A DNA stretch of 64,000 nucleotides from NCBI GenBank assembly GCA_003586115.2, contig QVOM02000001.1, positions 12,591,610 through 12,655,609 on the forward strand. Direction: 5' to 3'. The DNA is from Salvator merianae. Lineage: Eukaryota; Chordata; Lepidosauria; Squamata; Teiidae. A model generated the notes under the pieces. The model saw nothing but the letters and a program-made list of their open reading frames with translations. It made no database searches and was not told the origin of the DNA. Positions 1 through 64,000 of this stretch are shown here, in pieces; the stretch's first letter is position 1, and each line of letters starts with the position of its first letter. The position numbers and the translations under genes are program-made.

Positions 1-693
1 GCTGCACCAAGTATGAGCTCATTACTCAGACACATACACCTAACTGTGGAATTTATTATCTCTTGATAAATGCTTTAAAGTGAAACAGGTTGGGTTAGTG
101 AAGGATTGTTCTTTTCTTAGCATCTTGGTTCTTTTTATCTCTTTTTTTCCTACATATAGATGCAACCATTATGAAATAAACCCAAGAAGACCCATTGGTA
201 CCTCACCACATAGCTTCTGTAGCCAGCAGTTATCTCACTATCCATTCTCTCTCCCATAATCCAAGATAACCTTCATAGTTATTGTTCAACAAGCAGAAAA
301 ACAGCCAGGGATGCAATGAGAAACTGTTCCTTAAGAATGTTTGAGATCTTCTCCACCCCCTGAATGCCAGAATGTTCATTTGGACATAAGAAGAGTTCTG
401 AAAGATAGGCCAAAACCTTTTGTAGTCTGTGATCTCAGTTCATACACTGGTCAACCAAATGGCAATGGGAGGCCTAAGCAGCACATGAAATCAGTCTTCT
501 CTAATGATATAGCATCTCTGATACCAAAGGCAGTACATAATTGTGTACTTCCAATATGCAGGACCTATAAATTTGATGACTTTTAAAGGTTATCAGCTTT
601 GTCCAGTGTGGTTGGTACCACTGAACCTCTGGTTAGCTCAGGGAAGGGAGAAGTGTCCCTTTGAACCTCCTTTGGATCTTCCTTGTGATTAAT
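1..693. other. intergenic, nothing recognised
   Basis: Moderately AT-rich DNA. The short open frames here have no recognisable protein features. I see no repeat family I can name. Confidence 0.5.
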
Positions 694-749
694 GGAGCAG
701 ATGAAAGTACTGGGGACAAAAGGAGCAGATGAAAGTACTGGGGACAAAA
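694..749. repeat. 28-bp tandem duplication, two copies
   Basis: The unit beginning GGAGCAGATGAAAGTACTGG is repeated head to tail without a visible mismatch (694-721 and 722-749). It is a recent local duplication of intergenic DNA with no evident function. Confidence 0.85.
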
Positions 750-837
750 CTGGCTCTTGGACTTTGGCACCCAATACTTATTCAAATATTTATATCCCAC
801 CCTTCACCTAGATGAATATTGCTAGACAAGTAGTTTG

Positions 838-1045
838 TGGACATCTGGACTGTAGGACAGTGGTAGAGCAAACTACCTGGAAAGCAGAGGGGTTCTGGTT
901 TGATCCCCTGCCTCTCCTCAGTAGGCAATGGCAAGCCGCTTCTGTATTTCTGCCAAGAAAACTGCATAGAAATGCTCCATAGAGGTGCCCATGCAATCAA
1001 CCAGGAGTCTGCCATGACTCAATGGTACCTAATAACAAATGGAAG
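838..1045 (+). mobile_element. tRNA-derived SINE
   Basis: The head resembles a tRNA, with an A-box-like stretch (CAGTGGTAGAGCAAACT) and a B-box-like GGTTTGATCCCC about 40 bases later. A tail follows that is shared with the better-preserved copy at 16250-16450 (CAATGGCAAG, TCTGCCAAGAAAAC, CATGACTCAATGGTACC). The promoter is the internal RNA polymerase III type typical of SINEs. A LINE-tail-like TTTATATCCCACCC lies just upstream near 790. Confidence 0.75.
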
Positions 1046-1586
1046 AGATAAATGTTCTTGTTCCCAAAGGGGGGATTTCTGTTTGCCTTTTCTTTTAAGT
1101 CTGCAGTGCCACACAGAGAACAGAAAAGAACAGGGTGTGGAAGGGCAGAGGAAAGAAAGAGAAGCTGCTTTTGCAATTGATACACCAGCTGCTCCTTTGT
1201 TGGTGGTGTTTTGGTGAAAACAGTAGGGGAAGGTATTTGAATAGACTGTGTTGTATGTGTGAAAACAAAAGGAAAAATAAAGCTTTAAAAAACTTTTATC
1301 AGGACTTTGGGTGGGGTAGAATGTTTAAAAACTCATCCAGCTTATTAAGCCCAGTTTTATAAAACATTCTGATGTTGCTTTAAAAATTTGTTGAGCCTGG
1401 GCAGCTTCACATGCATTGAAAAGTACTCTAAGAATTGTATTAAGAGCATTGAGATTTCAAGGAGAGGGTCTTCTTGTAGTTCTGCCTCTCTCAGAGCTGT
1501 AAAGGGCAGGGATATGCAAGAGGATCTTTTCTATGATGGCCCGTTGGAAAAGCCTTCCTCTGGAAGTTCACCAGTACCTTGGTACC
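1046..1586. other. intergenic, nothing recognised
   Basis: No gene or repeat family recognised. The short frames lack domain features. Confidence 0.45.
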
Positions 1587-1685
1587 TTGGTACTCAACTG
1601 CCTTGAAACTCATCGAATTTGGTACTCAACATATTTTGACATGAAAATATTGTCTTGGTACTTAACTGTTTGTTTGGTACTCAAC
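1587..1685. repeat. four spaced copies of TTGGTACTCAAC
   Basis: The 12-mer TTGGTACTCAAC starts at 1587, 1619 and 1674, with a one-mismatch copy at 1655 (TTGGTACTTAAC). Spacings are 32, 36 and 19 bases, so this is not a simple tandem array. It may be part of an older repeat that the hAT element at 1712 later entered. The origin is not recognised. Confidence 0.7.
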
Positions 1686-1703
1686 GTGCAAGCTAGAACT
1701 TGT

Positions 1704-2164
1704 CAGTTGCCCAGTGGCGTAGCTACATCTTCCGCCACCCGGGGCGGACCAAACGGCGGCAGCTGAGGAGGGCGCCCCGCCCCGCCCTGCAGGACGCCCC
1801 GCCCTGCAGCTGCCTACTCCCGCTGCCGCCGTGATCATGGCCGCGCGCGCGCACGCTAGCAGGCAGGTGAGCGAGCGGCGAGCGAGCGGCGGGCGGCACG
1901 GTGAGCGAGCGAGCGGCGGGCGGGGCGAGCGAGGCGGGCGGGGCGAGCGAGGCGAGCGAGCGGCGGGCGGGGCGAGCGAGGCGAGCGAGCGGCGGGCGGG
2001 GCGAGCGAGCAGCGGACGTACCGGTAAGCCGACTAAAGGCAAACCGGACGCAGGGCGGGCGGGAGGGCCCAAGTCAAAGGCGGCCGCCGCCGCCGCCCCC
2101 AACAAGGCGCCACCCAGTGCGCACCGCCCCCCGCGCCCCCCCTTGCTACGCCAGTGCAGTTGCC
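1704..2164. mobile_element. non-autonomous hAT transposon (GC-rich MITE) with 8-bp TSD
   Basis: The element spans 1712-2156. The left end reads CAGTGGCGTAGCTAC and the right end reads GCTACGCCAGTG; 11 of the first 12 terminal bases match in inverted orientation. The direct repeat CAGTTGCC flanks it exactly at 1704-1711 and 2157-2164, which is the 8-bp target duplication expected of hAT transposases. CAGTGGCGTAGC-type ends are typical of hAT elements. The interior is extremely GC- and CpG-rich, with a tandem array built from GCGAGCGAGCGGCGGGCGGG near 1865-2015 and a proline-codon-like run near 2080-2145. It has no transposase, so it is non-autonomous. Open frames on both strands here are low-complexity products of the GC repeats. 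Confidence 0.93.
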
Positions 2165-3060
2165 TCATGGCCAGGGCCAGGACCACATCTTACCTGTGGC
2201 TAATTTTGTTTTTGGAAACAATCTTCCTTTTACCTCTGGTTGGGTAAGCGACCTGTGTCAACTCAAACACAGATAAAGTTGCAACAAGGGGCTTTTATTT
2301 ATATGTGCATTTCCATAGTAACTAATCTTCTCTACTCAAAGCTATCTCCCTAACGATTAATTCTTTTGTTTCTCTCTCTCTCTATGGTATTACCATCCCA
2401 TTATCACTGACATTTAGGTACATAGTCTCCTGTTTGACAAGAGTCTGCTTAAGCTTTGCACGTTGTGCTGTAACAGGACATATTACCAATATACTTAATA
2501 TTACAGAACTGTTCCTCCACTGCAGACAGTAATGCCAACCAGTACTTGAAAACCCAACACCTGAGAATGTTCCGGTTTTCATTTCTTTTAACTTTGCAGG
2601 AATGCTGCATGATTCAGGTCTGTGACATGCAAGTAAGAATTCCAGATAAATATAGCCAATAAACTGGTTGAATAAATGACACAAATAGCAAATGTGATTT
2701 TCAGTAGCACATTAATTGGAAGCAAGCATTACTGCATTCAGCGGGATTTACTCCTAGATAAAGTCTTTGGAACTGTAGCTTAAGGCAGAGATTTTTTTAT
2801 AGGCCCATGTAGAATTGTTAGGGACATGTCATGAGACCATCTTCTTTATTGCTTCTATCCCCTCAGGGAATGGGCTGTGGGTTTCAGAAGTTTTATCAGC
2901 ATCCAAATAATCCCCAGGGGCACTATTTTGTTCTCAGGTGCCCCTTGGTCTAGAAAGTGAAATCTCATCCATTTTTCATTCACCTCTCTAGCCAGCTTGA
3001 CTAAAAGTTTACTAATGTGAGCTTCTCCTTCACCAGTGGCTTTGCAGGACCTTTGAGCTA
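2165..3060. other. intergenic, nothing recognised
   Basis: AT-rich DNA with a short TCTC run near 2372. No gene or repeat family recognised. The part just before 3061 may belong to the CR1 copy that follows. Confidence 0.4.
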
Positions 3061-3345
3061 ATGGAAAAATATATTACACAGGAAGGAAGGACTAGAAACA
3101 ACAGGATGAAACTTCAAGGGAGTAGATACAGACTAAATATTAGAAAAAGCTTTCTGACAGTAAGGGCGATCAGTCAATGGAATATGTTGCCATGGGAGGT
3201 GGTGAGCTCTCCTTCGCTGGAGATCTTCAAGGAGAGGCTGGATAGACATCTGTCTGGGATGGTTTAGTGAATCTTGCATTGAGCATGGGGTGGACTCGAT
3301 GACCCTGGAGGTCCCTTCCAACTCTATGATTCTATGATTCTACAT
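3061..3345 (+). mobile_element. CR1 LINE, 5'-truncated 3' end
   Basis: The plus strand keeps the degenerate end of a CR1 open frame. It contains RLNIRKSFLTV, a QWNMLPWEVVSSPSLEIFKERL stretch (here given as its two recognisable parts, QWNMLPWEVV and SPSLEIFKERL) and HLSGM, then a stop. Downstream come the familiar GGGTGGACTCGATGACCCTG segment and a tail of short ATTCTATG units near 3322-3342. CR1 elements end in such short tandem units rather than poly(A), and most copies are 5' truncated. No function is expected from this copy. Confidence 0.9.
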
Positions 3346-4352
3346 CAACAAAGAGAGATGGTGAGGAAGGCTACATCTGAATCTGATCTGGTTTTGTTTG
3401 GGATTTGCCTTGCCTTAGTGAACTGTGGTGCTCAAACTTCATTCAAATATGAGCTCATGCCTAGTTGAACTCAGTTCATTGTCTATACTTTGTAGTATTT
3501 GAACTCAGAGTGGGACCTTCAAACCAACAGAAGGAACAGGAATAATGCATGCTGCTAGATTGGGCACAATATTGGCTGGGGCTATTTTTGAAGGATCTCA
3601 TTTCTGCTTTGTTTCATATGCACTGCCACACTTTGACGTGGTGTAGTTTCATAGACTGAACAATGTTGTCCTTATTGTCCAAACTGTTTCAGGACAATAC
3701 TTTACGGGGCACATGGAGTGCTTCTTATTGCCAATGGCATGCTTAGTTGGCAAATTGTTTGGGAGCTTTCGGGCTACTTTGTTCTGGAATGACAACCGGA
3801 GAAGCAAACATGGCCTGCGTTTTCTGGTCATAAGCCCATTCAGACCTCTACATTCTGTATGGGATGTGGACTTTGAAGGGACCTCAGTTGATTACTACTG
3901 ATCATTGCATCCAGCTCTTTAATGGGCCAGTTCGAGTAGGCTGATTAAATCCACTGAAATTCCACCAGCAAGTGAACTTTTGCTCATCCCAATTAACCAG
4001 TGTTTTAGACCTTCCCCATTTCAAAAGGCACATTATTTGGACTTCAGACCCTCTTCTGAGCTTCATGTATTTATATATCCCCTCAGGGCTGTCTCTCTGC
4101 AAAAACATTTCACAATACAAAAGGAAGGATTGTGGGTAAAAGTCTTAGGTGGGGCTATACAGCTAGCCAGTCTCAAGACAAATGCTGGCACATTGCCCAA
4201 TCTTTTACAGCAGGACCTCTCTCCTGGAATGCATCTCTCTCTCCCTTTCCCAGATCCCCTCCCCTGCAAACAAACATTTGTATGGGAGTGTTTTGTTCTT
4301 AGTAATTAAACTGGTATTCTATTCATCAAGACCTTGACTTGACGTTCCAGGG
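3346..4352. other. intergenic, nothing recognised
   Basis: No gene or nameable repeat seen. The longest frame (109 codons, near 3980-4309) has no conserved features and an unremarkable composition. Confidence 0.45.
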
Positions 4353-4425
4353 AGACTAGAAACAAAGAGTGCTGTGGCACCTTAAAGACTGGCCCATATA
4401 TTATGCCATAAGCTTTCATAGATGT
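4353..4425 (-). mobile_element. fragment of a Penelope-like element tail
   Basis: On the minus strand the segment reads GAAAGCTTATGGCATAATA, then GTCTTTAAGGTGCCACAG and CACTCTTTG. I recognise this as the end of a widespread amniote retroelement whose copies carry a CTGANGA, hairpin, CGAAAGCTTA signature. Only the tail is clear here, and the upstream hairpin is eroded. The assignment to Penelope-like elements is from memory of the pattern. Confidence 0.45.
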
Positions 4426-4813
4426 GAAGGTTTATACTGTAATACATCTATTACTCTGGGCTGTGTGCAGATGAAGGTAAATGGGTCAGTGGATGCAGTG
4501 ACTGCAAGTGAGAAACAAGTTATTTTCATTTATCCAAGTTATTAAAGTGAAAAGGAAATCCAGAATCATTTGGAGGAAAAATACAGTGTAGAAATTTAAT
4601 AAGGACAATGTCATGTGAATGGTGCCAAAAATCTGTGCATCTCTATTGGACTAAACTTCCTATTTGAACACACACTTTAAAGCTCCCTCCACTCTCTTTT
4701 GATGTCTTTGTTGCATTAGGCTAAAATGGATGTTGTTCTGGAAAGCCATGTATTTTCTTTTAATTGCCCTTTGAGAAATTACTATACAATTAAGAAAATG
4801 CCTAGAAAGTATA

Positions 4814-4982
4814 GTGAAAATTGCGAAAATTCGATGAATTTCATTTTCGCAAAAGAATAGACTTTTTCATTTTCGATTGAAAAGTGCAAATGCGAAAAAG
4901 GTCATTTTCATTTCGATGCAAAATTTTGTGAAAATGAAATTCTGTATGAATTTTTGAATGCAAATCGAAATTTGCACATCCC
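4814..4982. mobile_element. partial TA-flanked palindromic MITE (Tc1/mariner type)
   Basis: The right half of the element is complete at 5602-5942. It shares the A/T-rich body of alternating GAAAATG and TTTCGC-like blocks and ends in AATCGAAATTTGCACATCCC followed by TA (4983-4984). The left terminus is missing, so this copy is truncated. Confidence 0.75.
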
Positions 4983-5238
4983 TACCTAGCATTTCTAGAC
5001 AGTCACCTGTCCAAGTATGAACCTGCTTAGTTTCTAAGATCAGACAACAGGGATGATGGCAAGCTAAATGATGAGATGAACATCTCCTCCTTCAATTTTT
5101 CTTGCAGTTAAATCTAAGCAGAGCATATGTGACTAAGGTTGTGGAGCTCTAATTAATTCTCCACAGCTATCTGTGATTGGGAGTGGCTATAGCCCACTCC
5201 CGGCTGCTCAGGCCTCCACAAGGTGCACATGCATTTGG

Positions 5239-5265
5239 CTAGCAAGCATACTTGATGCTTGCTAG
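5239..5265. repeat. perfect 11-bp hairpin
   Basis: CTAGCAAGCAT (5239-5249) and ATGCTTGCTAG (5255-5265) are perfect inverted repeats around a 5-base loop. Weaker flanking symmetry (AGGCCT on both sides, near 5210 and 5280) suggests the core of a small palindromic MITE of about 80 bp. Confidence 0.6.
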
Positions 5266-5601
5266 TAGCAAGTGCGAACAGGCCTGTCGTGTGCCAGGCT
5301 CTCAAATTAGGGAACTAAGTCAACAATATATTCTTGAAGGGATGCATTCCCCTGGAAAAGGCAGGTTCACAGTAGATTATATAAATGGATCTAACCCTGC
5401 TGCTTGAAGCTAAGGTAGCAGTGGTGGCCAAATCTGCATATCTCAGCTCAGATTAACTGGGCAGTTAAAGCCCTTTCCTGACTGCAATTGTCTGGTTGCA
5501 GTGATCCGTGCTCTTGTGGCATCCAGGTTACATTACTACAATGCACTATATATGAAACTACATTCAAAGATGGTTTGGGAAGCTGGAACTAGTACAAATT
5601 A

Positions 5602-5942
5602 GGGATATGCACACAAAAAAATAGTTTTCGATTCATTTTCAAATGAGAATCTGTATTTTCACTTCATCATTGAATTTCATTGTCGAAAAATCCATTTTTC
5701 GCATTCATTTCTGCATTTTTTGCAATATTTTCCCATTGAAAAATACAATTTTTAGACATAGTGAAAATTGCAAAAAGATTTGCAAAACTTCAACAAATTT
5801 TGTTTTTGCAAAAGAATAGGCTTTTTCATTTTTGATCAAAAACTATAAATGCGAAAAAAGTCATTTTTGTTTTGATGCGAAAATTTGCAAAAAAGGAAAT
5901 TTTGTACGAATTTTCAACTACGAATCGAAATTTGCACATCCC
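5602..5942. mobile_element. palindromic MITE, TA target duplication (Tc1/mariner type)
   Basis: The 341-bp element begins GGGATATGCA and ends TGCACATCCC, and TA flanks both sides (5600-5601 and 5943-5944). The interior is an A/T-rich imperfect palindrome of repeated short oligo-A/T blocks with TTCGC and GCGAAA motifs. The TA flanks and lack of coding capacity fit a non-autonomous Tc1/mariner relative. A truncated second copy lies about 700 bp away at 4814-4982. Confidence 0.85.
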
Positions 5943-5944
5943 TA

Positions 5945-7622
5945 GTGCAAATACTTCAGCTAGGTTGCTAGCTGGAGTTTCTTGCCAGGTTCACATTACC
6001 CTGGTCTTTAAAGACCTCTGGTGGCTGTAGTTCAATTCTGGACCCAATTCCTTTTGATTCCCTAATCAACTTGGGTTGCAAATCTCTGAGGGGATGCCTC
6101 TTCCCATATAGTCCAGCCCATTAGTCAAGATTCTGAAGCCTTCTTAATGGTTCCATCAGCCTATAAGTTTTGGGGTTTGCACTTTAAGGATTGCTTGGGA
6201 GTATCCATAGCCAAAAGAACCCGGAAGATCTTAAGCCAGCAGAAAGTAGTTTGCATCCACTTCTGTCCTGCAATGGTCTTGTCTCACGCATGCAAGGTGA
6301 TCCTTTTAATTCATTAGAGGCTGTATTCATGCAGGGAAAGATAAGTAGCTGATTAAACTTGTTCTTAACAATACTAAGCAGGCATAGAGTAAGGCTTTTC
6401 CCCATTATTTTGACCATCTAAGTTTCTTTAAAAATAAATAAATTAATATATAATATTTCTACTAGGATCAACTTTTTAAGAAAAAACTTTGCAGGATTAT
6501 TCTTCACACTGGATGATTTTAGCTCATTTAAAAACATCCAAGTGAAAATGGAAGAGTCTATGGCCTGTGTTTAACATTTGAATCAGGGCTCCATCAGTTG
6601 TGCACTGACCCTCCCCTTAGAGACCTGTGTTATAGTGAATCTCTCAGTATTGTGGTTCGGCTTCTCCAGTCACATAAATCCCTAACTGTTAGTAGCACTC
6701 ATACATCCAATACTGAGAGCCACAATTTCACACTGGAAGGTATTTGGACTTCCCACCCAATAAGGCCTTCTTTCTGTGTGTCAGTAACCTTTACTGTTGG
6801 ATGGCATGTGACACTGACTCATTCCATCTTTTCTGATAGGTGAGACCTTCTGGTATGTGGATACCAAAACTTGTTTTGACCCTAGGGAGATATTTGAGAT
6901 ATTCAGGCCTATTACCATCCAAGCTTCGTTACTAGGACCAAATGATTTTCAGTACATTCTTTACATGTGAGACATAGATTTCTCCTAGCAGAACCCGTTT
7001 TCTGGATTTTACTTTTAAAACTCATTTTAGGCAAATAATCATATCTTGGAATCAGTTCTCCTAGGTCATCAAGTCCAACTACCTAGCAACAGCAGGAACC
7101 TTATTTAAAATATACTTGCCATTGGAACAGAAACATGCTCCCTACATTGTATCTCACTTTGTAAACATGGCTGGCTTTAATTTAGTCAACCCACACTCCT
7201 GAGATAAAGCTAGCACCCTGTCATCTAGCCAAATGTTTGTTCTGTCTTGTCTCCTAGGCAGTGTTCAGACCTAGCAAAAGGGGTGACTTGGAGGCGCCTC
7301 ATACAGACAATGTGTGGCACTTGTGTTCGCAAGGCTTCTCTGATCCACCTTTTCTAGCATAGAATGTTCATGAGAGGGAGGAGGGGGCAGACTGGTGTGT
7401 GAGCAATCCCACCTCAGAGCCATCTCAGAGATGCTTTTTTTCATTGTATCTGATCACAGCCCTAGCTGGAGCCTCATCTCAGGTATGCGGGGCGACCCTT
7501 TTAACTTATTAGAAGCCATATTCATGCAGATGAAAATAAGTAGCTGATTATATTGGTTGGTTTGTGTAGAGCAGAGGGAGAGAAGAGAAGCAGGGATCTT
7601 CTCCAACAGAACCTGCCAAATA
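5945..7622. other. intergenic, nothing recognised
   Basis: No gene recognised. The sequence near 6295-6350 resembles that near 7480-7540 (both contain ATTCATGCAG and AGTAGCTGATTA), so an old dispersed or duplicated repeat is present, but I cannot name it. Confidence 0.45.
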
Positions 7623-7860
7623 GATTTATTTATTTATTTATTTGCATTTTTATCCCGCCCTATACCCGAAGGTCTCAGGGCGGGTTACAACAATTAAAAC
7701 AAAACAAAAACTTATAAAAGTCATGCAATAAAACAGTCGCTTGAAAGTAGGGAGGGAAAGCTGTACGTTTAGGCAAAGGCAAGGGTAAATAGGTGCGTCT
7801 TTACTGCTCTCGTAAAGATGTAAAGTGAGGAAGCTTGACACACCTCAGGGGGAAGAGTGG
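7623..7860 (-). mobile_element. L2-type LINE 3' tail
   Basis: Read on the minus strand, this ends in GTTGTAACCCGCCCTGAGAC, GGTATAGGGCGGGATAAAAA and a short (TAAA)n run. The same tail design occurs at 22763 (minus) and near 37400-37470 (plus), where it follows L2-like coding remnants. This is a 5'-truncated relic, and the microsatellite is the element's own tail. Confidence 0.75.
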
Positions 7861-9860
7861 ATGTGGATGAATGGCAGCCCACATCATTCTTTGTCGTGGC
7901 TAAAGTTGTAGAGGTTCATGGAAGTTGTCATTCAGCAACATCTAGAAGTCCTAGCTTCTAAGGATGGCTATGTACCTTTGGCTTTTCCACTCTATATACC
8001 ACTGCAGCTGTCCTGTTCCAGCTGATTACAGGGATTACAGTAAATAAGTGTAAGAAACTAACTGTGCTCTGGCCTTCATTTTCATCTGTTGTGTTCTCTC
8101 TTCTAGATTTTAATCTAGTTGGTAGATAATGATTGTTATTCCATTCATCCATGAGCTGTTTTTGAATGAAGGGGTGTGGTGATATGCTTTTCTAAATGAA
8201 ATCTGGCTTTAAAACATCTCTGCTGACGTACGATTCTTTCATGGCAACAGGCAACACTCCCCAAAGTGTCATGAAAACCTACCTCTTGCAGCAGGGGTGG
8301 TTATGGCCCTTCTTCAGCTGTCGTAATAGGACATCCATCATTCTTTTCCATTGTTCCTGTTAGCTGGGAATGTTGGGAATAGTAGTACAGCCAACTTCTG
8401 GAATGCCATATGGAAGTCACATGTGTTTTACCCGTTCAAATTATTGCTTCATGGAGCTCAGTACTATCAAGTGGCAACCTATCAAGATTTCAGATAAAAT
8501 TCTTTTTTAGCTATACTTGGAGATGCACACTGCTTGGAGCCTGACTTTCCGCCACTAAACTAGCAAGGCTTTTCTGACACATTTTTACTACTATAAACAG
8601 ATGAAAGTAACTTTTTTAGATATCCAACCTCAATGCCAATTCTCTGTTTAAGACCAGAGTCTACTACAGTATATTTCTTTGTCCTAGAATATTCATTTCT
8701 ATTCTATACTCCCATGAAGAGAAAGAGCTAAATTCAATGAGGCCTAGCCAATTTGACCTATGGTCAGGAATAATAGAAGCTGTTATCCTAGAATATATTC
8801 TCTGCTGTCTGATGAACTCGTACTTCACAGAACTCTGCAAAATTAAAGCAAAAATCAGAGGACACTACTGGAAACACTATAACTGCTTCTTCTACCCTCT
8901 GTAACTGTGCTCAGCCAAGGCTTTTGCTTATGGTAGAATCTCTAGGAAAAACTACCCTGCTTTGTCAGTTTTCTTCACAAGCATAATAGCTCAGAGAGGA
9001 AGCACATAAGTAGACACTTCTGTGTGTTTGTATATATGCACATATGCATGGTCTATTTGCACATGAATGTGTGTTCACCTCTACTATTAACAATCCCAAC
9101 ATCATGAAAACTAGAAAACAAGTCCTTAGGCAGCCCAATATTTAGTTTGAATACAGTTTTTTCTTGAAGTTTTGGTTTTAGATCAGGGTGTGTTTTTTTT
9201 CACAGGTTAAATCTTTTAAATAGAATTGCTTTTAACTATTGTAATTTTTATCCTTGCAATACTGTATACCATTATCTGTTCTGGTCAAGGACTGAGTAAA
9301 TTTAATTTAATGATGAGTTTTGCCATGAGAGAATGCATCCTTTGGGACAAAAATGGTTTACCATTTCTCGCGCAGATTCCTTTAGGAGTTCTGCTCTTTG
9401 ATCTCAAGAGAAAAGGGGGATAAAAACAGCATGTATCACTAAGCCTATCTCACTTATTTTGCCTCGGTGGCCAATCAGAGATAAGAACACAACCAGACCA
9501 AGAGTACCTAAGTAGTCCTCCCACATTTGGTTTCTAATGATAGTCTATGTAAAAATGGTAGTAATGGTCTACAGTAATGGAAGATAAATTTAAATTTCTA
9601 CATCTTTTCCTTGCAACAGGTGACCGTGGAGGTAAAGAGTAGAGTTGTCAAGGTACATTTCTTTGCATGCACAAGGTATTGTGAGTTTCAACAGATCTAC
9701 AGCAACATTATGCACACCTGGTCTAGAACGTGACCCCAAATCCACAGCAACTTGGATTCTATAACTTCACTGTCTATTGAAAGTGCTTCAGTGATTCTCC
9801 CCCGTATTAAGGCCATGAGGGATATGACAAATTGATGCAACAGACACAAAGATACTGCTA
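7861..9860. other. intergenic downstream of KRT18, nothing recognised
   Basis: The sequence between the L2 tail and the KRT18 3' end is AT-rich. A 65-codon frame at 9226-9423 begins with a hydrophobic stretch but lacks any family resemblance or splice context. No exon of a neighbouring gene was recognised. Confidence 0.5.
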
Positions 9861-9876
9861 AAAGGGATAAACGTGT

Positions 9877-9882
9877 TTTATT
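9877..9882 (-). terminator. KRT18: KRT18 poly(A) signal
   Basis: The minus strand reads AATAAA 108 bases after the stop codon. It is followed by a TG-rich stretch (TTTGTGTCTGTTG, about 9838-9850) of the kind that binds cleavage factors. Cleavage is therefore expected near 9855-9866, giving a 3' UTR of roughly 125-135 bases, short as in other keratin 18 genes. Confidence 0.8.
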
Positions 9883-9989
9883 GAATTGCATTAAGACCCA
9901 TCTCTTCCCCATGCCAGCACACACACCAGTTTGAAACCAATATGTGAATTGTGTCAACTAGGATGTGCTTCCTGCTGCCCAGGATGGAA

Positions 9990-10107
9990 TCAACGCTTCA
10001 GCACTTTGCTTTCAGTTGTTTCTGACACAACTTTGCCATCCACAATCTTGGTGGTTTGGATTTTGTGAGTGGTTTCCATGGTGCTTTCTAATAAGGCATC
10101 TTTCAGG
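9990..10107 (-). CDS. KRT18: KRT18 coding exon 7 (tail) and stop
   Basis: It completes the split serine codon (AG/C) and encodes residues 387-424: [38 protein letters not shown], then TGA. The acceptor is CCCCTTCAG. The conserved tail block [11 protein letters not shown] is present. The tail position equivalent to human Asp397, the DALD caspase site, is leucine here. Confidence 0.96.
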
Positions 10108-13100
10108 CTGAAGGGGCAGAGAAAGATACAGAAAATGAGTAAAAACAAATGTGAATATACCCATGTGCATAAATCCCAAATCCAGTCACTGAGCAGTGCA
10201 ACGTTCAATCACAGTTTTCCCAGTTCATAAACAGAGTACAAAAAAAGGGAAGCGATAAATCCAGTGCTATCTCATTTGTAGTAGGTTTTGGGCTATTATG
10301 CCGTGTTCTATAGTTCTGAGAACCTAAGATTTTGGACATAGCTATGACGTCCATCTTCAGAGAATCTGACTTCTGGAAGAGTCAAAACAACTGATGGTGT
10401 GCTGGACCTAGTCACCCTTCCTGTAGATGTCTCTTGGATGTTAACTTTATGGCAGCTAATCTTAGGCAATAAGATGTTGGTCTTAGTAGGAGCAGGTGTT
10501 GATAGTGGTTTCCTGGTTCTTCCTTGACCACTATTCATTTGCATAATTTCTGGTGATGGGGCATTGTCTGTATCCTTCACAGCTCCTGGTTTGTTTGGTT
10601 TGTGTGTTCCTTTTGTTGATTGTTTGTATTTGTAGAGGGGTTTCCACCAATGGCTGAGAGACAGTCCTTGTTCTCTGTTAAAATTATGAGGGTGTTGTTT
10701 TACTTCGGTGGCCTCCCTGGTAGCTAATTCATGGAATCCTTTGGCTATAGTTTCTGTTTTTTCAAAGAGGATTTTATGATTTTCGGACCATGTGTGTTCT
10801 GCCATGCATGTCCTACTAAGACCAACATCTCATTACCTAAGATTAGCTGCCAAAAAGTTAAAATCCAAGAGATATCTACAAGAAGGGTGACGAAATCCAG
10901 CACACCATCAGTTGTTTTGATTCTTCCAGAAGTCAGATCCTCTGAAGATGGACGTCATAGCTATGTCCGAAAGCTTAGGTTCTCAGAAGAACTATAGAAA
11001 ACGGCACAATAGCCCAAAAACTACTATAAATGAGATTGAAACTGGCCGTGAAAGCCTACACTCTACCAAATCCAGTGTTACCTTGCAAGGCAAGTGTACA
11101 AATTCTGGACTCTGAGACCCTAGTGCAACAGAATAAGATGGTGTAGATGGTTGATCTCAGACTATGGAGACTGGTCTGTGGCTTCCATTTTTCATTTACT
11201 AGCTCTACTTCTGAGAAAAAATAAATGAAAACTTTTCGTAATAAAAAATTCCCGTTTGAATTTAGTTGATACACACTAGTCTCGGGTTTACCAGGAAAGG
11301 AATATTTGGAATCCAGACTGGGAACCTAATCTACCATTCACCCATAAATGGGACATGGACAATGCTCCACAACACTCAGGACCTCACAGCTTGAATGTCC
11401 TTCCCCTTTCTCCTTCATGTTTGGTTCAAATTCAGGGTTGGTTCACGTGTGCTGAATCCACACTGTCCAGTGGGGTGCCTTTTCATGCAGGTTTGCATAG
11501 GACCTCAGCATTATAATGTCCCACCTACCATCAGCTTTACCTGTTCTCACCTCTTAATACCACATCATTGTAGCTGCCTGGCCTTCTGCTCCATCTGTCT
11601 CTACTGCACCAGCCAGTACTGCAGCCATTTCTGCCCTGCAAAGCATCCAAAATGGAGAGCTTACCTCAGCTCCTCTCCTCCCTCCAGCAGGTGTCTGTAG
11701 GTAGCGATCTCAGCCTCCAGTTTGTCTTTGATATTCAGAAGAGCCTGATATTCCTCTGCCTGGCGCTGGACTTCGCTCCGCACTTGTCCCAATTCAGCCT
11801 CGATCCGCAGAAGCAGCCCATTTAGGTGCTCCATCTGTATAGCATAGCGGGTCTCCACGTCATGTAGGTTGTCCTCCAGACTGGCTTTCTGCAGAGGAGT
11901 AATAAAAGAGGAGTCAGGCCTATCATTTTCTAATACGACTTTCATATTGTTCTGGATGACATTTACGTATTGCCTATAATGCCTTCTCTTGTTTTCAGCC
12001 TCCTTTCTGGGAATAGTGGGTTCTTCTGATTGACTATCCTTCATTTGGGCATAATCAGCTATCTTCTGAAATAGCTCTAGGCCATTCTATTGAGCCTTAA
12101 TTGCAGTGTTTCACTCTTCATTGGTAGTTCATCTACTGCACCCATTCCTTTTGGAACACTACAATCTGCATTATACCAGACTAGATTATTGGTTCCTCTG
12201 ACTGAGTATTACTGACCAACTGTGGTTCTCCAGGGTCTTAGGCAAAGACCTTTCCCATCACTTGTTACTTGATACTTCTAAACTGGAGAGACCATTTATG
12301 TAGAAAGTACATGCCTTAACATTGACAGCACACCTCTTAAAGACAGTGTAAGACCTTGAGTCAATGGAAATCATCTCAATAACTCAATCAATATTGTCTC
12401 CAAGAAACCAATGGAGGGATGGTCTTGAACTAAGGATGACCAAAGGTGGTCTTCCCACTCTTATAATTTCTTGCCTTTGGCTGGAAGTGTAACTCAACAG
12501 TACCCGGAGAGCCAAGGTTGGTTAGTCCTGGTTGCACCTCATTATTTCCTTCAGCCCGTCCAGGGAGATTTCATTTTCTATGTGTCATAACTGATGGAAT
12601 GTCTTGAAAAGACTGTTAATTCTGAACGCCTGTGCTCCATGCCTAGGATGTCTGGAATAATCATTGGTTTTAAAAAGTAGTGCAGGGCACCCCTCACTAC
12701 AATATATATACTCTGATAGAACAGCACAATCAACAAGCAAGTTCCCTTACTGTTATGCATTAGAGATGCAGGGAGTAGCATTTACTTAAACCAAGACTAG
12801 CCTGTAGGTGTGAAACATACCAAATTGCGCAAGGACTCCAGGTCAATTTCCAGCTTCTGGACAGTGCGACGTAATTCAGTCACAGTGCCACGAGCCACTT
12901 CAATCTCTTTAGTATTCTGGTTGATGATGAGGGTGCTCTCTGTGATCTATGAGAAAGAACACCATGGTCAGACAATTTGCCCCAGCATGAGATTCCCCTT
13001 AGATGTATGCTCCTTCTCCCGGCAGCTAAAGAAAGCCATTGAGGTATCATGGCTGAATGCATACTTCTCAGAAAATAAGTACCAAGAGGTCTCTTGCTTA

Positions 13101-16100
13101 CCTGCTGACTCCAGTACTTGTCCAATTCCTCAAGGTTCTTCTGAGCCAAGGCATCATACTGTGCCCGAATGTCAGCCATTTCCTTGGCCAGATCCTGTGA
13201 CTTGGGAGCATCTACTTCAACTGTTAGTCCAGATTTGGAAATCTGAGCCTGCAAGCTGCTGACCTCCTAGTGAAGAGAAGGGTGGGGTTGGAAAGGAGGA
13301 CACAAAGTGAACAAAAACTAATGGTGAAGAAGTGTTTCAAGCAGAAATGAAGGACAAGGTGGCATCCTGTCTCCCTTCCACATGCATAAGATAACCGGAT
13401 CGTCAGCTGAACTCCAGGTGGACAGAAGCCTCCATGGCTCTGAGGACAGAAGTTAAGTTTTGGAAACACAGGACAGGCCAAGGTAAGCTTTTCACCATCC
13501 AGCCCATATCCTTCTATCTGAACCCCAGGGCGGCTGCTTTACACTAATGACAGCCCGGCCCTGACCTTTGCCTTAGCCACTACATCAGGAACTTACATCT
13601 TGGTGGTTCTTTTTCATAAAGATCAGTTCTTCCTTGAGGTTCTCAATATCACCCTCCAGCTGCAAACGGCTCATGTTGGTATCATCAATGACTCTGCGGA
13701 GGCCATTGATATCACTTTCCACTGACTGACGAATAGCCAGTTCCGCTTCAAACCTAGAAGACGCAAAAACAGTATGATGCTTTCCTGTTCATGGATTTTT
13801 GAAGTCAATGTGCTCCCCCTGTTGGGAAGGATGTAGAACTATGACTGCCATCTGCCATTCTACAAGCTACATGTGGACATTCATGTTTTTATATAAAAAG
13901 AGATAAAGCATCTCTCACTTCAAGAGCATGGTCCAACTAAGGCTGTAAAAACTGCTTAACTACAAGCGCACCAACCCTAGTTGTGCAGAAGAGGAAATTG
14001 CAGCAGGTTTTACCAGCATTATAAGTTGTATCTGTTGAAATAGCCTTTTCTGTATTAAAGATACAGAAACCCTTCCTGGATTTCAAATGGCAACCCTATC
14101 TGAGGTGAAGTTTGTCAACATGGAACTCTTCATAGCTGTGGCAGCTCAAACTGATGGGATTTATGATTCTAAAACATCTGAAGGACACTAAATTGACAGA
14201 TATTGCTCAGACCATGGATCCTGGACAGCACCAACCAGGAGAAATGAGGAGGCAAAATGCTTACTTTACGCGGAAGTCATCAGCAGCCAAACGGGCATTA
14301 TCGATCTGTAGGACAATGCGAGCGTTCTCCACTGTTTGGTCAAAGATCTGCGGAAACAGGAAGAAGCACAAGATATATTAATAAATGCAGTGTGCAAAAA
14401 AAAGTATAGCAGTCCACTATACTTATTTCTAGAGGAAAAAAACTGCCATTAAAGCTAGAAGGATATGCCTGACCTCTTTGTTCCCTCCACCTCATGCTTG
14501 TTTGCTGGTAGTTCTACTAAGACAAAGTTATAAACAGGGCCATCAATGTGACAAATGTAGACTAAGGAATATCCATGCTTTATTCTGGAATATCCACATA
14601 TAGCAGAATAAGTAAGCAATGTCTGGATGCAGCCTACGAATCCTACCCGATGGAATCAAATCACCTATAGTTTCACAGCTCCCTGGGGGATTTTGAATGA
14701 ACTATGGCTATTCTGGTCTGTGCAGTCTGCATCACAGGCTTGCTATAGCAATTTTACGGAGAGCAGCATAGACATCATTTGAAGCTTCTCTTGGTTAAGG
14801 AAGACTACTATTAGCATTCAGTAAATGAAGTTACCAGTAACCTGCTGCGCTTAATTTTTTTTTTATGTTGAGATGTACGTTTGTACATACAAATACTTTG
14901 GGGTAAGTAGTCAAAGTAAAACTGAAAAGAAGTAGGAATGGGTTTTGGAATTTGCTGTCTGCCTTCTGATGAAAGACGCTGCACTCAGGCTTCTAGGCAT
15001 ATCTGCCCCAAGATATTTAGTTGCTTGAGAACAGCAGTTAGCTATCCTCCCTCCCTCTCTAATCTCCAAGAACAGAGTTTAAGGCCATCCAAGTTATTAG
15101 GGCACCTGCAGAAAAGAATTCCAAGAGACATTCCCCCTCTGGTGGAAAAAGAAAAATATCTGCCTAAGAAATTAAGTTAACTAGCAACTGGGTGACATTT
15201 CATGACATCCAAAATAAACTATAAACCAGAATAAACCTTATTCATTCTAATATTCAGTTGTGCTCCCAATAGTAATAAAATAACACCATAAAGTCAAGAA
15301 AATCAACTTCAGATTAAATATATCACATATAAGTACAGTATCTACTAAAGAGATCGGTGGCAAAGCTGGCATGAAATAGAACCTGTGGTGTTTCAGTTCT
15401 TCAGCATCTTGGACACCAGCTGTAGATATGATGGAATAAATATTGCGCCTAAATGAAGAATTTTGTCTGACTTGCTATAAAACAGTAGCTAGAACAACAG
15501 GCCCATTTTCTAAAAACAGGAGGTATCCCTTTAAGACTCTCTCATCCTTCTGTTACCTTGGGAACTGCATTGCACCTGTGATGGCTTAGGCAAACAATGA
15601 GAACTGTGTAGGTTGGCAGGAAACCAGAAGATTAGGGTAGTACTAGACAGTTTTCTAAATCAGAAGCAAAGAGAAAGTTGGGCAGTCCTTAAGATAAGGC
15701 TAGGAAAGTAATTCCTGGCATTTGCTCTGGAATGGGTGATTCAGTCCAAAAGCAAATAGCACAGGACAGGGTTTGCCAAATTCTGCATTATCCATCCTTC
15801 TTCCACCTGAAATATTATTTTGGATTGGAGCTGCCTGTTTTTATATCACCAGTGTAGTCAGTCTCACCTGCAGAATTTTGCAGTTCAGATGTCTGCTGAA
15901 AGAGCATCAGTCTATGCCATATTTATCTATTCAGTGGCCAGTTCTTAGAAGTTATCCCAATTTTGCACGGTGTGGTTTTGCTTACACATATTGAGGAAAA
16001 ACAGCTTCCTTTGTATAACACAGTACTTTACAGTGCAAATCTCTTATGTGAAACTTTGTTGGGTACTGAAATCTATCAGTTGGGGAACAACTGACTGCTT

Positions 16101-19100
16101 ATTCCCCTATTGCAGTGTATCATATAGGAAGGGCAACTAAACGCTCTTTAGATGTATTATTGAACTCTAATGTTAACATGCTGCAACCCTCAGGGTGTGG
16201 CTGAACTGCAATCTCCATCCCCATCTGTAGGGATTTATAGGACTTATAGGAGTGGCTGTAGCTCAGTGGTAGAGCAAACTGCCCGGAAAGCAGACGGTTG
16301 CTGGTTCAGTCCCCAGCCTCTCCCCGGAAGTAGGCAATGACAAATTATAGGCAGTACACAAATCACTTCTGAATCTCTGCCAAGAGAACAGCATGGAGGT
16401 GCCCATGGGTCATGACTCAGTGGTACCCAACAACAGCACAGGAGTTGGAATCCAACATCCACTATGGAACAAGAGATTCATATCCTTGTGTTAAAGACGC
16501 AAGAGAAAAGAAGTCATGAGAAAATCTTTGACAGTCCTTCTTCTATATGACAGGAATGCTTTAGTCTACTGTGTACACACAGTAAGCACTCTACATCAAG
16601 CAAGGACCACTCCCTGAGTTTCAGAGCATGGAAACAGGGCTGCCCAAGCTCTTGGCCCACTAGATATTCCCATAACTCCTTGCCTCTGAGCAGGTAGGCT
16701 GGTGCTCACAGAAGTTCCAGTTCATCAATACCTCAAGGTCAGTAGCTTGACCAGCACTCATACAGTCTCCCTGCCTCAAACTGACAGCTGCAGTGGTTAG
16801 TTGCCCCTTTTCTAAAAAAGGATCTGCCTGTGTAAGGAGCCTTGCCAGAGGAATTAAAACAGAAGAAAATAGCTCTTTTATTCTCATGTAGGAAGTTGGT
16901 GTCCTGTAAATAGGCCTTTTGTTTTTAGCAGGAACAGAAACTGTCACAAGGATATGCTCTTTGGAGCATTGGGTGTATTCCAGGCAACCATACTTAATGT
17001 TAAGTACCAAGGGATTAAATAGACCCATCTATATATGTATAGATATAGAGGGCAGAGGAGAGAGGGAAGTTAGTGCAGAATGCAGCAGCAAAAGTTTCCA
17101 ACAAAGATCCCTAGTCAGAAATATGGCATACCAATCCTTGCTTGCTTCCACATAATCCAGCCCAGATGATATAGTTAGCACCAGAGGCATCTTTGATATT
17201 CCTCCTTACCACCACTAATTGAGGGTCAGAAAAGTAGTAACCAGGAACCTGGCCTTTTCAGTGGTGGCTCCTCCTTTGTAGAATTCTTTACTTTGCCTCT
17301 GGCCCTAAACCCTTCAAGTACCTTACTGCTTTTCCCAGGCTCAGGACAATTCCACACTGGCCAGCATACCGGACCAGCAAGCATACTAGGAACACCAGCA
17401 TGTGGAAGGGAGGGTCCTACTATGCTTGCTGGTCCAATATACCAGCCAGTGTGGAACCACCCATAGAGTGGTTTAGTTTGGAACTAATACTAGAAAAATG
17501 GAGGTTTGAGGGGAAGAGCACAATCTGAAGTTGATAGCCTTGTGTACTTGGTTCTCATGAGATCTATTTTGTTATGACATCAGTGTAAGGTTTTTATCCT
17601 ATTTTTTTACATTTTTTCTGTTTTTGTCTTTTTTCCCTGTTTGTTTTTTAGAAAAGAGGTGATTTATTTAAATAATGCTTCAGAAGATGCACAAAAGCTT
17701 TAAGCACTATTGATTCCCACAAACACAGATAATAACTGTTAAAAGAAAGAAAGAAAGAAAACCCAAGCTTCTTTTTTAAAGAAAAAACTGTAGGGTCAGT
17801 GTTCCCAACTCCTAACTAGTTGTCCCAGAAAGCATCTATTGTTCTTTCTCACCTGCTGCAACTGTTGCCACACCCTCTCACTCAGCTACATTGCCTTTTG
17901 TCCTATACACCTGTCCTTTTTAACTGCTAAAGCCATTTCTACTTATCTTTTTTGCATGCGTTTTATTTGCTTTGCTAATTTATTATACGTGAGTCATAAG
18001 AGCAAACATCTTTTAATGTATCCCCTCCTTTCCTTCTCAGTAAGTTTGGTTCTTTTGAACTGTATGATGGGGTGGGATTATGCTATCAGGATTGTTTGCG
18101 CCTTCCACAGTTGCCCAGCAGACTGAAAAAGCAAAAGCTGGAAACTTAATCACCACCTGCTGAAATTTCATGTGAGGAGCAGAAATGCTTCGCCTGTTCA
18201 TCCAGTGCAGGGCTCATGTAGCTTTAATAGAACTTTAGCAGCTGTGGCTTATATGAACAAAAGCAACTACTTGTGCACATCACTTAAAGGTGTGGGAGCC
18301 CTTATGCTCCCGGATCGGCCCATTGTGTGTTTAAAGGCACAAAAAAGTCGGTCTTAAAAAAAAAAAAGGCTTCTCCTTTCTGTCTAGCAGTGCCTCGTGC
18401 ACTGGAGAGGGCTCATCTGAGCACAGCTTAAGCCAAGGATTATCATATCTCAGCCCGCTCAACCTTGTGTCAGTGTGAATAAAAGAAAAATGAATATGCT
18501 ACTCCAAGGGTGTAGCAGGACAGGGCTCCTGCACCTTTAATAACTGTAGAGAAAATGTTTTTTGGTTGTTGTTTTTTGCAGGTGACACGTGTGAAACAAT
18601 GCACCTGTTAAAATATATATATAGTACAACTAGGTTCACTCCATTTATTTTCAGCTGACCAATACTTAAAGAGGCCATTCTCACAGTGGCTGGAACATAA
18701 AATTATAATTGACCACTCCTTCACCTAATAATTTCCTTTGTATTATTAAGCAAGAACAATATTACCTCGTAGTGACTAAGGACTTAATGCTCTTAAAACA
18801 ATTCGCCATATTTGCACAATTCACCTAGAGTGCCTTTCCTTCACTCCGAAGCAACTCTACCTCCCTGACCTGCCAAACATGATGGGGTTTGCCTTTTGTG
18901 CATGTACAACTGTCTAATAAATTTGTACAGGTGAAGTTCCCCTCCTATCCCTATCCCTGCTCAACTAAATATTTTGGCTGCCAAATTTCTGTGTTCTATG
19001 CAATTAAAAAGATCTCACTCAGAGGAAGAAAAGTTGATCTTAATCTCAAGCATTTGAGCTATGGAGTTGCATTTTACAGATACGTTAAAAATGTGTTTTA

Positions 19101-20970
19101 ACATATTTTCCCAAGTTATACACAAGTCCTTTCCTTCAAAAAATAAAATACTAAGCTTCCTATTATTACTGTTTGTTATGCTCATGTTTTTTGGGGGGAA
19201 AAATCGCCTCAGCCTTAGAAGCAATCTTGTTAATGATTCACTAGTGTTATGTGACATTGATTGGGCCTGAGACCATTCCTAGCCAAAAATCCATTTAAGC
19301 AGAGTAACAAGAAAAGATTAGTGCTAGGGACATGTAGAAGGCCTCAGAATTACTTTCCTCTTGAATTCATAAACTGCTGGTTTAGGGTTATTTTGTATTT
19401 GCTTGCTACAATTCAGTTCTCTGAACCTTGTTGCTGTCTCTAAAAGGCTACATCCACAAGAATGTCAACTGCTGGGGAAGAGATAGAGAGTGGGTGAAGT
19501 GGAAACATCCTGAGAAGCTTAACAAAGATATTCTTCTGTGTGGGATGCTTTAACTTCTAAGACTGAAAAACATTCATTTTTAGGCCTTGAGTCCAGAAAG
19601 CCTAAGCAAGGATTTGTAGAAACAGCCAGGGGCGAGCTTTTGAATTGTGTAATCACGTTCTGTTTGAGTAAAATGACAGTTCTGAGCAGATATCCTCGTT
19701 AATTTCTCATCTCTGTCATTAATCTTTGTACTAGTTTTAAATTTATTCTTGCAGTTTGGGTTGTTAACGTTTCAACCAATCTCTGTAGTAGGTTAACAGT
19801 GAGATGGTCTGCAAGGAATGTGGTTTATATGCAATCTGTGGAATGTGTCCTATCAAGCCATTGTTAAAAGCATAGCTACAGGGTCTATTTGAGTACTTGG
19901 CAGCCTTTTAGAAAATGGATAAAACAGGTGAGCCATCCCCTTCTAGTGAGAAGTGGGCAAAGAGTGGGACACTTTGGTTTAAGATCAAATTAGAGAAGAT
20001 GACTTCTGACCATGGCTATAACACAAAATTACTTAACAATCTTCTTAACAGCACTTAAAGCTGTTTTTGTATATGCAATGGGGGAGATTTCTTGATCATT
20101 CTGTATACAATGCTAATTTTCAGAAACTCACTACAGAGTAGTCTAGTGGCTATTTAAACCCCAAACCTCAGTTAGGTTTAATGCTACAGCTTTTTTTTTT
20201 ACCGTATCACAACTCTGGGACCTATAAACATTTAAGAAGAGTGCCTCTGAGCATATACAAACTGCTTCTTTGCTGCTGATTATGAAAAGCTTCCTTAACA
20301 GCTTCCTTTGTTGAGCTTTGATTATTGCATCCTGTTGATTAAAGGCAAAATAAAAACAATTTTATATACATACAAGGAGGATGTATAGATCTGGGATAAA
20401 GAAGTGAGTTTCTATGCAGAGCTGTGGCTTATACGTATACCTAACATGCCAGTGTTTCCAGTTTTAGAAAGTTAAATTTACATCCATTTTAAATTAATCT
20501 GGAATTAGGGTGGGCTCACAGACGGGCGTACAAAATGCCAGAGAAGAGCCAGCCAAGGGGTTTCTCACCTGATTCTTCAGGTCCTCGATGATGTCAAAGT
20601 AATGGCTCCAGTCCCGGGTGCTGGGCCCTTTCTTGTCCAAATATTCTCTGATCTGAATCTCCAGTTTCTGGTTGTCGGCCTCCAGGCTGCGCACCTTCTC
20701 CAGGTAGCTGGCCAGGCGGTCATTGAGGTCTTGCATGGTCTCCTTCTCGTTCGCGACCACCCCGGAGCCAGAGAGAGAGAAACTGCTACTGACCCCGCCA
20801 TAGCCGCCGCCACCACCTCCCAGGTAACTCGAGCTGAGGTTGGAAACCCTGGAGACGGAAATCCTCGAGCCAGAGCCCCCTGCCCCAGCGTAGACACTGG
20901 CAGCGCTGGCCGTAGGAACTAACCTCGGCCTGTAAGAGGAGGAGTAAACGGAGGACCTGGAGTAGCTCAT
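9990..20970 (-). CDS. KRT18: keratin 18, type I intermediate filament protein (7 coding exons)
   Basis: Join, in transcript order: 20970-20569, 14347-14265, 13753-13597, 13266-13102, 12946-12821, 11888-11665, 10107-9990. Every junction is GT-AG and the frame stays open for 424 residues (human K18 has 430). It is a cytoplasmic filament protein of simple epithelia that pairs with type II keratin 8. The parts are a Ser/Gly-rich head (1 to about 73), coil 1A with [16 protein letters not shown] (82-97), a rod through linkers and coil 2, the helix-termination motif [18 protein letters not shown] (368-385), and a short tail with [11 protein letters not shown]. The arginine matching the human R90 hotspot is R85. 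The rod caspase site VEVD/A is kept at 230-234, but the tail site DALD of mammals is DALL (389-392). The short tail and the [17 protein letters not shown] head block separate it from other type I keratins. Confidence 0.98.
10266..11037 (-). mobile_element. Penelope-like retroelement 3' fragment with inverted terminal copy
   Basis: It lies in KRT18 intron 6. On the minus strand, 10805 down to about 10600 encodes [35 protein letters not shown] and SLSHWWKPL, a C-terminal end like that of Penelope-like proteins beside their GIY-YIG endonuclease. The frame stays open to a stop at 10308. The terminal ~224 bp (10268-10491) recurs in inverted orientation at 10811-11034, matching the inverted or partial pseudo-LTR copies known for these elements. 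Each arm holds CTCTGAAGATGGAC, a loop and GTCC(G/A)AAA, resembling a hammerhead ribozyme core. The element is 5' truncated and lacks reverse transcriptase. Confidence 0.85.
11038..11664. other. rest of KRT18 intron 6
   Basis: Intronic sequence between the Penelope-like element and exon 6. No repeat or exon recognised. Confidence 0.5.
11665..11888 (-). CDS. KRT18: KRT18 coding exon 6 (coil 2 end, helix termination motif)
   Basis: The exon encodes residues 312-385 plus two bases of codon 386. It carries the coil 2 segment [20 protein letters not shown] and the helix-termination motif [15 protein letters not shown]. The acceptor is CCTCTGCAG and the donor GAG before GTAAGC. An upstream methionine frame reading into this exon comes from intron 5. 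Confidence 0.97.
11889..12820. other. KRT18 intron 5
   Basis: A 932-base intron with GTATGT donor and CTGCAG acceptor on the minus strand. No repeat family or regulatory motif recognised. Confidence 0.6.
12821..12946 (-). CDS. KRT18: KRT18 coding exon 5 (coil 2)
   Basis: The 126-base exon encodes residues 270-311: [20 protein letters not shown] and [20 protein letters not shown] plus NL. The middle ([14 protein letters not shown]) differs clearly from the human protein, while [13 protein letters not shown] is conserved. The acceptor is CTCATAG and the donor is TTG before GTATGT. Confidence 0.97.
13102..13266 (-). CDS. KRT18: KRT18 coding exon 4 (linker L12, coil 2)
   Basis: The exon encodes 55 codons (215-269): [14 protein letters not shown], then [20 protein letters not shown] and [20 protein letters not shown] plus Q. 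It contains the conserved VEVD/A caspase-6-type site of the linker region. The donor is CAG before GTAAGC, so the longer open frame that continues past it is intronic. Confidence 0.97.
13267..13596. other. KRT18 intron 3
   Basis: A 330-base intron with GTAAGT donor and TTCACTAG acceptor on the minus strand. No other feature seen. Confidence 0.7.
13597..13753 (-). CDS. KRT18: KRT18 coding exon 3 (coil 1B)
   Basis: The 157-base exon completes the split lysine and encodes residues 163-214. These include [39 protein letters not shown] and [13 protein letters not shown]. The acceptor is CTTCTAG and the donor GAT before GTAAGT. The 157-base length matches type I keratin exon 3. Confidence 0.97.
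13754..14264. other. KRT18 intron 2
   Basis: A 511-base intron with GTAAGC donor and TCTTCTAG acceptor on the minus strand. No repeat recognised. Confidence 0.65.
14265..14347 (-). CDS. KRT18: KRT18 coding exon 2 (coil 1B)
   Basis: The 83-base exon encodes [20 protein letters not shown] and AADDFRV and ends two bases into a lysine codon (AA, before GTAAGC). The 83-base length and phase are those typical of type I keratin exon 2. The acceptor is TTTCCGCAG. It is too short and too interrupted to appear as an open frame from a methionine. Confidence 0.97.
16250..16450 (+). mobile_element. tRNA-derived SINE, well-preserved head
   Basis: GGCTGTAGCTCAGTGGTAGA is a near-perfect tRNA A-box region, and GGTTCAGTCCCC is the B box about 45 bases on. 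The body matches the copy at 838-1045 (AGGCAATGACAA, TCTGCCAAGAGAAC, GTCATGACTCAGTGGTACCC). It sits in KRT18 intron 1, antisense to the gene. The body includes TGACTCA, the AP-1 consensus, at about 16413-16419. Confidence 0.85.
17063..17345 (+). mobile_element. L2-type LINE 3' fragment
   Basis: The plus strand holds a degenerate frame with an NAAA-like start (CAGAATGCAGCAGCAAAAG) and the block CTGGCCTTTTCAGTGGTGGC, TCCTTTGTAGAATTC. These correspond to the L2 ending pattern GRAFSVVAP..WNSLP, which also occurs on the minus strand at 22920-23110. It is a relic with several stops. Confidence 0.6.
17350..17456. mobile_element. palindromic MITE of about 107 bp
   Basis: The left arm, starting TTCCACACTGGCCAGCATAC, and the right arm, ending ACCAGCCAGTGTGGAA, are inverted repeats. 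The symmetry continues inward: GGACCAGCAAGCATACTAGG against CCTACTATGCTTGCTGGTCC. The termini resemble the TTCTGCACTGG ends of other palindromic elements in this window, such as 46719. Confidence 0.75.
17742..17761. repeat. (GAAA)n microsatellite
   Basis: Four to five GAAA units in intron 1 of KRT18. Short and imperfect at its edges. Confidence 0.8.
17990..17996. promoter_or_regulatory. AP-1 consensus in KRT18 intron 1
   Basis: The sequence is TGAGTCA, a perfect AP-1 site, with an Ets-like AAGGAAA on the minus strand near 18029-18036. In mammals the KRT18 first-intron enhancer uses AP-1 and Ets sites. A 7-base match by itself is expected by chance every few kilobases, so this is only a candidate. 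Confidence 0.3.
20569..20970 (-). CDS. KRT18: KRT18 coding exon 1 (head, coil 1A, linker L1)
   Basis: It encodes residues 1-134. The start codon sits in a good context (GGCACCATGAGC). The head contains a run of serines, [18 protein letters not shown] and a glycine-rich stretch (51-59), then coil 1A and the start of 1B ([15 protein letters not shown]). The exon ends on a whole codon, CAG, before GTGAGA. The open frame runs on into the intron to 20494, so the splice donor, not a stop, defines the end. Confidence 0.97.
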
Positions 20971-21068
20971 GGTGCCCTGCAGACTATCAAGACAACAAGA
21001 GAGCCCAAACTTATCTACGGCTGCAAGGTGTGATATGTGTGTGATACTGCTGCTTCCCTCTCGGTGGA

Positions 21069-21075
21069 ATTTATA
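21069..21075 (-). promoter_or_regulatory. KRT18: KRT18 TATA box
   Basis: The minus strand reads GGCTATAAATTCC, 99-105 bases before the ATG. This places the likely transcription start near 21040-21047 and gives a 5' UTR of about 70-75 bases with no upstream ATG. A GC-rich GGGAGGGGCC box (21101-21110) lies about 30 bases further upstream and could bind Sp1-type factors. Confidence 0.8.
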
Positions 21076-21110
21076 GCCAGGAGCAGGGCAGGACCAAGAG
21101 GGGAGGGGCC

Positions 21111-21546
21111 AGCCTGCTCTCTCTCGGGTCCCACCTCTAGTCCCAGCGTGTGCCCAGAGGGAAGGAAGGTGCGGCCAGGCTAGCCAGCATAATTTTAGGC
21201 CTTGTGTGGTTTGTCTTTCGGTTGGACACTGGAGTTATTTTACTTCGGATAAAGGGAAGAGCCGGAGTCGAGCGCGGTGCGCGGTCGCTAGTGATGTCTG
21301 CAGTGATTCCCACGTGGCTTTATTAACAGCTGCGGTGTAAACCACGCAGTTTGCATTCACTGAGGGTATTAAGTTCTCTGCTGACACAGAAGCGTCTGTT
21401 TACCTAAAGCTGATTTTCACAGAGAATCATGGGCGGGGGGCGAACAAGTTTCCTCCTCTGAAACTCCCGGAGGTTTGTTTCCTGCCCCGGTTGTGTGTCC
21501 CCAGAGAGATCCAGTTCTGGATAGTTTTTTTTTGTTGTTGTTTAGA
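21111..21546. other. KRT18 proximal upstream region
   Basis: Moderately GC-rich DNA with a cluster of CpGs near 21260-21295 (GTCGAGCGCGGTGCGCGGTC). This is consistent with a proximal promoter region. No other transcription unit recognised. Confidence 0.5.
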
Positions 21547-21690
21547 AGCAAGGGGAGCTAGGCAGTAAGGGCGCCTGCCCTGCTTTAGATGCAGAGGGGG
21601 CCAGGTTCCATCCTCGGCGTCTCTCAGAAAGAAAGCAATGGAAATTCTTGTTCCCAGAAAAAAGTTCATGGGCCCTTCTACCTAGTAACT
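21547..21690 (+). mobile_element. tRNA-derived SINE
   Basis: The head contains GCAGTAAGGGCGCCTGCCCT and the B-box-like GGCCAGGTTCCATCCTCGG about 35 bases later. The tail has AGAAAGCAATGG and CCAGAAAA, resembling the other tRNA-SINEs here. It is about 480 bp upstream of the KRT18 TATA box. Confidence 0.6.
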
Positions 21691-22762
21691 ACCAGTCCTC
21701 ACACATCCTGCCAGGCAGGACTTAGGTCCGCTCTCGCTCCCTTCTCCCACACGTGTATTTCAAATCAAGATTGGCAAATATGTGCATAATCCACTATGTT
21801 CTGCTAGGTCAATTTCCTTCTAGATTTACACAGAAGTTAACCCTTTGTAGTGCAGCACAGGGGTATGCAGAACCTTGTTCTAAATAATGTGGATCAGTTG
21901 TGTATCTTCTTGTGGGCCCGGTGGACAGGCACACTAGTTCTCCTCTAGTGACAACACAAGAGTTAGATGCAGTCCTTACCTTGGCACACCTGCTGGTTCT
22001 TCAGCCTCCTGACCGTATCTGGGCAATGCAGTGTTAATGTTGTGCACTGATACCGTTTGGTGGTGACAAGCACTCTTGAGTGTGCAGGGGCTTCTTTCTG
22101 CCCACGCTGGCCCTTTGAAAGGTCTACCATTATTTGTACTTTGGAGAGCTTGCTGTGTGTGTGGCGGGGGGACGGGACTCTGAAGGTCTGAAAGTGCACT
22201 TGGCTTGGGGGTGAAGGATGCTGTAGGTGTGTCTAGCTAAAGACTGGACTTAGCCCAGGGAGCTGGTAAAGTTGTTTGAGCACACACTATACACCAGCCA
22301 CCATTGTCCCAAATCACTCAGACCAGCGTTCTGCAAGCCTCTAGCATTTCACCTGCTATTAGTTCTGCCTGTTTTCTGACCCTTGGTACCACTTCTTTCT
22401 AGACATCTCACTCTTGGCCAGACTGGCCACAGTGAATGCCAGCCACCATTTTTTTTTATAACTTTACTAACTTTTTAGAGAGAGGCTGGTATTGAGTCCA
22501 AGCCAAGTACACAGTCTTAAGTTTAAGCCTTGTGTTCTCTCAAGATATGGTACTCCACAATATTGTATGTGGCTTGTTAAATGAGACTGTCTGTATTTCT
22601 ATCGCGCTGATAAATATTAGATCACATTTGAGGAGCCATTTATGAAGAAAACCTTGTTGATTCCAAAGGGTTCACAAACTTTTTCTCATAACTCTTATTT
22701 CATAATCCAGATGTTAACTTTAGGAGGTGTGTCTACTCAGTGGAATTCTGCACTCTCCCAGG
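21691..22762. other. intergenic, nothing recognised
   Basis: No gene or named repeat seen. Short frames on both strands lack domain features. Confidence 0.45.
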
Positions 22763-24450
22763 TTTGTTTGCTTATTTATATCCCACCCTATACCCAAAGG
22801 TCTCAGGGTGGACTACAGTAAAAACAATAAAAATGAAGTTAAAAAGAAACCACTAAAAACAATGACAATGCTAAAAACGACAGTGTCTGAAAAGGAGGGA
22901 AAACTGTTCCATTAATCGAGGGCTAGAGTAAAGAGGTTACAGCAGTCTTCACTAATCTTCTGAATGTATTTACTGATAGTGCCTGATGCGACTCAGAGAG
23001 GAGGCTATTCCTTAATCTAGGGGCTATCACTGAGAAGGCCCTCCCATGGGTGCCCAGCCCTTTAACTGCTGAAGGTGGCGGCACAACCAAGAAGGCCCCA
23101 TTGAAATATTTTAAAGGATGGGCAGATCTAGGTGGGAGAAGGTGTTCCTTTGGATGTCTGACCGCCAAATTATTTAGGGCTTTATAGATTAATGATAAGA
23201 CCTTGAATTGGGATCAGTAATGGATAGAGAGCCAGTGCAGTTCTTTTAGGACTGGTGTGATGTGCATCCAGCCGGCAGTACCAGTCAGCAGTCTTGCTGC
23301 GGCATTTACACCAGCTGAAGCCTCTGAATCATCTTCAAAGGCAGCCCATGTAGACTGCTTTACAATAGTCCAGCCTGGAAGTCACAAGAGCATGAATTAC
23401 TGTGGCCAAGTTATCTCTGTCCAGAAAAGGGCATAGCTGATGAATCAGCCATAGCTGAAAGTAGGTGCTCCTTGGCTACTGTCTCCACCTACACTTCAAG
23501 TGTCAGTGTAGAGTCGAAGAGCACCCCCAGATTACATACCTGTTTCTTCCAGAGTAATGCAACCCCATCAAGAACAGGGTGCCTTCCAATTTCATCAACC
23601 TGTGACATTCAGCACCTCTGTCTTTTCTGGATTCAGCTTCAATTTATTGGCCCCCATCCAGTGTATGACTGCCTTCAAGCACCTGTCAAACATCTTGAAA
23701 CATCTCTTCTGATTAAGATGGCCCAGAGAGATAGAGCTGGGTGACATCTGCATGTTGATGGTGTCTCACTCTAAATCTCCTAATGACTTTTCCCAACAGC
23801 TTTATATAAAGAGCATGGAAGACAAGATCTATACCTGTGGAATCCCACAAGTTAATTCCCAGGGGATCAAGCAAGAATCTCCCACAGTCTCTTTCTGACT
23901 TTGGAGACAGAAGCAGAATCATTGCAATGTGGTGCTTGCAACCCCATGACTCTGTAGGTTTTCCAGAAGGGATACCATGGTCAATGGTATCAAGAGCCAC
24001 TGAGAGATCCAGGAGAACAAGCAGGTCACACTTCCCCTGTCCTTCTCCTGGTCAAGGTCATCAACCAGGGCAACCAAAGTGGTTTCAGTGCCATAACCAG
24101 GCCTGAAGCCAGGCTGCAACTGTCTAGATAATCAGCTTTCTCTAAGCCTGTCTGCCGCTGTGTAGCCATAATGCTCTCCAACATCTTGCCCCCAAAAGGT
24201 ATGTTAGCCACTGGATAATAATTATTTAAATCTTCTGGATCCAGGGAGGGCCTCTTGAGGAGGGGGTGTACCACCACCTCTTTAAGAGCCAGTGGGACAA
24301 CTCCATCTCTCAAGGAGGCACTTACCACTCCCTGGACCCATCTGGCCATACTGTGCCTGCCAGCTTTTATCAGCCAAGAAGGCAAAGATAAAGAGAATAT
24401 GTCATTGGCCAAACCTCAGCAAGCAGCTTGTCCACACCCTCAGGCCACAA
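22763..24450 (-). mobile_element. L2-clade LINE, degenerate reverse transcriptase and 3' tail
   Basis: On the minus strand, from 24412 down, the pieces in order are VVPLALKEVVVHPLLKRPSL, DPEDLNNYYPVANIPFGGKM, then FRPGYGTETTLVALVDDLDQ. Next come ALDTIDHGIPSGKP, LGKVIRRFRVRHHQHADVTQ with LYLS (the eroded catalytic box, HADV in place of YADD), then ANKLKLNPEKTEVL. After that come GRAFSVIAPRLRNSLL (about 23060) and the L2-type tail GGTATAGGGTGGGATATAAA near 22770-22800. The order is that of an L2 open frame. The frame is broken by shifts and stops, so it is an inactive fossil. The endonuclease region is missing. Confidence 0.88.
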
Positions 24451-24660
24451 TAACTGAAACTGATCCAAATTACAGTAGTCTAGTCTAGAGGGTACCAGAG
24501 CATGGATCACCATAACCAAGTCGTCCCTATCCAGGAAAGGCTGAAGCTGCCAAACCAGTCAGATGGAGATAGGCACTCCTGGCTACTGCTGCCACATGGA
24601 CCTCAGGCACCAGCAATGAGTCCAGAAGCATCCCCAGATCACACACCCAGGACGTGATCA
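24451..24660 (-). mobile_element. second L2-related fragment
   Basis: The plus-strand text CAGAGCATGGATCACCATAA, TCCCTATCCAGGAAAGGCTG, GGCACTCCTGGCTACTGCTG resembles the internal segment at about 23370-23540 of the adjacent L2 (AGAGCATGAATTACTGTGGC, CTGTCCAGAAAAGG, TCCTTGGCTACTGTC). It is a duplicate or independent fragment from the same LINE region. Confidence 0.6.
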
Positions 24661-24828
24661 GATAAGTCTTTTTTTGGTCACACCTTTAAGGAAAAGCATC
24701 CCTTCACAGATGCACAAAAAAAGCTTTCAGACAATAAATGCTCAAAAGCCTACCTCATTTTTTCACACTGCAGTCTTGTTTGCTTCCAAGTCTGGCAATG
24801 CCTTCCTTGACAATGGGTGTTACTCATT

Positions 24829-25008
24829 GGCCTTTTCTGCACTTGGCCTTATTGTGGATTATATCCCAGAATAGGGACCTGCTATCCACATGCTAGTGCA
24901 AACTATGAAAGGTCTTGCCCAGGGCCTACCACAGTCTGCACTAGCATGCAAATACCAGGTCCCTATTCTGAGATATAATCTGGAATAAGTCCAAGTGCAG
25001 AAAGGGCC
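24829..25008. mobile_element. 180-bp palindromic MITE, GGCC termini
   Basis: It starts GGCCTTTTCTGCACTTGGCC and ends CCAAGTGCAGAAAGGGCC, and the two halves are inverted copies throughout (TATCCCAGAATAGGGACCTG against CAGGTCCCTATTCTGAGATA). ATT flanks both sides (24826-24828 and 25009-25011), suggesting a 3-bp target duplication. Relatives lie at 46022-46198 and 63768-63947, and a half copy at 49876. It has no coding capacity. Confidence 0.88.
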
Positions 25009-25629
25009 ATTGATTGGCTTCTCAACTCCCCAGCTTTCCATGGCCCTGATTGGTTGATCACCCATAGCAACTGTTCCTATGCTGTGATTGGCTACATTTC
25101 CCACCTCTGTGCTTACATAGCTTTCTGTCCAGTCCGACTAAAAGAAAGAGATGCCTTTGGTGTTATGAAATCACAAAGGAGGAAGCGACATCCATTCCCA
25201 GGCTTTGAGACGGGATAAGGTGCATGCAGGGGGAACATTTTTGTCTTTATACCCTCAAATTCATCCAAAAGGTGCCTTGTTAAGCATGTCTGATCACAGC
25301 CCATTCTTTCTGGATCAAAACGACTTCATCCAGAATCAGGTGTCCCTTAACTTCCTGGATTTGGGGCCCCTTCTCACACTATGCCTCCATCTTGTCTGGA
25401 TTATGGGTGTGTTCTGACTAGCGATTTTAAAAACCGCCTTAATAAAATGGGTAGTTGATTCACCATAGTGCAGCTTATTCACTTCAATAGATAACCTACC
25501 ATGATTGCAAAGGGTGCTGCTTACTAAGTGGCTATTGGGTATGAAATCCCCGCCCCCCCCCCCTTTGCTGAAGCAACTTCCAACTCCTTAACTGCTAGGC
25601 TTTTTGTTCTGATTTAAACTTAAGCCTCT
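25009..25629. other. intergenic with clustered CCAAT motifs
   Basis: Between 25009 and 25100 the motif ATTGG (CCAAT on the minus strand) occurs three times within about 80 bases. A similar block occurs near 58530-58620. A C-run lies at 25550-25562. I recognise no gene. Confidence 0.4.
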
Positions 25630-25630
25630 C

Positions 25631-26020
25631 TATCTCCCCACTCCTCATTATTATAAGAAGTCCAGTGAGCTTTTCTAATCTAAAGAAGGCAGGATAGGAG
25701 TTATTTTTGCAGATCTGTTTGAGTTCAAAAGTTCCTGGTGCTGGCAAGAGCTTGCTAATGCCCCTTCCTCCCTGTCCAATTGCCCCATGCCTTCAAGCCA
25801 AAGCATCATTCTGAAATGCAAATCTTTCTCCTCACTCCTCATTATTATACAAAGTCTAGTGTGCTTAAGTACATTGGTAAAAGAAGACAGGATAAGAGTT
25901 ATTTTTTTTGTTGCACTTTCAGCTTCCTTCAGTCTGTTTAACTGAGTCCAAAGGTTCCCAGTGCCGGCAAGAGCTTGCTGGTGCCCCTCCTTCTCTGTCC
26001 GATTCTCCGATGGGTTCCTT
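25631..26020. repeat. tandem duplication, period about 194 bp
   Basis: The first unit starts near 25631 and the second near 25825. Matching landmarks include CTCCTCATTATTATA at 25641 and 25835, GGATAGGAGTTATTTTT and GGATAAGAGTTATTTTT, and GGCAAGAGCTTGCT in both units followed by GCCCCTTCCTCCCTGTCC or GCCCCTCCTTCTCTGTCC. The copies have diverged by perhaps 20 percent. The nature of the unit is unknown; it could be part of an LTR or an old element. Confidence 0.75.
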
Positions 26021-26201
26021 CAAGGCTGTGATTGGTGGAGGCGCTTCTCACTCAGTTCTAAGGTGACCCGAGAGCAGTTTCCTCCCACCTGTTGGAGTCA
26101 TCTCATTGCAGGATTGGAGGTGGGGCAAGGCAAATTTTCTTATTTCTGAGCAGGTCCAATTTGTCCAGAAGACTGAAATAAGTTGTCTGAAGACACTCTT
26201 T

Positions 26202-27400
26202 GGCCGCGGTCCAACATCGTAAATTTAATCCGTATCAGAAGAGTACAAGGACTCAATTCATCTTCTGATCGTTTCCACAGTTACAGTTTAACACGCACTC
26301 AATTCGTACTTGCTTGTTCCCACACTGATATTTCCCATGCTTGGCACGGAGAAACAGTACCTTTTCTGCCTCCGCCCCTCGTCAAATTCTCTTCCCTGTG
26401 CAGTTAGTGATTGGCTGCAGTCCCAACGTTCAAGTCCTGATGTCACAGGGGCGGGAAAGCCCAGCTCCGCTCTCCGTATGTCCCCGCTGCTGCCTCAGAA
26501 CATGGATTCACTTGGCAGCATTACTAGTCATTTGCCATTTGTTCCTTCTCCCCACTACAGCCTCTATCTACACAAGCAGAACTTTAAAACTATGTGTACC
26601 ACACAATTAAGCTTTTTAAAGAGCTGGCGGTGATTTCTGCTCCCTTGCAAGTGCACTTTTGCGCAATTGCACAATTAAAAGTAGCGCAAAAGCAGGGAGA
26701 GGTCCGTGACGAAGGTGAAACGTGGGGAGGGAACATGGGGGGGGGGCTCTATTATCTTGATAGTGCAGTTCATCGCCAGCAAATGGACACTGCCTCATCT
26801 CCCCCCAAGACATCTGCAGCGACATGTGTCCCCGCTGTGTAGCTGTGTGCTGCCGATGGCAAAATTCATCTTGAGTGGTTTTTTTGTTGGGGCAAGAGGA
26901 CTGCAACCCCAAACAGGCACAGTTTATGTTTTGGTTTAAAGAGCAGACGGAAGTGGAGGAAGCCTTTAATTTCTTCCCGACAGTGTCGAATGGGGGATAA
27001 AGAAAGAGAAAGGACCGCAGCTTAGCGAAGTAAAAAGGAGGACGGTTTCTTTTCTCCTAGCAGCGACGGAAGGGGGGGATAATGGAGGCAGAGGAAACTA
27101 CTGCGCTTCCTGCCCACCCACAAAGTCTGTCATTGGATGGCACAAAATAGGGATCCCTCCCTCTGCACGCCCCCCAAAAACTACGGTCCCTCCCAAATAG
27201 TCTCCTTCCCCATTCCCACATCACAAAGTAAAGCGCGCTAGCGATCTGGAACGGCTTGAGAACTCATTAAATCTGAATACAAAGTAGTCTGGATTTTGCC
27301 AATTCAGTCCAGAAAAACTACGGAACGGCAAGATCACGTCGGGCCAGCGGGAACTGAAGACGGCCTGTAAACTGATTAAATGCCGTGTCGGAACGCAGCC
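26202..27400 (-). mobile_element. 1.2-kb GGCC-TIR DNA transposon, copy 1
   Basis: This is the reverse-oriented member of a four-copy family (others at 29810, 40855 and 60612). The plus strand starts GGCCGCGGTCCAACATCGTA and ends GCCGTGTCGGAACGCAGCC, so the termini are inverted repeats of about 18-30 bp with a shared inner TTTAATC. TTT flanks both ends (26199-26201 and 27401-27403). It has no transposase; its open frames are shared by chance between copies and have no domain features. Inside are CCAAT (26410-26414, minus strand), a CRE-like TGATGTCA (26438-26445) and a C/G homopolymer run. The superfamily is uncertain; a GGCC start and 3-bp duplication would suit PIF/Harbinger. Confidence 0.88.
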
Positions 27401-27496
27401 TTTGTTATTACTGAAATAATTGTGGTTGTTATGTTCTGCATCTTTGTTCTACAGCCTTTTGGTGAGCTTAACTGATCAAAACAGTGTGGGAGTGTC

Positions 27497-27610
27497 CTTA
27501 GCTCTACCACCTCTAGAATTGGGAGATCCCAGTTTAATCCTGGCATCTCCTCCTCCGAAGGTAATGGCTTAGCACTTTTTTATTGTTGCCAAGAAAACTA
27601 CATTGATATA
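27497..27610 (+). mobile_element. degenerate tRNA-SINE
   Basis: TTAGCTCTACCACCTCTAGA and GATCCCAGTTTAATCCTGGC resemble A- and B-box regions. They are followed by TTGTTGCCAAGAAAACTAC, which matches the body of the SINE at 838-1045. Strongly eroded. Confidence 0.45.
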
Positions 27611-28849
27611 TCCCTGGAGTTACCTGAAATCAAGGGGCACTTCACCTTTGTTTCCAGAAGAATATGCCAGATTTCAGGTTCTGTATAAAGCACCATGACA
27701 AGTTCCCCAGTGTGGAAGTTGGCCTTTTCATAGGTGTTGTGCAGTGGATCAGTTCCTTCTCCACTGAACTTGAGAACTCCAAAATATTTCCTCATCAGCA
27801 AATACACTATGCTTGTGCCAAACCAAATTTATGTATTAGTGAGCCCGATAAAGAAGGCCAGGACTGTTAGGTGCTCTGTTTCACACCACTACTACAATGG
27901 CTGACTGATCTGCAGGTGGTATGGGCACCCTTCACTATGATTACTGCCGCTGTAGCCATTTGCAGTTAGGAAAAATTGGGTGCCCCTCCCCCCCAGTTGC
28001 CAGAATTATTGCTGCTGCTGCAATTGATAGCTTGATGGGGGTGTTGGAGAATTTTGCCCTCATGCTGCCCAGCCATGTGCAAACCATGCCTAGTTTGAAG
28101 TTTTCTCTTACCTACATCCTAGTCATTGTCATCTAGGTATGGCTAAGTGGCCTAGAGCATAAAGATGCCAGTATGTTATTTATAATGGCAATAAAAGCTG
28201 TCACTCCATTTGTGTTTGTGTATCTGTGTGTGTTCCTGCTTCTGTCATAGTTTTATCAATATATCTGTTTATTACCTGTAATTCTGGGGGTTAAATAGAG
28301 CACCAAACAAAGCCTTCTCTTTGAAAAATAATAGTCATTTCAATAGCCAAAAAAAAAATAATAATGCTGATTTGCTGGCAATTCAATGTTTCCTCTAAAG
28401 ATTTTTTTTTAAAAAAGTGCCTTGAATCTTCTTACCTCAGGAAACTGATTCATTGGCAGGGACACGTCAGCAGATAACCTGAATGGGCAGTTCTGGTGGC
28501 TGGAAACGTAAGATGCTTGCTGGCTGCAAATTCAAAAGTATGGTAATCTGCAGACAGAGAGACCTTTAAGAGTTGCTCCTGAAATTACGACAGTGTATCA
28601 ACCACAGACAGTTCACCAAACTGAATGGTTGCTGGTTCTGTCCAGCAAATCTGTCCTTTGTTATGGCAAAACTCTTTTGGTGCTTTTGGTTCTGGTCTTC
28701 CAGTGTCACCAAGCATGTGATTTTCTATGCTTTGCAGAGCACATAAAGAGTTTTATTTTCTTTGCATATTGTGTTTGGAACAGGGACTGCATTGGTTTCT
28801 TTGATGACTGACCTGCACTTGGAACTGGGCAGAGAAAGTGTATTCTGTA
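27611..28849. other. intergenic, nothing recognised
   Basis: No gene or nameable repeat. Short oligo-A stretches occur near 28350 and 28410. Confidence 0.45.
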
Positions 28850-30602
28850 GGCTGTGCTGGATCTCTTAGTTGCCTTGATGCTATGGGCTGTGGAGTTCTG
28901 AGTCACCTAGCTGGAATGAGACTGAAGGCACTGTTTTATGGTGGCTCTGGTCTGTCTTGGAGGTGCAGTCGCATTAGTAATTTTGGGAGGGTTCTGTTCC
29001 ATGCCATGGTTCCTGATTTGTGGTGTTCTTCAGAGCCTCATTCTGCCCCCCATGTTGTTTAATATACTGTGTGAAGCCAGTGGAAAAGGAAGTCTATTGT
29101 TATAGAGGTTACTGCCACCAATATGCTGATGAAACCCAACTCTAGTTTCTTCTTTTCATCTAAATCTAAGGAAGCTATTCTAAACTAGCGTCTAACATTG
29201 ATAATGGACTAGATTAAGGCTGAAAAATTGAAACCACCCAGAAGAAACAGGTGCTCCTATTTGGTGTAAATGCACATTGGGGAATAGGGATCCAACCTGT
29301 GGTGCATGGGCTATGCTTCCCCTGGGTGGGGGTTTAGGTTCACAGTTTCAGCATACTTCTGAACTTCACTTTGAATCTGGATGCTTGTGGTTAGGCAGTG
29401 GCCAAGAGCATATTCGCAATGTTGAAATTAGTGGACGAGCCACACTTGCTAGATGATTGATCTGGCCCCAATGATTCATGTCTTGGATAAATCTCCTCTG
29501 GGCTGCCATGATGGGACTGCCTTTGAAAAATGCTGGGAAAATCCAGCTGATCCAGAGTGCTGCAACTAGACTGTTGATTGGAGCTAGTTGGAGAGTTCCT
29601 GCACCTCCTCTGCTGAAACAGCATCCCTGGATAACAGTCTGTTTTCAGGCTCAGTTCACACTAGGGAAGCATGATCTTTAAAGCCTATATGGCTTGGAAC
29701 TAGGCTGTTTGAGAAACTGCATCCTCCCATATAAGCCAGAATGCTTAGTAGAGGACTGTCTTTTTGTTTACACCAGCAAAGGCACAGATGGTGGCAGTGT
29801 GAGAGAAGGGGCCGCGTTCCGACACAGCATTTAATCAATTTACAGGCCGTCTTCAGTTCCTGCTGGCCCAACATGATCTTGCCCTTCCGTAGTTTTTCTG
29901 GACTAAACTGGCGAAATCCGGACTACTTTGTATTCGGATTTAATGAAGTCTCAAGCCGTTCCAGAGCGTTAGCGCGCTTTACTTTGCGATGTGGAAATGA
30001 GGAAGGAGACTATTTGGGAGGGACCGTACTTTTTTGTTGGCGTGCAGAGGGAGGGATCCCCATTTTGTGCCATCCAATGACAGACTTTGTGGGTGGGCAG
30101 GAAGCACAGTAGTTTTCTCTGCCTCCATTATCCCCCCTTCCGTCGCTGCCAAGGGAAAAGAAACCATCCTCCTTTTTATGTCACTAAGCTGTGGTCCTTT
30201 CTCTTTCTTTATTCCCCATTCAACACTGCTGTGAAGAAATTAAAGGCTTCCTCCATTTCCGTCTGCTCTTTAAAGCAAAAAATAAACTTCGCCTGCTTGG
30301 GGTTGCAGTCCTCTTGCCCCAACAAAGAATGCACTCAAGATGAGTTTTGCCGTCGGCAGCACGCAGCTACACTGCGGGGACACATGCCGCTGCTGATGTC
30401 TCGGGGGGGAGATGAGGCAGAGTCCATTTGCTGGTGATGAACTGCACTGTTGAGATAGTAGAGCCCCCCCACGTTCCCTCCCCACGTTTCCCCTTCGTCA
30501 CGACCTCTCCCTGCTTTTGCGCTACTTTAAAATTGTGCAATTGCGCAAAAGTGCACTTGCAAGGGAGCAGAAATCGCCACCAGCCCTTTAAAAAGCTTAA
30601 TT

Positions 30603-31964
30603 CCCAAGTCACGTTGTGTGCCGTCTTCAAGACTGTCGTCTTCAGGAATGTAAGTTTGGCCGATCCTCTTTTTAATTCATGAAGATATTAAAACTAAGAT
30701 AAACACTAAGAAAAGGAAAATAAAAGAAGAAAAAACCCTCTACAGTTACAGCTTGGATAATGTATGCCGAAAGTTTAAACATCGTAATTCAGCAAGATGC
30801 TAAAGTATTTGCAAAGACTGTGAATTTTTAGATAAATCATTCAAAGTTCTGTTCCTCGGACACGCTGGGGTTTTCAGTGTCTCATTAAAATACATTTGAG
30901 CTTCCCTTATCAGCTAAACAAATAAGCAGGCTGCAAAGATATGGGTTTAATTAAGACAAAGGAAGAAAAAAAAAAGTGCCTTTATTTATTAGAGGGCTTC
31001 TTCAGAGAACCAAGTTTTAAGCCAAATATGGAGAGGAAAAACCTACAACTAGAAAAAATTGAACAGTGTGACTCGCAATCAGATTTACTTCTTAAAAAAA
31101 TGGATGCTATTTTTCAAGAAATGAGGAGTTCCTTTGAGATTCAGGGGCTGACTTTTGAGAGATTAAGACAAGACCTTAAAAATGAAATAGGTGCTATATG
31201 CACTGAACTTCATGAAACAAAGGATAAGGCTTTGGAACTGGACGATTTTAAGGCAGAAATTCCTCAGACAAAATTTGTGGCTCAAGAAATACAGACTACA
31301 AGACAAGACGAGTTGTCTCTACTACTTATAACAGTTCAAGGTTATACTTTTTCACTTAAGGAAGCCTTGGAAAAAATCTTACAGGGGAGGAAGGAACATA
31401 TGAGGTAAATAATAACAGAAACAACCCATATTTGGAAGCAGCAAAGATTCAAACGGAAATCTGTGAATAAACAACATTTCTGGTGTAAACAAGGAAAGGA
31501 TTGGAGGAGGAGAAAAAAGAAAAAAAACCTGAAGGAGTCAGAAGGGGGAACTTAAGAAGTGGCTGAGTAGAATAATGGGCAGAAGCCAAATTATTGAAAG
31601 ACTGATATGAGAAGAAGATTCTGAGAGCTTGCGGAGATTGGATAAATATAATAATTTACAGAAAAATAAGGCAGTGGATAGATTTTTGTGAAAACTGGAA
31701 ACCCTCTATTGAACTTTTGCAAGATCTGGAAAGCGGACCTGGAAAATGGATTGGTGTTTGCTGGAGGGAGAGAATGAAGAGAAAAGAGGACTACTGATAG
31801 AAGATAAGAACTGTGTGGTTGGGGGGTATGAAATATAGAAGAAATCTGGGAAGTAGGAATTCAGTAGTTTAAAATGTTAATTGTCGAATCATGAGTTATT
31901 AAGTGTAATTTTATATATCAATAAAAAAATAAAAAAAAATAAAAAAACCAAAAATAATAAAAAT
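30603..31964 (+). mobile_element. L1-derived non-autonomous element (HAL1-like) with 13-bp TSD
   Basis: The direct repeat AAAAAGCTTAATT flanks it (30590-30602 and 31965-31977). The 3' end is A-rich (ATAAAAAAATAAAA onwards). Only 1362 bp separate the flanks, though an L1 is about 6 kb. It keeps a 155-codon open frame (30941-31408) of lysine- and glutamate-rich, coiled-coil character, like the N-terminal part of L1 ORF1. Later comes an ORF2 C-terminal relic (CTGGAAACCCTCTATTGAAC at about 31694) and a 3' UTR like that of the copy at 34809. So ORF1-type sequence is joined to the L1 3' end without most of ORF2. It inserted into DNA transposon copy 2. Confidence 0.85.
30941..31408 (+). pseudogene. 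L1 ORF1-like open frame, partial
   Basis: It is a 155-residue frame with heptad-like segments (LLKKMDAIFQEMRSSFEIQG, TFERLRQDLKNEIGAICTEL, HETKDKALELDDFKAEI). L1 ORF1 proteins are RNA-binding trimers, with an N-terminal coiled coil followed by an RRM and a C-terminal domain. Those last two are not seen here, so the frame covers at most the N-terminal half of the usual ~300-350 residues. It lies inside the non-autonomous L1 derivative. Whether it is translated is unknown. Confidence 0.6.
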
Positions 31965-32620
31965 AAAAAGCTTAATTGTGCGGTACACATAGTTTTAAAG
32001 TTCTGCTTGTGTAGATAGAGGCTGTAGTGGGGAGAAGGAGCAAATGGCGAATGACTAGTAACGCTGCCAAGTGAATCCATGTTCTGAGGCAGCAGCGGGG
32101 ACATACGGAGAGCGGAGCTTGACTTCCCTGACCCTGTGACGTCAAGATTTGAACGTTGGGACTGCAGCCAGTCACTGACTGCACAGGGAGGAGAATTTGA
32201 TGAGGGGTGGAGGCAGAAAAGGTACTGTTTCTCCGTGCCAAGCACGGGAAATATCAGTGTGGGAACGAGCAAGTACGAATTAAGTCCGTTTTAAACTGTA
32301 ACTGTGGGAACGATCAGAAGACGAATTCAGTCTTTGTACTCTTCTGATACGGATTAAATTTACGATGTCGGACTGTGGCCAAGGGCTGCTCCCAGGCCTT
32401 GGAACTCCCTACCAAGGGTCCCTAGCCTGATGTCCTTGTGTCTGTCATACTACCAGCAGATAAAGATGCTCTCACTTGGGCAGAATGGCAATGGAAAAAA
32501 GCTGTATGTTAAGAGACCCTTGGTTGAGTGCTTATTTCGCTTGCTTTTACTGCTTTTTTTCTTTATGCTGTTTTGCATTTTAATAACCTTGGTAAGTGGG
32601 AAACAAATGCAGTAATAGAG

Positions 32621-33044
32621 CCTTTGTGGATTGTGGGATTTGTCTGCAAGTCTTCATGCCCATTAACCTAGTTATGTATCTAATGCTGTGAATAGCAAAA
32701 TGGTTGCTGCCTTATTAACTGGACTGCACTCTTGAGCCTTCAACTATATCTTGAGCTGGGGACATTTACCAGTGTTTCAGCTGATTTGTGCATTTCAAGC
32801 ATCTGTTAAAAGGCACAGAAGTAGACCAATACAATTTTGCATTGGATGACTTGACAGCCTTGTTTGAGAAGTAGAATAAGGTTGTAGTTCCACTTCTTCA
32901 TAAATGACCTATTTCCCTTAATGCAAAGGCCCTTCCTCCCCTACTCATTTTTTTCTTTTAATGATAATTGGCAATGGATGGATGAATGGGTATGGGAAGA
33001 TGATATATCTGTGAGACAGATGTGATCTAAGTACCTTAATGGCT
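32621..33044. other. intergenic, nothing recognised
   Basis: No feature supported in this stretch. Confidence 0.45.
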
Positions 33045-33255
33045 GTTCCCTATAGAGAGAACTACGAACCTTGATGGCTTTCAAAGGGATTAGATCAACT
33101 CATGGAAGGCAGGACTTTCAAGGACTATTAGTCATTTTATTTCTGTACTACTTCCAGTCTTCAGTGCTGTATGCGCTTAGCTGGGGAATTGGGATACTGG
33201 ACCAGACAGACCATTGGTGTGCTTTAGCATGGGAGCTCTCATGCTGATACTCTTA
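33045..33255 (+). mobile_element. CR1-type LINE 3' tail
   Basis: The order GGCTTTCAAAGGGATTAGAT, CATGGAAGGCAGGACTTTCA, then GGATACTGGACCAGACAGAC and CATTGGTGTGCTTTAGCATG follows the well-known end of reptile CR1 copies (fragments at 45594 and 56333 are relatives). Truncated and diverged. Confidence 0.7.
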
Positions 33256-34791
33256 AACTCGTAGTGGAAAACTCTTCTCTATCCTCTCCCACTTGGGGAA
33301 AAGACAGAAATTTTTCATGAAAACTCTGTTATAATATATGCTTGATAACTTGGATACGTGTAGAAAACGTGCAAGGAATCTGGACTGGAAGGGATGAGTG
33401 ACCATTGAAGCTTGGGACTTGTCCCTAGATCAGATGCTGTCTTACATGCTACTGTTCAATTGTGTTTATTGCTGTGAATGGCTCTCACTTTGAGTTGCTG
33501 CTGCCATTGAATTAAATTCTTCCCCATTTTGACACTGTTTTGCCTTGTATTAAAGTTATTTTTTAAGACCTTCTACTCTTTAATAAAAATATACTTTGTA
33601 TTCAAATCAGCCTAGTTATTTCCCCTCCCTGAGGATCAGCTGTCAACTTGATGTCCAGAGCCTGTTGATAGGGTATTAAGTTCCAGTTTAAGCCCTGTTT
33701 CATAGGACCTCAAAGAACAAGTCTAAGAAAGCACTGTCAGTGTGGGCAATGCTGGAAGCATTCAATGTTGATAGAGGCTGAGACCTAATTCCTTATTTAC
33801 CTTGATCATAGGCAATTTATACATTTACGCACAGCTAAATATCAGGGTTCAGGAGAGGTCTGTGAGGTGGACTTTACCAGCCAAATGCTAGAATGCAGAT
33901 AAATAGCAATTTTATAAACCTCTGCCATGCCTTCTTGGCAGCAGCCTCTTGTGGATCAGGACTCATGTGATAGTGATGAATGTTACTATCTTATGGTGCA
34001 GTGACCATTGGGCCTCCTCATTCCTTCTATTTAATGGTCAGGTGCTGTGAGCCAAGCTAAGGAGGTGGGGCAAGGACAGGGGTGGTACAGGGGTGTTTTG
34101 GAGTGAACATTGGGATGAATGAAGGAGGTGGGACAGGGTGGCCTAGGGACAGGGTGAGAGTCACAGGATTAAGCTGAGCAAGTCACTCAGCTACTGACAT
34201 CTTGGGGAGCTCAAGGCTCCTTCTGTGCCAAAGTTGAGCATATGGTGCCCCTAAGCACCAAGGTACTGGCTCCACTGGCTCATCACCAGAGCCAGCTTTG
34301 TTAATGGCTGTAGTGCTGTTAGCTTTATGCAGTTGCCTGTTTCTCAGATTTAGCCTTCATCCTTCCCTAAGCTAATAGTGATAGTTGTTTTGCCCCCACC
34401 CCAACCCCTGCTTGAGTTTCAAAAGCAACTTAGGATGCTTTTGTTTTTCCTTGAGAGAGTTCTTATCTTTCTTTCTCACCATCCTGCCAATTAGAGCTAT
34501 TTCATAGTTTTGAGCAATCACATACCTCGCTTAGGCTTAGACTGTCTGTGTGCAGAGTCTGCCTCCCATAGGGAACTGGCAGTTTGTTAATATTACTGAA
34601 TCTTCCCTTGAATTCCTGCTCAAGGGGAGGAGTTCAGCACCAGGCCCTTTGGCCAAGAACAGAGAATGAAGGAGTATTCCTAATACCTGCTTTTCAGCAT
34701 GTTGCAGCTGCCAGTCAGAGGTACCCACAGAGGTACAGGACACCTTTATTTTGTGGTTAACAAATAAGGTATTCCTCCAACATTTTAGAAC
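33256..34791. other. intergenic, nothing recognised
   Basis: No gene or nameable repeat family recognised. Short frames without features. Confidence 0.45.
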
Positions 34792-34808
34792 AAACTAGTA
34801 ATAATTCT

Positions 34809-35170
34809 TGGAAAGGAGAGATAATACCAACGGTGGGTGATTGGTTAGTTAAAATGATGGAGCTGGCCGAGATGGACAAACTGACAAATCTTTTGAGAAT
34901 TAAGACAGTTGATAGGTTTTACAGGAACTGGAAACCCTTTATTGACTTTCTGCAAGAGCTAGACAATGGACTTGTGATTGCTGGATTTGAAGAGTGAAAA
35001 AGAAGAGTTTCAGTGCAAAAAGAAGGAAGGAGAACAGGACGTTGAAGAACACGAAGTTTAGAAGAAACTGTTAATGAAGGAGGAACTTGATAATAATAGT
35101 GATATAAGAATGTAATGTAAACTGTAATTTTATATATTTGAAATACAAGAACAATAAAATATGTTAAAAA
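34809..35170 (+). mobile_element. L1 LINE, 5'-truncated 3' end, 17-bp TSD
   Basis: A 17-base direct repeat with one mismatch flanks it: AAACTAGTAATAATTCT at 34792-34808 and AAACTAGTAACAATTCT at 35171-35187. Inside, the plus strand encodes the intact last part of L1 ORF2: DWLVKMMELAEMDKLTNLLR, IKTVDRFYRNWKPFIDFLQE, then LDNGLVIAGFEE and TGA (34995-34997). A short 3' UTR follows with AATAAA and a short A tail. The target duplication and A tail are the marks of L1 retrotransposition. The fresh look of the duplication suggests a fairly young insertion. Confidence 0.93.
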
Positions 35171-35187
35171 AAACTAGTAACAATTCT

Positions 35188-36103
35188 CTCTATTTTCAAA
35201 AAGAAAAATCAACTCTGTACATGCTCAGGATTTCTCATATTAAACACATTTAGGACATCATGATACTTTTTTTGGCACTGCAGATAGATGTTCCATCAGG
35301 ATGTTAGAACAAGAGTACCAGCAACTGATTTTTCTTTCCCCTCAAATAGAATTCTGCATACAAAGCTTTATGTTTTATGGTTGGGTCCCCCCTTGCAGGG
35401 ACTTCGGAAGAGGCAGCACAATTGCTGCGCAAAATTATGCCTCTTTGGCTCTGCTTTTGAGTGCGGACACACCAGTTGAAGCAGTGATCTGAAGCTCCTT
35501 CAATGAGGGCAGAAAATCGTGCCCCCATTAAATGTCGCTTCAGCTGGCAGTTGTTCCTATTAATGGGGTGGTGTGCATGCTGCAAGATGGCTATTGCCAT
35601 TGCAAGTGGATAGATAACATCGCTGCAGAAGGCGTGTTTCTGTAAGTGGAGAGGCAGTTCCTATTTGGAATCTCCCAGAAGAAAATACCACTGAGCACAA
35701 CTAAGATAGCACTGTTATTGTTCTCCATTGATCTGCTTCGTCATCCTAAGTTCCCTTTATGTTACACTGCCAAAGCTTCAGCTTGATAGCTCTGAAGGGT
35801 TTATGGGGGTGTGTGTGCGCTTCATATTTAGAGTGTGATCATACCACTATATCATGCAAATTTCTTTGGGGTGCAAGCAGCACATGAAGGACTGACGGTC
35901 TCTCAGACTGCCTGCCCTCTGTTTTCCCACCTGATGTGCAGAAGATATATCTGGTAACACAGCAGTGGTGTAACCTTTGTGCAGTTTCTGCATAGTTTCT
36001 GGGTTCATTTCTGTGTCCAGAGCTGACCCATCCCCAAGCCAATTCCTTCAGCACAACTCCTCAGCCCCCCTCTTCAACAAAAGCCAGGTGACTGAAGACA
36101 GAT
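35188..36103. other. intergenic, nothing recognised
   Basis: No gene or nameable repeat recognised. Confidence 0.45.
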
Positions 36104-36134
36104 TAAAAAATAAAATAAAATAAAATAAAATAAA
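36104..36134. repeat. (TAAAA)n microsatellite
   Basis: About six TAAAA units in a row. Confidence 0.9.
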
Positions 36135-36267
36135 GAGAACTGTTGGATGGAAATTGTTCCCCAGAGCCAAAGCTTTAAAGCATGAAAGGACTGAGGGGGG
36201 TATTGAAAAACTAGGCTTTCAGACAGCAACAGGGAAAACAGGAAGGAAGATATTGGTGACTGTTGAA

Positions 36268-36435
36268 GAGTGGTTGTAGCTCATTGGTAGGGTGACCACC
36301 TGGAAATCATAGGGTCACAAGTTTGATTCTCTGCATCATGCCAGAAGAAAGCAAGGCAAAGCAGTTCGCTAAGAGAAATACATGGATTTGCCAAGTAGAC
36401 ATCAGAATTTGACCCTAACTCAATGGGACCAAACA
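36268..36435 (+). mobile_element. tRNA-derived SINE
   Basis: GTGGTTGTAGCTCATTGGTA is the A-box region and ACAAGTTTGATTCTCTGC the B-box region. The body (AAAGCAAGGCAAAGCAGTTC, TTTGCCAAGTAGACATCAG, CTCAATGGGACC) parallels the copies at 838 and 16250. It is more diverged. Confidence 0.7.
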
Positions 36436-36542
36436 AAGCAAGAAAAAAGGAGAATACCTGGGTTTTCTTATACTCTAACTCAAATATCTGCTACCAGACT
36501 GTACACTATTTGCATATATGATAGTCCATCTGGGCATGGAAC

Positions 36543-36640
36543 TTTCATTTATTTATGTACTAAATTTCTGTAGCAGCCTGATAAGCAAAAGATCTCTAAG
36601 TGGCTTACAACCCCCCTAAAAAATAAAAAGTATGTATACA
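36543..36640 (-). mobile_element. LINE 3' tail fragment
   Basis: The plus strand CATTTATTTATGTACTAAAT, CTCTAAGTGGCTTACAACCC is the reverse complement of the AT-rich LINE tail pattern seen better at 7623 and 22763. Only the tail is present. Confidence 0.5.
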
Positions 36641-37154
36641 TACATGAAATTTATAAAAACAATGTAAAGTTTTAAAATAGGATAAAAATAGATATTAAAC
36701 CAGTTAAGACAGATCTCTGAAATGTTTGTGTGAGCACAAAGATCTTCACCTACCACTTAAAGGCCTGGCACTAGGGGGGTTGAATTCTTTGCCCCCAGTG
36801 GTACAGCTGCAGCGGCAATGAAGGATGCATGAGCCCACCCCTAGCCCACTGATCTGGCAGCAGCATGGGCTGAGTGCCCAAACATTCCTGATCTACACTG
36901 GCTGTGTTGGGGTTGATGTCCTGATCCCTCCATCTGATAGGGCCCTGGTGGGGAGTGGGTGCCCAAAGTCTCACTCTTGCCCAACAAAAGGCTCCAAGGA
37001 GTATGGTGATTTGAACTATCTTGAAAATAGGCTGACACTTTATGAAATCCATCATGTGCACTGTGTGGCAGAGCCCAGCTCAAATTAACTATTAAGATCA
37101 CGATGTGAGGGACTTGTACTTCTGCCATCCTCAGGGGTTTGAGGGAGTACTGAC
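36641..37154. other. intergenic, nothing recognised
   Basis: No gene recognised. The region may be part of the L2 copy whose tail follows, but too little is conserved to say. Confidence 0.4.
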
Positions 37155-37472
37155 ATGCAAGAGAGTCTTTTCTGTGGTGGCCTCCAGTCTTTGGAACAGG
37201 CTCGCTCTAGAAGTACTCTTGACTTCTTCTGGGGGGTACATTATACGGCTTTTGGCACCTGGTTGAAACATATCTTTTTGCTCAGGCTTTTGATGTTTAG
37301 CTTCCTCAGAGTGTTCTCCTGTCAGAGAGGGTGGGAGATAGGGTAGGGTATCGTTTAAGTATGTTTTAGGGGCTTTTTAAAATGGTATTTATCTTTTTTA
37401 TAGTTGTAACCTGCCCTGGGATTTTTTGGTGGTGAGTGAAATATAAATATTTAAATAAATAAATAAAATTAC
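37155..37472 (+). mobile_element. L2-type LINE 3' end
   Basis: It starts in a degenerate GR.FSVV..LWN-like block (GAGTCTTTTCTGTGGTGGCC, TCTTTGGAACAGGCTCGC) and runs through GGTTGAAACATATCTTTTTG. It ends in TAGTTGTAACCTGCCCTGGG and a (TAAA)n tail near 37445-37468. This shows in sense orientation how the tails at 7623 and 22763 belong to L2 copies. Confidence 0.75.
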
Positions 37473-39534
37473 ATGTGCAGATTGCCTCTATTGACACTTC
37501 ATTGAAGGGTGCCGCTCAAATTGTGAGATATTTTTTAATCCCTGAATTGCTAATATGAAAAGCTAAGAGGAGACCCAATGCCAAGAGTGGCGTCAGAGCC
37601 TTGTGCATAAAGTGTCTGATTTCTGCAAACACTGTGTAGTTACCTGATATTATTGTGCATTGTTTGAAATGTAGGAGGTAGCATGCCTCTCAAGGCCAGC
37701 TGTTTGGAGAGTTTGAGCAAGATATATTTTCCTGCTGGATAGAAAGGACTCTTGATTTAGTCCAGCAGGACACCAAGATATGTTTGTGGCCATAGAAAGA
37801 CCTTGACTGCATCCACAGTTGGTGAAAAGTATACTCTGTGAAAGCCTGAGGGTTGCAGCATCCATACACTAGTGGCACCCAAATACAAAGGCCCAAATAC
37901 AAGAAGAAGGAGACTGTCAGTGTTTATTGATAAAAGATCACACAGGAATAAGTACCAGCAAGCACTTGTATACTTCAGTAGTTTCCCTACAAAATTCTGT
38001 AATCTGAAGATCAATACATAAACATTCTGGTTCACTCCCCGTTTCTTCCCAGCAATAATGACCTTGAAGCAAAAACTAACCCAATTAATTCTACCCATCA
38101 TTTCTCTTATCTCTACTGCAAAGGAAAAGCTAGGTATATGAAAGATATAAGCAGGCTGGCCTGGTATTAGACTAATTGGAAGATGGCAACATAGGGGCCA
38201 TCTGGGGTGCCTCTGAGGTCCAACAAAGCTCAAGGTTTGTGAATCTAGGAAGTGCAGGACTTCCCACCTGCAGGGATGGAGCAAGCAGTTTAGCCTAGGA
38301 GGCACCCTTATTTCCTGTAGTGGGGATACAGCCTTTGATCTTGGATAGCTGCCTTAATTTTTTCTTAATCCAGCAAATTTAGCTTTCTGTAACTAAGGGG
38401 AGAAGAGCTGTGTGAGGTGGAATTTATTGGCCAAATAACTTTAATATATGTACTAATTTTTTCAGTTATGTTTTTTCCCTCTATAACCTTACATCAAGCA
38501 AAATGCAGTAATACTTCCCTGATCACCTCTTTTGGTAAAGGAAGGTGGCTGAGCTTAACCTTTTGTCTGGGAAATCATGAAGCCCATACTCTAGGCATAG
38601 CCAGTATGGTAGCTGGACTGTATCTTCTTTCATTCCTTACTACCGGCTATGCTGATTGGACTGATCAGACTTTAAATACACAGGGGTCCTCTCTGAACTA
38701 TCACTCCTGCACTCATTCTGGGGCAAGCAGGCTTGATTTTTAATCTGAAGTTGTTACGGCTTTTAACATAGATTTAGCGTATCATTTACAAGCATCAGGT
38801 TTACCTCTTTTACAGATAACAGTGTCATTTTAGTGCTGCCTTTAGCCAGACTCCAGACAAATCCGCTCTAAATGAGTGATGTGGCTCCAGAATGGGAAAA
38901 TCACTTCCCTTTGTACTAGGATGAAACACCCTAATCAGTTCAGAACATTAATTAATCTGAGATTAAGTAAGATTAAAGTGTTGTTGAAAATCCATCTTGA
39001 TATCCAATGAAAAGTTGTAATCTACTGATAACACTTAACCATGGATTCCAAATGTCTCAAAAGATTTTCTTGACAATGGCTAATGCGTCCTACATGGATT
39101 AGAAAGTGGTAAAATAACTGGTTAACAATGGGTAGAGTTAATAGATAATGCCGGATATCAGAAGTGTAAAGACTGGGAATCCTTTGTAACTCTGCAATGT
39201 GTGACCTTTCAGAGAAGTTTCTGGATGACCATCAACACCAGCCAGCTTGAAGAAGGTAAATGAAAGGAGCTGAAGTTCTCTAATAGTCATCGATAACTAG
39301 TCTTTATTTTATGCTTTGACCCAAAGGATTAGGGATAAATACCAACACAATACTGAAGTAGGGTGAAAAATGGCCAGTGTAACAGAAAAATCTACTTTCT
39401 TTTAGTTAATCAGGAGCCTTGAATGATCATGAAAGTAGCTACATGCTTGTCAGCTTTTCCCCACTGCCACTGAAACTTTCAAACAATACAGCATAGGTAA
39501 TTTATTTTAACGTGAATATTAAATTTTGGATCAT
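37473..39534. other. intergenic, nothing recognised
   Basis: About 2 kb without a recognised gene or repeat. The longest frame (182 codons on the minus strand, 38305-37757) has an ordinary composition and no domain pattern. Confidence 0.45.
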
Positions 39535-39632
39535 ATGCCTGTTTAATATGTGGATTATGGATTTAGGTTCACCACACTGGGACCCAGGTGAAGGGCAGTA
39601 TAAAAATTTCTGAATGAATGAATGAATTTGCA
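39535..39632 (+). mobile_element. LINE tail with (GAAT)n
   Basis: GGACCCAGGTGAAGGGCAGT then ATAAAAATTTCTGAATGAAT and further GAAT units form an L2-like tail ending in a simple repeat. Only the tail is preserved. Confidence 0.5.
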
Positions 39633-39727
39633 AATTCTTATGGCAAAACAAAATTATTTTACTGTTCCTTTTTACCACATAGAAAGTGTTAGGCTGTCGC
39701 CAGTTGGCAAAAGGCTACACAGGATAT

Positions 39728-40115
39728 AAACAACATCCATAATTGCCTCATGCTTTGTTCCATCAGACATGCAAATGCAAACCCTGGATTACCTGCAAAT
39801 CTGACAAGGTGTATATGAAGTCACCTCACTGGGGGCTTCTGGGAGCCAGCTATATGCCCGTCTTCTTTCTTTTGTCATTTTTCATGTGCTTGGCTGACTC
39901 CCCAAAGTCCCCAGCAAGGACTTCATTTGCATCCCACCAGACTTGCAGCTAAGTAAGACTATCATGGGAAGCCTGGTATAGTTGCTGGATTTCCCATGAT
40001 AACCTTGCAGTGTGGTTTCTGTGCGTTCCAAGAGGTGTTGCATCAGGAAGGACATGGATTTCTGGTAATCCTAATGCAACACTGGGAGGATTGCAAGGTT
40101 TGCCTCAAGCCTGGA
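39728..40115. mobile_element. hairpin-rich element with serial inverted repeats
   Basis: Two separate stem-loops follow one another. TATCATGGGAA (39960-39970) pairs perfectly with TTCCCATGATA (39991-40001). GTGTTGCATCAGGA (40035-40048) pairs with TCCTAATGCAACAC (40069-40082) with one mismatch. The first hairpin resembles the GTTATGGGAAA and TTTCCCATAATA pair near 59480-59524. This suggests a dispersed MITE-like family. The boundaries given are approximate. Confidence 0.5.
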
Positions 40116-40735
40116 AGAAGCCTTATATGATGCTTTAGGCCCTGAGGCATAGATCAGGAAAAATATGCACTTAATTTATTGCCAAAGTCCCTGGTAGGAG
40201 ATTGCCTGCCGCCAACTGCTGGTAAGAAAAAGTTCCTCTCCAAGACAAGATAAACAAATTCTAGCTCCTTGGTCTCATTAATGCACCTTGATGAGCTTGG
40301 GAGAATCTGTTGATCTGCTGTCAGGTAGACAGTGGCTGAAGGGTGACGTGAAGAACCCCTCTGAATCAGGCCAAAGGACTCTGCAGACCACCTGCATGGT
40401 CCTTGTGGAAGGAGGAACCTGTGGAAAGCCTACAAGTCAGATTGCAAGCAGAACAGCACTCATGTTCCCCAGGCCCTGCTTTTTTCCCTCAGGTGGATGC
40501 ATGTGAACATGCGAGATATTTTCTAGGTACTTGGAAAGCTGTTGCAGGCACCACTGTGTTCCTGGCTGCCACACGAATAATCCTTGCTGTGCTGCCCTAT
40601 GGTTCTTGGAGGAGTTCACCACCTCCAGGAACATCTCGAGGAGCTGGGTTAACATTCCAAATGCAGCCAGAAGCTTTGAGGACGAAGCAAGTGATGTGAA
40701 GGTGATGATGAATAGAAACTTCTTTGGCGCTGGGC
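40116..40735. other. intergenic, possibly left part of the element at 40736
   Basis: No gene recognised. The left boundary of the MITE interrupted at 40855 may lie somewhere in this stretch. Confidence 0.4.
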
Positions 40736-42211
40736 ACCAAGGGCTCTGAAGAGCTAGGGATGAATGTTCCTAGCCTCAGAGCCCCTGGGGAACCTGTTTC
40801 AGTGGTGTACGTTGGTATTCCAGCCTAGACCACACTGGTCTGCAAGTACACGTTGGCCGCGTTCCGACAAGGCATTTAATCGGTTTACAGGCCGTCTTCA
40901 GTTCCCGCTGTCCCGACATGATCTTGCCGTTCCGTAGTTTTTCTGGACTATATTGGCGAAATCCGGACTACTTTGTATTCGGATTTAATGAAGTCTCAAG
41001 CCGTTCCAGAGCATTAGCGTGCTTTACTTTGTGATGTGGGAATGGGGAAAGAGACTATTTGGGAGGGACCGTACTTTTTTGGGGGCGTGCAGAGGGAGGG
41101 ATCCCCATTTTGTGCCATCCAAAGACAGACTTTGTGGGTGGGCAGGAAGCGCAGTAATTTTCTCTGCTTCCATTATCCCCCTTTCTGTTGCTGCCAGGGG
41201 AAAAGAAACCATCCTCCTTTTTACTTCGCTAAGCTGCGATCCTTTCCCTTTCTTTATCCCCCATTCGACACTGCCAGGAAGAAATTAAAGGCTTCCTCCA
41301 CTTCCGTCTGCTCTTTAAAGCAAAAAATAAACTGCGCCTGTTTGGGATTGCAGTCCTCTTGCCCCAACAAAGAATGCACTCAAGATGAGTTTTGCCGTCG
41401 ACAGCACACAGCTACACAGCGGGGACACATGCCGCAGCGGATGTCTCGGGGGAAGATGAGGCAGAGTCCATTTACTGGTGATGAACAGCACTGTCAAGAT
41501 AGTAGAGCCCCCCCCCCCCACGTTCCCTCCCCACTTTTTCCCTTCGTTACGGACCTCTCCCTGCTTTTGCACTACTTTTAAATTGCGCAATTGTGCAAAA
41601 GTGCACTTGCAAGGGAGCAGAAATCGCCATCAGCCCTTTAAAAAGCCCTTTAAAAAGCTTGCGGAACATAGTTTTAAAGTTCTGCTTGTGTAGATAGAGA
41701 CTGTAGTGGGGAGAAGGAGCAAATGGCGAATGACTAGTAACACTGCCAAGTGAGTCCATGTTCTGAGGCAGCAGCGGAAACATATGGAGACCGGAGCTTG
41801 ACTTTCCTGCCCCTGTGACATCAAGATTTGAACATTGGGACTGCAGCCAATCACTGACTGCACGGGGAGGGGAATTTGGCAAGGGGTGGAGGCAGAAAGG
41901 GTACTGTTTCTCCGTGCCAAGCACGGGAAATATCAGTGTGGGAACAAGCAAGTACGAATTGAGTCCATGTTAAACTGTAACTGTGGGAACGACCAGAAGA
42001 CGAATTTAGTCCTTGTACTCTTCCCATACGGATTAAATTTACGATGTTGGAACACGGCCCTTGATATCGAGGTCTACCAAGGAACACATTCTGCCCTACA
42101 TGGCAGAGGGTACCAGTGTGGGGGGGAGTATTCTGTGTTCTGCATTAATGTGTGGAAGGGAGGCTTATAGTGTCTTTCAGGAACCGATCTAAGGGCCAGT
42201 GTAGAAAGGCC
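40736..42211 (+). mobile_element. larger palindromic MITE, split by transposon copy 3
   Basis: Left piece 40736-40854 and right piece 42060-42211 resemble parts of the element at 56827-57543. The left has CTAGGGATGAATGTTCCTAG (40754-40773), which is the palindromic block of that element. The right has GGTACCAGTGTGGG, TTCTGTGTTCTGCATTAATG and the end GTGTAGAAAGGCCC. The 1.2-kb GGCC-TIR transposon sits between them. The left boundary is not resolved. Confidence 0.6.
40855..42059 (+). mobile_element. 1.2-kb GGCC-TIR DNA transposon, copy 3
   Basis: It starts GGCCGCGTTCCGACAAGGC and ends CGATGTTGGAACACGGCC, about 1205 bp. It is collinear over its whole length with copies 1 and 2. It contains CCAAT (41847-41851) and TGACATCA (41816-41823), a CRE with one CpG-type change, a 10-base C run near 41511-41519 and a short duplication of CCCTTTAAAAAG near 41635-41660. 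Flanks GTT and CTT do not give a clean target duplication. No transposase. Confidence 0.88.
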
Positions 42212-44868
42212 CAATGTCTATCAAAATGTCCATATAGAGAAGCTCAGGGCATTTTCAAAGCTGGCAATGAAAGGAGACAAAGGCAGATGGGACGGGGTGG
42301 AATTACTCCTTCAATAAGCTGGGGGGGGGGTTCTGGGGGAGGATAGGAAGCAAAGATGGGCTTTCTAGAACATTTGGTTGACTGGTGAGCTTGATGTCTA
42401 TGATTGCATCCTATTTAGGACTGACTTTGATCTCAGTTTGCATGGTATGAAGGGCTCATCTTGCTTCCCCTCCATTCTACCTTAGCTATACCTCTGGAGG
42501 TGCGATCATCATTTTTTCCTTATTCCATCCCCACCTTCATCCCCACTGCCAAGAACATTCCCACTGATTGCAGGGAAACAGCTCCCCCCCCCCCCAATCC
42601 TTCTGTTGCTTTATCTGTTTGCTAGCTTTTCTGGCCATTCTCTCCCCCTCCCCCCCGGCCCTCCTCTTTCTCTGGGTCCCCCAAGAAAACAAACTCAGGG
42701 CTGCAAATTGCCCACCACCTCAAGCAGAAATAGTTTTGCCACTAGGCTGCTTCACATCAGTGAGAAAATGAGGCCCATAAATCTTGCAGAGAGGTCCTTC
42801 CTTTGATGAACTGAAAGAGTTATTTGGTGTATCTTATTCTCCCCCCACACACCTTTCTTCTTCTACAGATTGCCACACCAAGCTTGTGGAATGCAACTGC
42901 TCTGCCAACAAAGGACCAGCCCCAATTGGGGAGGTCTGCTGCCCTCAGCCCTGACCCCTACAGAGCAGCTCACAGATAAAACCAGAATCCATGCAGAGCA
43001 AGCACAAGTTTGTTCCTGCTGGTCGGCCAGTTAAGCAAGAGGCCTCCAATTAACTTGAGGGAAGTGCATGTATTTTATCTTTCTGAGCTCCACCGCATTC
43101 CTGGTTAATCACAGCAGCAAAGGGAGAGGCATGATCCTGCACCAACAAATACATGTCCTGTCCCCCAGCCACCCACTTTGTGTTTGCAATACACAGTACT
43201 ACAGCTGAATTTTCAGACACAAGTTTCCTTTGCAGGAAATGCTGACAATCGTTCCCAGATTACGAGTCACAAGCAGATATATGCAGTTATCTGATGGCTT
43301 GGTGCAGGGTGGGGTAGGGTGATCCATTCACACTGAACATGTGGATACGTGAGTGCGTGCGTGCGTGCATACACACAAGTTTAAGAAGCCAGTTTACAAG
43401 GCACTTCTGGGATCCTTTTTAATTCTAGCTTATTCCTGCCTAGCGGTAAGCTCTAATTATCCTATATTGTCTCCTTATCTGTTTTTTTCTTTAGATATCG
43501 CATCTTGATCTGTTCAGTGGAAGAAACATTATTAGATATATCAATATCATTTTTGAAATTAGTATTTACTTTACCTCTTTTCAGAAAGGAAGCCTGGTGG
43601 TATTGTGCCAAACCAGTAAACTGTGATACACAGTCAGCTCCAGAGAAAATAGCAGAGAGATTACCAGCCCTGCAGTCCTCACTGTGAGAACTTCCCATAA
43701 TGCCCACAAAATGTAGGATCTCCTCTAACTCACATTGTCATGGGGTGTTAACATCTGGTGCCCCCCCCCCACACACACAAGGCCAAAGCTGGGAGAATCT
43801 TTAATCCACTTAATATGAAGGAATGAAAAAAAAACAATAACCCATACACTCAAACTATCACCACCTCCACTAACTCAAGTTGTAGAAGTCATAGGCATTT
43901 TTAATTCTCTTGGGTCTAGCTCTTAAACAGCTGTTTTCTTTCCATGGAACCAGACTACTTTGGGTCAAAGAAGCAATCAAGAGGTGAAAACTGCACCATG
44001 TTCTCAGTATCCAAAATGCATCACTATTGGTTGACAATCCCCGAGATAGAGAGGTTCTGCACAGCGGGGCAAGGTGAGGCAAAAGATAAGGTACTCATGA
44101 AACATGAAGTGTTGGTGGTGTAAATTAAAAGAAGAAATCTAAACCAGTGTTTTGCCTTTTAGAAAGTTGAAGGCATCTGACTGTCAGGTGCAGGTGGGGC
44201 TGTGATAAAACAGATGTCTAACCCATGAAAAACCACCACAGCTGAGCTAGATCTTAGGCAGCATTTGGATCTGCAGTAGATCCAAATCACTCACATTCCC
44301 CTTTTACACAAGAGGTGAGACTTTCTCACAAACAGCACAGACGTCTTCATGCCAAAATAGTGAGGTGAGAAGTCACTTATTTTGAGGTCACAGGAGCTCC
44401 AAATCCAGAACTTGGGAGTGGGACATCATACACGAAGGACACAAAGTTTTACCCCAAAGTTGCCTAATGGTGTATCACCTTCCCATATCACTCATGGAGA
44501 CAGGGGGTCCAGTATGCAGCGCAGTGTGGCTTTTGAGTGATGCTTCCTGCTGGACTCACAAGTAGGGCGCCATGTTGGAGCCCAAGTGGCCAAGCCCTTC
44601 AGCTGATGTGCAAAAAGAATGACAACATTTGGTCAACACCCTTCTTGGAATGTTTCCAGTCTAGCCAATGGTAACAAGAAATCTGGATGGGGTCTGAATG
44701 TTTTGTTCCTTCCTCCTCCCCCCGCACGGTTCCTTTCCCCCTTTGTACCATGCCATTAAACCCATAGAGGGGGACTGTTCACTCACTGACACTGGAAAGA
44801 TTTTAGCAAACAAATCTGCGAGGCTTAGGCCCTTGCCCCTGAATTATTATAGTGTTCTAGGGGTACAG
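42212..44868. other. intergenic, simple repeats only
   Basis: About 2.6 kb without a gene or nameable transposon. It includes G or C runs near 42320, 42584 and 43760 and a short (GTGC)n run at 43350-43367. Confidence 0.45.
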
Positions 44869-45492
44869 TCACACCTTACCTTTTATGCAAATGGAGGCCA
44901 TCCTCTGTCTGGAGAAGTCAGACGTGAAAGTCCATTTCTGTTTTTTCTGCAGACTTTCTTCCCCAGTTTGGGACTATCCAGCGTGCAGATTGTCCCAGCA
45001 CTGAGTCCCTTTCTGCTGCAAGAATTGGAGCCAGATGAAGGGCTGCAGGGAAAGAAGTCTGCCCCACAAAGCTTTGATGTGGCATCAGCTGCCGTGGAGG
45101 CAGGATGGGGGCTAAGAACACGTGCCACTCCCTGTCCTTGTGCTTTATCTTCCTGCACCGCTGCCATGCTGGAGCAGTGGGGACCCCATTCATGCTGTGC
45201 CACCACCACAGTTGCACCATCACCACCATGCCAGAGCAGAAAGGACCCCATCTGTGCTGCTGTTACCACCCTGCCGCCGCCACCACCAGGCTGAAGCTTA
45301 CTTTTTACCAGCTGATGGGCTGCAGGGAAAGAAGTTCTGGGAACCACAAAGTTTCATTGTGGCACAAATGGGGTCCCTGCTCCAGCATGGTGGTAATGGT
45401 GTGTTAGTAGGTGTGAGCAGGCCATTCCAGGCTGAAAATGGTCCTAGTTCCCTATCTGTCGCTGAGATGGACTATCTTTTTATAGTGTGACC
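44869..45492. repeat. inverted-repeat region of about 620 bp, possible DNA element
   Basis: A block starting CCATGCTGGAGCAGTGGGGA at 45164-45190 recurs inverted at 45367-45390 with a 3-base gap, and again in direct orientation near 45226-45252 (CCATGCCAGAGCAGAAAGGA). The outer ends CAGTCACACCTTACCTTTTA and TTTTTATAGTGTGACCTCAG are weak inverted matches. The frames on both strands, up to 198 codons, overlap this symmetry and are not convincing genes. Confidence 0.5.
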
Positions 45493-45593
45493 TCAGCCTA
45501 GTTTTCATTGTAGAAGTGCTTCTAAAGGTCATTTGCAGGGAATCAAAAGCAGATGAAAGTTTTGCCTTCGTCTTCTGCTTGAGGATGCCCAGA

Positions 45594-45690
45594 AGCAATT
45601 GGTGGGCCACTGTGTGAGACAAGATGCTGGACTGGATGGGCTGTGGCCTGATCCAGCAGGGCTCCCCTTATGTTCTTATGCTCTTAAGTG
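45594..45690 (+). mobile_element. CR1-type LINE 3' tail
   Basis: ATGCTGGACTGGATGGGCTG, TGGCCTGATCCAGCAGGGCT, then CCTTATGTTCTTATGCTC is the familiar end of a reptile CR1 subfamily with a TTCTTATG tail. A very short 5'-truncated copy. Confidence 0.8.
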
Positions 45691-45742
45691 TCCTTTAAAG
45701 TCTGATAAACAACTTGTGGTCCTTTAGATGCTGGATTCCAAT

Positions 45743-45925
45743 GTAGTTTAATGGCCAGGGTCCAACTAGGGCCTAGGGATCTATGGGTTCAAATCCCCAT
45801 TCAGTCACAGATGACCTTGTACAGTCCCTACTTCTCATAGGCTTGTGAGGATGAAAATGGAGAAGAGGAGAATGGTATGTGTTGCTTTCAGCTCTTCAAA
45901 AGAAAGACAGCTACAATTGCCATAA
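45743..45925 (+). mobile_element. tRNA-derived SINE with MIR-like core
   Basis: The B box GGGTTCAAATCCCC is followed by a core-like segment (CAGATGACCTTGTACAGTCC, TAGGCTTGTGAGGATGAAAA, TGGAGAAGAGGAGAATGG). It shares this layout with the copy at 58734 and so forms a second SINE type in the window. Confidence 0.65.
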
Positions 45926-46021
45926 ATAAATAAAACAAATGAAGAAATCATAATTGATCACAGATCCTGTCTAAAGCTCGTGAGATGGAATCTGAAGGAT
46001 TACAGGTCTTCACAACACACT

Positions 46022-46198
46022 GGCCCTTTCTGCACTTGACCTTATTCCAGATATATTGGAATAGAGATTTGCCATCTGCATATTACTATGAACTATGGCA
46101 GGCCACATCTGGGGCCTGCTATAACCTGCACTAGCGTGTGGATAGTAGGTCCCTATTTTGGGATATAGTCCAGAATAAAGCCAAGTGCAGAAAGGGTC
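46022..46198. mobile_element. 177-bp palindromic MITE, GGCC termini
   Basis: It starts GGCCCTTTCTGCACTTGACC and ends CCAAGTGCAGAAAGGGTC, with halves that are inverted copies (TATTGGAATAGAGATTTGCC against GGTCCCTATTTTGGGATATA). Same family as 24829 and 63768. Its flanks (ACT and TTT) do not give a clean duplication. Confidence 0.85.
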
Positions 46199-46718
46199 TT
46201 TGTGTAAGACTTGGCATCTTTGCTTCTTTTATGGAGCACTGAATTGCTTTCTATATATTGTGTAAAGGAAGTCCTTAACAATTAGGACCAATATGAGAAG
46301 TGAACTATGATAAGCTTATCAGTTACAACTTACCAGAAGTGAGAAATCCTTGAGGGTGTGCCCAGTCATCAGCTAGCTGCCAGGATGTCTCCGCTCCCCA
46401 GTGTGGGAAGTTGCTGGATATCAAATAAATGTTTTACCAGAAACTCAATTCTATCTTTTCCTTTCTTTTTGAACTCTTTCTGCAATGTGTACCTGTGTTG
46501 GCACACTTTGGATGTGGACTTCCAGCTCAACCCTGATACTTTTAACATTGCTGAAGATCTTTCTGAGCAATTAAGAAGTGAGACAGGGGCCTGGATGTGC
46601 TGCTTTCTCCCACTTTTCACCTGCTTGTGTTAACAATATGTGCAGCACACCCCAGTTATTGGTTTGAAGACACACGTAGGTCCACGTAAATAAGCTAGGC
46701 AATTGCCTGGGACACCAA

Positions 46719-47005
46719 GGGCGATTCTGCACTGGGTGGCATACTGGACCAGCAAGTGTACCAGGAGCATCCCTTCTGCACACTGGTGTGGTCTAAGGGA
46801 GCCCCACCCCCTTGCTCATATGCTCCATCTCCATATGATAAGACTGGACTGGAAGGTACAAAATGGCAACTGGATACGGTCTCCCAGTAGACCTCTTTTT
46901 TGAGGTCTACTAGCATACAAGAGGGTGGTATGTTAGACCATAGAGGTGTGTTGGCAGGATTCCTTGGTGGTCTGGTATACCATGGGATGCATTGCAGTGA
47001 CACAA
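46719..47005. mobile_element. possible MITE related to the TTCTGCACTGG group
   Basis: It starts GGGCGATTCTGCACTGGGTG followed by GCATACTGGACCAGCAAGTG, very like the arm at 17350. The right end is not clear; candidates with inverted similarity (GGTGGTATGTTAGACC, TGGTCTGGTATACC) lie at 46923-46983. Boundaries are approximate. Confidence 0.4.
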
Positions 47006-49875
47006 CCAAGGCATGCCATCACAGTGGGTCGCCTGGGCCTTTGGAGCTTTCAGAGGCCCTCCGCATCAGCGTCAGAGTCAGAATGGGGAGTGGAACAGAA
47101 CAGGCCATCTGAATGTGGACAGCCTTGTTCCAGTCCAGGAGCCATCTGTCCCAGAAGGGTGAGGTCTTCTTGTTCCAGTCTACTAAAGGTAAGTGCGAAA
47201 TTTAAAGGTAAGCTTTAAATTATGTAATATTGAATACTCCCTGTTCTAGAAAAAGCAGGAGCTGGAAATTGTGGGATACGTCAGAGAACATGGTACATAA
47301 TCTTAAACATATCCTTTGTGTTACAACAGAGCCAGTAAGAACAGTGGTCCAAGGCAACAGCACACAGCCCATCTCAGTTCTCCCTCCCTCATCCATTGCC
47401 AGTTTGCTCTATACTGAATAGGGAAAGTGCCAAAGACACCTGCCACAAGTCACTCCAACAGGGCATTTCTTTTTAATAATTTGCCCTTTTTAGAAATGTT
47501 CTCAAAAACCTTGTCCACAAACACATTGGAAAGTACTAGCACAGCAGATACCCGAGAATGAGCACTTTTTATAAATTTGACACAGTTGACTGCATTATCA
47601 TGTTGGCTTTGCAAAACTAGATACTTACACTTTTTCCAACCTTTATTTTTGCCCCTCAATTCTTCTCCTGTCCTGCATCATTTCCTTTGAATAGTGATTG
47701 GCTCACTGCCTATAAGTTCTACCTTTCCCTTTCCCAAATATGTGATTTCAGAAAAACAGTAAACTCACAAGCCAGATATTCAAAGCAAACCCTCATTTTC
47801 TTGAAAACAGATACTTGTGCTGGTTATAATCCTCATGCTTCCAATGGTTTCTTCCTGTTCCCCCACCATTCCCATTTTGGCAGGAAAGTCTGCCATCAGG
47901 CAGAGGTGCACAGTAGTGACACATGACGTCCCTGTTGCTTTCAAAGCTGTAAAGGTGCCCTCAGAGCTCTTTTTCCCATTCTCCCAAAAAGGTGTTTTCT
48001 TGTATCCCCAGCTTGGATCTAGGGTGCAATGGGGGGGACTGTGTGTGACAGAATGCTCGCTGTGACCTCTGTGTTGCCTCATTTCTCAAGCATGGATGTT
48101 TCCAAAGTTGTATTTTGCTTCAGGTACTAAAACCCTTGAATAAGCCTTAAAAATGTGTTTGTGCAGAATGTCTTTGCTTGTGTGTTTTTGTCCAGCTTGA
48201 TTTTTATTAGAGGTGTAAAACCAATACTAATAAACCTGTATTTCAGTATTATTAGCTACTTCCTTTTCTCTTCATAAGGCACTCAAAGTGCCTTGCAATA
48301 TGACATTTGGTTAAAAAAAAAGGAACAACTCTACAATAAAATAATAAAAAATTAAAACATTTCTATAACCTATTCTATCAGATTCAGGCATTTTCCCTCA
48401 TGGTTTAGAGATAACAATCCCATATTTTTCCAATCCAAAATCTCAGCCTTCAACTAATGGGCTGGTTTCATCTTTTTGGTGCAGGATAGCTTGATTTCAG
48501 CCTTGGAAAATCCAAATAGCTTCAAGCACTTTGTGCTCAAATAATGAGGATAACAACAACAATAATAATTACAGGCACATTTTAAATAGGAACTCATGCA
48601 TGCTGGGCAACATTGTGACACTTTTGGTCCAATCCGAAGTGATGGCCACATGGTCTTCTTGGGTGCAATGTGTGCAAATATGATGCTTACTATGTGTACT
48701 CTAGTAAAGCCTTGTATCTATGCTTTAGTTTGGTTGCTGTGCAATGCAAAAATCTCCCTCTGATCCCTTCTTTTAGTGTTGCATTACTCACATGGCAGTA
48801 GCCGATAAGGAAGCCTGCTTAACTAATAGATATGCCCTATCTTACTAACAGTGACCCTAAACATTTCCAGATTGTAATGGTCAGACCAGTTACATAACTT
48901 ATTAGCCAAATACCTCAGTCTAGAGCTCAGTGATATCTTGACAATCTGCTTTGGGGGCAGCTTCACAAACAAAAGTGGTCTATGGCTCTGCCTATAATAA
49001 AGGGCGTGTCTCCCCAGGTCGTACAAACCAGATTGGAGGGACACTGGTCTGCCCATCTCTACAGCACCCTCACTCCACCAAAGATGCTTGAGGGCACATG
49101 GAGAGACTTCAATGCCCCTCTAAGGCACAAAAACGTCAGTGTGCAAGAAGCAACTTAGAGGTCACTTCTCATGCACTGAGCTGGGTCCTTGCCATGGCAA
49201 AATATGCCACACTTGTTTGTGGGCTTGCTGCATCAGGGCATGGAGGACAAGAAGGTCCTCTGACCACAGGCATGGAGTCTGGAGAATGGCAGTCTTGGGA
49301 ACAATGGCGGAGCTGTCAGGCTCCTCTCTGAGGCTGCCTAAGGCCGTGAGGGCAGCCGGACCCTGTAGCAAGCCAGGATTGTCGGGGGGGGGGGGAGAGG
49401 CACCACCTTTAATCTCACCCCTACTTAAGCAAAAGATTCTGAATGAGGCCGACTCCCTCTTGTTAAAGAATATAGTTATTTTGAATTCTGCAAGAAGGAA
49501 CACTGGATTGATGTTGGCTGTCATACTGCAAAAACAAAAAAAGTAAGGGCAGTTGGCTTCAGTTCAGATGTTCACATCTAGACTGTCTCCCAGTCACTTA
49601 CTTCAAGCTTTTAAAAAAGGCCCTCTTGTGTCAGAACAAATGCAGCAAGGATTCTTAGAACAGGTCCCTTTTGATACATGTTTCTTTAAAACACTCTATG
49701 AACATTTGGAAATTAATAGATCAGGCCCGCTGTATTCCATTAAGGCCTTTTAGCACATACCTAGCCTCAAAGGGTGGATTTTTTTTTTTTTTAGCTTTTT
49801 GTTCTCTGAAGAGTGTTTTCCCTTTCTGGTATAACAAAAAAACGACTTTCTACAGTACTCCCTTCTTGGGGAATT
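47006..49875. other. intergenic, mostly unrecognised
   Basis: About 2.9 kb. A LINE tail remnant is likely near 48255-48350 (GGCACTCAAAGTGCCTTGCA, oligo-A tracts). A 14-base G run lies at 49383. No gene recognised; frames of up to 135 codons near 49139-49546 lack domain features. Confidence 0.4.
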
Positions 49876-49935
49876 GGGTCCTTTCTGCACTGGGCCCCTT
49901 GTTCTGGATTACATCTGGGAATAGGGATCTGCCCA
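49876..49935. mobile_element. half copy of the 180-bp palindromic MITE
   Basis: GGGTCCTTTCTGCACTGGGC, CCTTGTTCTGGATTACATCT, GGGAATAGGGATCTGCC follows the left half of the element at 24829-25008. The other half is missing. Confidence 0.65.
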
Positions 49936-50572
49936 AAGATCAATCAATCCATCCAAGGGATAGAGATAGTGTGTTCTGCTCTTTGCCAAAAATAAATAAA
50001 GGCAAGATCCAATCAGGGTGGGAGTCATATGTTGACTGCAAGAGGCCTCTGATTAAAAGAGATAATGAGATCAAAAGAGGAAACAAATACCTAAAGAGGG
50101 GCAATTCTATTCTCCAAAGAGCAAGCCACTCCTGTGATTCACTGAGATCAAAGTCCACAGTGTCAGTTGCATTGCCAGCCCTCCAGGTTTGTCTGAACCT
50201 GCAAGCATTCATCGCCCATCTTCAGGATTGATGGGAGTTGAATGCTTCATGGCCTCTATGATCTGGGCAGCATCTCCTTCTCTGGTGCCCTTGCGTGGGA
50301 AATTCAGCCTTTTTATTTCATTGTTTCACGAGACACCCATGCAGATGACATCCCCTTCCATGTGCTTGCTGTACAAAGCTACCTCTCCCATACTGATGAA
50401 GGTTAATGCAGAGAGAGCTAAGTAAACAGCTACTGCCTAAGGGCTTTAGCTTGCTTTAAAAATCCTATGGGAGCCACATGCTATTGCTAAATGTGACCAC
50501 CCCATACTAATACAGTGTGTGCATGATGCAGGCTTAAGGATCAGTTCTTTCTGGTCATTCAGTATTTATTCT

Positions 50573-50705
50573 GATGGTCCTCTGGTGGCACAGTGGTTAA
50601 GAGCACTAGGTTAGAACCCAGGAGTCTTTCAGTTCAAATCCCGGTGATCTGCGGTGGAACCTCATTCGGTCTTCCCAACTATGGGTAAAATAGCCTCATT
50701 GTCTT
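50573..50705 (+). mobile_element. tRNA-derived SINE
   Basis: GGTGGCACAGTGGTTAAGAG is the A-box region and CAGTTCAAATCCCGG the B box. ATGGGTAAAATAGCCTCATT and GTCTTATGAG lie in the body. It differs from the GGTAGAGC-type SINE and is closer to the MIR-core type at 45743. Confidence 0.75.
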
Positions 50706-53700
50706 ATGAGTGTCTTGGGAAAGGCAAAGGTTAAAGGAGTAAACCCTGAGGCCCTGAAGCTGTTGAATGGACCACAGGTCATCTCTTTGGCAGCTCCTGC
50801 AGCCAACCCAGTGCCAAACATTGTGATAATACTCCTTTGGATCACAATGGCTAGTTTGAGAGGGAAAACTCTGATGCTTGGGCAGCTCAGAATTTCCATA
50901 CACTCATGGCTCAGGCTCTTTCCATTGTCTTTCAAGACAGAAGGATGTCAAGGAAGTCTGATGAGCCAGGGGGGATCATATTAATTAATCCTGCCCGAGC
51001 CTTTTGTTGCTTTCAGTATTGGTGTAGTCTTCAAAGGTCAGGGGGGAAAAACTTGCTTAGACGGCTGCACCGGTCTCTTGAAGAATGGATTAATTACTCC
51101 CATGTTCTGAGATGTTCAAGCAGATTAGCTTTTCATTGTACATTGCTGATGTGGTTTGGTTCCATGATAGCATTATCTATGTAGATATAAGCACAGCATT
51201 GGCACTGGACTCTTTTCCAGACATTTGTAATATTACATCAGTAGCCTGTTGTCTCCGGTGTTGGACCCACATGGCTCAAAACATATGTTAAGTTTTGGGA
51301 TGCCACCTTCCTCTGTCAGCTGTGGCTTTTCCTGCAACAGATCAACAATTACCCCATGCAAGGCTCAAATTTCTCTGGAATTGAAAAAAGAAGGATTTTT
51401 AAAAATTATTACACTTTTTATTATGAATGCTCATTTTATGGAGTCTCTCTCTTTCTCTTTCTTCTTCTGTCTCTGCTGGCATGGGATGCTAAAAGGATCA
51501 GAAAATATCTTATTACAGTGCCAGATCTTTTGTTTTCTATTGAACTTTGAATGGCAGGATGCTATCTTAGAACATTAGTTGCCTCTAGCTTCAACCATGT
51601 GGCTTTGTTAAGACAGTGGGAAAGCAAGCTATAAATTTTAAGAAACAATAGTGAATAACAACTTTCTCTGTGTTTGTGCGTGTTTATAAATGAATCAGTT
51701 AGACCCTGGTGAGAAGCTTGTTATATCTCTCCTGAATTTCCCAAGAAGGCAGCTGTTCACAAGTAAGGAGAAGAACGTAACAGATCATCGCTGCTCAAAT
51801 GTTATGGATCTGTGGAAGCTGTGGAAGATTTGGTCAACTTTGGTTCTGACTTCCATTAGAATGCCTAGTGGTAAAAAATAATGGGAATGGAGTCCAAAAT
51901 GTGAACCAGTCTACAAACTCCTCAGCCTCACTCTATGGGAATCTTGCCACCTTAAGCACATACAACACTGTGCTGCCTTGCTCTCTTTTCCTTGAAGGAA
52001 GGCTTGCTTTATATACTGATGCTGACTTTTTATAGTTTAGCTTAGCTCTGCTCATGCTAAACCCTCACCATTAGGGCTAATCCTTCTCTTGTCTTGGTGT
52101 TTACACTGCAAATTTTTGCTAGCTTCTCTCACCCTGCCCACCCCACTGTACTTTTCTTAGGCTGAACAAATAGATTTGTATCTTGATCTTCTTAGCCCTT
52201 GAGTATTTAGAAATGCCTGTGCTCTCTCGCTCTCCTTCTGTGTTTTGGACAGCCTGTAGGTTTCGCAGATCATGAATTGCTCAGAAAAATACATAATATT
52301 CCTGGGTGTGTTCACAGTAATCCAAAAATACGTCCAGCATCTCACTGCTGGACAACAGCAATAATGGAAAGTACCAAGAACCAGATAACTTTGCAATATT
52401 ACTGCTATGCATTTAACACAATGAGAATCATGTTGTTGGAACATCCCAAGCCAACATTCCATTTTCAACAGCAGCTCCCAGTATATCCCTTGTCGGCTCA
52501 CAAATTAGGCTGGATTGTGATGGATGTTCTGCAGTTGTTTATTCCCAGTCTCTAATGCACAGAGGCATCCTGCCCTAGTAGAAGCAGGATTCTTTTAGTA
52601 GTCATCGATAACAGTAATCAATGGCCTGGAAGTACTCCAAGAATACCCACAGTCGCCCCTTGTATTACATGGTTTTGTACAGCATCGTTTTGCTCCTACA
52701 CAACCAGTAAAATTCAGCTTCCTTCATTTCTGCCATGTCTCCACTAGGGCAGGAGAAGCCGGCACCAGTTCAGGTGTGGCCTAGTCCACTGTCTAGGTTG
52801 GCCTGAGAGGTGTTGATGCCTGCGTAATGGAGGCCATATCTTTTGGTCTATTGAGAACTGGCCATGCTGTGCAGATGCTGGCAGCCACCTCCATTTGGCT
52901 TGCAGTGGCTCCATGGCTGCTGCAAGTTGAACTCTGCACTCTCTGCACTCTGTCTCTCACCTTAGGGCAGCAGCGTGATGTTAACATCAGAAAGCCAAAC
53001 ATGTGAAGTATGAACTGTGCATCTGTTCAGCCATAATGTAGAAATGGTGCTGGAGGGATGAACTAACTATGGGAGTCATAGGACAGGATCCCAGGCACCA
53101 TATCTTGTTGTTTATCTGAGAGCCCCACTACTTAGACAATGGATTATACTTGGCCATCAACTCCTGTCCCCTCTGCTTCGTCCATAACTAGACGTTTGCC
53201 TACAGGTTCTCCCAAGGTGTAAAACTGTTTAGCTGACTGTGCCTCCATATCAGCATGATCCTGTCAGTCCTGGAGCAGGAGAACTCCACTTGCATAATCA
53301 AGCACTGCACCATAGAATCTGGGACATGATATTAAGATGCAGCCTGAGGACAGTCAAACCCTATCTAGAGGGGATGGACACCTTTTACTTACTCTTCCTG
53401 GGTTAATCTGGAGTTAGTACTATCTATTGTTACAGTTTTGTCTCATGCAAGGATCTTCTCTTAGGATACATTTTAGGGTATAAGAGTAGAAGGTCTGGGA
53501 CTAGTTGTGTTGTCCTTTACTCCACAAGCCCAAGGGCTAAACTCTGGATGTGTGCATATGTGTATGTGTGTGGTCATCCATTTCACTAAGGGCTGGAACT
53601 CTGCTGCTGAAATCATTATTCAGGGCCGAGGAGAAATCCGCATCATCTGACTTCTTCCAAGGTTCTGAATTGTCTGTGGCTGCTGAGATTTGGGATGTCT

Positions 53701-56332
53701 CAACCTTGAGCCTATACAGCTGCCTTCCAGGGCTTGGCATATTAATTGCACAGTCACAATGACTTGCTTGGCTTGCCCTAGGGGTTATAACTGAGTGATT
53801 ACTTCCAAATTTCAGGATCCTCTTCCCTGCCAGAGTCCCCTTCACTCTTTTTCTCCTTTTCTCCTTTAGATTAGTCTTTCTTTTTTCCCCTTCCAAAAAG
53901 GGGAGCAGTGATTCAGGAGTGCACCAATTGACTGGGCTTAATTCATTCATTCTGAGTGGGAATTCAATTGGGAAAATCACAGAGAACAGTTGATTGAGGT
54001 GGAAAGGGGGAGGTAATTGGTCTGCTACACCAGTGGCTCCCCAGCAATTGAGTGAAGATTTTTTCCTTTACAGTGGAGTGGAGTTCCAGAGCTCTGTGTA
54101 GCAATGCTTATTGGCTGGCTGATTTTTCCCAGGCTTCCCCAATCAAGTAGCTGATTCCCAACCTTGCTCCTAGCTTGCCTTCACCATTACTGTTCTTGTT
54201 AAAGTTATACATTGTTGCTCTTCTATTTGTTGTTAAATGTCCCCTAGTTCTACCTTGTGTCTGTAAATAAAATTGTTACCTGAGTATATTTTTCTCAAAT
54301 ACAGTTATATCAGGATCGGCCTTGCTCATTTCCTTCTTCCTATGGGTCAGCTGCCTGTGGCTATAAAAGCAAGCAAAGAGGGACTGATTTCAGGCAGGAA
54401 AACCATCTGAAAGATTGGTTGGTTTTATTTGGATGGTGTTATTTATGCCCCTCTGTTTAGCAAATTCTGGAGTTAAACAGGGTTTTTTTTTTAATGTTGG
54501 TATTCTTGAGCTGTGCCTCCATGTGCTGTCCCAAATGCCTCAGAGGATCATCTGGAGCATCATGTTTCAATGTCCAGTGGCACAAGATACCTACTGGTGA
54601 CCTCAACCCTTACCTGAGGCAGCTGGAAACTATGATATGAAATGGTGCTCAGCAGGCAAGTACCTCAGCCATCTCTTCTTCAGATGCCTCCCATGCTGGA
54701 AATGGAGACGCGGAAGCGCCTAGTGATGCGGGGGGGGGGGGCTTCTGTGACGCTGCCTACCCCCAGGCTTCTGCTGTACCACACGGTGAGACATGGCCTC
54801 AGTCCCTACTCCCAGCATTTTTCAAGTTGTAAAGCAGAAATCTGATCACAGATCTGCAGAGCCCTGTCAGTTTCAACCCTTCAGGCATATATTTAAAAAA
54901 TGTTCCATATGTGAAGTGACCTTGACTCATGCATTGCTAGCCAGAAAAGATCGTCGTCGGATGCCTCTGGGGTTCTTTCTCAACATTTCCTTCCTTCTAT
55001 CTTTGTGCCATCAAGGTGCTGTGAATCTCCCTGATCCGTGGGTTATCTGGAAGTGGGGGCTTCTCACGCGCTCTCACTGCAGAGTGAAGTCACAAAAACA
55101 TTCCAAAGAGAGTGAGAGCTAATAGCTTTTATCAGTTCTGTAAGCAGTCTGAAAATCTTATAAATCCCCTCACAGAGGGGATTGCAGATTGATGGGCTCT
55201 GCTGTATGTAATGTTTTTCAAATACATCTTGCTAATATCTCATAAGTCAACCAACCATGATTTCAGAGGTAGTACACAGTCACCCTGATTAGTAGACATC
55301 AATAATCTTATCTCCCCCAAGCCTGGAAAAAAAATTCTAGAGCTAAGCTCAGCCCCTGATGACTACATAAATGCATCTATGCATTTTTCTTGGCAAAAAT
55401 TTGGAATTGGTTTCCTATTGCCTTGGTGAAATGCGGTAAACAAAAGCTTGACAAACCTCTTCAGCTTCTCTAATGGTTTTGATTTCACCAGCTGGCACGC
55501 AGAGCCAGAAAGACTACTTTCCTTTCAGGACAGGCTAAGAATGTCAACAGACACGGTAAAATCCAGACATGAAACATGAGTATTCTACAACTGATTGACC
55601 AAGAACCAGAATAATTATTCCTTTGATCAGGCATAGCTGAGCACCTTAGTCTAGACACTTAATCAGGCCTGGCCAATCCAGGGGCTTCATATTGCTCAGC
55701 TAATGAAGGAGGCTGACCTTGCACAACAGGGTTACCAACTCTGAAAGGACTGTCTGTTGAATGGTGGTTTCATCTGCAGTTATGAGCTGGTTGCAGTTTG
55801 TTCTCGTATCCAAAAGCTTCAGCTATTGATTTTGATACACACAGACTTCAGGATTCATCTACACAGAGATGTGTAGGCCATGCCTTTCCAAGAAAGTGAA
55901 GGTTTTTCCATATCCTCATCAAGCATTCCAGTGTCGGAAGAGGCACAGATGATGTGCCCTGAGTTAGCTGTAGAGGGACATACATGTGTGTGTGTTGAAT
56001 TCACCTGCAGTAGGCAGAGCTAAAGGCAGTAGTGCATATTCATTAAGTCACATTTCCAGCACACATTTTGTACATATGATTATTTCCCCCCCACCCCAAG
56101 TGACTTTTGCAGTCTTCATGGACATATATCTACATATTATCTTTTAATGTGTCCAAATAATCTCCCAATTTTTGCATTAGGATGGCCAGCAAATGTAATT
56201 TTGGGTGGGAGGGAAGGTTCCAGTTTTGCCAATGATAGAGGATTCATCGATGTGGTGATTGGATGTAATGATAACCACACAACATATTCAGCTTCTGGAA
56301 CATTGCCCTCTTATGAGGCCATGGATGCTGGT
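50706..56332. other. long intergenic stretch, nothing recognised
   Basis: About 5.6 kb in which I recognise no gene and no repeat family with confidence. Short GT-rich repeats occur near 53555 and 55985, and an 11-base G run near 54730. The frames here are short and have no conserved features. Confidence 0.45.
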
Positions 56333-56440
56333 GTCCTTTGTAAGAACATAAATGCCCCATTGGATCAAGCCTACGACCCACCTAGTTCAGCAGTCTGTTC
56401 TTCTTATCATGGCCAAAGAGTGCACAACCTGACATTTATA
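56333..56440 (-). mobile_element. CR1-type LINE 3' fragment
   Basis: The plus strand reads TGTAAGAACATAAATGCCCC, ATTGGATCAAGCCTACGACC, CACCTAGTTCAGCAGTCTG, the reverse complement of the CR1 3' tail found at 45594. Truncated on both sides. Confidence 0.75.
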
Positions 56441-56826
56441 GGTAACCTGACAATTACTATATGCATGGTGTCCAAGTTGCCTCTTTGATTGTTGCATCTA
56501 CTCTTTATTTTGGTGGCTGATGAAGCCTTTCATGGCGAGACTGGATTCCATGCAGGCTTACTTTAACAATTGCCTTGTCTGGACATGCCATATCCTTGAG
56601 CGTGCCTTTGTCAAGGCTAAGAACTGTTGCCGTTGTTTCTGCATGGGATATCCTCCATAACACTTGCAAGGGCAAGGGGCATGACATTGTGGATACAGAG
56701 AATGCTCACGGGGGATTTTGTTTAAGTAATTCCCCCCTTCCAAAGTGGATTTGAGAAGAAGCACAGGTACTCTTTTGGAGGGCTATGAGGCTGAGAAATT
56801 GATGTTATGGTGACTCTTCTGCACTT

Positions 56827-57543
56827 GGGGTCTTCTGCACTTGCCTTGTTCTAGGCCAGTGGGTCTGGATCAGCAAGGTCTGCTGGGCTGGAACACAGCA
56901 AGGCATAGTTTGGAACAGCACCATCTGCATGACAGTGCAGGTCCAAACCAGCTCCCGCACCAGCCTCAAAGCTCCAATGGTGCCAAAGGGCTAGGAATGA
57001 AAGTTCCTAACCTTGGAGCCACCAGAGGACCTATTTTGGTGGCACACTTTGGGGCACTGCCAAAGTGGGTTCCCTGGTAGTTCAGAAAACAAGCTTCGGA
57101 ACTGGCCTCCTAATACTCCAAAGAGCTAGGAATGAAAGTTCCTAGCCTCAGAGACATGAGGCTTCAGGGCCGGCCTTGAGGCCTCCAGAGAGCTAGGAAT
57201 GAAAGTTCTTAGCCTCACAGCTGCTGGGGAATTCATTTCTGCTGCATGCTTTAGTGCACCACCAAAATGGGCTCCCTGGTAGTCTGGAACATGGAGGTGT
57301 ACCTTCTGCATGCCTCCATGATGTAGATCATTCCAAGCTGGTATGCCAGTAGACCAGTTTAATTAGATCTACTGGTGATCTAGATCAAGGGCTCCTTGAG
57401 CTGGATCATGCTCCATCTAATGCAGACAGGCCATACCAGACGTGGGTAGGGCCTCTCTGTTCTGCACTAATGTGCACACAGATGAGGCCCAGAAGAGGGT
57501 TACAAGGGCTTGTATTCTGGAACAGGCAAATGCAGAAAGGCCC
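56827..57543. mobile_element. 717-bp MITE with three internal palindromic blocks
   Basis: The left end GGGGTCTTCTGCACTTGCCT and the right end GGCAAATGCAGAAAGGCCC are inverted repeats, with the symmetry continuing into TTGTTCTAG and CTGGAACA. Inside, the palindromic 20-mer CTAGGAATGAAAGTTCCTAG or a close variant occurs three times (56991, 57126, 57193), each near GCCTC or GGAGCC. The termini resemble the 180-bp MITE family. No coding capacity. Confidence 0.6.
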
Positions 57544-58730
57544 TTGGTCTCAGGCCTTCCGCTTACGCTGTATGACCAAATAATTGATAATCGTTTGTCT
57601 GCATCACAACACTCCTTGCCCTTTGACTGCTGTTGACTTGCCCAGTACGTTGCTGTCAGTCACCCCACCCCCCTCAAACAGTCAACCAAGGAACACAAGG
57701 AAATGTGGAGTCCTCCTTGAAAATGTTGACCCTAGGATGGCTTCTTCACCAGAAAGATGAAAGTCTCTAACCTGTAATGTGTTTCCACAGGCATTTCAAT
57801 ATTCTTGGGTTTAGTGATGTGAATTTGTGCATCTTTATATTGGTGAGAGATTCAGATTTACCAAGGTATATCCAGTGCAGCTTTAGTCACTGAATAAAGA
57901 GGGACCTACAATGAACTTCTTTCACATGAGACAACACCGGACTAGTTAAAAAGTACTGAAAAGAGATTCCTTAAAAGGAGATTGGAATGACTTGCTGGCA
58001 TATTCTGATGTGTGTCATGTAAACTAGGAGCACTCTTATGTTGATCCCAAAAGACCCTATTTGCAAACATACAAGGGGTCTCTGTCTCACTTAATGCCTT
58101 TTGTGTTAAATTTACACATACTGTGCATAGTATTTACATTGTGCTACCATATGTTTCAGCAAATTGCATATGGTGATGACACAGTTTGCAGAAATTTAGC
58201 AGGTTCCCAGGGTCACATTTTCCCAGGAGTGCTATTGAAAAACCTACTTCAGGTGAATAATTTGACATTTAAAAATGGCTGCCATGAAGGATTATTTTCA
58301 AGAGCACTTCCACATAAGCATAACTGGGTCTGCAGACAAAACTTTGTTAAGAGAGGACAAGAAGTCCAGCATCATCTAGTGGCTAGCCTGCTGGGTCAGA
58401 ACCTAAGGGCAAAATCATATGGACTTTGTGGGGATGGCTATATACACAGGATCGCTTCATGTATGGATGCATTAAAAAAACCTGCATTAACACAGTTTAA
58501 AAAATAAGCCTCCTATCAAGCTTACCTCCCATTGGCTGCCACCAACCCAACTTTCCATGGCTCCTACTGGTCAACCATCCCTAGCAGCCATTTCCAGGCT
58601 GCTGTTGGCTATAGGAGCCTGTGTAGCTTCCCACCCCATCTGACCTAAACTGCGAGGCACCCCGAGAATTATTACTTCCCATCTGTGGAAAGGGCACACA
58701 AGTCTCATCTTTGGAATGAGGAAAAGTGTT
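57544..58730. other. intergenic, nothing recognised
   Basis: No gene found; the 148-codon frame at 58061-58507 lacks domain features. A block with CCAAT-type motifs at 58525-58620 resembles 25009-25100. Confidence 0.4.
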
Positions 58731-58733
58731 TTT

Positions 58734-58935
58734 ATTATTATTATTATTTTACATTTGTCCCTAAGAGTCCTGGGGTCTGAATCCCTACTCTGCTATGGCA
58801 CCTCAGTGTATGAACTTGAGGCAGTCATGATCTCTCAGTTTAACCTACCTCTCAGAGTTGTTGTGAGGATGGAGAGCAGGAGAATAACCTTTGCAGCTGT
58901 TTGGGAAAAGCAGAGGATGTAAATGCTGAAACAAA
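58734..58935 (+). mobile_element. SINE with MIR-like core, preceded by (TTA)n
   Basis: GGGGTCTGAATCCCTACTCT is a B-box region. It is followed by CTCAGTTTAACCTACCTCTC and AGAGTTGTTGTGAGGATGGA, the core typical of squamate SINEs. A short TTA repeat (58731-58748) lies at its left edge. Confidence 0.65.
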
Positions 58936-59390
58936 CAAGAAACCTTACCAAGGCTATCCCCCCCCCCCCATTGATTTCTGACTCACAGCAGCCTATGTTC
59001 ACTTTCTCATAGGTAGGCATGAGAACACAAAGTCCAAGAAGCTCTCTAAGATTGCCCTCAGGCTTTGGCATTCCTGTTGCAATTCTTCCTGCCCCCAAGA
59101 ACATTGACATATTGGCCAATTCTCCGTGAGACAGAACTTCTGTGCCTTTAATTCTCTGCAGCATGGGAAGAATTTTAACTGGTGTCACCTTTGACCAGCT
59201 GTAGTGTGCTTTGAAGGAAAGGTTTGCTGACTCAAAAGTTCCCCTTCCAGCAAAATTTTTAAAGAAGTAGGAGCCCTTTCTCCTTTATTATGGCTGGCCA
59301 AATCACCCACAAAAAGTAGTGTAAAGAAGCTGGCAGAAGCCTTGCTTTTCTAAGCCTTCAACCAGTGGCCCAAAAGCCATTAATTCAATT

Positions 59391-59525
59391 TACCCAGGAT
59401 TGTATTGAGAATGCCAGACACATAATCGTGTCATTCCCAGTACAATCCTGGGTTAGTGAGGTGATATCCTGTAATTTGGCTGTTATGGGAAATTTGGCAG
59501 TCATGCTGGGTTTCCCATAATAGCA
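59391..59525. mobile_element. hairpin-rich MITE-like element
   Basis: ACCCAGGATTGTATTGAGAATG (first 20 bases shown as ACCCAGGATTGTATTGAGAA; 59392-59413) pairs imperfectly with CATTCCCAGTACAATCCTGG(GT) at 59432-59453. A second stem is formed by GCTGTTATGGGAAA (59479-59492) and TTTCCCATAATAGC (59511-59524). The second stem resembles the one at 39960-40001. Confidence 0.6.
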
Positions 59526-60611
59526 AGGGTTACTTATGTGTCTGCCTGCTCCTTCTGTTATTATTTCACTTGGGGCTACCAGGATGCCAGCCAAGTGTAT
59601 GAAAACAAGAAAAGGAAGCGGATTGGTGCTTGGCTGGCTTCCGGGTTGCTACAAGTGGAATTATAACGAAAGGAGCTGGTTGTCACCAGGTGAGCCCATG
59701 ATTGCCTCCTGTGCTTGATGAGGATGGCAAAAGACAATTGCCTCTTGTTATCTGGAGACATCCTTTGGTTATTGTTTGGCAGTCACATCGCACTCAGCTG
59801 GAGCTTTGAAGCTGCTAATGCTGAATTACTTAGCTTTTCCTTCGCTCAAGCACTCCTGTCTCTGTGTTGCCCTAGTTTCACATCATAGGCAGTGTCAAAA
59901 ATCAGAAAACTAACAAGCCTGTAGATAATCATGAACATTTCTAGAGTAATTTCAAAAAGAAGCAGTGCTCCCCGCATGGTTCTACTTTGTCTGGAAAACA
60001 GCACCGGAGAATTAGAGGCCGTACCTGCAGTATGCATGAATGTCAGAGCACCTGAAGATCATTTAAAATGGATTATCAAGCTATCAGCTCCCTTTGCGGG
60101 CCAATTTACTGGCTTGAATGCCCACTGTACCTGCTTCAGTGACTACTCAGGCCTAACTTTATGCGCTACCTGAACTTCTCTGCATTTGTGTGCTTATCTC
60201 GCCTGCCCTTTCTTCCCTGGCAGAGGAAAAGAGAGCATTGATGGGTGTTTGGGGTGGAATATTAGACAGCAAGATGTACTGGAGATGTGTAGTATGTTCC
60301 TCTGAGTAATTTGGAACAGTCACACATCTTCTGAAGTGAGTATTTGGTAGAGGAATCCCTCTTTTTCATGAACACAGGGCATACAATCGTGCTCTGCCTC
60401 TGAGACTGCTGTATTTCAGCTGGGTTGCAGCATTGGGTCTGCTTTCTGTAATATCCTAATGTCTGCACATCCCCTTACTACCACCACCTGACAGAAAGAA
60501 GGGCACGTGGGAAAGCCTGAAGAAAAATTGGTGAATACTGTTCCTTTAATTCAGATCAAAGAGCCAGACCAGCATCAAGATCTTCACCACCTTAACTATT
60601 TACCATAATTT
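59526..60611. other. intergenic, nothing recognised
   Basis: No gene or nameable repeat recognised. Confidence 0.45.
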
Positions 60612-61653
60612 GGCTGCGTTCCGACACGGCATTTAATCAGTTTACAGGCCGTCTTCAGTTCCCGCTGTCCCGACATGATCTTGCCGTTCCGTAACTTTTA
60701 TGGATTAAATTGGCGAAATCCGGATTACTTTGTCTTCGGATTTAATGAACTCTCAAGCCGTTCCAGATCGCTAGCGTGCTTTACTTTGTGCTGTGGGCAC
60801 GGGGAAAGCGATTATTTGAGAGGGACCGTACTGTTTTGGGGGGCGTGCAGAGGGAGGGATCCCCATTTTGTGCCGTCCAATGACAGACTTTGTGGGTGGG
60901 CAGGAAGCACATTAGTTTCCTCTGCCTCCATTATCCCCCCTTCCCTCGCTGCCAGGGGAAAAGAAATCGTCCTCCTTCTTCGCTAAGCTGCGGTCCTGCC
61001 AGGAAGAAATTAAAGGCTTTCTCCACTTCCGTCTGCTCTTTAAAGCAAAAAATAAACTGAGCCTGTTTGGAGTTTTGCCGTGGTCAGCACACAGTTAAAA
61101 ATAGTAGAGCCCCCCCCCACGTTCCCTCCCCACTTTTCCCCTCTGTTATGGACCTCTCCCTGCTTTTACGCTACTTTTAAATTGCGCAGTTGCGTTAAAG
61201 TGCATCAGCAGGGGAGCTCAAAAGTTCAAAAGAACTTTAAAAAGCTTAAAGTTCATAGTTTTAAAGTGAACATAGTTTTAAAGTTCTGCTTGTGTAGACA
61301 GAGGCTGCAGGGAGGAGAAGGAGCAAATGGCGAATGCCTAGTAACGCTGCCAAGTGAATCCCTGTTCTGAAGCAGCAGCGGGGACATACGGAGAGCGGAG
61401 CTGGAGTTTCCCGCCCCTGTGACGTCAAGGTTTGAACATTGGGACTGCAGCCAATCGCTGACTGCATAGGGAGGAGAATTTGACGAGGGGTGGAGGCAGA
61501 AAGGGTACTGCCAAGCACGGGAAATATCAGTGTGGGAACGAGCAAGTACGAATTGACTCCGTGTTAAACTGTAACTGTGGGAACGACCAGAAGACGAATT
61601 CACTGCGTGTACTCTTCTGATACGGATTACATTGACGATGTCCGACCGCGGCC
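60612..61653 (+). mobile_element. GGCC-TIR DNA transposon, copy 4, internally shortened
   Basis: It starts GGCTGCGTTCCGACACGGC and ends GACGATGTCCGACCGCGGCC, 1042 bp. It is collinear with copies 1-3 but lacks several internal segments, for example part of the stretch between the AAAAAATAAACT block and the C run. It keeps both a perfect CRE (TGACGTCA, 61420-61427) and CCAAT (61451-61455). Flanks are TTT and TTA. Confidence 0.88.
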
Positions 61654-63390
61654 TTAGAGTACATACAATCAGACTATTCTATGAGCCTTGTTTTCCTGGA
61701 CTTCTAGCTCCTCACCTCCACTGAAGATGAGCTGGGGGAGGCAGTCTGCACCTCAGCTCTGTCTGGGCTCCCAAGAAGTTAGTGGAGCCCTTATCTGAGC
61801 ACATTTACTGTATCTTCAACCTTGAGGGTGTGGAGTCAAGGATTGTTTTTTGGTGGCAGAAGTTTTCATGGCTGCAGATAACGCTTTAGTTAAATAAAGG
61901 TTAAGTAAATGCCTGCCTCTAAATTGCAAGGAGCTCCTATATACAGGCAATCTACTTAAGAAGGTGTGTGGCAGTTCTGAATTACTTGGAACAGAGTTCC
62001 ACACACCTCAAAGGTTGATTACAGAATCAGCCAGTGGCATCACTTGATGGAAGGTAGGTTATACTACTGAGGTGGGAAGGAACAAAAACAGAAGTCTTGC
62101 AGAACAGATAGGGTCTGAGTAAGAAGGATGTAGGAGTGAAACCGGGAAAGAATAAGTTTTTAAAAAAATTAAATTGTTTTATCCATTTATTACAAACTGA
62201 TGCACAGAAAAACCACCAAAATCTTGAGATAAAAAATAGAATCCAATCTACTCTATATGTATGAAGATGGCTATGTGGGTATATGAGAAAAAGTATGGAG
62301 AATCCTTCCTCCTAAGAGAGCTTCAGGAAATTATGAGAAGGACTATCTCTGTGGTAATCTACAGAGAGAGAGGTGACATTGCATATAATACATTCATGGA
62401 CAAAAAAAAATAAAAATGCAATACAGTAATACATGCTAAACCCCACTAGACGTTATGCATGCACGCCTGATTGTGTTATATGGCTTTGGATGGTCCTAGA
62501 AGATACTCAAGCATGAAGGCAGAACTCACATGTCCAGTGGCAGTCAGTGAGGATGGGTGTGTTGCAAATGGAAGCCCCCCACCATGAGGCACGGAAGAGG
62601 GGTTTCCACCTGCCACTCTCTTTGCTGGCTGTCACTGTACATGTGTTGTATAGCAATCAATGGGGCAGAGTGATTTTCTGTTGCTTGCCTTCAAATAAGG
62701 TGATCTTCTTGTTCTGCTGTATATCTCCATTGACCAGAACTATGCTGACATGTGGAGGTACTTATCCTCAACCACTCCTGCAAGTACCATGCCACTGTAC
62801 TGACAACTTAATGAAGATGGTTGGTGATATAACTGGCTCACAGCCTCATTTGTCCCCACAATATGTCCCCACACAATTCTTCCACTGCATATTCAAGACC
62901 TTTGTGAAGCTCAGAAAGAGATGAACTTGAGTGACCAGATGAGGAGGAGGAAAGAAACCCTGCATTTTTAATAGCAGAGGGAATTTCAGCAGCTGTGCAA
63001 CAATGATAAGCTATATGCAACTGTTAAGGGTACATAAATCCTGTCTTCCTTTCCATCTGACTACACTAAAGCTGCATCTACACTATGTTTTAACCCAGCT
63101 TCAGTTCACATTCAGAGTGAGATGACACATAAGCAAAGTGACTAGCACTTTTCTTTCTACATTATCTAATTCAAAGTGGATTTTATGGGTTAGATAATGC
63201 TGACAGAAAACAGCTTGGTGCTTTGCTGGTGTCTTCTCTTACTCTAAAAGTGTACTGAAGATGGATTAAACTCAGGTGTGAATGTAACTGCACTATTAGG
63301 GCACTTAAATGCACCTCTGAATTAGCTTAATGCACAAAACCATATATTTTCTACCTTGCAGGTATATGACCTTGTTAGGATACGAGGGTC
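61654..63390. other. intergenic, mostly unrecognised
   Basis: No gene recognised. A minus-strand frame at 62004-61816 (MWNSVPSNSELPHTFLSRLP) faintly recalls the LWNSLP motif near L2 ends and may be a LINE relic. Oligo-A tracts occur near 62160 and 62400. Confidence 0.4.
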
Positions 63391-63615
63391 ATGACTGCAC
63401 TGGGTCAGTAGACTTGCCCAGAGGATCAGCTAGATTGCTCTGTCTGCACTATGGAGCAGTCTAGGAACTATATTACTTTGTCCACATAGGATAGAACTTC
63501 AGAGTGGGCTACAGAACAAAAGTGATGCTGTAGCCCACTCCAAGCATGGACTGCTTGTCAACAATCCATGCAGTGGTCTAGCTGGTTTACTGGACCAGCA
63601 GCCCATGTGCAGACA
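63391..63615. repeat. weak palindromic region
   Basis: TGACTGCACTGGGTCAGTAG at the left and GGTTTACTGGACCAGCAGCC, CATGTGCAGACAG at the right show imperfect inverted similarity. An inner pair, GAGTGGGCTACAG and CTGTAGCCCACTC (63500-63542), is perfect over 13 bases. Probably an old palindromic MITE of the CTGCACTGG group. Confidence 0.5.
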
Positions 63616-63767
63616 GCACTCAGGCTATGGAATCGTATACCAACCATGCCTTGTGACATTTTGCTGGACAGAAATGGTCCCAGTAGTTTACTGCTTCTGG
63701 GCACCTGGCTAAAACACCTCCAGCTGGCAACCTTGGTTGGGCCAGGATGGGCTGCCCCCAAAACAAA

Positions 63768-63947
63768 GGCCCTTTCTGCACTTGGAAGTATTCCAGATTA
63801 TATCTCAGAATAGGGACCTGCCATCTGCATGCTAGCGCAGACTATGGTAGACCCTGGGCAAAACCTTTCATAGTTTGCACTAGCATGTGCATAGCAGGTC
63901 CCTATTCTGGGATATAATCCACGATAAAGCCAAGTGCAGAAAGGGCC
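63768..63947. mobile_element. 180-bp palindromic MITE, GGCC termini, AAA flanks
   Basis: It starts GGCCCTTTCTGCACTTGGAA and ends CCAAGTGCAGAAAGGGCC, with inverted halves. It is the same length as 24829-25008. AAA flanks both sides (63765-63767 and 63948-63950), supporting a 3-bp target duplication for this family. Confidence 0.88.
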
Positions 63948-64000
63948 AAACAGTCCTTAGAACACTCCAGCGGCAGCCCAGAACACCATGGGTCAGGTTG

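Follow-up and report, generated by a model that had tools for sequence, protein, structure and literature searches.

A high-copy, non-coding PIF/Harbinger-type family in the tegu genome and its likely long partner

The four copies of a 1.0–1.2 kb element found in the window (the whole 64-kb stretch of tegu DNA analysed here) very probably represent a high-copy non-coding family of the PIF/Harbinger (PHIS) superfamily, moved in trans by the transposase and a Myb/SANT protein of a long element that shares its ends. The attributes of a PIF/Harbinger (PHIS) family were found together: short inverted repeats, a 3-bp target duplication, a DDE_Tnp_4 partner with the same ends and a Myb/SANT gene. The short family belongs to a known kind; the unusual part is the size of the partner and its second Myb gene. 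An unclassified vertebrate repeat is thereby turned into a defined donor–recipient system with short copies, a target rule, empty sites and a likely helper.

Short copies in the window

The initial annotation had described four collinear copies with common inverted termini, one of them interrupted. Alignment bore out the placement and strand of all four, with ungapped blocks 73–97% identical between copies. The features are as follows.

26199..26201, no strand: duplicated target TTT beside copy 1, low-coordinate side
26202..27400, minus strand: copy 1, non-autonomous element of 1,199 bp; perfect 3-bp duplication TTT/TTT (given on the plus strand)
27401..27403, no strand: duplicated target TTT beside copy 1, high-coordinate side
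29810..30602, plus strand: copy 2, first half; its final 14 bases (30589–30602) are the duplicated target of the retroelement
30603..31963, plus strand: retroelement of 1,361 bp inside copy 2, with an A-rich 3′ end; not transposon sequence
31964..32380, plus strand: copy 2, second half; the bases flanking copy 2 as a whole agree at 2 of 3 positions, or as AAGG/AAGG if 4 bp are taken
40855..42059, plus strand: copy 3, 1,205 bp; flanks GTT/CTT match at 2 of 3 bases
40855..40869, plus strand: 5′ terminal inverted repeat GGCCGCGTTCCGACA (example from copy 3)
42045..42059, minus strand: 3′ terminal inverted repeat (example from copy 3)
60612..61653, plus strand: copy 4, 1,042 bp, second subfamily; flanks TTT/TTA match at 2 of 3 bases

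In a majority consensus built from 31 copies, the 15-bp inverted repeats are fully complementary, and they match at all eight element ends of the window. When up to three mismatches were allowed, the terminal motif had eight matches in the window, and these are the eight element ends exactly (0.55 expected; none of 100 shuffles reached eight). Copy 2 is indeed interrupted; the intruding piece is the retroelement, a repeat with genome-wide copies 94–99% identical, and it is bracketed by the 14-bp duplication TAAAAAGCTTAATT (30589–30602 and 31964–31977). Copy 3 served as the query for the 1.2-kb subfamily, while copy 4 has copies 95–98% identical elsewhere in the genome.

No coding remnant could be detected in the short copies. 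No Pfam domain was detected in the four element ORFs tested, and tblastn with the transposase and Myb proteins of the partner gave no credible match to copies 1, 3 and 4 or to the L051 variant (best E 0.043). MITEs are short (under about 600 bp), non-coding and present in high copy number. The tegu short family is non-coding and of high copy number, yet at 1.0–1.2 kb it is, as had been suggested, too long for a typical MITE; a single deletion copy of 535 bp was seen. There are several short subfamilies, with different interiors between the same ends. Mean divergence from the majority consensus is 3.6%, or 2.0% without CpG sites, in a sample of 31 copies (L030 and copy 2 left out) that is biased because copy 3 has its best matches in 28 of them. 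The element had no match in a phage collection, and Rfam had none in the window at gathering scores, as an element of this kind would lead one to expect.

Genome-wide abundance

The 40-base 5′ end was matched in the genome 4,340 + 4,169 = 8,509 times with at most three mismatches, and 2,790 3′ ends were found; the reversed control gave 0 in both searches. At about 1.15 kb per 5′ end, this interspersed repeat would add roughly 10 Mb (an estimate) to tegu annotation, for which repeats are given as totals in the accessible part of PMC6304105. No title or abstract opening describing this family was found, which leaves room for an earlier description in print, Repbase or Dfam.

With a mean density of about one 5′ end per 240 kb, 0.27 copies are expected per 64 kb where four were seen (Poisson P = 1.7e-4). 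Locally, the copies are thus as strikingly dense as first remarked. Genome-wide, the window is not exceptional in this respect, because P multiplied by ∼32,000 windows predicts about five equally dense ones by chance. A second 5′ end lay within 1.5 kb in 3 of 29 fetched loci (0.36 expected, P = 0.006); by blastn, the count of fetched loci with a nearby second end was 5 of 29. Local hopping was set aside as the cause of clustering, for which a shared insertion preference accounts equally well. Pairing of the listed 5′ and 3′ ends also suggested two elements of 4.7–5.4 kb, each of which turned out to be a tandem pair of short copies.

Target site

Only one of the four window copies (copy 1) has a perfect 3-bp duplication, so the target rule had to be read from copies elsewhere in the genome. 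Among 33 copies that have both ends, 27 show a perfect duplication (6.3% in a control of mismatched pairs). Flanks matched over 4 bp in one of the 33 and over 5, 6, 7 or 8 bp in none. The base before the target is C in 22 of the 33 and the base after it is G in 26; TNA makes up 14 of the 27 perfect duplications, six of them in the full form CTNAG. Two paralogous empty sites (for L026 and L023) agree with a 3-bp duplication. Flanks of many copies, proposed at the outset as the check on the family reading, therefore show a consistent target duplication.

Canonical PIF/Harbinger elements duplicate TWA, according to the accessible part of PMC4482050, whereas in the tegu family TWA accounts for just 8 of the 27 perfect duplications, and the strict TWA rule is not followed. 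The tegu target instead resembles the C|TNA|G described there for the NuwaII group (PMC4482050), as a strong preference and not a rule. The 3-bp duplication, the C|TNA|G-like target and the agreeing empty sites support the early guess of a PIF/Harbinger affinity, and the DDE_Tnp_4 and Myb/SANT genes of a long element with the same ends favour a non-autonomous family of this type.

We give almost no credence to another superfamily (hAT, Kolobok, Merlin or others), a retroelement or a satellite. GGCC ends are not diagnostic by themselves and duplications are imperfect at three of the four window copies, but the duplication measures 3 bp, and the 5–8 bp expected of hAT was matched in none of the 33 copies; inverted ends, the DDE_Tnp_4 partner and dispersed copies with unrelated flanks likewise speak against such an origin.

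A long element sharing the family's ends

The same genome was searched for an autonomous element with these termini, as the initial annotation had proposed, and a long element was found. Among 40 scored candidates, 19 long copies carry the 3′ end of the family; of the copies compared, copy 4 has the 3′ end closest to that of the long element. Of the 19, 15 (14 of 18 without L060) have a PF13359 match 1.4–2.8 kb from their 3′ end. One copy, C1442:10358-26365 (16,008 bp), could be followed to its two ends and has no large deletion; it is 89% identical to copy 4 over 219 bp at the 3′ end and 93% over 195 bp at the 5′ end. A deleted copy of 7,775 bp (C152:5100549-5108323) also has both ends. The 3′ end and a distal tail occur in the same order and strand in 14 long copies. 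Of the 18 copies with a tail, 5 have a 5′ end close to it (in one case just 40 bases), as placed by coordinates from a joined query and not by reading through; C1442 and C152 alone of these five have a 3′ end listed too. For the other 13 the joined-query search showed no 5′ end, and reading on from C1589 for 17.3 kb reached none. The target flank of the long element was read at one side only.

It is quite unlikely, in our judgement, that these 16-kb blocks are chance assemblies or duplicated genome segments with a short copy lying beside a Harbinger element unrelated to it, and not one transposon. The blocks do hold nested sequences (a LINE fragment judged CR1-like by eye, and an extra 1.2 kb in C1589), several lie on small contigs and some stand in tandem 11.5–12 kb apart. 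However, all 18 long copies besides the query's own place begin at query positions 88–101, with the inverted repeat at 101, so that homology stops no further than 13 nt from a common terminal base; six share no similarity beyond the inverted repeat and have unrelated flanks. The constant order of 3′ end and tail and the presence of the inner LINE fragment in copies at different places also argue against chance nesting.

Partner genes and the proposed supply of short copies

The transposase gene of the L060 copy matches DDE_Tnp_4 with E 5.6e-30 and contains D27, D116 and E152, which we take to be the expected catalytic residues of the DDE motif. L060 is damaged by an N and an exact duplication, and L065 by a changed residue at the second D. 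The partner copies read contain two Myb/SANT genes, represented in C1589 by two Myb_DNA-bind_4 matches (E 1.5e-12 and 3.6e-18). Between the first Myb protein and that of another Harbinger family in this genome, identity is 38%.

Judging from its ends and genes, the long element is likely the autonomous partner of the short family. The transposase and a Myb/SANT protein of this rare 16.0-kb element would supply the short copies in trans: the proteins would bind the element ends, the element would be cut out and pasted at a C|TNA|G-like target, and insertion would leave the 3-bp duplication. Movement of the short copies by this transposase, the sequence of biochemical events and what the second Myb/SANT gene does are inferred.

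We regard it as improbable that another Harbinger transposase of this genome, for example that of the young L032-type family, mainly moves the short copies by cross-mobilisation. Other DDE_Tnp_4 families are present (150 matches scored of 391 candidates); the L032 group has five copies 97.1–98.7% identical and a Myb/SANT ORF, and its end likewise starts with GG and contains CG.TC..AC. Readable ends of the other families nevertheless differ, with GGGTACGATCACAC for the L032 group and GGGCCTKTTCRCACTGAGG for the L049 group, while L060 bears ∼200 bp of the family's own 3′ end. Neither the terminal 281 bp nor the 265 bp of the family turned up at 22 other transposase places (L031–L050, L059 and L061–L063, with L042 falling within L049 and L033 within L050), about ten of which were read only 1.5 kb to either side. 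A helper among the best DDE_Tnp_4 matches (L031–L042) was rejected: the stretches read there contain no family ends, and those of the L032 and L049 groups are different.

Comparison with known systems

Tourist-like MITEs such as rice mPing are a few hundred bp long. Like the tegu short copies, mPing is non-coding; as far as the accessible source describes it, its mobilisation in trans involves a Harbinger transposase and a second element-encoded protein. The tegu short element differs in its length of 1.0–1.2 kb and in an interior that, as far as read, is not a simple deletion of the partner; for ∼700 bp of this interior, the stretches read of the long element contain no counterpart. Short non-coding variants with the same ends and duplications are also described, in the accessible part of PMC8437027, for Harbinger-Snek of sea kraits, which we liken to the tegu family by that description.

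By target, and not by a tree, NuwaII is the group of the PHIS (PIF/Harbinger-ISL2EU-Spy) superfamily that fits best. The accessible part of PMC4482050 gives it 12 host species, one of them a turtle, and autonomous elements of about 4.7 kb on average, mostly with two ORFs. The tegu target resembles that of NuwaII as a preference, and NuwaII and the tegu family have in common the 3-bp duplication and inverted repeats that (in NuwaII mostly) start with GG, and NuwaII and the tegu partner combine a DDE transposase with a Myb/SANT gene, just as canonical PIF/Harbinger elements pair the transposase with a Myb-like protein (PMC4482050, same part). Unlike NuwaII elements as characterised there, the tegu partner measures 16.0 kb in its complete copy and has two Myb/SANT genes, and CTNAG is complete in only 6 of 27 perfect duplications.

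A more far-reaching reading is possible, though we hold it doubtful: a tegu lineage of oversized Harbingers, 12–16 kb and more, with a transposase and two different Myb/SANT proteins, may drive at least 8,500 short copies which retain only the terminal 200–280 bp and have repeatedly acquired unrelated interiors, the second Myb/SANT protein being a new functional part of the Harbinger machinery. Should the helper length and the second Myb be confirmed as functional, the known coding capacity of animal Harbinger transposons would be widened, and the family would offer a natural case for how few helpers feed thousands of copies. The second Myb/SANT gene has relatives in gecko genomes.

Four copies of a short non-coding element

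Block-by-block alignment (ungapped repeat search, blastn) confirmed the four copies placed by the initial annotation in the window:

26202-27400, minus strand, copy 1
29810-32380, plus strand, copy 2
40855-42059, plus strand, copy 3
60612-61653, plus strand, copy 4

The inverted termini said to be shared are real: the motif GGCCGCGKTCSGACA (up to three mismatches) matches the window at the eight element ends only, with 0.55 matches expected from shuffled sequences. The reported lack of a transposase also held; Pfam search of four ORFs of the short element returned nothing, and tblastn with the transposase and Myb proteins of a long candidate helper element (see below) gave no credible match (best E 0.043). 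Copy 2, described as interrupted, is an otherwise normal copy split at 30602/30603 by an insertion:

30603-31963, 1,361 bp, inserted repeat that starts sharply on its 5' side, is A-rich at the 3' end and lies between the copies of a 14-bp target duplication TAAAAAGCTTAATT

Genome copies of this insertion (40 scored of 3,540 candidates, self excluded) are 94-99% identical to it, and most begin at its first bases. The insertion is thus itself a repeat, a short and fairly recent retroelement that inserted into copy 2. The duplication and tail suggest L1-like insertion, and the repeat is possibly an internally deleted L1-like element.

Target duplications and empty sites

Target duplications were read in 33 copies with both ends, namely the four window copies and 29 fetched loci (best matches to copy 3); L001 was left out since it is copy 3 itself. 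The flank alignment that the initial annotation had proposed revealed a perfect 3-bp duplication in 27 of the 33 (26 of 29 fetched, one of four in the window); two of three bases agree in four copies and one of three in two. Perfect 4-bp agreement occurs once (copy 2, AAGG) and perfect agreement over 5-8 bp in none of the 33, while pairing the left flank of one copy with the right flank of another gives a match in 6.3% of cases. The target is preceded by C in 22/33 copies and followed by G in 26/33; among the 27 perfect duplications, TNA was found in 14, TWA in 8 and full CTNAG in 6.

When joined flanks were compared with the genome, three of 33 copies had junction-spanning alignments elsewhere (copy 1 also matched its own place once). 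Locus L026 (TAT) is part of a dispersed repeat, and the junction is spanned without the element in nine further stretches; all nine have a single T-initial trinucleotide, preceded by C (seven) or G (two) and followed by G in eight. Six alignments of this kind were obtained for L023 (TCA), two with TCA at the junction and the others with small gaps or differences in that place; L005 has two weak ones (67-68%). The sites aligned with L026 and L023 are paralogous empty sites, as expected of a transposon.

The short family in the tegu genome

The genome searched comprises 2.047 Gb; the first tegu assembly had 2.026 Gb according to PMC6304105. In the search with copy 3, all 40 scored candidates (of 9,627 first-look candidates) match, the main matches being 90-94% identical; for copy 4 (40 scored of 4,165) they are 95-98% identical, so that it represents a separate 1.04-kb subfamily (self excluded in both cases). 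Terminal 40-mers (up to three mismatches) matched 8,509 times for the 5' end and 2,790 times for the 3' end, reversed controls 0. These are lower bounds for the ends, because the probes recovered only 30 and 23, respectively, of 33 known copies.

A third group (L051, L054, L055; 2,485 first-look candidates, 40 of them scored) has ∼281 bp of the 5' end and 250-270 bp of the 3' end in common with the window copies (79-88% identity) around a different interior, 0.8-0.95 kb. Another locus, L058, is a 535-bp copy with an internal deletion.

Neighbouring family copies are often 0-3 kb apart (L003, L011, L015, L016, L028, L056 and L057, the last two chosen from paired lists). Close neighbours exceed the genome-mean prediction (3/29 loci versus 0.36 expected).

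A long element with the same ends

Harbinger transposases are numerous in the tegu genome (150 PF13359 matches scored of 391 candidates). Among 23 transposase places read (L031-L050 and L059-L063; two locus pairs overlap), one, L060, has the 3' end of the family in the stretch read, 92% identical to copy 4 over 202 bp and 81% identical to copy 3 over 212 bp. The search for an autonomous element with these termini, suggested in the initial annotation, found a candidate. Transposase ORFs and two Myb/SANT genes lie inside it:

L060:1945-2490, transposase ORF, no Pfam match
L060:2494-3114, transposase ORF, DDE_Tnp_4, E 5.6e-30
L064:79-468, first Myb/SANT gene, further in than the transposase ORFs, E 1.5e-12
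L067:2341-3231, second Myb/SANT gene, further in than the transposase ORFs, E 3.6e-18

At L060:3239 (contig C1589) a stretch of 1,173 bp is duplicated exactly beside an N, probably an assembly error. When aligned with relatives from gecko, turtle and mussel, the L060 transposase has D27, D116 and E152; the second D is absent from L065 (a second long copy) and from the Gekko japonicus protein. The nearest named database proteins are from gecko (51% identity), one annotated HARBI1. The two Myb/SANT genes are distinct (31% identity to each other), the second being closest to gecko MSANTD7 and ZSCAN29-like (54-58% over about one-third of the query).

The genome also has several further Harbinger families whose ends differ. 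L032, L035, L037, L038 and L041 form one such family, with end GGGTACGATCACAC; the five copies are 97.1-98.7% identical, L032 has transposase and Myb/SANT ORFs, and the group looks younger from its sequence.

The long block as a probable single mobile unit

The second long copy (C1442, loci L065/L066) is similar in blocks of 87-91% identity over >11 kb, starts at the same inverted repeat and has different flanks. A query across the L060 end found, among 40 scored candidates, 19 long copies including L060 itself. The other 18 start at query 88-101, with the inverted repeat at 101; 14 of them have a PF13359 match 1.4-2.8 kb away and four have none among the 150 matches listed. The remaining 21 candidates match the end alone, 18 over the last ∼200 bp, like the short family, and three over somewhat more. 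Six long copies compared over 139-400 bp outside the inverted repeat have no mutual similarity; their outer trinucleotides (element orientation) are TAA, AAA, TGA, AAA, TTC and CTA.

A query joining the family's 5' end to a 500-base C1589 piece ∼17 kb further in found 18 tail copies, C1589 among them. The 5' end, up to its outermost base, lies beside at least five:

C1442:26171-26365, 5' end of long element
C152:5108129-5108323, 5' end of long element
C1602:9179751-9179927, 5' end of long element
C745:146301-146493, 5' end of long element
C1814, 5' end of long element, 40 bases only

For the other 13, no 5' end is among the matches listed. The first of these ends makes C1442:10358-26365 a complete element of 16,008 bp, and the second makes C152:5100549-5108323 a deleted one of 7,775 bp. 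In the 14 copies with both 3' end and tail, the two are always on one strand, 12.2-20.6 kb apart but 7.1 kb in the C152 copy. Several of the 14 hold the same nested LINE fragment (CR1-like by eye), which suggests that the long block spread after the LINE insertion.

Comparison and proposed mechanism

According to PMC4482050, autonomous elements average ∼4.1 kb in PIF/Harbinger and ∼4.7 kb in NuwaII, most of them with two ORFs; in contrast, the complete tegu copy has 16.0 kb (∼1.4 kb of it the LINE fragment) and the candidate helper has two different Myb/SANT genes. By these two features it is an unusual helper of a known kind of transposon. The second Myb/SANT gene may act in the transposition machinery or may be carried along as a passenger.

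As outlined in PMC9179366, excision in the known Harbinger system is the work of the transposase; a Myb-like protein binds both it and the element ends, and the two proteins pass into the nucleus. By analogy, the proteins of the candidate tegu helper would act likewise. Short copies, retaining the terminal 200-280 bp, would be moved in trans by the candidate helper; such movement is consistent with ends held in common and with more than one interior.

Other features of the window

11661-21234, minus strand, keratin exons
20494-21234, minus strand, KRT18 exon
11661-12086, minus strand, keratin-like exon, by eye only

The KRT18 exon is 99% identical to Salvator merianae keratin 18, aligned over 55% of a query ORF of 246 residues, versus 65-82% for other named squamates among the matches listed; the host is taken to be the tegu or a close relative. 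Diverged direct repeats of 60-99 nt, with a common core like AGAGCTAGGAATGAAAGTTCCTAGCCT, lie at 56959-57283 and 40722-40781.
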